Shown here piece after piece: positions 1-64,000 of a stretch of 64,000 nucleotides of DNA (its first letter is position 1; every line of letters begins with the position of its first letter). The stretch is from contig OZ017760.1 in assembly GCA_963969365.1 (NCBI GenBank), forward strand, positions 1,302,001 through 1,366,000. The letters run 5' to 3'. Made by a program: the position numbers and the translations under genes. The notes under the pieces are model-generated. The model made no database searches, had not been told where the DNA came from, and saw nothing but the letters and a program-made list of their open reading frames with translations. Source of the DNA: Asterochloris sp. CNOR1 (taxonomy: Eukaryota > Chlorophyta > Trebouxiophyceae > Trebouxiales > Trebouxiaceae).

Positions 1-1325
1 GTGGTAGTTGTAGCTTCCCCTTGGGCCCTGTAGAGTAAAAAGACAGAGATGTTGCTTCTGTCCGGCCAAGGATTCACACATCGAGAGCAGGTGAGCTTGC
101 TTACTTCAAACCCTACAGTAGTGTTTTGGGACGGGCACTGAGTCGATTGATCTCTTGCGCTGCAGACTGCAGACTGCTGGATGCTGGACCATGGGCATGC
201 AGTGAGGTTTTCAGGCAGCCCTTGAATGGTCACGACCTGCCTGTGTAGTCACGGGACTGCATTTGCAAGTGCAGAGCACCCCAGTCTGGCCACGTTGCAA
301 GGCTTCAGTGGGCCTAAGAGCATGGCTGTGGATATGGCTTGGCAAGCACTGCCCATGCATCTGCTGGTGGTCACTGAAGCTGGGGCATTGGAGTAGAGAG
401 TGCGAGTTCTGGAGGGACTCCATGACCATCCTGGTGCACCAAGCTTGAGATACTTCGGTGGGCATGGGTGCTGTCAACCCCATCAACTACTCGGTGCAGA
501 AGCATACGGCGTTGTCTGATGAGCACAGACCACTCAAATTGTTCACTGCAGTAAGACCTGCAACAAGAGGCCTCTGCCTGTAATGCTTTCTGCCCACTCA
601 TTGACGCATCCCATCTTGACATTGGCAATGCATTTTCCATGGGAATGAGCAACAGATTTCTATGTTACTCTGCTCATCAAGCCTCGCGTCAGGCTTGTAA
701 AGTAACAACTGGTTTTTTGACCTTAGCACACATCAATGTTGGTTCAGGTGTTTTCTGAGGCAAGCGGCAAATGCTCATATCAAGGTGGAAACTACTGCAG
801 CAACAAAACATGCCTTGGGTGGTCATCAACACCCAGGCAGCACCACCAAGCAAGAAAACAAGTGTCAAAGGCTACCAAGGTTCAGCAGTTCAGCAAGTCA
901 TTGTGCAGGTGGGTGGAGTCAGTACCAAGCAAGTTCTGACAGATAGCCAATGATATTGGCAGAGGGACCATTTGTTGTTGACTGGCGAACTGAGAGGTGT
1001 AGACATAGCAGCTGGGCGCACATCCCATCTGCTCTGGCTTGCAGTATAGCACCTGCAGGCGCAGCGTGGGAGTGGCAACACAAAAGTGACGCCTGGCCAA
1101 TGAAAAAAATCCTTGCTGGCTACCCAAGCACAGCTGCTGCAAAGACAGCAGGTTGTCCAGTGCACATATGGCAGCCGGCTGACAGGTCCAGCTCTGGCTT
1201 CCCAGCGCATGGCCCTAGACACCACAGCATCTATGCTTGGCTGCTACAGCCAAGGCAGTGCAGGATGCCTCAGCACGGACTGTCCCTAGGCATTGCCCAT
1301 ACAAACAGCCCCGCTACCTGGTGCT
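1..1325. other. 3' flank of the coiled-coil gene, no gene recognised
   Basis: This stretch lies beyond the stop codon of the minus-strand coiled-coil gene. I see open frames on both strands, but none has a recognisable motif, a convincing run of splice sites or a compositional signature of coding sequence. It may hold the 3' UTR of that gene and part of an unseen neighbour to the left. Confidence 0.4.
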
Positions 1326-4300
1326 TCACTCAGCAATGGCCTGCTTGCCAGGCTCCTCTTTAGGAACCACCTCCATGTGCTCCTCGCGCACCACTCCAGC
1401 TTTGGAGCTGCCGGCACTGCTGCTGGCCTGCAAGAGACACTGGGCATCAGGGGATGCTGGCAGCAGAGGCAGGAAAGGCAGTCAGCAGTAGTACCATGTT
1501 GGCCGGCCTCACACTGCAGCAGTAGCACAGGACCGGCATCCACCCCTACTCAGGCAGATGCGAGCAGCTCTGACAGACCCCAAAGAGTGGAGATGGAGGT
1601 CAGGATGTTCTCCAGGCTGACCAGGGGCAGAACCCAGCACACAACTATGAACTCTTGAAATCAAGCACTTTTGAGCTCTGCCATGGTAAGTTTGTTGCTG
1701 GGTGGGCTGATGAACAGGCACACACATCTGGGACAGTAATCGTGCAGCTGGATACTCACTGCCAGAAGGGCAGCCTGGGTTGCACTGTGTGAGTCATTTG
1801 CAGCTGGAGCTGATGCTGCCAGCCTGGGCCAGCCAGGCTAGGAAGGTGCTGTTGGCACCCCTGCCCAATCTGTGATGTGCTGCAGACTTCAGGCACTGTG
1901 CCTGCCCACCACAGCCACAGTCCAAACCCCAGATGTCACCTTCTTGCTGGAGGTGGCCTCTGTGACCTAGACCATTTTGTACCTCAGGGCCAAAGTCCGT
2001 GCAAAATTGCATCATACAGCAGGGCACATCTCATCACAAAGGCTGCCAACACCCCAGCAGTAGAACCCTCAGGTTGCTACCTGCTTGCTGGAAGAGGTGG
2101 CCTTGGTGACCTTGCCAGCCCCCTTCTCAGGCGTCTTGGGGCCCTCAGCCGCAGTAGCTGCCACCTGCATGCCCATCTGATTGCTTGGCACATGTGCACC
2201 CCACCTACCACAAGTGCTTATGCAATTTGCACTCACAGGAAGGGGCAAGTCTTTGACCTGCACTGGCACAGACGCTGACAGCACCAGAAGTGTCGAATGA
2301 GACGACAGACAGCAGGTTCTGAGACCGTCTGACCTCGTTACGCAGCTGCTCAATCTCGCGCTCCTCCAGGTTCACCTGCACAACATCAGGGTCAGCATCA
2401 CTTTCACAGGGGGTCTGGATGGCTGAGGCTTCTGTGCACTCTTTGCAGACCGCCCAGCAGACAGCGAGTCAAGTTCACTGCACCCATGCCAACTCTTTCA
2501 TTTGCACATGCCACAGATCTGCTGAAGCACGCAGCTGCACGTGTTGCGCAGTGCTCACTTCCCCAGAGGCTGGGTACTTTCAAATGAACTTGACAGCTGT
2601 CACAACTAGAAAGGGATGCTGCTCACCTTAGCACGCAGCTGCAAGATGCGCTGCGAAGTGAAGGTGGAGTTCTGGTCCCCCATGGCCTTGGCAGCCTCCC
2701 AGATCTTGCGCTCATTGACCTCAGCACTGGCGGCGGCCTCAATGGCCTCACGCATGCCTGCAAGATGCAGCAGGCAGCAACTGTGATAATGCAGCTAAAT
2801 GCACTATGATAGCACAGTGCGAAAGCTCGCCAAGCATGCATGATAGCCAGCAGCACACCAGCCCTGACAGATGCCTGGCAATGACAGTGTCATCTAAGGC
2901 CCAAAGGAAACCGATGGAAGGGCAGCTGCAGCGCCAGCCTGGAACATAGCTGCCTCACACCTGGACAATAAGTGATGCAAACCCCGGATGACTGATAACA
3001 ATGCAGCTGCAAAGACCCACCTGCCTCCAGCTGGGTGGCCTCAACCTCGGCTGTGCGGGCATCCTCTCCCAGCAGCTTGGCCTTTTGGGTCAGGTTCAGG
3101 TGACGCTCCCGGGCAGCGGCCACGCGCACCTGTCAGGAACACTTGGGACACTTGAGATCTGTTTGCCCACAGCAGCAGATTGTTAAGAGGCAGACAGGGG
3201 ACGGGAAGCGCTTACAAGCAGCTGCCAATATGTACACCTGTCGACCAGAAGTGCGCGTCAAGGTCTTGTGCGCAACAACTGGTTGGTGGGCAGACCCTTC
3301 AGGTGCCACTTTCAAGCAGCTGCTGCGCACACCTGACAGCCTGTGGCCAACTTGGTGTGATACAATTCAAGCACCATCCTTGCATGATACGCTGCAGCTG
3401 TCTGCCGGACTCACTGATAGCTTGACAGAAACTTGACAGCGGGCTGTGCCAGGCACAGTACTGCTGCCGTTCCCACACAATGTGTGACCACCACCGCCGA
3501 GCTTTGCTGCCTGTATCCTTATGAAAAAGCCTCACCTTGGCAGCCTCCAGCTCTGTAGTGCGGCGCTGCACCTCCTCACGGGCAGTATGCAGCTCCCTGT
3601 ACGCATTAGGTAGATACTGCTCATGTCTTGTCTCAGTGCAACAGTTGGAGATGTGCTGTGCATCATCACAATGACAGGCTATTGCAAGAGCTGCAGGGCA
3701 AGCTAGGCATTGCTGCAAGCCCCTTCTCTGTCCTCAGTAGAGTTATACAGAACACTCTGCCTGTGCAGCACTTAACTGCCTCCCAGCATGTGCCGCCGCC
3801 ATGCCACTGCAGGTGCAGGAGAAGCACCAGGCCTCCGAGATATAGACAGGAACAAAGATGCGATTCTGTGGCCAGGTCCTTGGCCTGCAGCTCCTCACGC
3901 TGAGCAGCTCAATTGCATGACAATCGCCCAAATCGTCAGTCATGTTTGACCTGCTCACAGGCCCCTCCTACACAGCTTTCCAGAATGGTGGGCATCCCAC
4001 ATGATGCTTTCGGTTGAGCCTAACCCAAGAGGGTTCATGACCCTCTCAGCAAGTCCCCTTAGCTCGCAGCACCCCAACAAAACATCGAGCTGCCAGGCAA
4101 CACCCACAACCCCCTTCCACCCCCCACCCCCCACCCCTCCCCGGGTACAGCACCCAAACATTGCTGCCCCTGTTTGCCTGCTTAACCCCCCCAGTACAGC
4201 ATCTAAAACCAGTTGCCCCTGTTCACCTGCTCAGGGGCTCAGCCTGCTCAGTGAGGTCCTTGGTCCTCTCTTTAGCCTGCTGCAGCTCGTGCTCACGCTC

Positions 4301-7300
4301 GTGCTGCACCGCCTTGGCCTGCTCCAACCCCTGACGGGCCTCCTCAATCTGGCGCTCCAGGGACTCCACCCTGCAGTGTGTCCAAGATTGTCCAGATTTG
4401 CCTAAGCAGCATTGTGGGTTCAGAGATGCCTAGGATGGCATGTTATGATGGCCTGCAGACCACTGCTCAAGCAATGCAGCATTGGTAAGATCCTCATTGT
4501 AAAGCCCTATGCTAGCCTCCCGCCTGCAGCAGCATAGACTCCAGAAAGAAGGATATTGATGAAACGGCAAAAATCAATAAGCTGTCCCCTGCAGCAGCAT
4601 GGGGGTTGCATGTTAGCACCTTGATGACATTGGGACATTTTCAGGCTAAAACCTCAATGTGGGACACCCTGCTACATTTGCCCACATCAAAGCAGCCCAG
4701 AAACGCTTGAATGGACGCGCTGCATGCCGGCCACACATGGTTGATCTCCTCACAAAACCTGGTCCTTGTCTGCAGCTGTAGCATCATCTGAAACTGGGGA
4801 ACAGCCCAGCAAAAGCGAGATGTTGTCTGACTTGGTGCTGCCTGGCAAGTCTCAAGACGCTCACCTCTTCCTGAGGACCTTGACCTTGTCTGCAGCCTCA
4901 TTCGCAGCCTTCATCAGTTCAATGCGTGCCTGCTCAGCTGCCGTGACCTCAGCCCTGCAGCAGCCAAGCCATCAAAGATATGTCAGACAATGCCAATGAG
5001 ACAGAATCAGGGTACTGCTGCTCAGGCAAGCACGCCTGAGGTGCTGCTCCCAGCAACTTAGGAGTATGATGCCCTGCTTGCAGCAGGCCGCTCCCAGCAT
5101 GGTTAGAGGGAGCTGACCAAGGCCAGAGCAAGAAGCACGACAGAGTACTGACTCTTTTGCACCTCTGAGTTAGCGGCCGTGCATATGGCGGCTGATCCCC
5201 AAGCTTTCACACCTGCCTTTCCAGGTACTCTGAACTTTTTTTGGGCCTCATTGACACTCAGCTAGCCACTAATATAGCCACTGGCAATGCCCTGGCCTCA
5301 CAGGCCTGCCCCCCATGGACTGTCACCCTGTAGAGGCCCTTGTGACCACAAAAGAGGATTGAAGGAAACAGGCATCTGAACAGTCTGACACCCTAAGCCA
5401 CCTCCTCTGCGCCAGGTGGCACAATTTGACACAGTTGTCTCAGAGTGGCAGCCTCAGCAGACAGCCCTACACTGACCTGGCAACCTCCAGTGCCCTGGCA
5501 ACCTCCTCTGCTGCATGCTCAGCCTCCCGCAGCTCACGCCGCCGCTCCTCCACCAGAGCATCAGCCTCAATCAGGCGGTGCTGCAGGCAGGGTATACTGG
5601 ATCTGTTGTGGTGAAATCGCAGATGGGCGTCAGCCAGAAATGTGCTACTCCTCCACCAGAGCGTCAGTCTCAGTACTGCAATGAGGCAGCCAGCAGCCAC
5701 TGAAGAAGGCTAAGCTGGCCTGTGGACTGGCCCCGCGCTGCCAGCCTCAATCAGGTGCTTCATGCACAGAACCTGAAGTCGCCACGCCAGGCGGTTGCAG
5801 ATACACTGCACATGGGCCAATTGGTCTCATCCAGGCAGACGTGCAGGCCGTTCGCATCAGATGGGAGCTTCAACACGTCAAAGATCCTGGCCTGCAGCTA
5901 AGGAATATATCACAGCTCTCAAGTTTTGTTAGTCCGTCTGCCACCCACCGTCAGCTTCACAATGTTGCCCTGCTCGCTGCAAAGCAGCCACTGTTCAGGT
6001 GATGCTGGAGTCTGCGCAGCCTACCAACCACGACAGGCAGGTGCCAGACCAACCACAGACCACGACCAGGCCACACAGCCCATCCTGACTAAAGCACAAT
6101 GACTGAAGCACAGCCTATTGTCAGTCCTCACTGTCAGCTGTTCGATGTCGCCCTGCTTGCCGGCCGAGATCTCGGACGCCTTGTTGGCGCGGTGCTCCTC
6201 CTCTGCCTGCAGCTGGGTGACGCTCTGCAGGCCCCTGCAGAACGGAGCACATGCCTTGAGCCAGGCATTATGCTGCATCCACAAAGCTGCTGCATAAGGG
6301 TGCTGATGCTTGGCCTGCAGCCCCCTGCAGGGAAAAGGCCATGCGTCAGGCACTGAGCCGAATGAGTACCAGAACGCTGCATGAGGGGTTTGCTGTTCAG
6401 CCAGCAGCTGGTGACAGCCTGCCGGCCCCCTGTAGACCAGCACAAGAGCAAGCAGTCAGACACTGAGAGGTGTACTGACAAAGGCAGCAGGTGGTGCACA
6501 ATGAGGAGGCAGATAACCTTATCATGCAGTGGCATGAGAGACACCTCTCCCACAGGCTGAGGCACCAGCTGCCATTCAGGGACTGATCAGGCAGGGGCAG
6601 CAGCACACCGTGAGCCAGGTAGCAATGCGCCCACAGAGTTTATTTACATGCTGGATGGCCATGCCTGCTACGCCTGCTGCTTTGGCTGGTGCTCCAGGCA
6701 AGCACACAGGGATATTTCATGCCCTCAGCAGTCAGCCAAGACTACGGCAGCAATGCACAGCACAAGACGTCACCAATCACCCTGCAGGCAGACTATGAGA
6801 TCAGGGATGACGGCATCCCCGCTCTTCAAAGGCAATGCTGCCACCTTGATGAGCCCCTTCTCAACACAGCAGAACCATTACACAGTGCATGGAGCCAGGC
6901 AGCACCCTCACTTGACTGCGGCGTCATGGGCGGCCTGCAGCTCGCTCAGCTTCTGCTCATGCTCCTTCAGCTCAGCTGCCAGGCGCTGCAGCTCCTTTGT
7001 CTTGCGCTGAGCCTCCTGCTGGGCCTGCTTGGCGCCCCTGCAGGGTGAAAACGTCAACACTTGCCAGTGCTGGCCGGAACAGCCAGATGAATGATGTGTT
7101 CAGGGGCGTTACTATGCAATGCCAACTCCTGCTGGTCCTGCTTGGCGCCCATGCAGCATGGAAGAAAACGATGTTGCAGCACTCTGAAGCAAATAAGGGC
7201 CATGAAAATCCCCCTCACGTGTGTCAGGCCGAACTCAGCAGTGATATGGCCAACATTGTCTGACAGGGGTGGCAACGTGGTGGTAAAGTGTTCTGGTCAT

Positions 7301-9109
7301 GTTGCTATGGGCACTGAACCTCCTGCTTGGACCCCTGCCAGTCCAGCACCAGAGATCTCGGAGATCAGCCCAGGAGCAGGTCGATTCGGCAACAGTGAGT
7401 GATTGCGTCTGTTGCTTGCCTGGGGCCCAGCAAGCCTGAATGCACCATGCACTCACACCGAATGCACACACTTACTGCTCCTTCTCAGCAAGAGTCTTGC
7501 GCAGCTCGCCCTCACGCTCCCGCGCTGTAGCTGCAGCCGCCGCCACCTGTTGCAGCATAGCGGCCTCCTCTTTTGCCTCCTGGGCATCGGCTTGCAGCTG
7601 CAGGCAGGCAGAGAATCATCCATAAGCCTGTACAACAGTGACTACTGCAACAAGGCTCTCTCCGCACAATAATTATAAGGCCCTCTTTGCTCCTGTCATC
7701 CAAGCCTCTGCGTGCAACTGCAAAATAAACAATGAAACACATACGAGATGTGTGGGCTGGACTGTACCAGTCAGCATGTGCGCCTGCCCTTTGCACTTCT
7801 GGGCATCTGCTGGAAGGCAGCCTGAGCAACACAGAAGGGGGAGGCAGCAAGCTCAGCCCAGCTGAAGACATTTTCCGCGCACTGCATGCAGGACTCCAGT
7901 GCTGCCAGCATGCCTGCTGTCATTGCAGAGTATCACTCAGCCTGCAGATCTCACACCTGCAGCTTGACACAGTCCCTCACATGCGTGTGGTGGCCCCTGC
8001 TCTGAAGTGATCGTGCTTCAGCCTGCAACATGTCCCCACCTGCGCCTGCCTCCTGTGGGCGGGGCAGCTCTTCTGCATGCAGAAACTGCCTTGTGCACAC
8101 TGGGCACTGCCCAACGCTGCTGTCTTTCCCCACACATCACACTACCTTGGCAGCCTGCCTCCTGGCCTTTGCAGCCCTCTCCTCCAGCTCGCAGGCAGTG
8201 CTCAGCAGCTGCTCGGCCGTGCAAGCTTTCATGTGGGCCAGCACAGCTTCGTCGCCCGCTTGCTTGACATGCTGCTTGGTCTCAGTCCACTTGCGGGCCA
8301 CACCCTGCAGCACAGGCAGCAAGCTGGTGTCAATTGTGCATGGATCTGGATGCATGCTAGAATCCTGCATGGGCTCCGTCCACTGCTGGGCCCCGGCCCT
8401 GCAGCCCAGGGTGTCAGCTGACGACTTCATGCCCAAGCACTGCGCAAGGCTACAGCCCATGCAGATGCACTGGCATGGGCACATTTATGACAGACTGCCT
8501 TGCTCAGCTCCTGCGCAGGCGCTTGGAGTGTGCATGCTGGCACATTTGTGACAGACTGCCTTGGTCAGCTCCTGCGCAGGCGCTTGGAGCGTGCATGCTG
8601 ACACACAGTCAGCCAGCAGCTTTTGACTGTCCTGACACATGCGCTGCATGGCAATGCCATGGGTTCTGGCTGGGCCGCCTGCTATGACCCAGAACATGCA
8701 GCACAGGAGTGGTGGAGGTGCAGGTGTCAGATGAGGTGGGGCGGCCAGGCGGCACACGCCCAGAAGCTGCTGGGTGTGGCAGTGTATGTGGGGTGGCACA
8801 CCCTCAAAGACATCGCCGGGGCCATCCCAGACTAAATAGCTCCAGGCATGTTGTGCCGATAGGCAGCTCCTTACAGGCGCCCCGTGGCAGCTGACTTGCC
8901 ACCAGCCTATAAAAGTATGTGCATGTGCACACCTGCCAGGCAGCTGGGATGAGAGGGTCGATGTCAAAGAACAGCAGCTGTTGAGGCACCAGCAGGCCCA
9001 CAACAATTCCAATGACAAGTCCCAGAATGACGGCCTCAGCCTCTCTGGAGTGCAGCAGTGTGAGGTGCAGAGAGGCGAACTGCACTCTTGGAAGCCTGGG
9101 TGGCAGCAT
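1326..9109 (-). CDS. Membrane-anchored coiled-coil protein, many exons
   Basis: A multi-exon minus-strand gene whose exons nearly all encode charged, Glu/Lys/Arg/Ala-rich alpha-helix typical of a long coiled coil. The clearest exons are near 8150-8307, 7474-7600, 6911-7036, 6133-6237, 5470-5606, 4865-4958, 4225-4373, 3535-3605, 3017-3127, 2632-2757, 2334-2382 and 2086-2169. The last exon (1326-1427) ends in a hydrophilic tail, EEPGKQAIAE, then TGA. The exon near 8932-9070 is the most N-terminal one I find. It holds one strong hydrophobic segment (VILGLVIGIVVGLLV) suited to a membrane anchor, so the coil would project to one side of a membrane. I do not recognise a family. The start is uncertain: an ATG at 9109 is in frame, but an upstream exon is possible. 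Several introns carry decayed copies of exon ends (see findings). Partner and location are unknown. Confidence 0.65.
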
Positions 9110-9665
9110 AGATCTAGAGACAGGAGAATTGCATGTCTGGAAATGCCCCTCATCCTAATCAGCATACTGCCTGCAAAGACCTCAACCTTCTGTCAGGCAA
9201 TACACACCTGGGCCTCTGTGGTGCATGCAGAGCTGGTCTGCACTGTGACTACAGGTGGGGGTACAGGTTGGGGTCCCCTGGATGTGCCAGATTGGATCTG
9301 ATGCCGCTCGGATCCTCCATTCTTGGTGTCTTTGAACAAGCCCCACATGCTGGGTGTTTCGGAGGTGGGACTCCTGAAGCTGTTGACAGTGAGCAGATGA
9401 ACGTTTGTCTGTTTGGCGATGGCTATGCAAAGTCAATGAGCAGCGTACCACCTAATACGCAAGCCGCCGGATAGATCTGCAGCTTCTGCTGGCGCTCCTA
9501 AGAAAGTGGAATATTGACCCACAGGCCAGTCATGGACAGCTGTGCAGCAGTGTCAGGGCAGCACTTGTCAGGGTGAGACTGGTGGATCCCTGCTGATGTG
9601 CTCCATAGTTCTCATGTCAGCCATTTCAGGTGCCCATGCGCCTCCCTGCTGCTGTGCCTCTGCAG

Positions 9666-9866
9666 GTGTCAATCCCAGGCCTCTGGTACTTGACTCCTGC
9701 CACGGCAGCAGCCATGAAGCTAGACAGGAAGGGCGCCATACAAGTTGGCGGTGCCCTCGTGGCTGCAGTGCTATGCTCCAGCATGCTGGCGCTGGCCGTC
9801 TGGCTGTTACTCATCATCCTCAAGGCCATCTTTGGCTTCCTGGCCTGGTCCATCAGTTGGTGGTGA
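9666..9866 (+). CDS. Possible last exon of a small membrane protein
   Basis: An open frame follows a CTCTGCAG acceptor and runs to TGA at 9864-9866. It encodes about 66 residues. The C-terminal half is very hydrophobic (GGALVAAVLCSSMLALAVW, then LLLIILKAIFGFLAW) and ends in SISWW, so one or two membrane segments are likely. No upstream exon could be joined with confidence, and the antisense frame is also open. I do not recognise the protein. It sits between two minus-strand units and could be the 3' end of a small convergent gene. Confidence 0.3.
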   Translation: MSIPGLWYLTPATAAAMKLDRKGAIQVGGALVAAVLCSSMLALAVWLLLIILKAIFGFLAWSISWW

Positions 9867-11061
9867 TGCTCACGGCAACTGCTTCACAGCCAAATAAACA
9901 GCTCTCAAGAGAAAGTGGCAAGCACCCCTCACCAGGACCACCTCGAGGGCCTCGTGTGTGACATAGTCTCACTTCGCATTGTGGCTTCCCCTCTTTTCGG
10001 GTCGCAGTTCGATCGCTTGCCATGACTTGCATCACCTTGGCGTGTGAAGTGAGCGCTTGCTGTTCCCCAACACTGCCATGTAGCTCTGTGGCATCTACCT
10101 CAATGTGTCCACTTCAGCTAACTCTGGAAGCATCGACCAGTGAGCTGTTGTCAGTTGACATTCAGCCATGCGCACCTCACATCAAGGCATTATTGATGCC
10201 CTCACAGGCAGCATTGCTTACTGCTGGCAAGGACTGTCTGTGGTTTGTCGAGAAGCTGTGTGGCCAGATGTTCATAAGGAAGCATGGAAAAGTCTTTCAA
10301 CCTTCACTGCAGAGCTGAGTGGTGAGCTTGACAAGTTGCACTTAGGCTGCAGTGTCCTGATGTGCCCAAACACTGGTTATTTCACGTGCAATTGCATTGC
10401 CGCCGCTGTGGGCTTCACCCATCTGGCCTGCTTCTCGCCAGCTTTGCTGCAATGCCACCATAACAATGCCACAAGCAGCCACAGGCTGCAGACACCACAC
10501 CTTGCCTGGTCACCTGCAAGTCAGCTTGAAAAGTGGACCTGAGCAGTAGAGTGCTTGGGTCAGCCATGGGAGCAACTAGCACACCCATTTGTGCATATGT
10601 TGCAGACCGTGCAACCCATGCCAGCTCACCTTCACACAGACGCAGCCTCTGGCAGTTGGCAGGCACGGCTGCTGCCCACTCCCTTTGGCAGTGAAGGTGT
10701 CTTGCAGCTCTTTTCAATGTGAAAATGGGCATCTGCAGGCTACTGGCATTGCCAGCTTCCAGTACCCCCATCAAGTGCAACGCTGCATGCTTCAGCATCA
10801 TATGATGCTTCAGCGGATAAGCCGTGAAATCTGTCCAGAGTGACAACGTTGCCTGCCTATCGTCAGGATACTGCACCAAAGTTGGCGTGCCAGCAGCCTT
10901 GCATAGGTGGTGGAGTCGCCCCAGCATCGCCAGCAAGCTGCATCTACACACGCCAGGGGGCCGCTGCCCGGTGCCTGCGGAAGCTTGCTGACCCCAGAGA
11001 AGCTGGCGTCAGTAACGGCCTGGCAGTACTGCGTACCCAGTGTAATCTGCCAGCTCCACAC
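9867..11061. other. Unassigned stretch with open frames on both strands
   Basis: About 1.2 kb without a gene I can support. A plus frame near 10168-10345 and a minus frame near 10620-10735 look mildly coding-like and have plausible splice sites. They match nothing I know and could not be joined in phase to flanking exons. Some may be downstream exons of the minus-strand unit at 11062-11470. Confidence 0.3.
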
Positions 11062-11470
11062 CTGCTGCAGTGGCTGCTGCCCAGACATCTTGCATCCCTG
11101 CTTCAGCAGAGCCAGCAGCTCATCAATAGTATCCTCCACGCTACAACCGCTGTCTGTCTGTGAACAGGCTCCAGACCTGCTGCGCTGGCTGCTGCCTGGA
11201 TGATCTGCATCCCTGCTTGCCAGCAGAGCCATGAGGCCATCATTCATCCTCAACGCTGCATGCTGGCGTCTGTCTGTGGTCAGACACAGCCGCCCACAGG
11301 GTCAAGAGCTGGCCTGGCAGGCCACTGCACGCAGGGCGTGCTTTTGTGTGAGCTGAGCCCTACCCCTTCAGCCGCGCTGGCAATATTCGCCATTGTCTCG
11401 AGAGCGGCTGTCACTGCCTTGGTCTGCATGCCAGGGTGCTTCCCCACCACTGCTGCCAGCCTTATGCACT
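11062..11470 (-). CDS. Two exons of an unknown helical protein (partial)
   Basis: Two minus-strand exons join in phase. Exon A (11364-11470) follows a CTGCAG acceptor and encodes a helical run containing AVVGKHPGMQTKAVTAALE, ending at a GTAGGG donor. Exon B (11062-11157) encodes VEDTIDELLALLKQGCKMSG and ends at a GTGTGG donor. The intron between them carries a near-full decayed copy of exon B (about 11170-11285). The gene would start near 11750, just upstream of and divergent from the methyltransferase. I could not fix its start or its downstream exons, and I do not recognise the family. Confidence 0.4.
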
Positions 11471-11785
11471 CTGCAGGGGTGTACGGCTTTCCTGCATCTT
11501 AACAGCTGTCAGGGGGTCAATCTCAGGGGCATAGAGACACCATGCCAGCTTGTGCTGCCATCTCTGTGTGGCCAGCACAGTGGTCAAAGGCATGTGCAGA
11601 GGGGCAGTAAGCTGGCAGTGACACCTGCTGCAGCTGCTGCTGCCTGTCCTGTACATCCTTGTATTTGTTTGCTGGAGGCAGTGGGCAGCAGCATGCTGAG
11701 GGGCAAGCTCTGCAGAGCTCATGTGGTGCGCTTCTCTTTCTTCCTCTGAGACCTAACATCACCTGTGCCTCTAGTCACTAGGCAC

Positions 11786-13804
11786 ATGCCGGTCCTAGAT
11801 AAGAAGTGCCATCCAGCAGTTGCAGTTCCTGCCGTTCCAGATCGACGCAGGGTACTTTCCAGGCAGCAGGCCAGGGTAGTGTATGACAGGTATGCCACAT
11901 GAGTGCTCAGCTTGTTCATTGGAAGTCTGTAGCCCTTGCTGAATGCCAAGCTGTTGGCGCAGGGCTGGCAGCAAAGCCAGTGACAGTGACAGCTCGTATG
12001 GAGGTATGCTGGGACGGTGTTTGGCCCACTCCTGGTGTGAGAGGCGGAGCCAGCACTGCTGAGTTCCTGCTGCAGGGCCTGCCACAACAGCTCTTCTGCA
12101 GACTGCAGCGCTGTCCAAAGTGTCTAGCGTCTTTGAGTTTGGCTGTGGGTGAGACAGGCCATGAGCGCCGACCCCCTTGCTCAATCGTCTCCAGGCAGCA
12201 GCCCTGGCTGTGGTGTCACCTGAGGGCTGCATGCCTGTGAAGGGGCAGCTGATGGCCTTGCTGACTTTCAGTCATGCAAGGCATCTTCCACGCGCCTAAG
12301 CAGGGCTGATGGCCTCTCAGCCAGACTGCCAAAAGTGACAACCCTGCCCTGCTGCACCTCAGTCAGGCAACATTCAGGCTCTGTGCAGGGCTGGTGGCCT
12401 GGCAGCCAGACTGCTGGCAGCAGAGCTGCCCCAAGCAGCCACATACTTTGGAGTGGATCAGAGCTCTACCATGACGGAGCTCGCACAGGCACGCCTCCAG
12501 AAGTTTGGTGGGCTCCTCTGCGCGTCGCCATTACTTGCCGCTCCATATCCACCAAGCATGGCCAAGCCTCTGGCTAGACCGCCTGTGGAGCGGGCCACAG
12601 AGGCTCCCGTGGTTTCTCCACATCAGCACAGCAGCGAAGCAAGAGCAGGCCTCTTCGGCCACCCGCTGTTACTTCACGACAACCCCCCATTCTGCTTCAG
12701 CATAGCAGCAAAGTGATGATGGGTTGCCACGGGCTGAAAGGGCCCAAGCTGAGCCTGTCTCGGTGTGGATGTAGCTGAGCCAGGGTGTAAAAAGTGTGGG
12801 CCAACTCTCTGGAGCTGCGAGCATCTCAGAGGCTGAATGCAGGGAAGACATGCTGCAGGGCTGGATCTAATTTGTGAGACACAAATGCCTTGAGCAAAAT
12901 CTCAGAGGGCCATACTGACGCTGGGAGAGCCTTGTGCAGGCAGCAGGGGCAGGGTGCAGCTCGTCAGCGGGGACCCTCTGGACGCAGGGGATGGCTTGGC
13001 AGATGGCAGCTGTGACGCGTTCCTAAGCACCTACGTCCTGGACCTGCTCAGTGAGGAAGATGTGGCTGCAGTCCTCCAGCTGGCCTGGCGGTGAGCACCA
13101 GTTCAAACCTGTGCCCAGGCTAGTTTGGTGGCATGCCCACAGTACGGCAGGCACTGCTGAAGGTGGACTGGCAGTAGGCTTGCTGACTGGGCACACAACA
13201 CTGAGCTCAAGCAGGCAGTGGGAGCAAAGTTGCATTTCACATAAGAATGCTGAGCCTACAGTACGCGCGATAGGCAGTGTTGCTGCAAGAACCATGCTGC
13301 AGCGCTCCATCAAACTTAAAGGCCTGCATGCCGAAGCTTCAGGAGATGTGTGATACTGTATGCACATGCAGGCACGTCCTGATCTCGACACCAGTCTGCT
13401 TCAGTGCGGTCACTGCTGCAGGTTGCTTAGGCCTGAAGGAGAGCTTTGGCTGGTGGGGCTCTCTGGCGGTCAAACTGTGTCCACTAGGTTAGCCACAGGT
13501 AAGAAGTACTGTTTAGCAGAGGTGTGTGGACTGCATACTGGTGCCTGGGCATGCGATAACTTAGTACTGCCACGCTATCTCGGCAGTCCTTCAGGTGCCT
13601 GCTTGAATGGGTGCTCTTGTTGCGGCTGCAGGTGTCTGGGAGCTGGTGCACAAGCTGCTGCCAGAGCTGGTTGGTGGATGCCGTACACAGACGATGCAAT
13701 CCTACCTGGGCACTGGATGGCAGCAAGTGCGCACACAAGTTGTGCACGGGGGCTGGATGTGCTCTGAGGTCATTGTTGCTCGACGGGGCCAGCAGGATGG
13801 TTGA
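11786..13804 (+). CDS. Class I SAM-dependent methyltransferase
   Basis: Seven exons (11786-11889, 11963-12003, 12076-12148, 12389-12507, 12940-13090, 13422-13498, 13632-13804) join in phase with no internal stop to give 245 aa. The fold is a Rossmann-type class I methyltransferase. The segment ARVVYDR leads to ATTALLQ, and motif I is VFEFGCGAGGLAARLL, which binds S-adenosylmethionine. Next come an acidic loop FGVDQS, motif IV DAFLSTYVLDLL, and the strand GELWLVGLSGG. The C-terminus is a short strand ending VIVARRGQQDG. The order matches a family of small methyltransferases seen in plants and fungi. The methyl acceptor is unknown and cannot be read from sequence. The start at 11786 is the only ATG in frame ahead of the conserved ARVVYDR segment. 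No signal peptide is evident. Confidence 0.85.
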
Positions 13805-13905
13805 AAGCCATCCTGGCAGCCAGGTTTATACAAGGGCTTCCTGATTTGTTGTGTTCATGTATTCGAAATTTACTGCAACACTTCTCAGAAGGCTAGCACA
13901 CACAA

Positions 13906-16900
13906 TCAGAGCTTGGCAGCACGTCCCTGCTGCAAGGCTTTAACGACTTGCTTGGCTGCCCTCTCCCCAGTCTCCATGGCAGCTTGCAAGCAGGGGTTGA
14001 TGCCTGCATGTGTGGCTTCCCCAGCAAAGAACAACCTGTCATCCACTGGCTCGGCAAGGGTTTGCCTGTCACCCTCCTGTGCTCCTAGCGTCGGGTAGGT
14101 GTAGGCCCCCTGAGTCCAGCGCTCTCGAGACCAGTCTGCCACATGCCCCTGGACATATGCTGATGTTGCAGGGTGCCTGTCGGTAAAGCTGCCTGCACCA
14201 GCCAGGACATGTGCTCAGACTGCAGAGAGCCTACCGGCAATGATGCCTGCATGAGCCAGCAGCTTACAAACAGGCCAAAGCGGAAGGCTGCAGAGCTGGC
14301 TGTTGTCCAGAAATGTGGCAGCTGCTCAACTCCTGCATGGCCTCAGAAGCGGTGGCGCCAACCCATGCTGAGATGGTACATCACGGCGGCATAGATATTC
14401 TTTGTGAGCACTGTCTCACCAAACATCTGGTCCAGCTGTGCCAGTGTTTTGAGGATGACTGTGCCCTGGCGCATCTTGCTCATCTCTTCAGCCCTGGTGC
14501 CAGCTGCAAAGCCAGTCATGCAGAGTAAGCTCTCCCCACCCTGCACACAGTTGGAGGCAGAGTTAAGCAGGCAATGCAAGGCTGTTGCAAGATTGCTCCT
14601 CAGCTGCTGTGCCCATCAAGTCCTGACGGCTGCGCTGTACCTGGTCATCGGCTCTGAGCTGCAGAGCCTATCATGCAAAGGCGGCTCCCAAACCTGCACA
14701 TGGTAGGGCATTGTGTGGATAAGACATGATTGCGGCCACCTGTGTGAAGCCTCTTATGCTCAATGACTGCTCCCTGCCCCTCGGAAGGTCAGAGACCAGC
14801 AGTGGAGTTAGAGCTGTGGCCAATAGTGCAGAGAATGCCATGCTGAGCAGGCACTCCCCGCCCTGCACATGTTCAGGGGCAGGCAGCTAGGGCTTTGGGA
14901 GCCAGCAGGACCTCTGCCCAGCAGCGCAGCATGATAGCTGCAATGACCATGCAGCGCTGCAGCAAGAAAGCAGGGCAGCTTGCCTGTTCTGAGCTGTCTG
15001 GCGGTCCTCCTCTGGCGCTGGGTTGTCTCTGCCGCTGCTGCTGCAGGCTTGTACTGTCAGCACCACATTCAGCATCTGCGCAGCCACGCTGGTCGCCCTG
15101 CTGGCCCTCAGCCCCACCTCCCTGCTGCGGGTGACTGCCTGGCGGCTGGCTGCTGCTGATGCAGGGGAACGGGCCTTTCTGGTCCCTGGCAGCTGCCTGC
15201 TCCACAGCGGTGGGGTATGTGGTGACCCAGAATTCTGGGATGAAGCAGTCTGTGCAGACGACATCAAAGAAGTCCGGCGGCCAGAAGGGCTTGCTGAAGA
15301 CCAGGATCACCTGCAACACAATTTTTGAAATGGACGGCACAGAATTAGACAGGTGCTTGCTCCGTGGCCTGGTTGCTGAGGGTCTGGAGCGCCTGCAGCA
15401 GTGTAGGGCCTAGCCTCAGGTGCTACCAACCGGTGCTCCCTGCTGGGATCCCTAAAGGCCCGTTTTGGCTGGAAACCAGGCTCAACTGCAGCAATGTAGG
15501 GCACGCACACGGGTGCTGGAGACTGTGAGCCCTGCAGGGCCTCCTCAAGCCCCTGATTGCGAGGACCGCTGCAGCAATGTGGGGTCCAGCTTCGGCTGCT
15601 GCATGCAGGGTGCTGCTGGTGCGGTGCTTGGCTGCACAGCACGCCACGGGCTGCGCTGTCTGTCACCTTTTTGATGCTCAGGGCCGCAGCAGCCCACATT
15701 CCTGAAGCAATGACAAGCCTGAGCGTGAGGTTGATGCTGGCGCAGGCAACCCCTGCTCATGTTTACAGCGCTCACACCTTGACCCTCTCCAGCGAAGCCA
15801 GATCCCGACACTATTGCATCACACCATTGACTTGACGCCTGGCCCACCTTGATGGCATTCGACATCTTGACCCTATCAAGGGCTGCCAGCTTGGGGGCAG
15901 GCAGGGGTGGGCGAAAGGCCACGTCACCGCGCTGAAGCACTGCCAGGGGGCAGGTCACAACGACGTGGCGGCACCTCACCTGCCTGCAGGGCATGAAACC
16001 TGTGATCTCAGAAGAATGCCTGTGGTGGAGTGCCATGAAGGGCCAGGCCAGAATGACATGGCAGCAGCTCACTGGCCTGCAGGGCTTCCTTCACAGAGCT
16101 CGCAGCCTGCAAACCTCCCAGTGAGGCCCTGCAGCGTGACAGCATGACACCTCCTGCATGGCAACTTGAACACGTGGTGTGCTTTACAATGCAACAAAGC
16201 CCATGGAGCAGACAGCCTGTAGCCTGCCCACCTGCCAACATGCCCTTGCAGGGCGACAGCCTTTGCAATGCATTGCACTCAGGTCTGCAGTTGAGTGCTC
16301 CACTGAAAGGTAGGGGCCAGCAGAAGGTGGCTGCCAGACCGCTCACATACCAGCGAGGCTCTGCAGGGGTGACCAGGTGCATGACATGCGACCAGATAGT
16401 TGTGTGCAGCACAGTTTGGTGCGACAGAGCGTCCAAAGAAGCGCACCTGCCAGGAGGGCCTTGCAGCGTGACTCCTCCTGCGTCGCGCCTGATGAAAGTG
16501 ACTGGCCAGCGCAGTCGGATGTTGGACTGCACGCTGGCTGCAAGGTGGGCTGCCACGTCTCGCAGAGAGCGATCCAGCACCAGATAGGTGTCACCTGCAC
16601 ATGGAACAGCACTGCTGTGTGAGATCAAGAACAGGGGTTGTATCTGACGAGAGAAACTGCCGGCTCCTGCAGGGAGCAATCCAGCACCAGGTATGTGTTG
16701 CCTGCACATGCAGCAAGGTGTGAGAGGCATGCTGCTGCAGGTCTGGCTGCACCAGGGTGGTCCGCAGTTTCACAGGCAGGTTGGAAGGCATCCTGCATGG
16801 CGGTGCAGCTCTGCATCCAGACAACCAGCACTCGTTTCTGTCATGGGGCCTGTCTGCTCACCTGCAGCCACGATGCTCCCATCAAATATCCTGTAGGCTC

Positions 16901-19301
16901 AGCTGTGCTATGCTACATCAACTTCGCCAAAGGCATGCACTTGCCTGCTCCTTAAAACATCACAGCATCAACCCTGTCCAACTAATTCACCTGACTCACA
17001 TGGTTGCTGTTCAACACCATCTCCTGCAGGCCCAGCTGCGCCATATCCAGCTTTGGCAGGCACCTGGCTGACTGCACAGCGCATTGCAGCAAATCGTCTG
17101 TTCACGCCTATGCACCTGACTCCCAATTTCTGTTCTCCAGTACCAGCTCCCTCAGGCCAAGCTGCTCAATGCTGCACCCAAAATCGTTGGCATAGCACGC
17201 ATCAGCGATGGCCACCATGCGGTCTGAGGCGCCTTGCCGGCGCAGCCACTGCTCAGCAGAGATGTCTGTGGCGGGCAGCTTCCGAGCGCCCACCTCCTCA
17301 AAGAGCTTGTGCACACGCTGGAGTTCGTAATCCTGCTCTGCAGCCAGGGCTGCCTCTTAGCAAGTTCATAGGCTGAATCATCATGCTCAGGGGTTGCCTT
17401 TGGACAGGTTATGCACCTGCTGGGGTGTGGCGTCCTGCTCTGCAGCCAGGGCTGCCAGCCAGTGGCGTTGCAGCAGCCTGAGCTTGACAGCTGGTGCATC
17501 CACATCACAAAGCCGCCTGCTATGCAGTCAGGTTTGTCTGTCAGTGCAAGTGAGCTGAGGTGCTGGTCTTGCTTGAGGAGAACCATGCCCTTTCAGTGTT
17601 ACTGGGCTGGTGGCCCCACCCTGCAGCAAAGGCTGACTCTTGCGCTGTGGTATGTCCTGCCTCCCCACATTTGGGACAAGCCGTGGCTCTGCTGATCCTT
17701 GATGCCCTGCTGTGCAGGAGGGCATCACTGTAGAGCACTGTAGAATGTAAAGTTTCTTGCTGCAAGGACGAAGCCTTATTGCTTGCTGCAGCTCCACTCA
17801 CACAGCAGAGCAGGGCTACCAGCATTAGGCTGCAGAGATGACGCCCAACATTAGATTTCAGAATGCAGGGGCAGCAAGCAGCACTGAGCACCTGGATGCT
17901 GCTGTCCTAGTTTTACTGATTGCTCACGAGCGGGAAAAGCATGCCACAGTCCACATAGCTGCAGGGAGCAGCTGTGCACCTGGATGCTGCTGTTAGCTTA
18001 GTTACGCATTCTCACAGCTGTTGAGGCGACTACCCCCAGATAACACTGCTGCTGTGCAATGTGCAAGCTGCAGGGAGCAGCTTTGTCCCATAGAGCTGCT
18101 TTCCACTACGCTGGCGATGTGGAAGTGGTTCAGCACACCAAACAGTGGCAGGGAGCGGCTCTGTGCATGTGAAAGCTGCTGACAATCATATTGTACCACA
18201 CCAGCCCTGCTGCTGTGCACCTCATATCTGCTGTCCGCCAGACGCCTTTCTTTGCCAAAGTACCAGTGGTCGGGCCAGGCGTACTCCCTCATCTTGCAGC
18301 CCATTTCGTCCAGCACTGCCTGCACACTGAAAGTCAGCACTTGAACATGCAAGCGCTGCTGCTTCAGGGCTGTTGGGTGTGTGAGGGAGGCACATGGCAT
18401 GCAGGGCTGCAGGGGTGAGGAGTGCGCAGCACTGCCTGCACGGTGGGGGCCAGCATAGATTTGTTGGCTGGCAGGCATCCCTGCAGCCACACAGCACATC
18501 AGGCCTGGCTGAAATCAGCAGGTGCCTCCAGCAGATGATAAGGGTGGCAGCGACACGGGGCAGCATGCAGCAGTGGCAGCTAAGCAGCTTGCAAAGGCAA
18601 GTGTTGCTGACGGGGCCTGGGTGTGTGGTGGACCCACATAGAACGGCACGGTACGGCTTGACATAACAAGGAGTACGCAGCCTGGCCTATACAGTTTGGC
18701 AGACGGGCCTTGCAGACACCCTTCGACTGCACAGCAAGCAGTGTGCGGTCATTCTGCCCATTGAAAGCGATTGGTCAGAGACAGTGCTGCCTGACAGTGA
18801 GTAATAAGGGATCACAGTGTGACTTCTGGGGACCTTGCATGCAGCGTACAGCTTTGAGCTGTCTGGCTTGCCCTTTCAGGGCTGTGGGAGGCCTAGGCTG
18901 ACCTTCAGGCAAGATCTTGCACCGTGCACAAACTCTGGCCCGGTCTCAACTGGCCAGGGGGCCACACCCTCAACCTGCACAGCGCAGCCGGGGTGGGAGA
19001 GTCAGCAGTGATGGCTAAACATGTGGGATGAAAGCCTCCCAGCAGGGGCTGGCTGGGATGCTGCATGACGACTGCAGTGTATTCACTGTCAGCCTGGACG
19101 CCAGGCAACGCAACACAGGGGCCATGCCTGCTTTACTCGGCCTCCAATAGTGTCTGCAGCCTCCAGCACCAACAGATCGGGACATGCTGGTTTGAGCAGT
19201 CTGGCAGCCTGCAGGCCTGCAAAGCCTGCTCCCACAATGACCACGCTGTGCACAGGAGTTGCTGCTGATGTTGACATGCCTGGTATGCCTGGGTGTGCCA
19301 T
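13906..19301 (-). CDS. FAD-dependent amine oxidase (polyamine or monoamine oxidase-like)
   Basis: Nine minus-strand exons were placed: 19137-19301, 18903-18974, 18221-18319, 17116-17332, 16447-16594, 15848-15974, one from 15310 downwards, 14420-14540 and 13906-14159. The N-terminus has the dinucleotide-binding motif VVIVGAGFAGLQAARLL followed by LEAADTIGGR. The second exon has ETGPEFVHGARS, the usual flavin-site segment. The middle has VVVTCPLAVLQRGDVAFRPP, typical of the substrate-domain entry. The last exon has DDRLFFAGEATHAG and INPCLQAAMETGERAA, which contact FAD. Such enzymes oxidise amines or polyamines, releasing peroxide and aldehyde; the exact substrate is not readable. The 3' end of the exon starting at 15310 is unclear, because a Gln/Ser/Pro-rich run follows a conserved part. 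The ATG at 19301 or one eight codons later could be the start. Introns hold many decayed exon-edge copies. Confidence 0.85.
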
Positions 19302-20116
19302 TGCAAGTTCAGCTGCTGCACACCTTTATATCATGCTGTAAGCTGGGGCAGAGGACTAGAGTGTACCAAGCCTATACGGGGCAAAAAGCTAAAGATGGCA
19401 TGAAGTAGAAAAACAGAAAGTCTATGAGACTTGACCATGCTGGAACGAGTGTGGCGCAGAGCATAAATTGCAGCAAAAGCTGCGCATAAGGTGGTGATTT
19501 CATTACCTTTTGCTACAGGCGAGTATTTCCTGCAGTCTTTACTTAGGCATAATGGGCCAGCAAGCACAATGGGACAAGTAGGGATAACATGGCGCTGCTG
19601 CTGATAGCCCTTATTGTCTTGAGCAGTTGTAACCGCAGGACCAAACATCTCCTCATTGTGTTAGCCTCGGCTGTGGCTGCGCTGAGCAATATAAGACCCT
19701 GGGGGCCACTGAGGTGCCCTCTGCATCAGCAAGGCCTTTAGCTCAAACTCAGGTGCTCATTGCCAACTGGTAAGTCTCCTTTTCAGACCTGGAACATTCC
19801 ATGGCTTTGCTGCCGCTCATGCTAAGCGCAATGCATTGCTGCGCTGCCTGCAGGGACAAGGCCGCACGCAATCTACAGTGCCTGCAGCCGCCGCACTGCT
19901 CGCTGAGCGGCAGCAGCACCTCACTGCATGGGGCATGGCTGGTCACAAGCAGGCTGCCCCTGGCTCATGGACCCCCAGGATCTGTTCCGGGACCAGGCAA
20001 GCTTTACTTTTGTGACCTGAACGTGCCCTTTGTGCGCTCTGTCTGTGGTCTCTGCAAGCTCCTCTGGACCCCTCTGCAGATACCTGTGCGCGTTCCAGGG
20101 ATGCAGATCACTCAAA

Positions 20117-23100
20117 ATGGGCTCAATGCTGCAGGTGTTCAGTGCCAAGCGCTGGGAGGAGCACCTCTCCTGGAAAAGATTTTTGCCTGAACCCAGAGTG
20201 ACGTGAGCAGTGGTTCAGCACCTGCCTTGCGAGCATGGCTCTCAGAGAGCCATCCCATCTGCTGTCCATGCCTGCCCCTGGAATATACACCAGTGGCCGC
20301 CCATGGTGTGGCCAAGCCCATTCGAGGGCCTTGGGTGAAGCATGGCCAGAGGCAGACCTTGCCTGCATTCTGCCTCCATGGTGCAAGCTTACTTGTCCCT
20401 GTTGCCCTGCAGCCTTGCTGTGATTCTATGGTACTGGCCGCCCATGTTATGGGTGAGGGTTTTGCGTCTCAGGAACCCCAGAGAAAGTGCTATGCTGCAG
20501 CTTTGAAGGCAGCATAAGCCACCATTTTACTGTACCCTCCAGCATGTGGATAGACACAACATTGCGGCTGTGCCCCTGCAGGTTGCCCTGATGGCAGTGT
20601 TGGCAGGCATCTACCATCAGGTGGGCTCCTTGACATGGCTCCATGGCTTACTCAAGCCTCTGCTGACCTGGTCCTGCTGACCCTGCAGTATTTGGAGCCA
20701 ATTGGTGCTCCAAAGATTATAGAGCAGGTGAGTGCAGGCGGCTCAGCTTGGATGCTTCATCTGCTTCCCGCCCGTAAACACACACCCATTAGATATCAGG
20801 TGTTGACTGCAGACCTACCTGTACCTTCCCTTCTACCTGAGTTCGTTCGCACTGTCCCTGCTTCTGGTCTTTAGGTGGGGTGTGCACAGATGCTGCTTGT
20901 CATTCTGCTGTGCCCCTCTGCCCTGAATGTAACAACTTCCTTTGAAGCAGCATACTCAGCATGATGCCTATGCTGCAGGACAAACTCAGCTTACGGCCGG
21001 TGGTGGGAAGCCCGCATAGTCTGGTGGGCCTCACATGCTTGCTCGACGGCCTGCAAGGCTGAAGGTGTCTTCTGCAAGCCCTCTCAGCCTGCACCTTGCA
21101 CCTGGGCAGGCTAGTGATTTCGATAAACCAATGTCAGTCCCTGCTCCCTGCAGGGGTCAGCTGCTGAACATCACTCGCAACCTCGTGCGCATTGTAAGTG
21201 TTTGTCCGAGTTGCATGCAAGTGCCTCGCTGATTGTTGTGCTTCCACTGTGGCCACGTTGCGACCCTGGCTATTGCTAGATTGCACTGCTGTGTCTGCTT
21301 CCTTACCAGAGGCTGCCGGTTACACAGCAGCCTGAACTATCATACACAAGCATGCTGCTGCCTGTTATCAGTGCTGGCTGTGGGGGGGTGTCACGGTAGG
21401 GACACTGTCTTTCTGCATGCCCCACCCAAGGTGCTCCTGCCTGATGGTCATGCTTTGCTCGCTTCACTGCATTATATGTGCACCTGTCCCATGTGAGGAG
21501 TATGTGCTTGGGTGGTATTCAAGTGTTGAGGAGGCTGCCGGGGCCTCAGGTCGCCTTGCAGGATGGATGGCAGCCCCCAACACGGCTGCCTTGTGCAACA
21601 TGTCACACTGGGTGTTGCTGGGCTGTGCAGGGGTTGACATGGGGTTCCCAAGACGAGGCCCTGCAGCAGCTCCTAGCGCGGTGGACCACAGCCATGCCTT
21701 TTGCGCTCATGGGGCATGTCAGCGAGGAGGACTACCCTGAGACCATGTTTGAGGTGAAGCGCCCTCACTGACTGAGCATCATGCAAGGCAGATGCAAGAG
21801 GCTGCCTTTGGTGAGCACGATGTCTTGTCGTCTTGCTGGGGCAGCGTCTGCACTGTGGCAGCTTTGTGTGAGCCCATTCCTGTGATGTGGCGGCACATTG
21901 ACACCATGTCTGAAAGTGCGCAACCCCACCGTGATGGGCCCATGGGGCGCAGCGCTCCCTCAGCAGTACGCCCCACAAGTCTGGTCCAGCAGACCGCCTC
22001 GTGCCCAGGTAGCAGTCGCCTAGACGGCTCAGCAGCACCTCCTTGGGTTGCTGCCTCATGTCAAGTGTGCTACAGCATGCTCTTTGGAGCTGCAACATCA
22101 GACAGCTGTCTGAAGACGGCTTGTGGCCGCCGCACACAGGCCGCCAACACGCCATGGGCCACAGGGACCTGTCCCTCTGCCTTGACCCTCTGTGTCTGCA
22201 GGTAAGGCTGCTCCTTGAGGAGCGCCTGTGGCTGGCAGGCTGCCCTATATTGCATCAGCTTGCCAGTCCCTAGACGCAGCCCTTGCAGCAACTCAACCAA
22301 ACTTGTGCCTCACATGTCATGATGATCACCTGCAGGAGCAGACTGGCTCCAGCTCAAGGCTCCGGCTCGCCTGCTCTGCACCCGGCAGTACGTGCCTGCT
22401 GGGCACTCTGCTCCTTCAGTGGTGCCTATGGATGGCAGGCTGCTGCCAAGTGCCGTTTGCTCTGGTACCCAAATGCTTTGCCAAGAGTTGCCTGCCTGCA
22501 GGGCGTGCTGCTCCCTGAGGAGCGCCTGTGGCTGGCGGGCTGTCCCCACATGCCCTCTGCGGTGGCCGGCGTGTGCTCTGAAGCGATAAGGGCGCTCAAC
22601 CTGTCTGGGTACATGCAGTGGAGCGCTGACCAGCAGGTGAGGTGCCAACCCCTGCAGCAATTTGTTCAGGGCTAGTCGGGCCCCCATATGAGATGACAGC
22701 ATCGTGCTGCCCTTTTGGTGCTGCTCATAATCAGCCTAGCTGACAGCAGATGCATGCTGCCCTGCAGATCATGATGTACCATGAACGGGTTGGCGCCACA
22801 GAGCGCCTGATGAGGCAGCCCATACCAGTGGCCTACACCAGGTGCAGTGCGTCCTTCTGCAGCCCTCAGCAGTCCTCTGCTTGCTTCGATGCCTGACAGC
22901 ATGGCTTGGCCTGCCCTCTGCCTGGCTGCCACATGGAGGGCACCGTATGGCAGCAAAGAAGACCCGCAGGGTGTTGAGTGTGTTGCAGTGTGTTCCAAGA
23001 TTGAGTCTGGCTATGTGAGTCCATGGCTCTGCAGTTGTTCCTAAGTGCCCACAGACACAGCCTGCTGCAGGCACACATCGCGATTCCTGATTGTCTTCAT

Positions 23101-25033
23101 CACATTTCTTCCGTGGCCCCTTTGGCATCCCTTGGGCTGGTGGGCATCTGCTCTGGAGAGACCTGCTCAAGCTAATGTATGATGCTGTGCACATCAGCTC
23201 TTTTGCACCAGCTGCATGTGCTTTGCCAAGTGCTGACCGTGCTCTTGCGCCGTCTCAGGCTGACGATTGCAGTCGCACCTCTGATGGGCTTCCTGCTAAT
23301 TGGTGTGGAGAACATAGGTCAGCCTGCAGAGCTAGGCTGTTACTGCGCAGCCCTGTGTGGCCTGCATCCCTGCGCCCTGTACTTGCCGCAGCGGCCTGCA
23401 GGCATCCCTGTGCGCCACTCTGTGCGCTTCGAGTGCTTGTAACACCGTTTTGATAGAGTGCTTGTTGGGGTGCTCCAGCTAGACAGGACTGTGATGAGTC
23501 TGGCGAGGCATTTGAAGCTGCCTCCTTGCCCCAATTGATGGCAAGCAGCGGCCAATGCAGGGCTTGCACTGCTGTAGCTGTGCAATGCTACTGCACGCAC
23601 TTTGGCCACTACACATAGCGGGCCAATCCTCCACCTTGCTCCTGCCTTGCTGCAGGTGTCCAGATTGAGCAGCCCATGAAGCGCCTGCCCCTGCTGGCTC
23701 TTTCCCTGACAGTCAAGTCCTCCATTGAGATGGTGATGGAGCAGCAGCCAGGCTCCAAGAACATGGTGAGGGGGTCTGCTTGTTGCTGCTGACGCTGCTG
23801 TGCGTGAATGGTTCAGCGTGCTGCTCAGCTGCTCAGGCAGCTACAGGTGCCTGGTGTGGAGATTGGTCTGGCACAGGGGCTTGCTTGCTGCTGCTGAAGC
23901 AGTGAGAGACCCCTCGTCCCAGCTTGTTGCGGTTCTTGTGTGGAATGCCTGCATGTTGGCCAGGCTTCAGGCAAATGCTGGTCCAGCAGCACCGAGCTTA
24001 CCTTCTGAGCAATGCCTTGAGGCTTGGCTGCTGGGCAAGCTCACCACAGCGCAATCACCGTTATTTCTTCTGTTTTCATTGACTGTGTGAACCCCTTAGG
24101 TAGCACCCACCAAGAACACACCTGCAAGCCACCTCAGCCGCATTCAAAGCGAAGTTTGGTGCCAACATGAGCTGCAGCGTGCTTCTGGTGCGCTGCAGGT
24201 GGCCTGGGCCCTTGTCAATGTACCTCACTGATATCATGCTGCTGCTGGTCTGTACAAAGCCATGGCTGTTGTCATGAATAAGTAGCCAGGACCTAAGGTG
24301 CAAGGACATGAATTCATGCTGCTGCTGGTGCGCTGCAGGTGGCTATCAGTGTCACCAGCTGCAAGGAGCAGATTCTCAGGGTGCAGACTCCACTGTCAGA
24401 TCCTCACCCATATCCCTGCAATGTGCTACAGGCAGCCATGAGCAAGGCTGGACACCCTGTTGTACTCATGCTACGCTGCAGGTAGCCATAGCAGTTGTCA
24501 GCAGAGAGGAGCAGGGCTCCAAGATCAGACCGCCACCATCAGCACCACACCAGTACCGTACTGCTGCTGAAATGCAGGTGGCTGCGGCTATAGCCCGTGG
24601 CAAGGAGCAGGGCCCCAAGGAGCGGAGCTCCACGGACCTCGCTCATGCAAGCAGTACAAGCTCCTCCTCCTTCAAAGCCTTTGGTGTGGCTTCAGCGCCG
24701 CCACCTCGAGACGAAGAGGAGGGGCCCCAGGGGCCCCGTAACGAGAGCGTGCTGCCTCCCCTGATGGGGGCGCCGCCCATGCTTGGCACGGCGGGCAGCC
24801 GGCGCACCACAAGGAACAGGCTGCAGGGGACAGGCAGCTTCAGGATCCCCCCGCCGCTGGATCGCAGGGCCAGCCGGCTGGAGCAGCAGGAGCTGCAGGA
24901 GCTGCAGTCCACGCCAATGCCCTGGGGGCTGCAGCGGCGGGCCAGCACGGATGTGGCGGCACAGACCTACCTTCACATGAACTTTGCTGCCACTGCTGCA
25001 GAGCAGGGCTCCCCCCATGACTCTCAGGCCTGA
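20117..25033 (+). CDS. Bestrophin-family (VCCN-like) anion channel
   Basis: Thirteen exons (20117-20197, 20582-20620, 20689-20727, 20813-20874, 20979-21023, 21154-21193, 21631-21753, 22502-22636, 22768-22841, 23071-23139, 23259-23317, 23656-23765, 24578-25033) join in phase to about 443 aa. Bestrophin marks appear in order: a first hydrophobic segment; SSFALSLLLVFRTNSAYGRW with WWEAR; ARWTTAMPFALMGHV; PIPVAYTRHTSRFL, followed by a hydrophobic segment; and LMGFLLIGVENIG followed by VQIEQPM. Bestrophins form pentameric chloride or bicarbonate channels; in plants and algae they sit in thylakoid membranes. The tail (24578-25033) is hydrophilic, Arg/Ser/Pro-rich and probably cytosolic or stromal. 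The start is uncertain: 20117 is an in-frame ATG, but an upstream targeting exon is possible. The last exon may begin at 24482 instead, giving 475 aa. Introns contain decayed copies of exons. Confidence 0.88.
24198..24620 (+). repeat. Tandem copies of the start of the last bestrophin exon
   Basis: Four related units begin after an acceptor-like GCTGCAG or ATGCAG at about 24198, 24339, 24482 and 24578. Each starts GTGGC or GTAGCC. The last three share a block ending in GGAGCAG plus a variable tail. The last unit opens the real final exon and the third is in frame with it. The spacing is about 95-145 bp. They look like serial duplications of the acceptor plus 5' exon edge. Confidence 0.7.
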
Positions 25034-25940
25034 TACGGCCATTAAGCTTTGAGCAATAGTAGTTCTGAGCGCTAGCTGTGAGTAGGAGCATCCCTTGTCA
25101 GTTCAGAGGTCTAGCCAGCACCTCTGGGGAAGGGGTGCTGGCAGACTGGCATGCAAAACTCATGTTGCAGTGCTGTGGCCATTGCCTGTTAAAATCATAC
25201 AAAGCCCACTTCCCTTCGGAACTGCTGTCCAGCTCAATGAATGAGTTAGTGCCAGCTGCTCTGAGAGAGCGCACAATGAACTCGAAGCGGCCAAAGTCAG
25301 TCTTGTTATGCCTCTGACAGCAGGTAGCTTGCTCAGGAAAGTTGTCTGATTATGGATGCATTTGGCAGGCAATTCAGTGAGAAATACTGCCTGGGAGGAA
25401 ATCTTCTACATAGGGTGAGGTTGCATGCAGATGCCATATTTGTGGCTCGGGGAGTGGGGCGGATCGAAGTATTGACAAACAGGTGCTGCGCTGTATGATG
25501 TCAAGTTCATAGCAAACCAGGCAATTGGCGGATCAGCCTGCACACAATACTAGCAGCAAGAGGAGCACAGCAGGGCATTGTGAGTGGTACTGTCACCAGA
25601 AGTGTACATGCTGACCTGGCACCTCTGACAAGGTCCTCTACCAGGTCTTGCAGGCACATGAGTGGCTTGAAAGCTGCCCAGGCAGCAAAGCCTGCAAGGT
25701 GTGCGCTTCCTGATCTGTTCCTGTTGACGCCTTAAAATGCTGGTGAGTCAGTCATACGGGCAAGCAGCTGTGTTACTCAGCCCAGGCCTCTGGAACAACC
25801 TGTTACTGTGTTGTTGTTGTGAGCAGCTACATCAGACCAAAAGACCTCTCATTCTGTATGTGCTCTTGGACTGGCCCTTGTCTGTGTTCGACACAGGTGT
25901 TCTTGTTTGCCATCACTCATTTTCTGCCGCTGTGCCAGGC
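25034..25940. other. Intergenic, bestrophin 3' flank and BTB 5' flank
   Basis: No gene is supported here. The frames on either strand lack motifs and splice structure. It should hold the bestrophin 3' UTR and the promoter and 5' UTR of the BTB gene. An in-frame open stretch runs upstream of the BTB ATG from about 25737, so a longer N-terminus cannot be fully excluded. Confidence 0.45.
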
Positions 25941-27015
25941 ATGGCAGATGCCGATGCCAAACAGCAGCTTCTCAGCTATCTGCCTCCTGATGATGAGCAA
26001 CTTTGCCTGCCAGACAGTGTGCTTGTGGCTGAAGATGGCACAGAACTGCCAGCTCATGAGGTGTTTCTCTTCATGCACTCCAAGGTTCTGGGGAAGATAT
26101 TGGCTGTGGCAGAGCATGACAACAATGGCTGCAAGCGCTTGCAGGTCAGCTGGTGTGTCTGTGCTAAAGCTGCTTGTCCACTTTCTTCGAAGCTCCAGTG
26201 CTAAGTGCTACGGGCACACACTATTGCAATGCATGACAATAGGCTTGGTCTGCCGCAGACTTGCGCTCAATTTTGCATGATGTTGCTCATGCAGATGCAG
26301 GACAGCGCTGAGAGCCTAGGCCTCCTGCTCAATGAGCTGTATGGCTACACAGAGGCCAAGAGCGTCATTGACGCTGATGCAATCCTGCCATTGCTTCTCA
26401 TTGCTGATAAGTACAATGTCAAGGCGATCCTGTTGCATTGCACTAAGTGGCTTAATCGTCACAACAATGAGAAGCTGAGGGACATCTTGCTGGCAGTCTC
26501 ACCGGCAAGAGGTGAGGGAAGATGCTGCACACATATGAGATAACACAAAACATGAATGCGGTCCTGACAAATCTGTGCCGTGAGAATGTATTCTCAAGGG
26601 AAGAGCTGCATATGTTGAAGGACTTTTCTGCCTGTGCAGGCGCTGACACTGTGGCCAATGCGCGTGCCTGGCTGACGGTGCTGACAACCTTGGCTGAATC
26701 AGCCCCGCTCAATCCCTTCAAGCGGCTGTGCATTGAGCTGGCAGACTGTGTCTGCTTACCAGCCAGCGCAAGCATCACAGATGCAAGCTTGCGCTCTGAG
26801 CATGCACTTTGCCAATTGCATGCAGATGGGAGCAATTGCCCTCAGAGGTTGTTCTGGCAGTGTGCCAAGCACTTGTTGCAAGGCACCGAAGGGAGCTTAA
26901 GGAGCGCATGGAAGAGTTGCTTGCCAGCTCTAGTACCACCTCCAAGCATAGGCCACATTACTGCATTGAGCAGATGCAAGGAAAGTTGCGTGATTGGATA
27001 ACAACCATCATGTAG
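25941..27015 (+). CDS. BTB/POZ domain protein
   Basis: Four exons (25941-26144, 26295-26511, 26640-26747, 26801-27015) join in phase to 247 aa. The first exon carries the BTB core: DSVLVAEDGTELPAHEVFLF followed by MHSKVLGKIL, the usual pattern where a polar strand leads into the dimer helix. The second exon continues with LLLNELYGYTE and LPLLLIADKYNVKAILLHC, matching the later BTB helices. The third and fourth look like a short BACK-like helical region, with LPSEVVLAVCQALVARH and a charged C-terminal helix. BTB proteins dimerise and often act as substrate adaptors for CUL3 ubiquitin ligases; no second substrate-binding domain is visible, so the role is open. The third intron (26748-26800) is only 53 bp; it is needed to change frame between two clearly coding frames. 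Confidence 0.75.
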
Positions 27016-27086
27016 ATTGTAGATGGTCATGCACTCAATTGCCAGCTTTGACCATTAACTAAAATTTACTGTAGATCAGGTTACGC

Positions 27087-30000
27087 ATGAAGGCAGTCTC
27101 TGTGCAGGCTATTGGCCTGACATTTCTTTGTAGTGTTGTTACCGCACAACCTGAAGGCGCTGCTTGGGGCAGCGTTCTCAAAGTTGGTGATGAATTTACA
27201 TTCAAGGAGGGCTTGCACAAAGGTGTGGGGCTCACTTTTGCTATCTGCAGCATTATGGTTGCCAAGTTGGAGCTTGCACTGGCCAGCAAATAACAATTCT
27301 TCTGCCTAAAGGCGCAGTAGCTCAGGCACGCTTTCTGGATGCTCAGCACACCAGGAGCTACCTGGGCCAGCTGCATCTGCGAACCAGCGATATGTTTCCG
27401 GATGAGCAACAGATGTTTGCTGCTGGCTTTCTGGAGGCTTGGATGACAGCTGGTCGCATCAGGTGTGGCACAGCCAGGCACAGCCAAGCACCTGGCTGGT
27501 GATCAGGATGCAACAGCTATGACCTATGCATGGAGACTCATCACAACAGCAGCAAAGGTCATGCAGCATGGTGGCTGTCTGCATAGGTTGTTGCAAGGCC
27601 GCTGCTACTGCTGCCAGCCCTTTTGCGGTTGCCTAGAACAGGGCCTAGCGCCAGCACAGAACCCAGCAGTTGCTGCCAGTCTTGCTGGGGATGACATGCA
27701 AGTGTTTGCTGCAACCATCTCAAGCCCGCATGACATGGGACATTGTAGTCAGCAGCATAGTGGGCTCCTGGGCTGCTGCTGCGCTATTGCTTCATGCTTC
27801 AGGGTTGCCGCTTACACCTGCAGGGATTACTACGAAAATACCCTGCACTACTTCAAACACCAGCTGAAGGCAGACTTGAAGAAGCCAATGCAGTGGTGAG
27901 CACAGGCAGAGCCTCGGCAGCCTTCTGCAAGCGGGGTGCGTCTGGGCTTTTTGACGCAGAAAGAGGAGGCCTGCGTCCTCCTAGCACTCTGCGCTCTCAG
28001 GCCTAGGAGCATCTCACATGCAGCACGGTGGCCATCTGCACTGTTGAATGCCAGTCCTCATGCCTTAACCCTACAGCTCATGGCTCAAGCTCTAGCTGGG
28101 CCCCATGGCCATTACACAAGCAGCTGGGCAGCCTTCTGCATTGTTGGTTGCCAACCTGACCTTGACGCCTCCTGCCAGTAGGCTGCTCCCCCGCCTGTCA
28201 GGCCACCAGTTCATGGGTGGCATACTCTCAGTGCTGTGAGCATTTTCAAACAGGTATTACCCTGCCCCCCGGGCTGTCAGGTTGCCATTTGGAGGGTGGC
28301 ACAATCTCATCGCAAGAAGTCTTTGGTCTATACTCTGCATCACCCAGCCTTGCGACTAGCACCTTCCTGCAAAGCCTTGTAACAGTGCTGCAGATGCCAG
28401 CCACTGCATGCAGCTGCAGACTGTGTGCCACGGCCTGACTGTGTGGCCTGCAGGCGTATGCGCCAGAGTTAACAGGCAGCATGCCCTGTTGCAACCCGTG
28501 ATTGTCAAGCAAGCATTTACTGTGCTCTGACACGCCTGGTAGCGCTGACTCCAGTTGGCCTGCCTGCAGGCTGAGGGACCAGGACACTTGGACGCGCCAG
28601 CAGCTCCAGCAGAACGGGACGAGTGACTTGTACTGGCGTGGGGTTGACTTGGTGATGCGTCAGTTTGACGGCATGGTGGACGGCTTTGAGGCTAGGCGTC
28701 AGCATGAGCAGGGGCAGGGCGCAGATGGTGTCCAGTTGCCAGAGCTGGGCAAAGATGGCTTCCTGTTCACTAATGGCAATGGTGAGTCGGCTGAAAAGGT
28801 AAAGAAGCGGGCCCTGACTGCTCAGCTGTCAGTTGCCGTTGTGAAGCAGGATTTGAGGGCAGCCAATCGCCAGAGGTGAGCAATAACGGCTTGCAGACTG
28901 TCAGCAGGAATGATAGGGCAGCTTAAGCGTGGCCATTGTGAGTCCTTGTTGCCTGCACAGTGGCAAGGCGCAGGCAGGCGTCAGCATGATGGGGCCATGT
29001 CATGACTGCCCGGCAATGACGGCTCTGATTTCTGATATTCTGATTGTAAACTCGATGCACTGTGCATGTGTACTGAAACTGGCTGCAGGAAGCTCGCCTG
29101 GCACCACAATTCTGTATACTTGAATTACTTTCAGCGGAACACTTGCGCGATTTTATACCCCCTACGTGATGCTACGCACAAGCTTTGCAGCAGATTGCAA
29201 GCGCACATGTAGACTGCCAGTTTGCAGCAAGAGCTCAAGGCTAATGCCTGCCCAGGGACCCATCAATCTCCATGCACCTGTGGTGGCAGTCTGCAACCTG
29301 CTCCAGGCTGATTGCCCTGCAGATGAGACGGTCTGCTGTGCTGCAGGCGAGCTGTATGACATCATTGATGCCTACCAGCCGCCTTCCTACCACGAGATGG
29401 ATGCCTCAACACTGCATTCCACACTAGCCGTCTCCGGGCGATGCAGCGCCCTGATCACTGTCTCAGGTGTGAGGCGGTGCCAGCGCACTCTGTGCTGTGT
29501 TTGCTTGTAGGGCAGGTGTGTAGGCTGCAATTCACGGAGGCCACCTCGGGATGGTGCAGTGCTCCGATCACTGTCTCATGTGCGAGGCTGTGCCAGTGCA
29601 TTCTGTAATGTGCATGCTCACAGGGCAGGTGTGCGGGTTGCAATTCACCCTGCCTGTCTTAGGAGACAGGGCAGCCTCCTCACCACAGTGTCAGAGATCA
29701 GGCTCCACCGCCGTTGAGCTGTTGTGTGACTTACTGGCTTTGCTCAGAGACCTGACCTTGGTGGCCAACTCCACCTGGGCCGGTCCTCACAGGCATCTCA
29801 GCATGATGTGGTATCAATGTGATCTCAGCTTGCAAAGTTGTTTCCTCTTGCTGCAGGCAGGTGCCCTCAGCGAGTGCTGCTGGGCTAGTTCATCTGAGGC
29901 AGCTCCCCAGAAGCAAGCCTCAAATGTCACGCTGAACTGCAGGTGACCTGAGTGACCTGCTGGTGGGACACTCCACCTGGGACAGCTACTCCCAGTTGAC

Positions 30001-33000
30001 CAAGGTGCACAAGCACTTGGACCTGGCACTGACCACTCCTGGGCTGGCCTCATGCAGCTTCAGCATGTCCAGCTACCCAGGTGGGCCCTCGCAACCTTGC
30101 GCTGCACACCTCATGTGCTGCCTGGGGAGGGTGGAGCCGAGGGAACCGAGCGTATTGGCAGTCTTGGCGGCCTCTTGTCACTCTGCTCCTGCAGCAACAA
30201 CATCCTGCAGTTGGTGGGCCCCCCCTGTTATGTGCCCAGGGGAGAGGCCTGGCACAGCTTGCGGTCCATTTGCCCAGGCAGGCTCTTCAGTCTGAATTTG
30301 ACATCTGGTGCTGCTTGCCACTCTGCCAGCGCCAGGCTGCAGCCTTGCTCTGCTGGAACTCACGCCTTGCAACGGTGGGCGCCCTGTCTGAAAGGCTGGT
30401 AATGACCCTCTTGCGAGTGGATACATGAAGCTTCAGACATTGCTCTGCCAGTCCACATACGTCAGGGGGTGCCCCACAGGGGCAGCGCATTAGGCCCTTG
30501 CATCTGGCCATGGCTCACTGCGGGGGCATCGGCAGCCAGGCTTATGCATGGTGGGGGAGAGCTGCAATGGGATGCAATGCAACCCCAGAGAAGACAAGAA
30601 GGCTTCAGCAGCAGGGACAGGAAGATGGACGAGGACTGGAACCTGCTGGTGCCTGCAGGGGAACTTTTCAGTGATGACGACTTGTACCTGCTGGACAACA
30701 ACATCACGATCATCTCCACCACCAACAAGATCTTCAATGATGAGCTGTTCAAGCTGCTACACCCTGAGACACTGGTGAACCTGCAGCTGCAGCTGTCGTC
30801 TGGCACCCTGCAGACGCTTGCCTGAGGCTGAAGCGCATAGTCTGCGCAAGAGCAGCACGTCAGAGTGTTTGGGTCTGCCACGACCTTCCTATCCCAAGCT
30901 GAGCATAGACCTTTGCATCTGGTACCCAGGTGCTTTGCTTACAGCTCAGTGCTGTATCCATGCCACCGATACCCAGGCAGCTAGCCTTGTTCTGCTGCAC
31001 CGAGTGGGTGAGCACATAGGCCAGCCAGCCAGTGCTGCAGCTGAGCTGGCAGTGTGTGGTCATGGCTGTTTGGCAGGCCCACAACAGTCCCTAGTTGCTC
31101 TGCTGAGAGGTGCATGCTCTGCTGGGAGGCGTCACACTACCTAGGCAGCTTGCCCCTGTATTGCTGTACCCAGGACACTGGCATCGCAGCCGCCAGCGTG
31201 TGTTTATGGCAGCATCGGTCTATGGCATTGTCCCAGCGCTCAGCATCGGCACCCAGCACTGTCTTGCTGCCCTGCCTGCAGGTCAGCTGGCAGCGAGTGC
31301 GCGTGGCCAACTGGCTCGCCCACACTGGAGAGGAGTGGGTCAGGCTTCTGGACACGCTGAACTCAGGGACATACAACAACCAGTACATGGCGAGACTGGC
31401 TGCTGCATGACTGTGAAGGGGGCTAGTTGGCTTTGTGTGTGGCATGCCAGGTGCTGGCTGCACATTGTGGGGCAAAAGGTGAATGAGACTGGAGGCAGTG
31501 CAGTGGAGGTGGAGGCTGTGAGCCCAGACACCATTCCACTCCGTTGACAGGGTCCCATGTGACTGCTGCAGGTGCTGGACCTCAACAAGTTTGAGCCTGG
31601 CAAGGTGGGACTATGTGGTTGCTCCTTGAGCCTCCACCGCATGATATGCCTACTAGGAGTCTTTATGTGGGCTGCAATGCAGTCACCAACAAGTTCACTG
31701 GCTGTTCAGCTGGCCTACACCAGTTGTCTGCTCTGCTGTAAATGAAAACAGCTGGTGTGAATTACTCGGTCTAGCATGCTGGCAAGTATGTGCCACCCAT
31801 TGACTGTGCTCGCTGCAGCTATGCTTCCTGCATAACGTACCATGCTTTGCCGCCTCCTGCAGGTAGACAGGTGCCCTGCATAAGATGTGCTTGCAGCCAG
31901 CTGTGCCTCTAGCACAAGGTGTCACGATCAGCTGCCCTCTTGCAGGCGCTGCAGCCAGGACTGCTGTGGGTGGCCGAGCAGATTCCAGGCCTGGTGGCCG
32001 CTGCAGACATGACCAGCCACCTGGAGAGGGGCTACTGGCCCAGCTACAATGTGCCTTTCTTCCCAGAGGTGAGACAGCACAAGGAGTTCCCTCCTACACC
32101 TGCAGGACTGCGTGGTCCCTGGCTGTGCATTGCTGCACCAGAGGACAGTACAACAGCAAATGGTAGCATTCATATTTCTATTCAAGAGCACACATGCTTG
32201 GCCAACATAGCTGCATGCACATGCGGCAGGCTGCTGCTGGCAGATGGTGAGTGTTGCACTTGACCTCAGCCTTACTGATGGCCTGATAGCTCCTGCTGGC
32301 TTGAGCAGCTCCCCGCCTACTTGCTGTGCAGGTCTTCGATCGCAGCGGCTTCAGGGAGTTCGCGCAGCAGCAAGCAGCGCGGGGCCCAGCTTTTGCAAAT
32401 GCCACCCAGGTGCGTATCTGCCTGCCACCCCCGCAGCTGTTGCCTGTTCAGCCCCGCCTGAGTTGCCCAGCAAGAACGAGCGCCTCCTTGAGGTCAATGT
32501 GGCCAGATTGGGAGCTCGAGCCCAACAGACAACTCACTGTTGCAGTTGCTCAGCTATGAGATGGCGCCCCGAGCGCAGATGTTCCGGCGGGATGCTGCCG
32601 GCGTAAATGACCTGCACTCCCTGCGGAGGGAGATGAGATACAACAATTATGAAACCGACAAGGTGCAGATGGGGGTGTGTGCTGTTGTTGCTGCGTGCAG
32701 CACAAGGCTGTCGACTCTCTGCAGCAGCAAGCTGCCGAAGATTTCTGCAGCGCTGTCTAGAATGCCATGCAATTGTGACCATGCAATGCTGGGTGCTGAG
32801 CACAGCAAGCTGAGCTTGGGGGTTTCAGACATGCTTCAGAGCGCGTGGGGGTGCAGAGGAGCAATGATCTTGTGCTGCACCCCCAGCATCACGCGCAACC
32901 TGTGCCCAGCCAGGCGCAGATGCCAAGTCTGGCAAGCTGCGTGCTGTCCCAGGCAGCTCTCCTTACTGCAAGACCTGCACAGCAACCCCCTATGCAGCAG

Positions 33001-33617
33001 CGGCAAGCTCAGTCCTCTCTGAGGGGGCTGTCCTCTTTCTGCAGTATTCCTACGGGGATCCTTATTCAGCAGTGTGCTCCCGAGGTGACCTGGCCAAGCA
33101 CCCAGTCCCCAAAGGCTGCCTAGACAGCAAGATCACAAACTACCAGCTGGCGCTGAAGCGTGTCAGTGAGGCTGTGGTGGGCCCAACAGCACAGGGCCAC
33201 CTCCCTCCCTTTTCCTGGCAAGGTGAGCACGTGACAACACCAGCGCCCTGCTGACACTAGTCCACATCGAGCCTGCCCACTGCCAATGCTGCACACAGCC
33301 AAGAGGGTCTGGATTGCACTTCCTTCTGCTGCACTGAGTCAGCTCGGCTGTGGTGGGCCCAACAGCAGGGTCAAGGCAACCCTGTTTGCTTTTGTTGGGA
33401 AGGCCAGCTTGCACAAGCTATGTGATTGCTATGCTTACTGATCACTGCTGACATGCTGCACTGGAAATTCGCTGAAATGGCAGCAAAACCTTTGTGCACC
33501 GCAGGAGGCATGTTTGATGATGTTCTGCATGAAGGTCAAGTGCAGAGCTTTGACTTTGACTGGGAGAGGCAGTCCCCAGAGTTAAGATGGAGCCGGGTTG
33601 AAATAGCAGCGGCATGA
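27087..33617 (+). CDS. Phospholipase B-like protein (PLBD family)
   Basis: Fourteen exons (27087-27222, 27312-27462, 27824-27895, 28570-28781, 29347-29466, 29943-30080, 30659-30774, 31282-31389, 31572-31604, 31946-32068, 32332-32409, 32546-32662, 33045-33222, 33505-33617) join in phase to 564 aa, the usual length for this family. An N-terminal hydrophobic stretch ending VVTAQ looks like a signal peptide. Family marks follow: FAAGFLEAWMTA; SGRCSALITVSG with the likely nucleophile Cys near residue 223; LLVGHSTWDSYSQ; ANWLAHTGEEW; NSGTYNNQYM; LLWVAEQIPGLV; MRYNNYETD; AVCSRGDL; and a C-terminal DFDWE. PLBD proteins are lysosomal or secreted N-terminal-nucleophile hydrolases that mature by self-cleavage just before the Cys; they act on lipids or other amides. 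The intron after 31389 begins GC rather than GT, and family alignment supports that junction. Confidence 0.92.
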
Positions 33618-34047
33618 GCCTGAGTGATTGACCAGAGCACGCCTTGCAGCACCCAAGAATTTTGTTGTCATGGGCATATCCCAATGGGCATATCCCAATG
33701 ACCCTTGATCTGCAGTGGTTGCTTTGCACAATTGCCCCGACACTGTGCAGGATGGCAGATACTATCTATTCAACGTCACGCAGGTTTGAACTTCAGCTGT
33801 TGCTGTATTTCGTTTCACTTCTCAGACAAAGCTGGGTGTTCTTGCTAGGGTCAATGATGAAATGCTGCACAGTCCTGCAGGAGTTGCAAATACTGTGTGC
33901 AGGAAGCCCAGGCCCAAGCTTAGATGCAGGGACTTGCGGCTTGGGAGCTCAAGCCCTGACATGAACGTGGGAACTTGCGGCCTGGGAGTTCAGGTCTTAA
34001 CATGGAAGTGGGACCCTGCGGCTTGGGAGTTGACATGTATTTTGCCC
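33618..34047. repeat. Short intergenic tandem repeat
   Basis: Between the phospholipase gene and the next minus-strand gene, about 33918-34035 holds roughly three imperfect copies of a 43-bp unit built around CTTGCGGC and TTGGGAG. An immediate repeat, GGGCATATCCCAATG, occurs near 33670-33700. No coding gene is supported. A related word, ATGGAGCTGTGGAAG, occurs again near 34050 and 34197. Confidence 0.5.
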
Positions 34048-34588
34048 CTATGGAGCTGTGGAAGCACCTGGCCCGATGGCAGCAGCTGCAGCGTCCAAGG
34101 GTGCAGGGGCCGGAGCTGGGACAGGGGCAGTGGTGAACTCATTGTGCAGTGGGCAAGGCACTGGCCTGCAGACTGGCCCAAGACCTGCACAGCATATGGA
34201 GCTGTGGAAGTCATGCTTTGTCTCTTGCATACTGGCATATCTGCAGTCTCAACAAAGACAAAGCCGCAAGTTGTCAGCCAGCCAGCCTTGCTCTTACCAT
34301 GGCCTGTGAAGATGTTTGGAGCACATGGGCAGGGAATCAGCAGATCGTCTGCAGGAGTCTGCAGCAGACGCCTTGCTGAACTGACCCTCTGCGGGATGAA
34401 GGCATCTGCACACAAAGGCATTCGGTGTTGAGACAGTTTGTGAACAAAAGCTGACTGACTCAGCATGCCAAGAGACAAGAATGCTTTGTGCAGATGTGGG
34501 GACCACTGAAGGAGGCCGCACCACAGGAACACTCACCTGAGCACATGACACAGACGGCAGCCAGCAGGCAGAGTATCAGTTGTAACAT
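34048..34588 (-). CDS. Small secreted Cys-rich protein, unknown
   Basis: Three minus-strand exons (34537-34588, 34298-34348, 34048-34184) join in phase through a strong GTGAGT donor, a GTAAGA donor and two GCAG acceptors, giving 79 aa. The first exon is a near-perfect signal peptide: MLQLILCLLAAVCVMCS. The second gives a short Cys-containing stretch with IPCPCAPNIF. The third adds CRPVPCPLHNEF and then a Pro/Ala-rich tail (TAPVPAPAPAPLD) before TAG. The mature part would have about four cysteines and a low-complexity tail, as seen in small cell-wall or secreted peptides. I do not recognise a family. Its short length means chance assembly is possible; in its favour are the signal peptide ending exactly at a canonical donor and the consistent phases. 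Confidence 0.45.
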
Positions 34589-35060
34589 CAGTGCAGCAGA
34601 ACGCGTATAGCTTTGGCAGCAGAATGCGTGTCTTGCCTGGGCGTTTTGAAAGCAAATCACGAAGTCAAGCGCAAATCTGGCAGAAGCTGTGTATGAAGCT
34701 GATTACATTATCGAGGGTAACAGCTGTCAGACAGCTGGACTCCTTCATTGAATTTCCAGCATGACAGTACTGATGTGCTTCACAGAGACATATTCAAGAC
34801 TGTGCAGGTCCTCTGTACTCCATCAGGCAGAGAGTGCCATGCAGAGATGTTTTACCTGGAGTCAGTTCAAAGTCACATGCCAACACATTGCAGTGCTCTT
34901 TGCTGCTGGCGACCAGCATGCTCATGCACTGAGCCAAGCAGTGAGTCATTGTCTTTGATTCCATGGCCAACTCATGGACGAGCATTGGTCCAGTGCCAGC
35001 TGCTTGCAGCAGGAACCCACCTGTGCGTGCCTTTTTGCAGTCTGACGTGTGCAGGCTCAC
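34589..35060. other. Unassigned stretch
   Basis: No supported gene. It may contain the promoter of the small secreted gene and further downstream exons of the minus-strand gene whose exons lie at 35061-35854. Minus-strand open frames continue here, but no splice chain could be fixed. Confidence 0.35.
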
Positions 35061-35854
35061 AGGCACAAGGCTGACAGCATCCTCCCGCGCACAAGTGGCT
35101 GAGGGCATCGCAGCAGCCTGCAGTGAAGTATCATACCTCGTCGTGGAAGCAGTGCAGCAACCAGGCACCCAGCTTGGGCAGTCATGTAGGCGGAGAGATG
35201 TACCCTGCATGAACTGTGCTGCTGTACAGGCTGCAGGGGAGTGCTGCTGGTCACATTGCTACCTTGATGGTCGCAGACAGCTCCAGCTCACTGCCAGCAG
35301 GCATCGAGTCGCTCAGAGCTGACCGGGCAGCCCCCACAACAGAGGCACACACAGCGGCGTCCCGCCTTTGCTGCCTCTTGGTGAGGGCCTTGCGCTGCGC
35401 TTTGGTAAGCGTGGCTGCATCTTGCTGGCAGCCAGTGGCAGGCGTGTCATCAGCAGGCAGGGGACATAAGGTGTGTGCCATCGACTCGGGCAGAGTTATG
35501 TTCACGACAATAGTGCTGGCGCAGCTGTGCGGAAACATGCTGGCAAGCAGGGCTTCTACAACTACAAGTCGTTCAGTGCAGGGGACAGGGGAGTGGTGGG
35601 GGTTCAAGGGTTGCTGCTGACAGTGCTCAGGCTCAGACACCTGTGCTGTGTCTTCAGACTTTTGGACAAGGACAGGGGCAGCGCCAGCTGCTTGAACGCA
35701 GCCAATTTCATCTGCTGAGCGTGCAGGCTGTGTTGCCTCTTGGCTGGCTTGCTGGGTTGCCCGTTCGTGCACAGCCCGCCGCAGCAAGCGCAGCAGGCGC
35801 CGTGCATGGCGCACATGATGGGCATCGCTGTCGTAGGCGCAGCGGAGCTTGGTT
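35061..35854 (-). CDS. Exons of an unknown basic, helical protein
   Basis: A 592-nt minus-strand exon (35263-35854) is open throughout, follows a GCATGCAG acceptor and ends at an AAG/GTAGCA junction. It joins in phase to a 57-nt exon (35061-35117) that ends at a GTGAGC donor. The first part is basic and helical (RHARRLLRLLRRAVHERATQ), the middle is low complexity, and the end has LTKAQRKALTKRQQRRDAA. The family is not recognised. It lies just downstream of BUD23 on the same strand, so it could be an extension of that gene or a separate gene with its start near 35,900-36,100. The length of the open exon and the consistent splice sites are the evidence for coding. Confidence 0.45.
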
Positions 35855-36239
35855 CTGCATGCCACCCAGCACAGGATGCACAGCGCTGCATGGCAGAAGA
35901 CTCCTGTCATGAGCTGTTACCTGTGGTGCTCACGACAGGCCTTGACGGCAAGACATGCTGATACACTGCTCTGCAGGGCTGCGTTGCATTGCATTTGGCT
36001 GCTGCCTGAAGGTGCACATGCAGCACTGAAAGGTCATATCAAACCCTTAGGGCGACAGGCAGGGGTTACATGCGGCATATATGGCAGAACATGCACAGCC
36101 AGTGTTCTGAAGCCATCACCACAATCTGGCACGACCATGATGCACCCCACCAGACAGCCAGCAGACCTGAGATTGGCCAGGCCAGCGGGCAAACACACTT
36201 CTGCTGCTGCAAAGCGGGCTCCCCTGCCAAAGATGAATG

Positions 36240-37664
36240 CGCCACGGAGGGCCCCGCTTTGCGCATGCAGAGGAAGTACTTCTTGGCTGTGCTCTTGTGG
36301 GGCATGGCCACAAACAGCGCAGCCTGGAAGCCAGCATGGCGGGCACCTGCCAGCAGCAATGCACTCTCCCCATCCCCTGCACAAATGGGTTGACGCATGT
36401 GTGTACTTGGGCGAGAGCTCAGCAGGCCGAGTGTCCTCCAGCAGCACAGTGACCTGAAGGGCACACAGTTTGAAGCTGTCTTGCATACATGTTGAACAAC
36501 TGCGTGCCTGGCGCAGTCTGACAGCACAGCAGCCCCTGAATCACCTGCAGAGCACAGAGCAGTCCTGTCTTCTTGTTGCAGGCAGCAGACTAAGCGTAGC
36601 TGCTTTGCTAGCAATACAGAAGCCTGTCTGAGCAGAAGTTAGAACAGATGCACAAGTGACCGTGAGCAGACACCCTCAAGAAGCACAAGGCACCTGATGC
36701 TTGCTTGCCTCACAGCAAAACAAGCCTCTCTTGGCAGGATCAGGAACTGAGACCTCCCTGGCTGCAGCTTGGAAATCATTTCAGCAGCACACTCAGAACA
36801 AGCACAAACGTCTTATGCATTGACTGATTGGTCTCAACTGTTACCTGCTATATAGACCTGCAGAATTGCGGCTGCCTCGGGCTTCAGGCAGTGCCTGAGA
36901 GCCCCAAAGAAGCGGCGGCAGGCCAGCTCAGGCTGGGCAGCATGGCACAGCCACTGCACTGCAGAAATGCTGATGGCGCCATCAAAGCTGGCCGCCCTGA
37001 GGGGCAGCCCATGCCCCATGTCGCTCAACAGCACGCCTCCATCGAAGGCCTGCAGAGGCCTCATTGTGCCAGCCTGGCCTGGGTAGACGCCAGCCTGGCG
37101 GTTGCAGCTGGATTCCTGTGGGCCAGAAGCTGCTGCTGTGCCGCCAGGCTTGCTAGCGGCACCTGCATGCTGCTTGGAGCCCGCGGGTGCTGCAGCAGCA
37201 CAAATGCTGCCAGCTGTGCCTGCAGGGCTGTGCTTTGCTCTGTGCAGAGCAGCCAGACGCCCAGCCTCTCCTACCGCCAGCATGCTGAGTGCGACGTCGC
37301 AGCCAACCCAGGCATGGCCAGCGGCCGTGAGTTCCTGACCGCTCAGCCCCGTGCCGCAGCCAATGTCCAGCAGCAGACCCTGCTGCCCAACCTGCAGGTG
37401 CAAGGAGAGACGCCTCAGCCTCCATGCTTGCTGTGGATGCATGACATTTGCTTGGTGCCAGCGTGAGCCTATGTGAGACCGCTGGATTGAACAATTGCAT
37501 AGTTACATCAGGCATGAACAGCTCACTGGTAGCTGCAACAGCTCCAAAGCCAGCCGGGTCAGGTCCTTCTGAATGCTAGCAGAGGCGGCATGATAGCGAA
37601 CAGCCTCTTCAGCTGTGTAAACATCCTGAGGAAGTCCCTGCAGCTCCGGCCTAACACAGCTCAT
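36240..37664 (-). CDS. BUD23: 18S rRNA (guanine-N7) methyltransferase BUD23 (3' end unresolved)
   Basis: Exon 1 (37527-37664) starts at an ATG and encodes RPELQGLPQDVYTAEEAVRY and then IQKDLTRLALELLQLP, the known N-terminal block. Exon 2 (36858-37391) carries motif I LLLDIGCGTGLSGQEL, then GHAWVGCDVALSML, and after an insertion LLSDMGHGLPLRAASFDGAI and SISAVQWLC. A further exon from 36376 downwards has ARHAGFQAALFV and KSTAKKYFLCM, the conserved end of the methyltransferase domain. BUD23 with TRM112 makes m7G in 18S rRNA and supports small-subunit maturation. A small exon between exon 2 and 36376, and the basic C-terminal tail, could not be placed. About 65 low-complexity residues interrupt the core between the SML and LLSD segments; this may be an in-frame intron that I left in. 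Confidence 0.85.
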
Positions 37665-37731
37665 GTCAGAACAGACTCCAACCTGGATGGAGTCTGTTCC
37701 ACACTGCCATCTCTGGCAAATCTGGAGCTTC

Positions 37732-38754
37732 ATGGCAGCATCTGTGCAATGCAGGTCTGTGTCAGTACTTCCATGCCTCCGCCAGTGGCATATCTGGCAT
37801 CATCCAAGGCCACACAGAAGCCAGCATATGACCTCTGCACCCTTCTCCAGAAGGGAACAGCGGTGTCCAGTGGCCTGCCCATGCAGCGCACCAGACTTTT
37901 CTGCAGCAGATGCACCATTTGAAGACCCACAGTGGGGCCTATGCACGCAGGTGAGGTGCACATAGGCTCCATTGCTGAAGTGGGTGCTCCTCTGCTCAGC
38001 CAGCACTCCTGCTGCTGGGCAAGCTGCTGTCCTGACAATGTACCTGCTGCTGTTCAGGAGCAGTGGAACACGATTCAGACGCTCTTGCCCATGCGAGTGT
38101 TCATCCAGCTGCCTCATGATATTTTGACGCTGATGTCCAGCGACCCTGCAGTGGCAGCTGAGGTGCTGATCAGCCTGCGGGAGGAGAATCCTGAAGCGCC
38201 AGTTGGGCGCATAGTGCAGAAAGCGTGAGTGGGCTGGTCTGTTGTCGCACCACTGCCTGCTGTACTTGGCAGCACAGAGTGGGACAGGCACGTAGACTGC
38301 CTGAGGCGGGCAATGGCACATAGTTTACAGGTTTATATGAGCACACTGGCTCATTGAATGCTGCCTGACAGGAAGCATTATGCATGCTCAGAGCTGTGTC
38401 GTGCTGACTCAATGTTGTGCCTGCCTGATTTGTGGGCAAGTCTTTTGTGCCTGGTCACTTTCATGTCGTGGCAATGCATCCATGGCATTGCTTTGAACCT
38501 CCTGAAATTTGTGCAGTTCTCACATGGCCCCAAGTCGCCAGCATTTCTGGAGGAGATACGAGGCCAGCCTTGAAATGGAGTGCACATCACAGCTCTGAGA
38601 AACCTATGCTGCTACTGCTGCATCACGCTGCGCTGCCTGATGCAGGCCTCAGCAGTTCAGGAAACGCCTGGAGGCCAGCTTAGGGCCTGAGGCTGTGGCC
38701 GCTGCACAAGAACACATGAAGCATCTGCAGAGGCGGGCCTACTCCAGCTGCTAG
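37732..38754 (+). CDS. Unknown small protein with organelle-type N-terminus
   Basis: Three exons (37732-37950, 38058-38224, 38646-38754) join in phase to 164 aa. The N-terminus (MAASVQCRSVSVLPCLRQW) is basic, Ser-rich and free of acidic residues, as in mitochondrial or plastid targeting peptides. The mature part is helical, with LPMRVFIQLPHDILTLMSS and LISLREENPEAPVGRIV, and it ends in a basic helix before SSC and TAG. I do not recognise the family. The gene is divergent from BUD23, with only 67 bp between the start codons. A further in-frame ATG at 37663 overlaps the BUD23 start codon and is a less likely start. Confidence 0.55.
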
Positions 38755-39365
38755 TGGGCTCCCCTGGGCGTCCACGGCTGACTCAGGCCTTGGCATGTAC
38801 CCAGCAAGCAGAAACATTGTCGTGTTTAAAGCTGCCAGAGTCAGCCTTAAAAGCTGCCCAAGTCAGCCTTAGGGACAAGTGTATATTGTGACCATCAGAA
38901 CTCTGCTTCCCTTGCATGGTTGTCTCACTCAGTAACAGCATATTGACAATCTGATATTGTTTCATGCCCATCAGCCTGCCCATGACCACACCAGGTCAGG
39001 CAGTTGCAGCCAGCTTCACTTAAGTTCCCTTAACTTTCCACTTGAGGCTAGGTGCAATTATTGAATGTTTGAAAGATCTGTTGTGAAGTCAACCCTCAAC
39101 AATAGGGCTTTCAGGAGCAATGTGGTGTTAGATGATTCAGCTGAGCCCTGAGAAGCTCGTCACAGCTGAGGCCTTGTATGAAGCTTTAGTGGCTTGACCC
39201 ACAACGTCTGCTGCCTTTACAGCATCAGCATCCCCTGCAGCAGTCGGTTGCTAATCTGTGAGGCCAATTGCATACAGTGACTGGCCGACACGTGGTCTGG
39301 GCAGACCACAGACTTGACACAGCACAACTTAGGTCACTCCTGAGGCAGGCTCCGTCTCAGCCTGC
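38755..39365. other. Intergenic, no gene seen
   Basis: About 600 bp between an unknown gene and the zinc-finger gene. A short direct repeat around GTCAGCCTTA occurs near 38838-38872. No coding exon is supported. It should contain the 3' UTR of the left gene and the promoter of the zinc-finger gene. Confidence 0.45.
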
Positions 39366-42300
39366 ATGAGACGGTTGTTGCAGTTGGCATTTGAGGCCTC
39401 AAACATGAAGCCCATTGGCACTTCGTCCCTTTTGCGGCCTTGTGATGCTATTGCTGGCCGCCAGCGCCATAGTTGCGGAAGGGTGGCCCACCTGCAGCAG
39501 CTGCATGGAGCCAACGTGCACAGCTGCTCCAGATCCAGCTCTCAGCAGGCCAGCCAGGCAGTCATCAGGTGTGTGCAGGACCAGGCTGCTATCCAACAGC
39601 ACTGCATAGCATGCTGTCTCCTGATGTGCACTGACTCCTGGCAGCTTGCTGCCTTCTCTGGCCAGATCCAGGCCTAGATATTGTGGAAATATCTATCTCC
39701 TGATGCACTGCAGGAGGAGGTTCAAGAGAGGCTCACTGCACAGCTTTGTAAGGTGCAACTGCACCTCTCCCGCAGCAGATGCCGCTGCTGGAGATGACGC
39801 TGGCGGTCAGGGCATGGGGGCCGACCTGTCCTTCACCAACGCTGGCAGCGTCATCACTGCTCAGGTCAGCAAACAACTGCAGGGCCTAAGAATGCCTCTG
39901 CTATCTCAGCAGTGCTCGTGATGTGACAACAACCCGCTCCACGTGTTGTGCAGTGGTGGCGAGGCTGCTCGTACGCTACTGCATTCTTTGGTGCGCGTTC
40001 CACAATATGCTGCAGCATGTTGCGTCCTCAAGCTTGCAACATCCATGTGATGTGGCTGCTTCTTTGCCTGTGGCCTGTCTGCGGGGCCCCCACCCAGCGC
40101 TATGGGCAGGTACTGCTGCAGGAGGAGCAGGAGGGGGTTGCACTTGTGGTGGCAAACCTCTGCTGAGGCCGTCAAGGGTCATTTGTGGTAAGACTCTGAT
40201 GCCAAGGCTGCATCGGCTGTCCGACGAGAAGGCACAGCCCTGCTTCAGCAGCCACAGCACCAAGCAGAGCAGTGCCCTCATTGTGAGCACCCTTTCTGAT
40301 GCTGGTGCTGCAGGAGGAGGAGAAGGCTCGCGGTGGGGCAGCTGACATTGTGGCAGACCTCTCTGAGGCCATCAAGGTGGCAGAGGCCAGCAGCCCTGCA
40401 GGCACTGTCAATGGGGCTGGGTCTGCTGTCGAGCAGGTGCCTGCCTTTTCAGAAGAGGCAGGCTCAGCAGTCCAGGCTGCAGGAGGCAGCCCTGACGAGG
40501 TGCCCATGGCTGCTGCTGCAGCAGCATCAATGGGTGCAGCCCCGGTGGAGGTGCCTGCCGAGCCAGCCGCTGCAGGTGGCTCAGGTGGGGCATGTGCTGA
40601 TGTGTCGGCAGCCACAGGCAGTGCCGCTGGGCCTACAGTGGGCTGGCTGGCATCACTATGTTGCATTGGCCAGCAGGTTTGGAGGTGCCTCCTGTGCGTA
40701 CAGCTGCACGTGGGTTGTCCCTATAGTGCTGCTGCGTGGCACCATGGCTGTGCTCAATGCTGTTGGTGGGGCCTGCTGCGGCGGCAGCTCAGGCTGCGCT
40801 TGGGTTGGCATTGGCGTCAAAGTATGTCTGGCACCATCAGGCAGATGTCTGGTGAGATGGCTGCTACTCTTAGTTGCCACATCAGTGGGCCAGCACTGTG
40901 GGGAAGCGCCTGCTAAGCTGGCACCTGTGGTATACAAGGTGGGGTTTGTTTGCTTCCGCTACATTCTGTGAGGCAGGGCTGCATTGTTGAGCCCGGCAAT
41001 GAAGGCACACTTTTGGCAGCCAACTTTACGCAGGGGGGGCTTACTGTTGCTCTGTCCAGGCAAGGCATGCTGGAGCGGCCCTTGCATTGGTCGCTGCAGG
41101 TGACCAGCTGGCCTTGCGCTCAGTCAGTCTTGCTTCAGTTGCAGCCCCCCCCGAGTTGGACATGGCCTCAGGGCCCAAGTCCACACCGACCATCCCAAGC
41201 CCTGGGCCAATGTGATCAGTTTGTAGAACTGAAACAAAGGCATGCCAGGAGTCGCTGCAGCCAGGTGTGCTTGCCAAGCCCCAACCAACCAGGAGACGCT
41301 CACTTTTCTGCACTTGGCTGCCCCTCTGCAGGCTGCAGGCGTGCAGGGCACTGTGGACCCCCAGCCATCAGGACCTTCTGCCCAACTGTCACTACACGTT
41401 GGCTGACCGCCTGCATGCCTCCGGCCACCTCCAAGTGCACCAACCTGAGTGCTTCACTGTCTGCAGGAGATGGAAAGGCTCTGTGGGCTCAGTGCTATCA
41501 GGAACTGCTCAACTACCTGCATTCCCATGGCCACTGGGCCGACGGGGATGCTTCACACGAGCTGGGGGAAGTCAACATTGGAGCGGCCAAGCGGGCAATA
41601 CTCAGCCTGGCACGTGCCCGCACGGATATGCTATTCAGCCTGCCTCGTGCGCTGGTTGAGGCTGTTGTCGATGCAGGGAAGCCCTACGAAGACCGTAAGG
41701 TGAGGGGTGGCTTGGTGTCATGCGGTTCAGCCTGCCTTGCGGGGTGGCGGAGGCCTCACCAACACAGACCAAGTCTAGCTGCATTTACAGCAAGGTGGGC
41801 GCTTGGCTTGGGGCCAGAAATGTGCTAGTCTGAAGTTTATAGACCCCACTCTGGTAGCTGGTGGAGGCAGTGGTCGATGCTGGGAAGTCCCAGAACCTCA
41901 ACGTAAGGGGCTAGCCGCCTGACTGGGGGAGGCAGCACCACCAAAACGGGGAGTCACTTCCCTGCTGTCAGTCACCTGCTGCCTGCGGACCCTGCAGATC
42001 CGGGCTGCCCTGATGCGCATGAGTGCCACCCTGACTGAGGGGGGGGACCCCCTGCGCGGGGGCCCTGCCTCGACCCAGGACCTCTTCCGCCTGCTGCACG
42101 CCTCCATGGTGGCCCAGCGCCTGGCTGACAAGGCTGCGCAGAATCTGGACATGCCCATGGGCGCCACGGCCCAGCCTGGAGCCACTGAGGGTGAGTATGC
42201 GCCACCGCGGCTGTCTTGACTCTGGATGCAAGACTTTTGACCAGAGCTTGCTGAATGTTGGGAACTTTGTAGTACAGCCACTGGGGCCAATGGTGCAAGT

Positions 42301-45300
42301 TGACATTGTGGACGCGATACATTGCTACTGTTTGCCTGGTGGCGTAGGGTGCATTGGGCGGAAAGGGACAGGAAGGAGGGGGTTTCAGTGCAAAGGCTGC
42401 GGCTGGGCACCTTTACAGACGCAAACGCTGCCTGTGCAGGCTGGCAGGGCCTGGGGGTTTGCCCATCTAGCTGCCTTGCTGGGCACCAGAAGCTGCGCAG
42501 CCGCTCTGTAATGCTGCACTGTGGCCCATGGACACATGGGCTGTAAAATTTGTTGTTTGCCTGTTAGTCCAACAACTCACCGTCTGCTGGCTTTTTGGCT
42601 CCTGTAGTATCTGCAGCTCATGCATTGCGCGCCTCCCTGCAGCTCTGGCCACCTCAACCGCTGCCATCCTGCCAGAGATTCTTCGCCTGGCTGAGGCCAG
42701 CCCTGAGCCCGAAGCTGTGGCAGCAGCAAGTAAGCTGGCCTTGCCACCCACCCTGTGTGCTGGACAAGAAGCGACTGCTTTCACCATCGTCAAGATGTTC
42801 GTTGCCACGCAGCTGTCACTTGCAGTCTGCAGACCTTTTGCTTAGCAAAGCAGCTGCCTATGTGGGCTGTATCTGCTTTGTGCAGGGGGCTGCCTGGTCA
42901 TGCCTTTCCTGCAAAGCTTGTTTCCAACTGCCAGCGCAGCCTTCCTTGTCGCTCCCAGCAAATGGAGATGCATACTGCAGGTGTCCTGCGCATGTAGAGG
43001 CACAATGCTGCTCCTCGCAGGTGGCAGATGACAGCAGGTGCTCTTGCAGGAGGTGCATTCATGCGCCTGCACTTGACGCTGCAAGCATACTTCGCGAGCC
43101 CAGATGCTATGTTTGCACTGTACCTGAACTGTTAGGCAGAAGCACTTGCCTGAATATTGTAACATGTCCCTACCTTACAGTTGCCTCAGAGGAAGTACGT
43201 GCTGCTGGGGCAGCTCTGGGCGAAAGGTCACAGACTCCCAGAAGGCAGATGGAGTCTGGTGACGGCGCCATGCCCCGCCAGAGGCGCACCGCAGACTCCT
43301 TCAGACAGGACAGGTTTGGTGGCGACCGCTTTGGCATGCAGAGCAGGTCAGCATGGCGCACATGCCCAGACTCTATCTCTGATGTACTGGCATGAGCCCT
43401 TGCACCTGCTTCTACGTGCATGGCGTGATTTGTCCTGCTTCCACTGCCCAGCTAGCAGTGCACTGCTTCACAGGTGGCGGTTGGTCATGAGATGTGTGCC
43501 TCTGCCTGCACAGCTGGCTATCACACAGTGTCTGCCAGTCGGTGGAGCACAAGCTGCAGCGTAGCCACGCATCTGGGCTAGCATTTTGCTTGACTGAGTG
43601 TGACCTGGTGCGGCTTAGATGCTGCTGGGCCTCATCATGCTTTGTTGTCACATTGCATTGTGTCACCAGCCCTGCCTGCCTCCTGACTGGAGCTGCGTCG
43701 GCAGCACTGCTTCACCCTGCCTGCCCTCTTCTGCCTGCAGCAACGCCAGCGACATGAGGCCAGGGGACTGGATGTGCCCTGACTGCGGGTCCCACAACTA
43801 TGCATCCAAGACAGCGTGCTACTCTTGCTCCCTGCCCAAGACGTAAGCGGAGAGGGGGAAGGGGGGGTTGGGGGGAAACTGTCTGCTCCCTGCAAGGCTG
43901 GCACATGAGGCATCTTCCAATGAGTGGTGCTGGGCGCTGTGTGACAGCTTGCCTGCTTGCATGCGCTGCCTGTGGCTCATGTGGCATGCTACAAACATGA
44001 CCAGGTCACCTGCAAACCCTGCATGCCCTTCCAGCCTCACAGGGCAAGGCAGCAGAGATCAGGTGTGTGCCCTGCACTGCTGCTCAAATCTCAATCCCCC
44101 TGGTACACTGCTTTCAGCCTCAGATGCCTTCAGGGCATGCTGGGGATGCGCTGCAGGCTACAAATGATCTGCCATTCTGCTGCAGGGAGGCAGAGTCCAG
44201 GCCTGGCTTTGAGGGGACACCAGGGCCACCAAGGGCCGCACGCCCTTCCTCATTCAATGCAGACACACATGCACAAGGTGCGCTGAGACAGGGCCCTGAG
44301 CGTTCGCAGGCATGACGGGTGCTGCAGCCCCCAACGCTGGACTCTTGCTGCACACAGGTTCTGCAGCAGTGCCCAAATTGTTGCATCACCCCTTAGGCCC
44401 CCGCAATGGTTTGTCAGAGGGTTGAGCATGTGGCCAGGCTGTGCTGGGGGGCTGCCTCGCGGTCTCGTGGTATCTGAAGGTGCTTCTGCTTGTACACTTC
44501 CAGGCCTCCAATGTGTTGTTCTGAACTCTCGACGGTAAATCGCATGCGCACCTTGCTGCACACATCTGCTTGTCAGCAGTGCTGCACAGCTGACATTGGA
44601 TATTGCAATGCAGGCGACTGGGACTGCACTGAGTGCGGCACCAGCAATTTTGCACGCCGCGGGCGGTGCTTCAAGTGCGGGCGGGAGAGGTGAGGGGCTC
44701 AGCGCACTGTACTTGCCTGCTGGAAGAAGTAGAGCACTCAGCTGCTGAACAGCAACTGAAGCTGACAGAATGCATCGTCCTTCTGCTGGGCTGGACATAG
44801 TCATTTGCCTGGTCAATGGTTGGCAGCGGGGCCTCAAGCGCTCAGCAGCTGGCCAGTGGGCCGCCCACCATCCTGACATGATTGCAGCACTCATCATGTG
44901 CCCTGCTGGCCCCCTTGAACCTGGCCAAGTCACCTCCCACCTGCCTGCTGCAGGTCCTCTGGACCATTCCAGGGCCAGAAGCCAGGTGAGCTGCTCTCAT
45001 TTGCCTGCAGCCATAGCATGCTGTCTTGCTGCTGGAACTGCTGCTGATGACCCAATGGCATGCAAGCTGCAGGTTGCCCCTCGATTGTTCCTCAGACTGC
45101 ACTGCAACCCCTTTGCACGGCTCTCACATTGCTTTTGCTAATCAGGCAGCCTCATGCCGAGCATCTTCAGCTACAGTTGTCTGCTTCGAATGGTGCAGCA
45201 GACACTGACGCCTCTCTCTGGCTGCAATGGCTGCAGGGGATTGGTTTTGCCCCAGTTGTGCTGCCAACAACTTTGCACGCCGCATCGACTGCTTCAGATG

Positions 45301-46437
45301 CGGCACAGCTAAGCCTGACGATGGCGCCTACCGCCAGAGCAGGCCTGCAGGCGGCTTCAGGGAGGGAGGTTCCAGGGAGGGGGGCTTCAGGGAGCCACCG
45401 GCCATGCGGCCAGGTCAGTGGACTGGGTTTGGTCAAGAGCCTTGGCAGCATGTGCCAAACATGCTTTTGACCACACTAGCTGGCCAGGGGACTGCCTGGC
45501 TGTACATGTTTGTGTTGACAACTGCTTTGCAGGTTTGGCTCTGGACACTTCTACTCAGTTATCATTGATCTGCACCTCTTCAAGGAGGTGCTCAGGTCCC
45601 ACCGCATGGGGATGTTCAGCCCAGATTTGAGGCCTGCATGTCTGGCCATGCTGCCTTGTGCACACCTCAGCGGTACTCCAGCAAGATGGTATGCATGGTA
45701 TGCCACAGGTCTGTGACTATGCTGCTCAGGCTGCTTCTGCATGCCATAGGTGAATGCTTGCACCATCACTGTGACATGCCTGGCACAGGCATCGGGGCCG
45801 TGGACAGCTTCATGTCGAGAATCAGAAGGCCTGACGGCTCCTTTGCACTGCAGGCTGATGCTTGCTGCTTATCATGTGTGCAGGTGACTGGAACTGCACA
45901 TGCGGCGCTCACAACTTTGCCAGCCGTACAGAGTGCTTCAAGTGTGGCCAGAACAGGTGAGCGTGGTGCTTGCCACAGGCTGAAGCTGCCTCTTCATTGC
46001 CACAGCCTTCCAGACGAAACTTTTGCACACAGCCGAGCTGCAACTAAATGAAGGCTGCAGCTGCTTCTGCTTGCTGCTACCTCCAAAGCCAAATGCTACG
46101 TGTGCAGCTCAGGTGCCATCCAGTGGAGCTTGTCTGGCTGCTCTTGCTTGCCTTGCCCCAGCTATGGCACGTGAACAGGCTGTTCCAACATGGGTTGTGG
46201 AACAGCCTGCACGGTGCTGTATCAGTGCTGCAAACTGTGTGACGACCACATCGCTGCTGCAGGCCGGCAGGTGCAGGTGAGTCTTCTGGCAGGCCCTCTC
46301 GCTTTGGAGGGGACGCAGAGGGCGGCATGCAGAGGTTTCCAGGACGTGGCGAGCGCGAGTTCTCATCGCCCCGCCGTGGGCCTGCTTCTCAGGGGAGGGA
46401 TGTGCCCTCCACCTTTGGAGATGGTACTGGCTGGTAG
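39366..46437 (+). CDS. Plastid-type protein with four RanBP2 zinc fingers (OZ/VAR3-like)
   Basis: Exons (39366-39568, 39714-39864, 40314-40584, 41467-41699, 41998-42190, 42643-42729, 43181-43346, 43741-43842, 44186-44277, 44614-44689, 44954-44985, 45237-45413, 45884-45956, 46293-46437) join in phase to about 666 aa. Residues 1-90 are Ser/Arg-rich with a VRC-type end, like a chloroplast transit peptide. An Ala/Glu-rich linker follows. At about 209-350 lies a helical domain with CYQELLNYLHSHGHW and then AKRAILSLARARTDMLFSLP. Four RanBP2-type fingers follow, each beginning GDW and with a xNFA-type core: GDWMCPDC, GDWDCTECGTSNFARR, DWFCPSCAANNFARR and GDWNCTCGAHNFASR. Such fingers bind single-stranded RNA; the layout recalls plant organelle zinc-finger proteins. 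The C-terminus is Gly/Arg/Ser-rich. An extra exon between 40584 and 41467 is possible. Confidence 0.75.
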
Positions 46438-46576
46438 TTGACAAGAAATGGAAATCTGCTGCTGCACCACTCACCGCATGCACTCAGTCAATCGAGAACA
46501 GTAGTAAATTGCTTCACAACAATTTAGAGTTCATCAAGCAGCAATCGATTCAGATATCAAATCCCTCTCACAAAAC

Positions 46577-49371
46577 ATGCTCTCCCAGGAGGCTTCCCTC
46601 CGGGATGCTCATGTCCATCCATTGGCTCAACGTGCATCCGTGTGGTCAGAGCACGGTCATCTTCAGCATACGCGCCAGCAAAGGGCAATGCTGCAGCCGA
46701 GTTGCAGGCAATTTCTCCAGAGCAGCAGAAGGGCACGCAGGCAGCTGGCTAGGGCTGTGAGGCACACTGCTGGTGAAACTACGGAGGCTTTGCACCCTCT
46801 ACTTAATTCAATCCTTGGAGAAATCCTGTCCAAGTATTGGGGTGAGCACTCTGATATGCATACACAATGCTTTCTAAAGCTGCTGGCTCTCAACATCACA
46901 TGTGTTGCGTACAGACAGGACACCAACTGCAGTGACATGCATGGGGCTCCTGCAAGCCATTCTGAATGGCACACCTGTTCACTTCGACCACCTAGCATTC
47001 AGGACTTTTGGGGTGAGTCTGAACACATCAACATTGTGCAGCTGCAGATGGACAGCAGGGTGTTCCTCTGGCCGAGGCAGTCTTGCCCAACCTCCCAGCG
47101 TCATTGTCACTGACATTGAGCTTAGCTGTGCATCCAGTTCATCCTTGCCTGCAGCAAGTCTGCCCTGAGTGCGTACCTAATAAGCGCTTTGTGGTGGCCC
47201 TACAGGTTCCAGGCCTTGGCATTGACAGCATTGCCTCAGTGTTTATGGACTTTGGGTACAAACAGCAGCCTGATGAGCTCAGCTTCGCAGAGAAAAAGCT
47301 GAGGGCACGTTGGTTTGCGCCACCCAACTATGAGACAAACCTGCCACGCCTGTTCGTCTCAGAGCTGCAGGTAGGCTGCCCTCAGTATGCACGCTGTGCC
47401 TCACCAACCATTGCTATGCGATCATGGGTGCAGGGCCTGCCAGGCCACTGGGGTGCATTTTACAACCCCTTCTGGCAGGCTTGTTGCAAGGACGACAGCA
47501 ATCCTCGCTGCAACTGCATGCCTTTACTTTGCTTACACCTTGCAGTGCAGAGATCACTCTTTGGCTACATCTGCATATGGAACATTGAGGAGCTGGTGTG
47601 ACCTTGCTGCTGTGCAGAGCCAGTGTCGTGCTCTCACCGTCATCAACTGGCACTGCAAGTGGAACAACTGTCCCAGCAGGCCCCAGTCAGCAATCTGCCA
47701 AAGCTGTTGTGGCCGCAGGTCGCGCTGCTGGCTGGCTTACATGTCCTGCAGTGCAGAGCTCACACAGCCTGCTAAGAATACCTATGGGCTGCAGCAGGTT
47801 GAGCAGCTGTCTCAGCAGGCACAGGCCTGCTGGAGTGCAGAGTTCAGCGTCTCATGAACTAGTGCTGCAGGTGGAGCTTCTGTCTCAGGAGGCACAGGAC
47901 ATCATCCGCCATTACACTGCCCAGGCTGGCCCTGTGGCTGGGCGGCAGGCCGCGCTGTGTGCTGCCACGGGCGTGCTGCCCTGGAATCATGCTTCTGTGG
48001 AACACTTTGAGCGCCTCGCCTCGGTGAGTCCCTTCCCCTGAGATTTTTGATTGTGCAGGTGACGGTCTCTTTGGAGGTGTTCCTCGCTCTTGCTGTGCAA
48101 ACCGGCGACTGGGCAGCATGTGGCGTCTTGAGACTCCTGACTGGACTGTTGCCAGTGCAGCATGTCTGAGCATGGCTACACCACCCCACAGCACAGCAGC
48201 ACTGCGAGCTTTTCTGCTGGTTCCGAGATGGCTGTCCAGTCCTTGACGGTGCGGTCAGGTGGTAGAGAGCCTGAGGTTGCAATGTTGGCTGCGCTGGCCT
48301 GTTACAGCTAAGTAGCTGTCTTACGCTGCAGGAGTCTGAGTATGCGGCCTGGGTGCTCTGCAATGGCTACAACCTGAATCACACAACAGTGGCCGTCCAC
48401 AAGCTGGAACGCATGAGGTGAATGCTGGCCAAGCCGATGTGTTGTGTGTTCAGGGAGCACAGCTCAAAGGCCTGGGCCGGTGCTCTTACCTGAAGACATG
48501 CAGGGCATGTCTGAAGCACATCATGGCTGCAGCAGCAGCCCTACACTGTTCTCAAGAGTTGGCTAGTCCATTGAAACAGCGCAATGTACTACACGTTGTG
48601 AAGGGGCCCAGGCTGAGCTGCAAGGTCCCGACCGCACAGCTGGCCACAAGCTGACAAGCTGTGTGGTAGTACCTGCAGTGGGGGCATTGACGAGCTAGTG
48701 CAGCAGCTTGACAAAAGGGGCATCCACATGAGCGATGCGGGCGGGATTGTGAAGGTGAAAGCTGCTGCCTCTGGGGTGTATTGGATCTGGATCCTTAAGA
48801 TGGGCTGGCAGGGCAATGGTGCCTGCTGCATGGCCGATCTGGCTTGGCATGGTGGCAGATGTTGCACAGCTCTATATTCGAGATGCTGATGAGTGAGTCG
48901 CTGCAGATATCGCCTGACGGACGCCTTCTGCAAAGTAGCACCGTGTCAGATCGGATCCCCTTTACGTTTGAGCGGGGTGATGAACATAATATCCCGGGTG
49001 CTTACTTGGAGTTTGCCGAGCGCAGAGTCCTGCCAGAATTCTCCCACCTTGAGGTGAAGCTGTGGCTGAGGCTGCTGCCCGCAAGCCTACTTAGAAGCTT
49101 GTTGATCTTGTGAAGTACCATGCTGAGGTCTCCTGATCCACTGCTAGCCGCTTGCCATGCAAAACGACGCCATTGCCTGCAGTTCTGCTTTATGTAGCAA
49201 TCACAGCAGCTCTGCTGTCTGCAGCCCAGAGACATCCTGGAGAAGCACAGAAGAGATGGCTTTGAGGCCGCAAACGCCAATCATATTTTTGACAGCACCA
49301 AGGCAGCATGGAACAGCCGTGAAGAGCAACCTCTTGCTGGGTATGGTCAGACGGAGGAGACAATGTTATAG
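46577..49371 (+). CDS. DUF1338 protein, 2-oxoadipate dioxygenase/decarboxylase-like
   Basis: Eight exons (46577-46841, 46915-47012, 47206-47370, 47871-48023, 48332-48417, 48679-48754, 48907-49053, 49225-49371) join in phase to 378 aa. The N-terminus (about 65 residues, Arg/Ser/Gln-rich) resembles an organelle transit peptide. Family marks follow: VHFDHLAFRTFG with the first likely metal ligand His114; FAEKKLRARWFAPP; LPRLFVSEL; AAWVLCNGYNLNHTTVAV with His244; AYLEFAERR with Glu316; and the end RRDGFEAANANHIFDST. In bacteria the HglS member of this family uses Fe(II), held by two His and one Glu, to turn 2-oxoadipate into 2-hydroxyglutarate in lysine breakdown, and plant relatives are known. 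The ligand assignment here is by analogy. A TGTAA word lies 35 bases after the stop. The gene begins only 139 bp after the zinc-finger stop codon. Confidence 0.9.
47659..47915 (+). repeat. Three tandem copies of a DUF1338 exon start
   Basis: Copies begin at about 47659, 47798 and 47871. Each reads as VEQLSQQA, VEQLSQQA or VELLSQEA and each follows a GCAA, GCAG or TGCAG acceptor-like end. Only the third continues as the real exon. The first two decay after about 35-45 bases. Confidence 0.75.
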
Positions 49372-50255
49372 GCCCAGCTCAGCTGAGCACACACTAGAAT
49401 GCAGTTGTAACTAGCAGCCACACCAAGAAGTTTGTTTGCCATCGTGTTCACAAGCTTGGGTCTGCAGTTCCCAGATGAAAGTGGTCAGTAACGCAGAGAG
49501 AACTACACAGAACTGGAAAACAAAGTGAACTTTTTCTTTCTTATCTTCTCTCATTCTTTCTGGTTGCCGCCCAGTTTGACATCATCACAACTGACTCTCC
49601 TTACTCCGGACACAGCACCTGCCATAAGGCTGGCTGTCAGATCCGTGATTTCTAAGTCACAGGTGACCAGCAGCAGATCTTGCCATGTTGCTGAAGGATG
49701 CAGGCAAGGCCTACTCTTCCCAGCAGGGAATTCCACAACCATCGTGGGCAGTGAATCGAAATTGTATGCGGAACATTTGCATGCCTGTAGGAGCCCAGAA
49801 GGCCCCAGTCAGCAGCTGTCATTGACCTTCAAGGCAAAGCGACCGATCTTGACTTGGCAGCGTCAACACTTGCTCTGAGGCTGTGGAGCAACTGCAGCTG
49901 AACCTGGCAGCATGAGCAGTTAGCCCAGTCGGATGCTGTGAGTTCCCTGTTGCCTGCCAGCAGTGGCTGCTGTCTACCAATCAAACAGGCACTGGCACTC
50001 ATTGCAGTGGCAGGGGCACCTCCTGCCTGCCAGACACTGCAAATGCGCAGAAGCACCAACCTGCCCTGACAGCTCTGGTGCCTGCACCAAGAGCATCTGC
50101 TGTTTCTGAGCAGGACTTTGCTTTCAATGCAGGGCTGCTGGCATGACTGAAGCTCAAGCCTGAGTGCTCCAGAGTTGCCGGCGCTAGGAGCCAGTCCAGT
50201 GGGAGTTGGCAGCGGTCTATCATCCTTCCAGGGTCCAGAGTCCAGCTGGGCCCTG
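49372..50255. other. Intergenic, DUF1338 3' flank and kinase 5' flank
   Basis: A TGTAA polyadenylation-like word lies at 49406-49410. A pyrimidine-rich run occurs near 49531-49562. No coding exon is supported. The stretch should contain the kinase promoter and 5' UTR. Confidence 0.4.
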
Positions 50256-53200
50256 ATGGCAGGCCAAGTCGAAATCATGGACCTGATCAACTCAGCCACC
50301 AACAGTGGGGATGCCAAGATGCGCCTGTTGGAGCGGCGCTTCACAGGGGAGCTACCGCCGGAGCTGCCCAGCCCCAGGAGCCTGACCTTTGAGGCGCACA
50401 ACATGGGCCACCGCAGGGCAAGTGCCAGGCCAGACCAGGCGGGTACCAAGGACAGGACATGTCTTGAAACAGCTGCATTATCAGGTGGTGGCCTAAATGC
50501 CGCCAATCAGGCTGCGGGCACAATATAGCGCAGCTGCAACAGCCAGACCTGTGAGACACACACCAAAACCACTGCATGATGAGATGCGACAGCGTCAAGT
50601 TGATGCTTTGGCCAGCCCTGCCTGTGACCAGAGCTTTTTGAGAAGTGAGCAGAGAACACGTGGGCTTGTGAGAGGTAGGTTGCTTCTCAATGACCTCACA
50701 AACATGAGACTGCCTGCCTACTGCCAAGCCCTAAATTTTGGGGCTCCATCCCTGCTGACAGATCCCTTGTGGAGCTCTTTCGTGCCACGCACAGTACTCA
50801 CCTCAACTTGCCTGCTACAGGCAGCATCTGCAGATAGGACTTCGCCAGAAGGCAGCTCCCGTGAATCTGTGCCCAGGCCGGCACAGGCAGGGGGATCTGT
50901 GTCCAGTCGGAAGCGCAAAGCTGACCAGCTGACCTCTGGAGGTGAGACTGCTGCTGCAGGGCAGAGTGCAGGGCAGAGCCCTTGATGGGGACAGAAGGCA
51001 CAGCTCCTTCTAAGAAGTGGCAGCATCCTTGCCAGACTATTGATGTCATAGCAGCCCATTGTGGCAGTGTATTGCATTCAACGACCATCAGCTGTGTGCA
51101 GACAATATAGCCTCCTCAGCATGGGGCAGCAGGCCTGAAGAGGAGAGAGGTTCATCACTGGCGCCACGTGCACCTGTCGCTTGGCTGAGCCCAGATGCAT
51201 CTTTGCTGGCTCAGGCCCACATGCATCTCCTGCTGCACAGGGCCACAGGCATGTATCGCAGGACCAAGCCCCCAAGTCACCTACTCCTGAGTGAATTGTC
51301 GTGCTCCTGCAGCCACGAGCCCCCTGCTTAGTGAGGGGCAGCAGTCGCTGGACCGGCACCTGCACAGGAGTGAGAACGCTGGCCCAAGCCCTGGTGCGGC
51401 CTGCCATGCCTGCTGGACGGGGTCCTCGCCGTGCTGAGCAGCCAGGGATTGAAGCCCTGATGCGCTGGCCTGCTCAAGCAGCACTGCGATTACAGAGGCT
51501 GATGAGGGACTTACTGTGCTACATGGCTGGGATCTCAAGACCTTCTGGCCACCAAGCAACATCCAGATGCCTCGCATCCCAGCTGCAGCATGCAGGCCCC
51601 ATGAAGAGCAGGGCTCAGCGGGTCGTCTCTGGTAGTCCTCTGCCTGCCTGCAGCACTGATCCACATCCATTGCTGCCTCATGCGGTCGCCGGGACCTTGC
51701 AGACAGCACCTTCCGGCCCACCTGCAGGCATGCTGAACCCCAGCAATGCGCAGCAATTGGTGGGCAGGAGCCTGCAGACCCTCTTCACTGCAGCACAAAG
51801 ACCCCCAGATGGCTCACCGTGCGCTCCAGTTGCTTGCAGGCATGCTGCACCCCAGCAACCAACAGAGGGGGGTGGGGAATAGGCAAACTCTGCCTCTGCA
51901 AAGCTGCAAAGACAGCCTGCAGACTGTCGAAATGGCGCAGCCCTGCCTGCACAAGCGTGCTGCACTCCAGCAACCACCGCCAAGGGGGAGCCCACACTCC
52001 CTCTGCAGGGGCTGCAGCAAGCGACGTCTCGCCCACAGCACCCGTTCTGCGTGCTCTGTTTGTTCACACTGCCTGGTTGCAGGCATGCTGCACTCCGGCA
52101 ACCACCAGCGCCAGGAAGCCCATGCCCCTGCCAGGGGCAAGGGGCAAAGCAGCCCCCTGCCCACCGCAGCACCAAACTCACTCTGCCAACGACTCACTTG
52201 ACGCCACCCATTCCTGAAGGTGTGCTGCACCCCAGCAACCACCAACGAGGGGCAGCCCACACGCCACCTCCAGGCGCCCGGAGCAAGCAGCGCTCGGGGC
52301 CGCGCAGCGCCAGCATCAACACATACTTCCCGAAGCTAGCCGTTGAGGGTGGGGCCCATGCCAGCCACAAGCCCCCGCCATGCCTCCTGGCTGTGGCAAG
52401 CTGTCAGACGGACGTGAGCCTGCAGGAGCAGCAGAGGGCGATGCAGGCAGCCAGGCAGGGCCTGCAGGCAGAGACTGACCAGCTCAGGTGTGCCCTCGTT
52501 GCAGTGTACGAGTGGTGCTTTGCCACTGCTGATAGAGGGCAGCATCTGTCTCCAGTTTCAGCAGTATAGGCTGCAGCTGAATGGCTGTGTGCTCTCTGCA
52601 TGATGACATCTGTCCAGTGGCACTTGCAAGGCCACGCTGGTATCTCAGACATGCTCACACCGCGCTGGACCTGCTGGGATTGCTGCCCTTTGTTGCGGCA
52701 AGTTGTGGTTGCTCCACATGTGCAGTGTCGGTGCAATGCTGCGGTGTGCCTGCCCGTGCAGGTCATCAGCCCCACACCTCACTATCATGCAGCCACAGAC
52801 CGACAAGCACCCTGCCTGACACCTGAACTCTTACCAAAGCAGCAAATGGACATGGCAGGGGGTGCGGAAATGGGTATCGTTGGTCCCAGTCACCAATAAA
52901 CAAAACATGATGCAGGGCAGCGCTGCAGAGCCAGGAGCGGGAGCTTGCAGAGGTACAGAAGGGGGCGCAGCAGCTGGAGGCTGCCAGGGTAGATGCCAGG
53001 CAGCAGCTGGACTCTGCCAGGTAGCCTCCATGCATCTTGCAGCTCTTTCCTCTCACATCAGCATCAGTCACATGTGCCGGCTTTGCTTACTGTGGGCTGC
53101 TGCAGCATCTGCTGCCTGCGTCTTCTTCTCTGCCCTCCTGCCTACAGCCAAGCAGGGCAGAGCATGTCATCTGCCAGACAGTGGCAGATTGCATGACGAC

Positions 53201-56200
53201 CCATTGAGCAGCTGCCTACCGGCTCTGCCGGCAGCACCTGTCCACGCAGTCGCAGAGCATGTGGCAAGCCACTTGGCAACATGGCGGGTGACTGCCTGCA
53301 GGAAGGCATCAGCCGTTGCCATGGCTCAGGCCAAGGCGTCTGCAGAGCACCTAGCAAGGCAGGCTGCAACAGCACAGCAGGAGCTATGTGCGCTGAGGTT
53401 GCAGCAGCAGTCGGGCCGGCTGGGGCAGTTGGCATTGTCAAGAGATGGGCCCCTAGGTCAGCGGTGCCTGTGCGTGCTATGTTGTGGTCGAGCAGCCCTC
53501 TGTCACATTTCCGCAGGCAGCTGACAGGGATGACTCCAGGATATGGAAGCTTGCTGCAGCTCCTGACGATTGACATGGACTTGAAGACTGTAAGGCCTCA
53601 CATCGGTGAGATGTGCCCACTAGCCTTGAACTTGCAGGTGCTGGTTGCCTCATTCAGTTGCATGAGTCTTGCCTATGCCCACGCTGAACAAAGGCAATAA
53701 ACTCTGCAATATGGTGTGCAGGCAGTCTTGGGCGATCGACAGTGCCTTTCATAGTCACAGTCCCACCTGTGCCCAGTGCATGATGCAGCAGAGGCATCCC
53801 ACCCACCGACGTTGGCCTCTGCAGGGGGGAGCAGAGAGTACTGGGAGGACGGCAGCGCCTTCCAGCACCTGCAGAGGAGGGCGGATGAGGTGGCTGCTGC
53901 CAGGAAGGCCATTGAGGCAGCCAGGCAGGCAAGCTTGAGGCGGGGCAGGCTCAACCCTGCCTATGTGGCGCAGTTCCTGTGTAGACAGGGCAGGGCTCAC
54001 AGGGTTGAGGAGTCGGCCCCCCAAGTGGGAGAAGCGTGAGACGTCATGATGTTTGCCAGCACATTCTGCAGCCAGCACTAGACTGCCGGCTGACATGTGG
54101 AGATACAGAGACTACTGCATGATGTAGACACATGTCAGCAGTGCTGTGCTTGCCAAGCCACAGGGGCTCAATCAGGTCTGTCTGCTGCTTTCCCTCTGCA
54201 CAAGGATCAGGTGCATCTGCTGCTGCAGGCTGCTGCTTGTTTCCTAAAGCAAAGTCACGGAGCCCTTGTGACACTGTGCCCAAATGTGTAGTATGTCGAG
54301 ACCTGCCTGCAGGCTGTGTCAGCGTGGCTGCCTGGTACCTTTCTGTCACGCGTTCTCTGCCTGCAGGCTGTCAGGCGGCGGCTGCCGCCTCCCGAGTCAG
54401 GGGTGCACAAGATCCCCCACCCTACATCTGCTTCCAAGAGAGGCAGGCCCAGCAGGGAGGATGCAGCTGTGGCGGAGCCCTCTGAGGGGCCACACATCAC
54501 CCCTGAGGACTATGTGGCCCAGGATGAGATCTTCAAGGTGGGGCCGGCAGCTAAGTGTGTTGGTGAGGGCCATCACTCTGCAACCTGATGTGCTGGCTGG
54601 CTGGAACCCAGACGGCTCGGGGCTTTGGTTTAGTTGAGCGGGCATGTGCGTGTGGGCCCATGGCTGAGAATAAGCTTTCAGCTGTTCTGCAGGCGCGATT
54701 GGCGGCCCTGAAGAGAGAGGAGGACCACATCAGCAAGGAGCATGAGCGCTTGGAGGCTGAGAAGCTGCGCCATGTCAAGTGAGTCAACCATGCCTTGTAA
54801 TGGATTCCTGCACTTAAGCAGGAGGGGAGACATGGGTGCAAGAGGCTGCGTCAGGACGTCCGTGTTGCGTGCTCTGCAGGGAATTTAAGCGACTGAGAGA
54901 TCAAGAGAGCAGCCGCTGGTGTGGGCAGCCTGTGCTGAGCGAGCGCTACTTGCTGATGAGCCTGCTAGGGAAGGGAGGGTTCAGTGAGGTGTTCAAGGTG
55001 GGCTTGGGCCATTTGAACCTTGTGGGGGTGTGCTGGAGGCTGACACACAAGCGACATTTGCTGATGAGCCTGCTGGGGAAGACAGGCTTCAGTGAGGTTG
55101 TCATGGTGCACAGTGGGCCATCTGTGGCTTGTTTGTGTTGTGCCAGAGGCTTCTTGATGTCATCTGCGGCAAAAGTTGAAAGGGGCTGAGGCTTAGAGCC
55201 GCCATCTGTGCAGTAGATGTCCGTCTTGTCGAGAGCAGACAGCTCAGATATTGAGGACGACCACATTTTTGACCATCAGTGCTGCAGGGTTACGACCTGC
55301 AAGACATGCAGGAGGTGGCTGTCAAGATGCATGGGCTCCACAGCAACTGGAGCGACAGCAAGAAGGCCAGCTACGTGAAGCATGCCGTGCGGGAGTCCCG
55401 GATCCATCAGCAGCTCAGGTGCCACTCGCTTGCGTTTGAGCTGCACGCAGAGGGCGGGATTCCAGCAGGTTGCCTGCATGTAGATTGTGGCGGCCAGGCA
55501 CTCAGTCATTACGCCGTGCAAGAGCCCTGAGACCCCACCAGCTGCTGAAAGTATCTCCTGGCACGTACTACATTGAACTGCCGGCTAGGGGGTGGGGTCC
55601 CAGGCAAATGCATGTGTGGCAGCTGTGACCGCCAGGTGCTTGGCCCGACTAATAGCAAGTGCATGGAAGCTAGACACTGCTAAGCTGAGGGCCAGTGCGG
55701 CAGCTCGGCTGAAGTACAGATGTGCAATGCTGTGCGATGTTCTAGTGGCTAGCTGACAGCTCTCTCAGCAGCAAGCTTTGTCACTGCATCATGTCCATGG
55801 CCTCCACCGTCAGGATGCTGGGAAGCACCTGATGTGTGTGGCTGAGTGCTGCAGTTGCGCACACAGGAGACCGCGCACCTGTTGTGGCCTTCATGCTGAG
55901 CGATGTTTGGATGGCGGTTGGCAACTCTGTTGGCTGCAGGCAGGGGCACTGCATGTCGGGACACTTCATTGGTGGCGTGCTGGGAGACACATGCTGTGAA
56001 TGGCTCACGTCCGCAGCCAGGCACACAGGAGTCACCTCAACTGCTGTGGCTCATCAAGACCCCTGGCACATGGCCTGTCAGGACCGCCCTCAGGCACACA
56101 GGAGTCATTCCACAATGTCATGCCTGTGCAGGCAGCCCCTCGCAGTGGCCTGCCTGGACAACGATGAGGCAGATAGCTGTCACCTCAGATGCTGTCGCAT

Positions 56201-59200
56201 GTGTCCTGAGGCACACCAGAGTCGCCTCAGTTCAGTGTAGCCTGCCTGGACCCTTGTGGAGGCACACAGGAGCAGCTCACCACCAAACACTGTGGCCTGT
56301 GCAGGCACCCCCGTGTGGTGGCCTGCCTGGACCTCATTGAGGTGGACAGCAACACCTTTGCCTCCATTCTGGAGCTGTGCCCAGGTGGGGACCTGGACAG
56401 TCACTTGCAGGAGCACCAGGTGAGAAAGCAGTCGCTGCAGTGCCGGATCTCATGAGAGCTAGTGCCTGTGTGGGAGCTAGTGCCTGTTGATGGGAGCCTG
56501 TTGATGGGAGCCAGCGCCTGTTGGTGGGTCAATCCTACACCTGTGGACTGGGAGAGACTTCACATAAAGCTGTGCGGTGTGAGACCACCGTAGGATCCAC
56601 CGGGCAGCATGCAAGTCATTGCTCTGTGTTTTGGGGTTAGGTTGAGTGGTTTCTCTGTTCAGCCACAGCATGAGCACTTGACACTGATGGAGATTAGCAC
56701 CCTCAGGCTGCTGCAATGCAAGGCTCCAGGGGCATGCCCGAGAAGGACCCCTATTGCCAGCCACGTCTCCGCTTCCATTGTGCATCGGCTTTGTTTCAGG
56801 GCCATGGTTGCTGTGCTTGACCTGCAGGTGCTGCCTGAAAAGGAGGCATGCGCAGCTGCTGACCATTTGCTTGCTGGCCTTGTGCCACCCAGACTGCTGC
56901 AATGTCCCAGCTTGATATGCTGCCTATCATAGTGGCCCATGCTACTTTGTTGATTTGTTCAATCTCAGCCACTTGCAGTGGTCCCGCTGCAGCTGGGTGC
57001 GGCAAGTGCTGCCTGCCACACCCTCGCTGGTTGTCCACGTGAGCTACTCTGCGGCAGTCTCCTTGTTCTGCCTGCAGGTGCTGCCTGAGAAGGAGGCTCG
57101 TGCCATTACCAGCCAGATTTTTGCTGGCTTGGCCTACCTCAACGAGCCTGGCAGGCGCTTCATCCACTATGACCTGAAGTGAGGAAGGCTGTTCTGGCTA
57201 CTGGCAGGGTGCAGGGCTGATGCACTCATGCTGCCCCATATGGACTGCCCGCTGCCCATGCAGCTCTCTAATGCTGCAGGGCGCCCTGAAGAGGTAGAAG
57301 GGCAGCAGTGCATGTACAGAAAGCACTGTCAGCTCTCAACAGCTGCCTGCAAGGCCTGGTGCAGCGACCACAGCCTGCATGAGGAGCGTGTCACTGCAGA
57401 CGCCCTGCTACTCAACGTCCAACCCTCCTTGTTCTGATGCAACCAGCTTCCTAACAGCTTGCACTCTGTGCAGGCCGGCCAACATACTGTTCAACGCATT
57501 TGGCGAGGTCAAGATTGCAGATTTTGGCCTGAGCAAGGTGGTGGAGGAGGGGCAGACGCGCGGCATGGAGCTGACCAGCCAGGGAGTGGGCACCTACTGG
57601 TGAGTCACTGATCACCTGCATTCTGACGCTGGCAAGCCTGGAAGTTGCCATCCAGATTAGGGTCAAAGCTTGATGGGTTCAAAGCTGTGGGGTCAAGGTA
57701 CCTACCGGTGGTGGCCCTTGCAAGTCTATGAACAAGTAACATGTGTATGGCCATTCTAATTGTACCGGCACGTCAATGTCAACATCGTTGCTGCAGGTAC
57801 CTGCCACCTGAGTGTTTTGAGATCGGAACTCGTCCGCCCACCATCTCAAATAAGGTGTGCAGGACCGTGGCAGTTGATGGACAATGCAGAGGCCCACCAT
57901 GCAGCTGGAGCTAAGGATGCTGCTATTGCTGCCACATGCTTGATGCCCACCAGCTGCAGTACTGGTGCAGGAATCCACCATAGGCTCACCAATCAGCTGG
58001 AGGCCAGAGAGTGCCGCTTTATCTTGCCAGCTGCATGATGCCTGTGGCTGCAGCAGGTTGATGCAAAAGTCTGCAGGCTAGATGGCTGCCCAGCAGTCCA
58101 CGTGCAAACTCATGCGTCTGTCATTGCCGCACGTCACAGCACTTTGCGGCATATGGTTGATGCCAGCCGTCGCGTATGGCCGCAGCATGGCAGTACTGCA
58201 AGGTACTGCAAGGGCATATCGAGCAATGCAGAGCTTGCCCAGACCGACCAAGTCCGCGCTCATTGCTGACAGCATCTGTGCACGTGCGCAAACAAGCTGC
58301 CTGAATAAACTGCAGCCTCATTGCCAGTTGCATGCCTGCCAGCCTGCAGGTGGATACCTGCTTGTTGCGAGCTGCTATGAAGCACACATGCATGCTGTGT
58401 GAGACAATCACTTGGTATCAAACAACCCTGCAGGTGGATGTGTGGTCGGTCGGAGTCATACTTTATCAGATGTTGTATGGCCGGCGCCCCTTTGGGGAGG
58501 GCGTCAGCCAGGAGATGCTCTTGCGGGACAGCGTCATGTTGAACGCCAACACCGTGACCTTCCCTAGCAAGCCTGCCGTTTCAGCTGAGGGCAAAGACTT
58601 CATCAACAGGCAGGCTGGGGCTGCATGGCTGCAGAGCTGCAGACAGAGGTGCTGCTCAGCTGCTGAGGTTGTGAAGGCTGTACGCCATCCCCCCCCTTGA
58701 GGCAGTCACGCCGTCTGTGTGCAGGGCCTAGACTCCTGAAGTAGGCAGGAGGCAGCATGGGTGCTCAGCAGCAATCCAATCTGCCCCCAGCTCAGGTGCC
58801 TGCCAGAAGTGTGCACTGTCTCATCAAGACTGGGAGGGCAATGTCTAATCTGCAGGCTAAAGGGCTGAGCAGAGGGGCCTGGGCTTGTGCATGCAAGCAT
58901 GCAAGTGTGCAGCCTGAGATGGCTTCTGCAGCAGCAAACAGGCGACGATGCCTGACAGAGCACCCTGAGGTAACAGGGCTTAGCGGTGATCAGAGAAGGT
59001 GCCCCGTGGTGTCTTTGGACTTGCTGCTGAGCTGCACCAGGGTGCAGCAGGAGTGGTCACAGCACCTCAAGCTGGATTGCGGAAAGGCGGTGCTTCTGCA
59101 CGTGTGAAACCACAGTGGTTCTGCTGGGCAAAGTGTACTGTTGCAGTCTATTGAAGCCATTTACTTGAAACAGGGCATCAGCAACTCAGGCGGCAGCCAT

Positions 59201-59397
59201 TCGTGGCAATGTTTCTGATCTACTGGATCTCAAGATGGCGATTGACCCTGTGCATTTGCTGCAGGTGCCTGGCACACAACCAGCAGGACAGGCTTGACGT
59301 GCTTGCAGCAGCCAGCCACCCCTATCTGCTGCTGAAGAGACCAGGCACCCCCCAGAGCAAACCAACAGCTCCAGTGAGCGGAACACATGCCTGCTGA
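50256..59397 (+). CDS. TLK: Tousled-like serine/threonine kinase
   Basis: Sixteen exons (50256-50417, 50821-50941, 52220-52487, 52916-53020, 53302-53456, 53825-54024, 54367-54537, 54693-54778, 54880-54997, 55288-55418, 56305-56419, 57078-57178, 57474-57599, 57797-57854, 58434-58609, 59265-59397) join in phase to 741 aa. The N-terminus has [12 protein letters not shown], then a nuclear-type [17 protein letters not shown] and CQTDVSLQ, all in the order seen in animal and plant TLKs. A coiled coil (about 180-420) mediates oligomerisation in the family. The kinase domain has the glycine loop [11 protein letters not shown], Lys475 in VAVKMHG, IHYDLKPANIL with Asp576, IADFGLSK with Asp594, [18 protein letters not shown], and [20 protein letters not shown]. 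All catalytic residues are present. TLKs phosphorylate the histone chaperone ASF1 and act in chromatin assembly during S phase. Two introns start with GC (after 50417 and 58609). Several introns carry decayed exon-edge copies. Confidence 0.95.
51728..52260 (+). repeat. Five-copy array of a kinase exon start inside its own upstream intron
   Basis: Units start at about 51728, 51840, 51956, 52083 and 52220, a spacing of 112-137 bp. Each begins with a form of GCATGCTGCACCCCAGCAAC and usually follows a GCAG end. Translated, they read as variants of [10 protein letters not shown]. The fifth unit is the genuine start of exon 3. The first four lie in the preceding intron and differ by substitutions and small indels. 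Stops or frame changes beyond each unit make use as exons unlikely, although each carries a possible acceptor. Confidence 0.85.
55856..56304 (+). repeat. Tandem repeats in the intron before a kinase exon
   Basis: The intron upstream of the exon at 56305 carries at least five copies of a unit containing GGCACACAGGAG or a close variant, with roughly 70-150 bp spacing. One longer copy (about 56132-56190) also includes GTGGCCTGCCTGGAC and GATGAGG, which match the real exon start ([10 protein letters not shown]). The array therefore covers both intron flank and exon edge. Confidence 0.7.
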
Positions 59398-59776
59398 CTT
59401 GGCCGAAAGCCAGTCACTGGGCCCAGGAGGCTGCCCACCAACGACACGGCCTGCACAGTACGCTGGCCCTCAATGATCTGCACAGCTATCGTTCCAGATG
59501 TGCCGCAGAGGTCCCATGCTGCTGGCGGGAAAGTGGGTTGGCTTCAATCTGGCTCTGAATGGCTTGCTCAGGTCTGACGCATGCTGCTCATGGAAACGCA
59601 AACCATGCATGTGTGTACAATTCTTTTTCGGTGACACTTGTCAACACTATGAACCTGGGCAGCATAAGCAATGTCTTCAGGCATGCACATACCCAGATTG
59701 CACAGCTTTTGACTGATGACTTGAAGATCTCAGAGAAAGACAGAATGCAGAACCCAGCCCCTGCAGAACAAATTTC
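59398..59776. other. 3' flank of the kinase gene
   Basis: About 380 bp between the kinase stop and the stop of the inverted transferase remnant. No coding exon is seen. The two units converge here, so 3' UTRs would lie in it. Confidence 0.4.
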
Positions 59777-60098
59777 TAGTCCTGTACTTTTCCCTCAAAC
59801 TTGACAAACTTGCCCGTTGTCTGTTCAATGCTCTCTGCAGGAGGCTCTGTCTGCTTGTGGCTTGGCCGCTCCATTGAAGCCTGCAGGGCAAGACTAGAGT
59901 TGATATGCTTGGCGGGCACAGGAGCAGCTATAGCTCAGTACACTAAGGGGAGAACAAAGTGATCTGCTCAGGATCTTGGTGCACGCACCTTCAGCCACTT
60001 GGCCAGCCTGTCGTGATTGTAAACGGCCTTCTGAATGTCATACCCCTGTGGGACTGCAGACTCAAAATGGCACGCTGCAGGAAGGGGGTGCTGACCAC
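59777..60098 (-). pseudogene. Inverted partial copy of the glutathione transferase 3' end
   Basis: On the minus strand, 59989-60098 copies exon 8 of the intact gene (63502-63612), and 59777-59880 copies the last exon with its own TAG. The intron acceptor end (CTCTAGTCTTGCCCTGCAG) is shared. Similarity also extends upstream into intron 7 (GACATCAA and neighbouring bases, to about 60150). The copied exon 8 is 110 nt against 111: one base is missing in the run after CACAGGGG, which shifts the frame. The last exon remains open. No copies of exons 1-7 follow on this strand, so this is a broken fragment. Confidence 0.85.
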
Positions 60099-60254
60099 CT
60101 GCAGGCCAGAACCTGATGTGCTTGATGTCATCCGCGGCAATGACTCTGAATCTGCACAAGTCTCCACTCAAGCTGGTCAGCCCGGGAGCCATTGCCAGAT
60201 GCTGGACACTGGTGGCAGCTTCAGGCAGGCAGCCAGCCAAATTTGTGCCTGCAG

Positions 60255-60321
60255 GTGCAGTGGTGGGTGACAATTTTCTCTGAGCAGTTCGGGCCCTCGC
60301 TGTTTGCGTTGCTTATGGCAG
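60255..60321 (+). pseudogene. Detached copy of glutathione transferase exon 5
   Basis: This 67-nt block follows a CCTGCAG acceptor and encodes QWWVTIFSEQFGPSLFALL, nearly the same as exon 5 of the intact gene (62626-62692). Similarity runs on into the next intron to about 60370 (GTCAGCTGGGACATG then GCCTCTCTGGCTTCCTGG). It lies on the plus strand, opposite to the neighbouring remnant of exons 8-9. The duplicated locus has therefore been inverted in part. No flanking exons allow a product. Confidence 0.85.
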
Positions 60322-60379
60322 GTCAGCTGGGACATGCTCAGTGCCTCTCTGGCTTCCTGGATGTGTGGAAGTAGACTGC

Positions 60380-60943
60380 ACATGCATGTATATACATCAG
60401 TGCTGGTGGACACCAGCGCCATAGCTTTGCCCAGCCAGATGAGTGCACCACTGATCCTTGGTAGCACAGCATGCTGGAGCTGATTCGCAGCAAAATCACA
60501 CATCAAGATGCACGGGACACCACGGCCTGATGCGATGCGCGATATCACTCATTCATGGTGAGGATGCCAATGCCTAGGGGTCATGTACAGCCACTCACGT
60601 TGTATTGATTCAGAGATGAATGTGCTGCTGACTCGCCATCGAAATTCTGCAATGCTTGATATCTGTCTGCTCTGATGATGCTTGGGTTCAAATGAAAACA
60701 GGCAGAGAGCTTTTCACACCATGCATCTGTGCTGCAGTAGCTCAAAGCATTACATTTCAGGATGATCTCAGGATCATTGAGAAGGAGAGTGGATGAAGAT
60801 GAATTCCATTTGCTTTAGTATTCATATCTTCACCACATATGCAACGTAATACTGTGAGCTGCCGGGTCCAGAAAGCTCTCCGCCCGTTCACATCCGAAGC
60901 CAAGTATCATCAGAGCAGACGGATCACACATTGCAAAGTCTCG
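60380..60943. other. Unassigned stretch upstream of the transferase
   Basis: No gene is supported. It is somewhat more AT-rich than its surroundings near 60600-60840. Confidence 0.4.
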
Positions 60944-63881
60944 ATGGCGAGTCAGCAGCACATCCAGCTTTGGAGCAGTACAACGTGGGTGGCTGTGCGT
61001 GACCCTTACCCCTTAGCACTGGCAGCTTCACCATGCATGTGTGATGTGTCGCACCGCGCGGATCAGGCCCTGTGTCCAGTGCATCTTGATGTATGATTTT
61101 GCTGCAGCATCCTGTGCTACCAAGGAACGGTGTGCACTGACTTGACTGGGCACACCCATGGCGTTGGCGTTCCAACGACACTGATGTATCTGCAAGCCCT
61201 CTGATCTTGGCGCACAGGCAGCCCGTCGTGTGCAGGTGCCCCTATGCCCAGCGTAGCTGGATGACTCTGCTGGAGAAGGGCATCGACTTTGAGTTCAAAA
61301 CAGTGGATTTGCAGGCAAGAGCCATGACAGACTTCCGCGTGTGTGGCACACTCCTGCTGGGACGCTCATGTCAGCTCCTGCACACAAACCCCTCACCCTA
61401 TCTATGTGCACAGCTTGGTAGCACTGCCCTGTCGTCTCATTGCATGCTTCTGAGCAGAAGCAACTCAGCTGTTGTAGACAGGCAAGCATAGCATAGCTGC
61501 AACTCAGTACACCCCTGCAATGGCATGCCATTGTCATTGCGGGTCCAGCTGAGCCTAAACTACCTGCTGCTGCAGAACAAGTCGCCGGAGTTTGTACAGC
61601 TGTACCAGAGCGTGCATCCCGTGCCTAACGCAACTGCCAAGGTGGGTATGAGGGGGTCTGCGCTCACAGACTCCACATCCATTGCACGGCAGGGCCTGCT
61701 ACCTGTTGCTCTGCTCGCACTGCAAGCACTTCCACTGCTTTTGTCCTGACATTTCCACACCAAAGCCAATGCACATTGCTGTTGAGTTCTGTATGCTCCT
61801 GGGCACAACTTGCTGCGAGGTTTTCATGTAGCGCCTTAGACCACGAGCAGGAGGGCGCTCCTTATTTTCTGAAACATTACCACTCTGCATGCTTGCAGTA
61901 GCCCTGTGGGGTCACCGGGTTACCTGCTTCACATGAGGGCTTAGGGCATGAGCTTATCTGTTGGGCTCCCCATGGAGCAAGTGCTCAGCAATGTCGAGTG
62001 TCAGTTGCATTTCAGTTTAGAATGTCTAAGGCGGCCCTCTATCGTCTAGCCTTCATCAGACAGCCCCAACCACTGTCTGCAGGCCTTAGAGCTGTCTTCA
62101 TGCCTGCCAGGTGCCCCTCCTCGTGGATGGGGATGCGACGCTCATAGAGTCCAATGTCGTGTCAGAGTTCTTGGACAGGAAGTTCCCTAACAAGGGCACC
62201 CAGCTGTTTCCGACCGACCCTAAGGAGCTTGCGCTGGTGAGGGTCTTGCTGCTGTGTGCATGATGTGAAGCTGCCCTGGTGGGGGCCACCTGGCCCAGGA
62301 TTGTGAGCTGCATCATGCTTGCAGCATACAGATACACGCTGTCAATGCCTGGTGTCAGTGCATCAATGCAACATGTGGACACTGGCTGCGACATGGTTGC
62401 CAGCGCTGTGCCATGCCAGCTGTGGCCTGCCTGTGGGCTACCATGCCCATCAACTCTACCAGCCTGAAGTGCAGGCAATAAAAGCCTGTACAGGACTGTG
62501 GAGCCCCCAGTCTCTGTGCACTTGTGTGAAAGGCCTCACAGGCGCCTCCTCTGGCGGGCAGCACTCAGAAACTCCCACTCAATGCAAAGTGAATAACAAG
62601 CCCTGGTGCTGCTTTGTGCCTGCAGGTGCAGTGGTGGGTGACGATCTTCTCTGAGCAGTTCCAGCCCGCGCTGTTTGCAATCCTAGGCGCAGGTCAGCTG
62701 GGACATGTTCAGTGCCTCTCTGGCTTCCTGGATGTGAGGAGGCAGAGTGCCCATGCACTGGGGTGTTGAGCTGTGTAAAAGTTGCCTGCAGCAGAAGCCT
62801 CCTTGTTGTTCTTTACACAGAAGACCACTGTCAAGCAGTCAGCCTGCAATAAAGCCTGAGTTTGAACATGGCCTGCAGACTCCCAGGAGAAGATTCAGGA
62901 GGCCAAGGACAAGATAGAGGCGGCCCTGCAGGTAATCAGGTCATGCATCAAATGCGCCGCCTGAAGTTGTCATGGAGCTTTGTTTCAAGCCACAATGTAC
63001 AAGACTGGCTGCACAGGACCGGCTGTGTAGCCCTGACCACCAGTGGCCTGCACAGCCTGCTGTGGGGCGCTGCCTTCCCAGTCACCCTTGTTTTAGTCAC
63101 CCTTGTTTTCAAACTGCATGAGCCCTGCTGCTTACCTATTGTAAGAGAGGCCTGCACAAAGCTCTTGGGACAAAACTCAGCGCTTGCTGCAGGTTTTGGA
63201 TAAGTTCATCACTCACTTTGGACAGTCCTCTGGCCCCTTTTTCTTCGGCGAGCGTTACTCCTATGTCGAGGTGGGCATGTTGTTGTCTATGAGGCAGGGT
63301 GCATGCTAGCCAGGCTGTCATGGCTGTTGTTGTCAGCCAGTCACAGCAGCACAGCCAATTTCCACAGTCGGCCTGAAGCTGTCACCAGTCTCCGGCATTT
63401 GGCAATGGCTCTTTTGCTGGCTGCCTTGAGTGAGGACTTCTGCAGTTGAGAAGTCATTGCCGAAAATGACATCAAACACATCAGACGATTCTGGGCTGCA
63501 GGTGGTCAGCACCCCCTTTCTGCAGCGTGCCGTTGTGGGGCTGCGGTACCACAGGGGCTATGACATTGAGAAGGCAATCAGCAAGCACGAGAGGCTGGCC
63601 AAGTGGCTGAAGGTGCGTGCAAAGTTACCTTGGTCTCAACTTGCAACCTGCTCCATGGTGCAGGAAAACCCTCGCTCCTCAGACAGAGCCCTTCGCTGTC
63701 CCCTCAGCATTCTTGAGCAATTGTGTTGCTCCTGTGCCTGCTAAGTCCATCTGACTCTAGTCTTGCCCTGCAGGCTTCACTGGACCGGCCAAGCCACAAG
63801 CAGACAGAGCCTTCCGCTGAGAGCATCGAAAATGGATGGGGCAAGTTTGTCAAGTTTGAGGGGAAAGTACAGGAGGAATAG
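60944..63881 (+). CDS. Cys-type glutathione transferase (omega/lambda/DHAR-like)
   Basis: Nine exons (60944-60984, 61236-61314, 61576-61641, 62111-62236, 62626-62692, 62879-62931, 63193-63270, 63502-63612, 63774-63881) join in phase to 242 aa. The thioredoxin-fold N-terminal domain has CPYAQRSWMTLLEKGI, with catalytic Cys15. It continues with FKTVDLQNKSPEF, PNATAKVPLLVDG (the cis-Pro that holds glutathione) and LIESNVVSEFLDRKFP. The helical C-terminal domain includes QWWVTIFSEQF, GPFFFGERYSYVE, GYDIEKAISKHERLAKWLK and a charged tail. A Cys in place of Ser or Tyr points to thiol transfer or dehydroascorbate reduction rather than classical conjugation; the precise class is not settled. No targeting peptide is seen, so it is probably cytosolic. 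The intron after exon 2 begins GCAAGA. A TGTAA word lies 46 bases past the stop. Confidence 0.92.
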
Positions 63882-64000
63882 GAAGATCTTCCAGGGGCTC
63901 TTCTCTGCAGTCCGTCTTCCTGTAGATGTAAACGCTGTATCTGTCAGTCTCAAGCTGTGTAGTAAGGGTCTGTGCATGTCTGAGGACATTGCTGATGATG
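63882..64000. other. 3' flank of the transferase gene
   Basis: It contains the probable 3' UTR with TGTAA at 63927-63931, the usual green-algal polyadenylation word. Nothing else is seen before the window ends. Confidence 0.5.

Follow-up and report, generated by a model that had tools for sequence, protein, structure and literature searches.

The 64 000-nucleotide stretch of Asterochloris sp. CNOR1 analysed here (the window; C15:1302001-1366000 of a 56.38-Mb assembly of 21 contigs) raises the question of whether introns lengthen by local duplication across exon-intron junctions. The initial annotation had described introns in at least seven genes as carrying decayed copies of the adjoining exon edge, splice site included, and had read them as the product of a standing process acting at junctions. 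Exon-edge copies in introns were confirmed and extend beyond the window. The best explanation, to which somewhat better than even chances are given, is a past wave of local duplications in which the exon anchors one copy and the decayed fossils were made harmless by splicing.

Sample, gene prediction and duplication scan

The total sample of 304 kb (433 predicted introns) consisted of the window plus 24 ten-kb loci from 18 contigs; the training set covered 244 kb and six more loci were added later. G+C was 0.56-0.61 across the sampled loci, a poorer match to a Trebouxia genome (48-50%, PMC12712428) than to Asterochloris. A Rubisco large-subunit gene on contig 21 is matched best, among solved structures, by Rubisco large chains (including 1gk8, from Chlamydomonas). 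A self-trained gene finder run on the 244 kb learned the donor CAG/GTGAG and the acceptor CTGCAG/G and predicted 343 introns with a median of 394 bp and exons with a median of 121.5 bp; a first setting of the gene finder was dropped because tiny exons were far too numerous. Of the seven places named in the initial annotation, the five that were scanned with Pfam were all backed by it (amine oxidase, bestrophin, RanBP zinc finger, HGLS (DUF1338) and protein kinase), as were a phospholipase B (E 7e-107) and GST-C. The gene finder merges neighbouring genes, so that part of the predicted introns may be intergenic; the window was spanned by two chains, the longer of which had a stop inside its joined translation.

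Events were detected by a diagonal scan followed by gapped realignment, in which one-base gaps may partly represent alignment noise. Overlaps with better-scoring alignments were removed before the count (273 reduced to 185), events partly beyond predicted genes (class G, 19 of 185) were kept out of ratios, and the stricter odds-ratio counts exclude events on low-scoring exons. BLAST self-comparison suggested a minimum duplication length of ~90-100 bp, but the diagonal scan gave many shorter lags; the minimum was therefore judged to be a search artefact arising close to the main diagonal, and the notion of a fixed unit length was abandoned.

Excess over chance

Alignments were made between each exon edge (<=150 nt) and both its own intron and length-matched segments from other introns. 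The matches are to the edge's own intron rather than to others: at p<=0.01 the donor side gave 25/259 and the acceptor side 23/258, with ~2.6 expected and 1 and 2 obtained with the reverse complement. Adjacent pairs reached z>4 in 20/259 and 17/258 cases, compared with 10/2900 and 10/2989 for non-adjacent pairs of the same gene. The held-out loci, outside the training set, gave 7/68 and 7/68 at p<=0.01 (reverse complement 0 and 2), and the window alone gave 9/59 on the acceptor side and only 2/57 on the donor side. Ungapped segments with a score >=20 at lags of 15-600 numbered 184 in the 244 kb and 0 in two local dinucleotide shuffles. Comparison of first with second intron halves gave a modest excess (24/236 at p<=0.05; reverse complement 9). 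Weaker hidden copies were also sought and are not numerous, the estimated null fraction being 1.0 for donors and 0.85 for acceptors.

Duplications in the window

Each of the seven named places was found to hold an event; at the 11062-11470 unit this is a 114-bp tandem of the intron-internal class, where an adjoining exon is unproved. The window list comprises 21 exon-intron events, four of which (14148, 29412, 40449, 55727) adjoin weakly scored exons. The events are as follows, together with the 114-bp tandem and a further bestrophin copy.

5648..5693, - strand, coiled-coil gene: copy of the acceptor edge of exon 5477-5580 (source 5545-5590; lag 103, 76% over 46 nt, ungapped)
5936..5977, - strand, coiled-coil gene: copy of the donor edge of exon 6132-6234 (source 6120-6160; lag 183, 76%)
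7126..7163, - strand, coiled-coil gene: copy of the acceptor edge of exon 6912-7037 (source 7013-7050; lag 113, 87% over 38 nt; unrelated flanks)
7772..7828, - strand, coiled-coil gene: copy of the acceptor edge of exon 7476-7597 (source 7553-7610; lag 219, 83%)
10935..11283, strand not assigned, 11062-11470 unit: plain tandem of ~114 bp, 10935-11167 / 11044-11283 (75% over 224 columns, 77% over 119; intron-internal class, gene context unproved)
16040..16085, - strand, amine oxidase: copy of the acceptor edge of exon 15848-15983, starting gccctgcag (source 15947-15992; lag 93, 80%, ungapped)
16657..16726, - strand, amine oxidase: copy of the acceptor edge of exon 16447-16594 (source 16550-16623; lag 107, 80%)
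16858..17044, - strand, amine oxidase: copy of the donor edge of exon 17116-17337 (source 16987-17170; lag 126, 72%)
17406..17456, - strand, amine oxidase: copy of the acceptor edge of exon 17116-17337 (source 17304-17354; lag 102, 80%, ungapped)
22193..22259, + strand, bestrophin: copy of the acceptor edge of exon 22502-22636 (source 22493-22560; lag 300, 81%)
near 22393-22465, + strand, bestrophin: further copy (lags of 100, 200 and 300)
29525..29693, + strand, phospholipase B region: 113 bp tandem beside a weakly scored exon (event 29412)
31035..31083, + strand, phospholipase B: copy of the acceptor edge of exon 31282-31338 (pair 31035/31276; lag 241, 73%)
33328..33408, + strand, phospholipase B: copy of the donor edge of exon 33045-33176 (pair 33152/33328; lag 176, 74%)
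41857..41910, + strand, zinc-finger gene: copy of the donor edge of exon 41467-41699 (pair 41651/41857; lag 206, 81%)
47531..47773, + strand, HGLS (DUF1338) gene: copy of the acceptor region of exon 47871-48023 (pair 47531/47735; lag 207, 70% over 229 columns)
50528..50576, + strand, event at 50366: copy of a stretch in exon 50232-50421, junction not crossed (lag 162, 71%)
51943..52174, + strand, event at 51943: copy or array of the acceptor edge of exon 52274-52487 (lag 137, 72%)
55027..55151, + strand, kinase: head-to-tail copy of the donor edge of exon 54880-54997 (pair 54918/55027; lag 108, 76% over 122 nt)
56812..56889, + strand, kinase: copy of the acceptor edge of exon 57078-57178 (pair 56812/57064; lag 250, 78%)
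14148, 40449 and 55727, strand not given: further exon-intron events, at weakly scored exons

A genome search with 29442-29648 returned its own place alone, and one with the kinase copy 55027..55151 returned itself and its exon alone. The amine-oxidase copy 16657..16726 likewise returned its own place alone, the known exon partner being missed. Close dispersed copies were therefore absent for these three query stretches in a search that is insensitive to decayed relatives; since it missed a known exon partner, decayed dispersed relatives (introner-like) could escape it.

Census of the sampled loci

The 304 kb contained 185 local direct duplications without mutual overlap, of which 96 were exon-intron, 47 intron-intron, 23 exon-exon and 19 partly outside predicted genes. 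Exon-intron events were present in 21 of the 25 sampled sequences, and local duplication across exon-intron junctions is widespread, as had been proposed. Among 279 introns with confident flanks, 94 carried an event of any kind and 69 (about a quarter) carried an exon-edge copy. The junction was crossed on both sides in 84 of the 96 exon-intron events (acceptor 47, donor 32, both 5, none 12). The aligned length of these events had a median of 75.5, inside the 40-130 bp given by the initial annotation, and the decay by substitution and indel that it had described was seen in the alignments. Introns with an exon-edge copy were longer (median 494 bp, n=69) than those without any event (355 bp, n=185), a difference that agrees with the proposed lengthening of introns and still includes size bias.

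At lags >=80 there were 87 exon-intron and 20 intron-intron events (ratio 4.35); of the 87, 26 were clearly tandem and 52 left >=30 nt of the tandem unit unaligned. Relative to intron-internal events at these lags, the odds ratio was 6.1-7.6 for junction-including copies (three exon-score cuts) and 2.2-2.6 for exon-internal copies, and the excess was small at lags of 40-80 (1.4-2.3). Computed from these odds ratios, junction-including copies were favoured about threefold over exon-internal ones. The threefold preference would follow from a tandem origin, yet the 52 events with >=30 nt unaligned count against it.

Age of the copies

The preferred account supposes that genes once underwent a wave of local DNA duplications, roughly 50-300 bp long and for the most part head-to-tail. 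A duplication spanning a junction would be tolerated because the splice site beside the intact exon would still be usable, and a second exon edge with its splice site would land inside the intron. Such an event would not need to alter the protein if the exon-proximal site were used; the splicing rules on which this argument draws are established. The intronic copy would lengthen the intron and then decay, the exon copy would be held by selection, and intron-intron pairs of equal age would be erased sooner. Constraint on the exon side would in this way keep pairs recognisable, so that exon edges would look like a target. If the events are old, the exon-edge excess can largely reflect slower decay on the exon side, and the over-representation of exon-internal copies at lags >=80 is what this anchoring effect predicts. 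The initial annotation had placed the mechanism at the junction itself; such specificity is left unsupported, because intron-intron and exon-exon events make up 47 and 23 of the 185 and because the exon side would decay more slowly if the events are old.

The same annotation had taken the process to be a standing one. A constant-rate process, in which local tandem duplication with random breakpoints keeps lengthening introns, would account for intronic tandem events of many sizes and for the few younger events, for example one of 61 bp at 8478-8605 (95%) and another of 63 bp in locus L008 (91%). It is nevertheless unlikely, and constant-rate simulations missed the class ratio, the identities and the non-tandem share. 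Random tandem duplication with neutral decay was simulated, with wholly exon-internal and multi-junction duplications omitted. Five constant-rate simulations gave exon-intron to intron-intron ratios of 0.82-1.0, against the 87:20 observed at lags >=80 (p about 1e-13). Exon-edge pairs with >90% identity made up 112 of 634 in the first of them, whereas only two of the 96 observed exon-intron copies exceed this identity (p about 3e-6). Pairs with an identity >=0.8 and a lag >=80 left >=30 nt of the tandem unit unaligned in 24 of 27 cases (89%); under a constant rate, 10-49% of the high-identity pairs looked non-tandem. Several indel and age settings of the standing process were simulated and none fitted.

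An old wave simulated with t of 0.2-0.4 substitutions per site and longer indels, the ages being picked for fit without independent dating, gave a ratio of 4.55 against the observed 4.35, and 93% of its high-identity pairs looked non-tandem, against 89% observed. This ratio-matching setting misfits the exon portion (median 61 against 45 nt), the intron portion (0 against 24) and the share of identities >=0.8 (0.52 against 0.31). None of nine old-wave settings fits every measure, and those with an exon portion <=45 nt give ratios of 1.75, 10.5 and 19.5. An estimate from simulated detection rates that duplications make up a third or more of intron length rests on the fitted ages and was not used.

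Splice sites and edges of the copies

The spare splice sites that the initial annotation had proposed are partly preserved: where the site was fully aligned, the hexamer was identical to the true site in 24/48 acceptor copies and 8/33 donor copies. In events free of end effects it was intact in 12/28 and 7/28, respectively. Over these 28 acceptor events, positions -5 to -2 matched at 0.82-1.00, position -1 at 82% and the exon part at ~0.75. Plain neutrality does not explain the better-kept acceptor core; any of three factors could cause it, namely the absence of CpG from CTGCAG, a drift of alignments onto common words, or selection.

In the printed alignments (26 of the 29 with identity >=0.8) many acceptor copies start at the CTGCAG core, extend 20-60 nt into the exon and have unrelated flanks. 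The 44 events with >=30 unaligned nt showed flank similarity above the null 95% level in 1/26 and 1/26 acceptor cases and in 0/18 and 1/18 donor cases. These sharp edges, the well-matched acceptor core and the high odds ratios of junction-including copies would suit a selective retention of the copies as splice-site modules that do not code, in which decoy acceptors or donors, for instance, modulate how the true site is used. Selection of this kind is given a low probability, and much the same doubt attaches to its specific form, in which an acceptor core with 20-60 nt of exon (or an exon end with its donor) would be retained ~80-300 nt into the intron because it competes with the true site or serves as its decoy, while its surroundings turned over. 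Donor sites lack the excess, the codon-blind mismatches and frame-breaking indels are those expected of neutral decay, CTGC-type words may attract alignments, CTGCAG has no CpG, and the old-wave simulations yield similar boundaries without selection.

The combination of sharp edges and unrelated flanks at 80-93% identity, together with the scarcity of copies above 90%, could also arise if the copies were born imperfect and non-tandem, through error-prone templated insertion during break repair. Templated insertion is expected to give inverted copies as well. Inverted local matches were few (15, against 3-8 in shuffles and 80 direct), the junction preference is left unexplained, and divergence is slightly higher at third codon positions than at the other two, as ageing predicts; an origin of this kind is accordingly regarded as improbable.

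Loss of coding constraint

Mismatches between copies and exon amounted to 23.7, 20.4 and 25.6% at the three codon positions, and of 196 indel runs within the exon part 190 had a length not divisible by three (some one-base gaps may be alignment noise). The copies are dead as coding sequence, because mismatches are nearly equal over codon positions and the indels break the frame; of 77 testable copies, 53 had a stop or alignment gap. The coding constraint that mutually exclusive or tandem exons show in both copies was thus absent, while similarity between exon and intron within one gene and a broken reading frame, as in degenerate events of the Exonize type, were found. That the copies are working alternative or mutually exclusive exons is very improbable on these grounds and since they cover a median of 45 nt (lag >=80) of exons with a median of 166 nt, even though they carry splice sites beside an adjoining exon and both copies lie in predicted exons at 4688-4872 of locus L014. 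Decay through C-to-T change was considered, and the exon-to-copy spectrum held no such excess (450 transitions, 532 transversions).

Relation to known systems

In a potato RdRp gene a single, recent junction-crossing tandem duplication created a new spliced intron (Ma, Lan and Niu 2016, PMC4974935). The arrangement is alike in that a tandem duplication within a gene takes in the 3' end of an intron, the 5' end of the exon that follows and the splice site between them; it differs in that the copies here are many, old and decayed, and lie in existing introns, with no intron gain shown. Exonize, applied to 20 eukaryotes, found partial, inter-boundary and intronic events in more genes than full-exon duplications, and fewer in lower eukaryotes (PMC12343006). 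In both data sets an intron can contain sequence from an exon of its own gene, sometimes in degenerate form; Exonize works at the protein level with coverage cut-offs, whereas short edge pieces were detected here at the DNA level in 69/279 introns.

Small tandem duplications are made at breaks by CST/Pol alpha-primase end joining or theta-mediated joining and are described as the commonest insertions <100 bp in mammalian cells (PMC8355091). Break repair would be a plausible source of local direct duplications in the alga as well; that work concerns mammalian cells, and nearly all copies here appear old. Mutually exclusive tandem exons (PMC9013439, PMC9741552) share the side-by-side arrangement of similar sequences and differ in being whole coding exons rather than broken fragments. 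PMC10809524 deals with dual-specific splice sites in tandem-repeat genes.

Events of this kind are known, and their density and age pattern in this alga may be new; no report of this density was found in the literature within reach of the search, which left out most subscription papers. If the reading as an old wave is true, a small algal genome would offer a readable record of intron growth with exons as reference copies, and related lichen algae would make it possible to measure how introns grow, what becomes of spare splice sites and when the wave took place. The pattern also carries a warning: where one partner decays more slowly, exon edges can seem to be targeted.

For Asterochloris glomerata, section 6 of the genome paper makes no mention of exon-edge copies and 'tandem dup' is absent from its main text (PMC6652019). 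The G+C and the intron-rich genes of the present sample fit the genome described there, which measures 56 Mb and has nine introns per gene; 98% of its nuclear part has 56-62% G+C, and the mitochondrion is 110.9 kb long (PMC6652019).

Acceptor-site retention

In the intron copies that carry the 5' edge of an exon together with its acceptor site, the TGCA core of the acceptor was retained in 0.82–1.00 of the 28 events that were free of end effects, more often than the adjacent bases. The final G was less well retained than TGCA; it was found in 0.73 of the 52 copies overall and in 0.82 of the 28 events when end effects were excluded.

Further local duplications and repeats

The stretch 8478–8605 of the window is clearly a young tandem duplication of 61 bp (95% identity), in which the match is one base longer than the lag between the two copies. 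At 4688–4872 of L014, a ten-kb locus sampled outside the window, a duplication (lag 115, 89% over 70 nt) contains a predicted intron–exon boundary in each of its two copies and is a candidate for a duplicated exon edge that is really in use. A repeat array with lags of 78–289 spans a long exon and its introns at 8477–9316 of L005, a second such locus; a predicted nine-base exon recurs in register within it, and the array is possibly a coding array that is still growing.

Towards the end of the window, the following repeats lie in a region that holds exons with matches to GST C-terminal domains.

59660–60226 versus 63371–64000, large inverted repeat (73% over 634)
60384–61197, near-palindrome
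60242–60386 and 62613–62757, direct repeat (88%)

The region 59660–64000 has the appearance of a transposon-like or fold-back element that encloses these exons.
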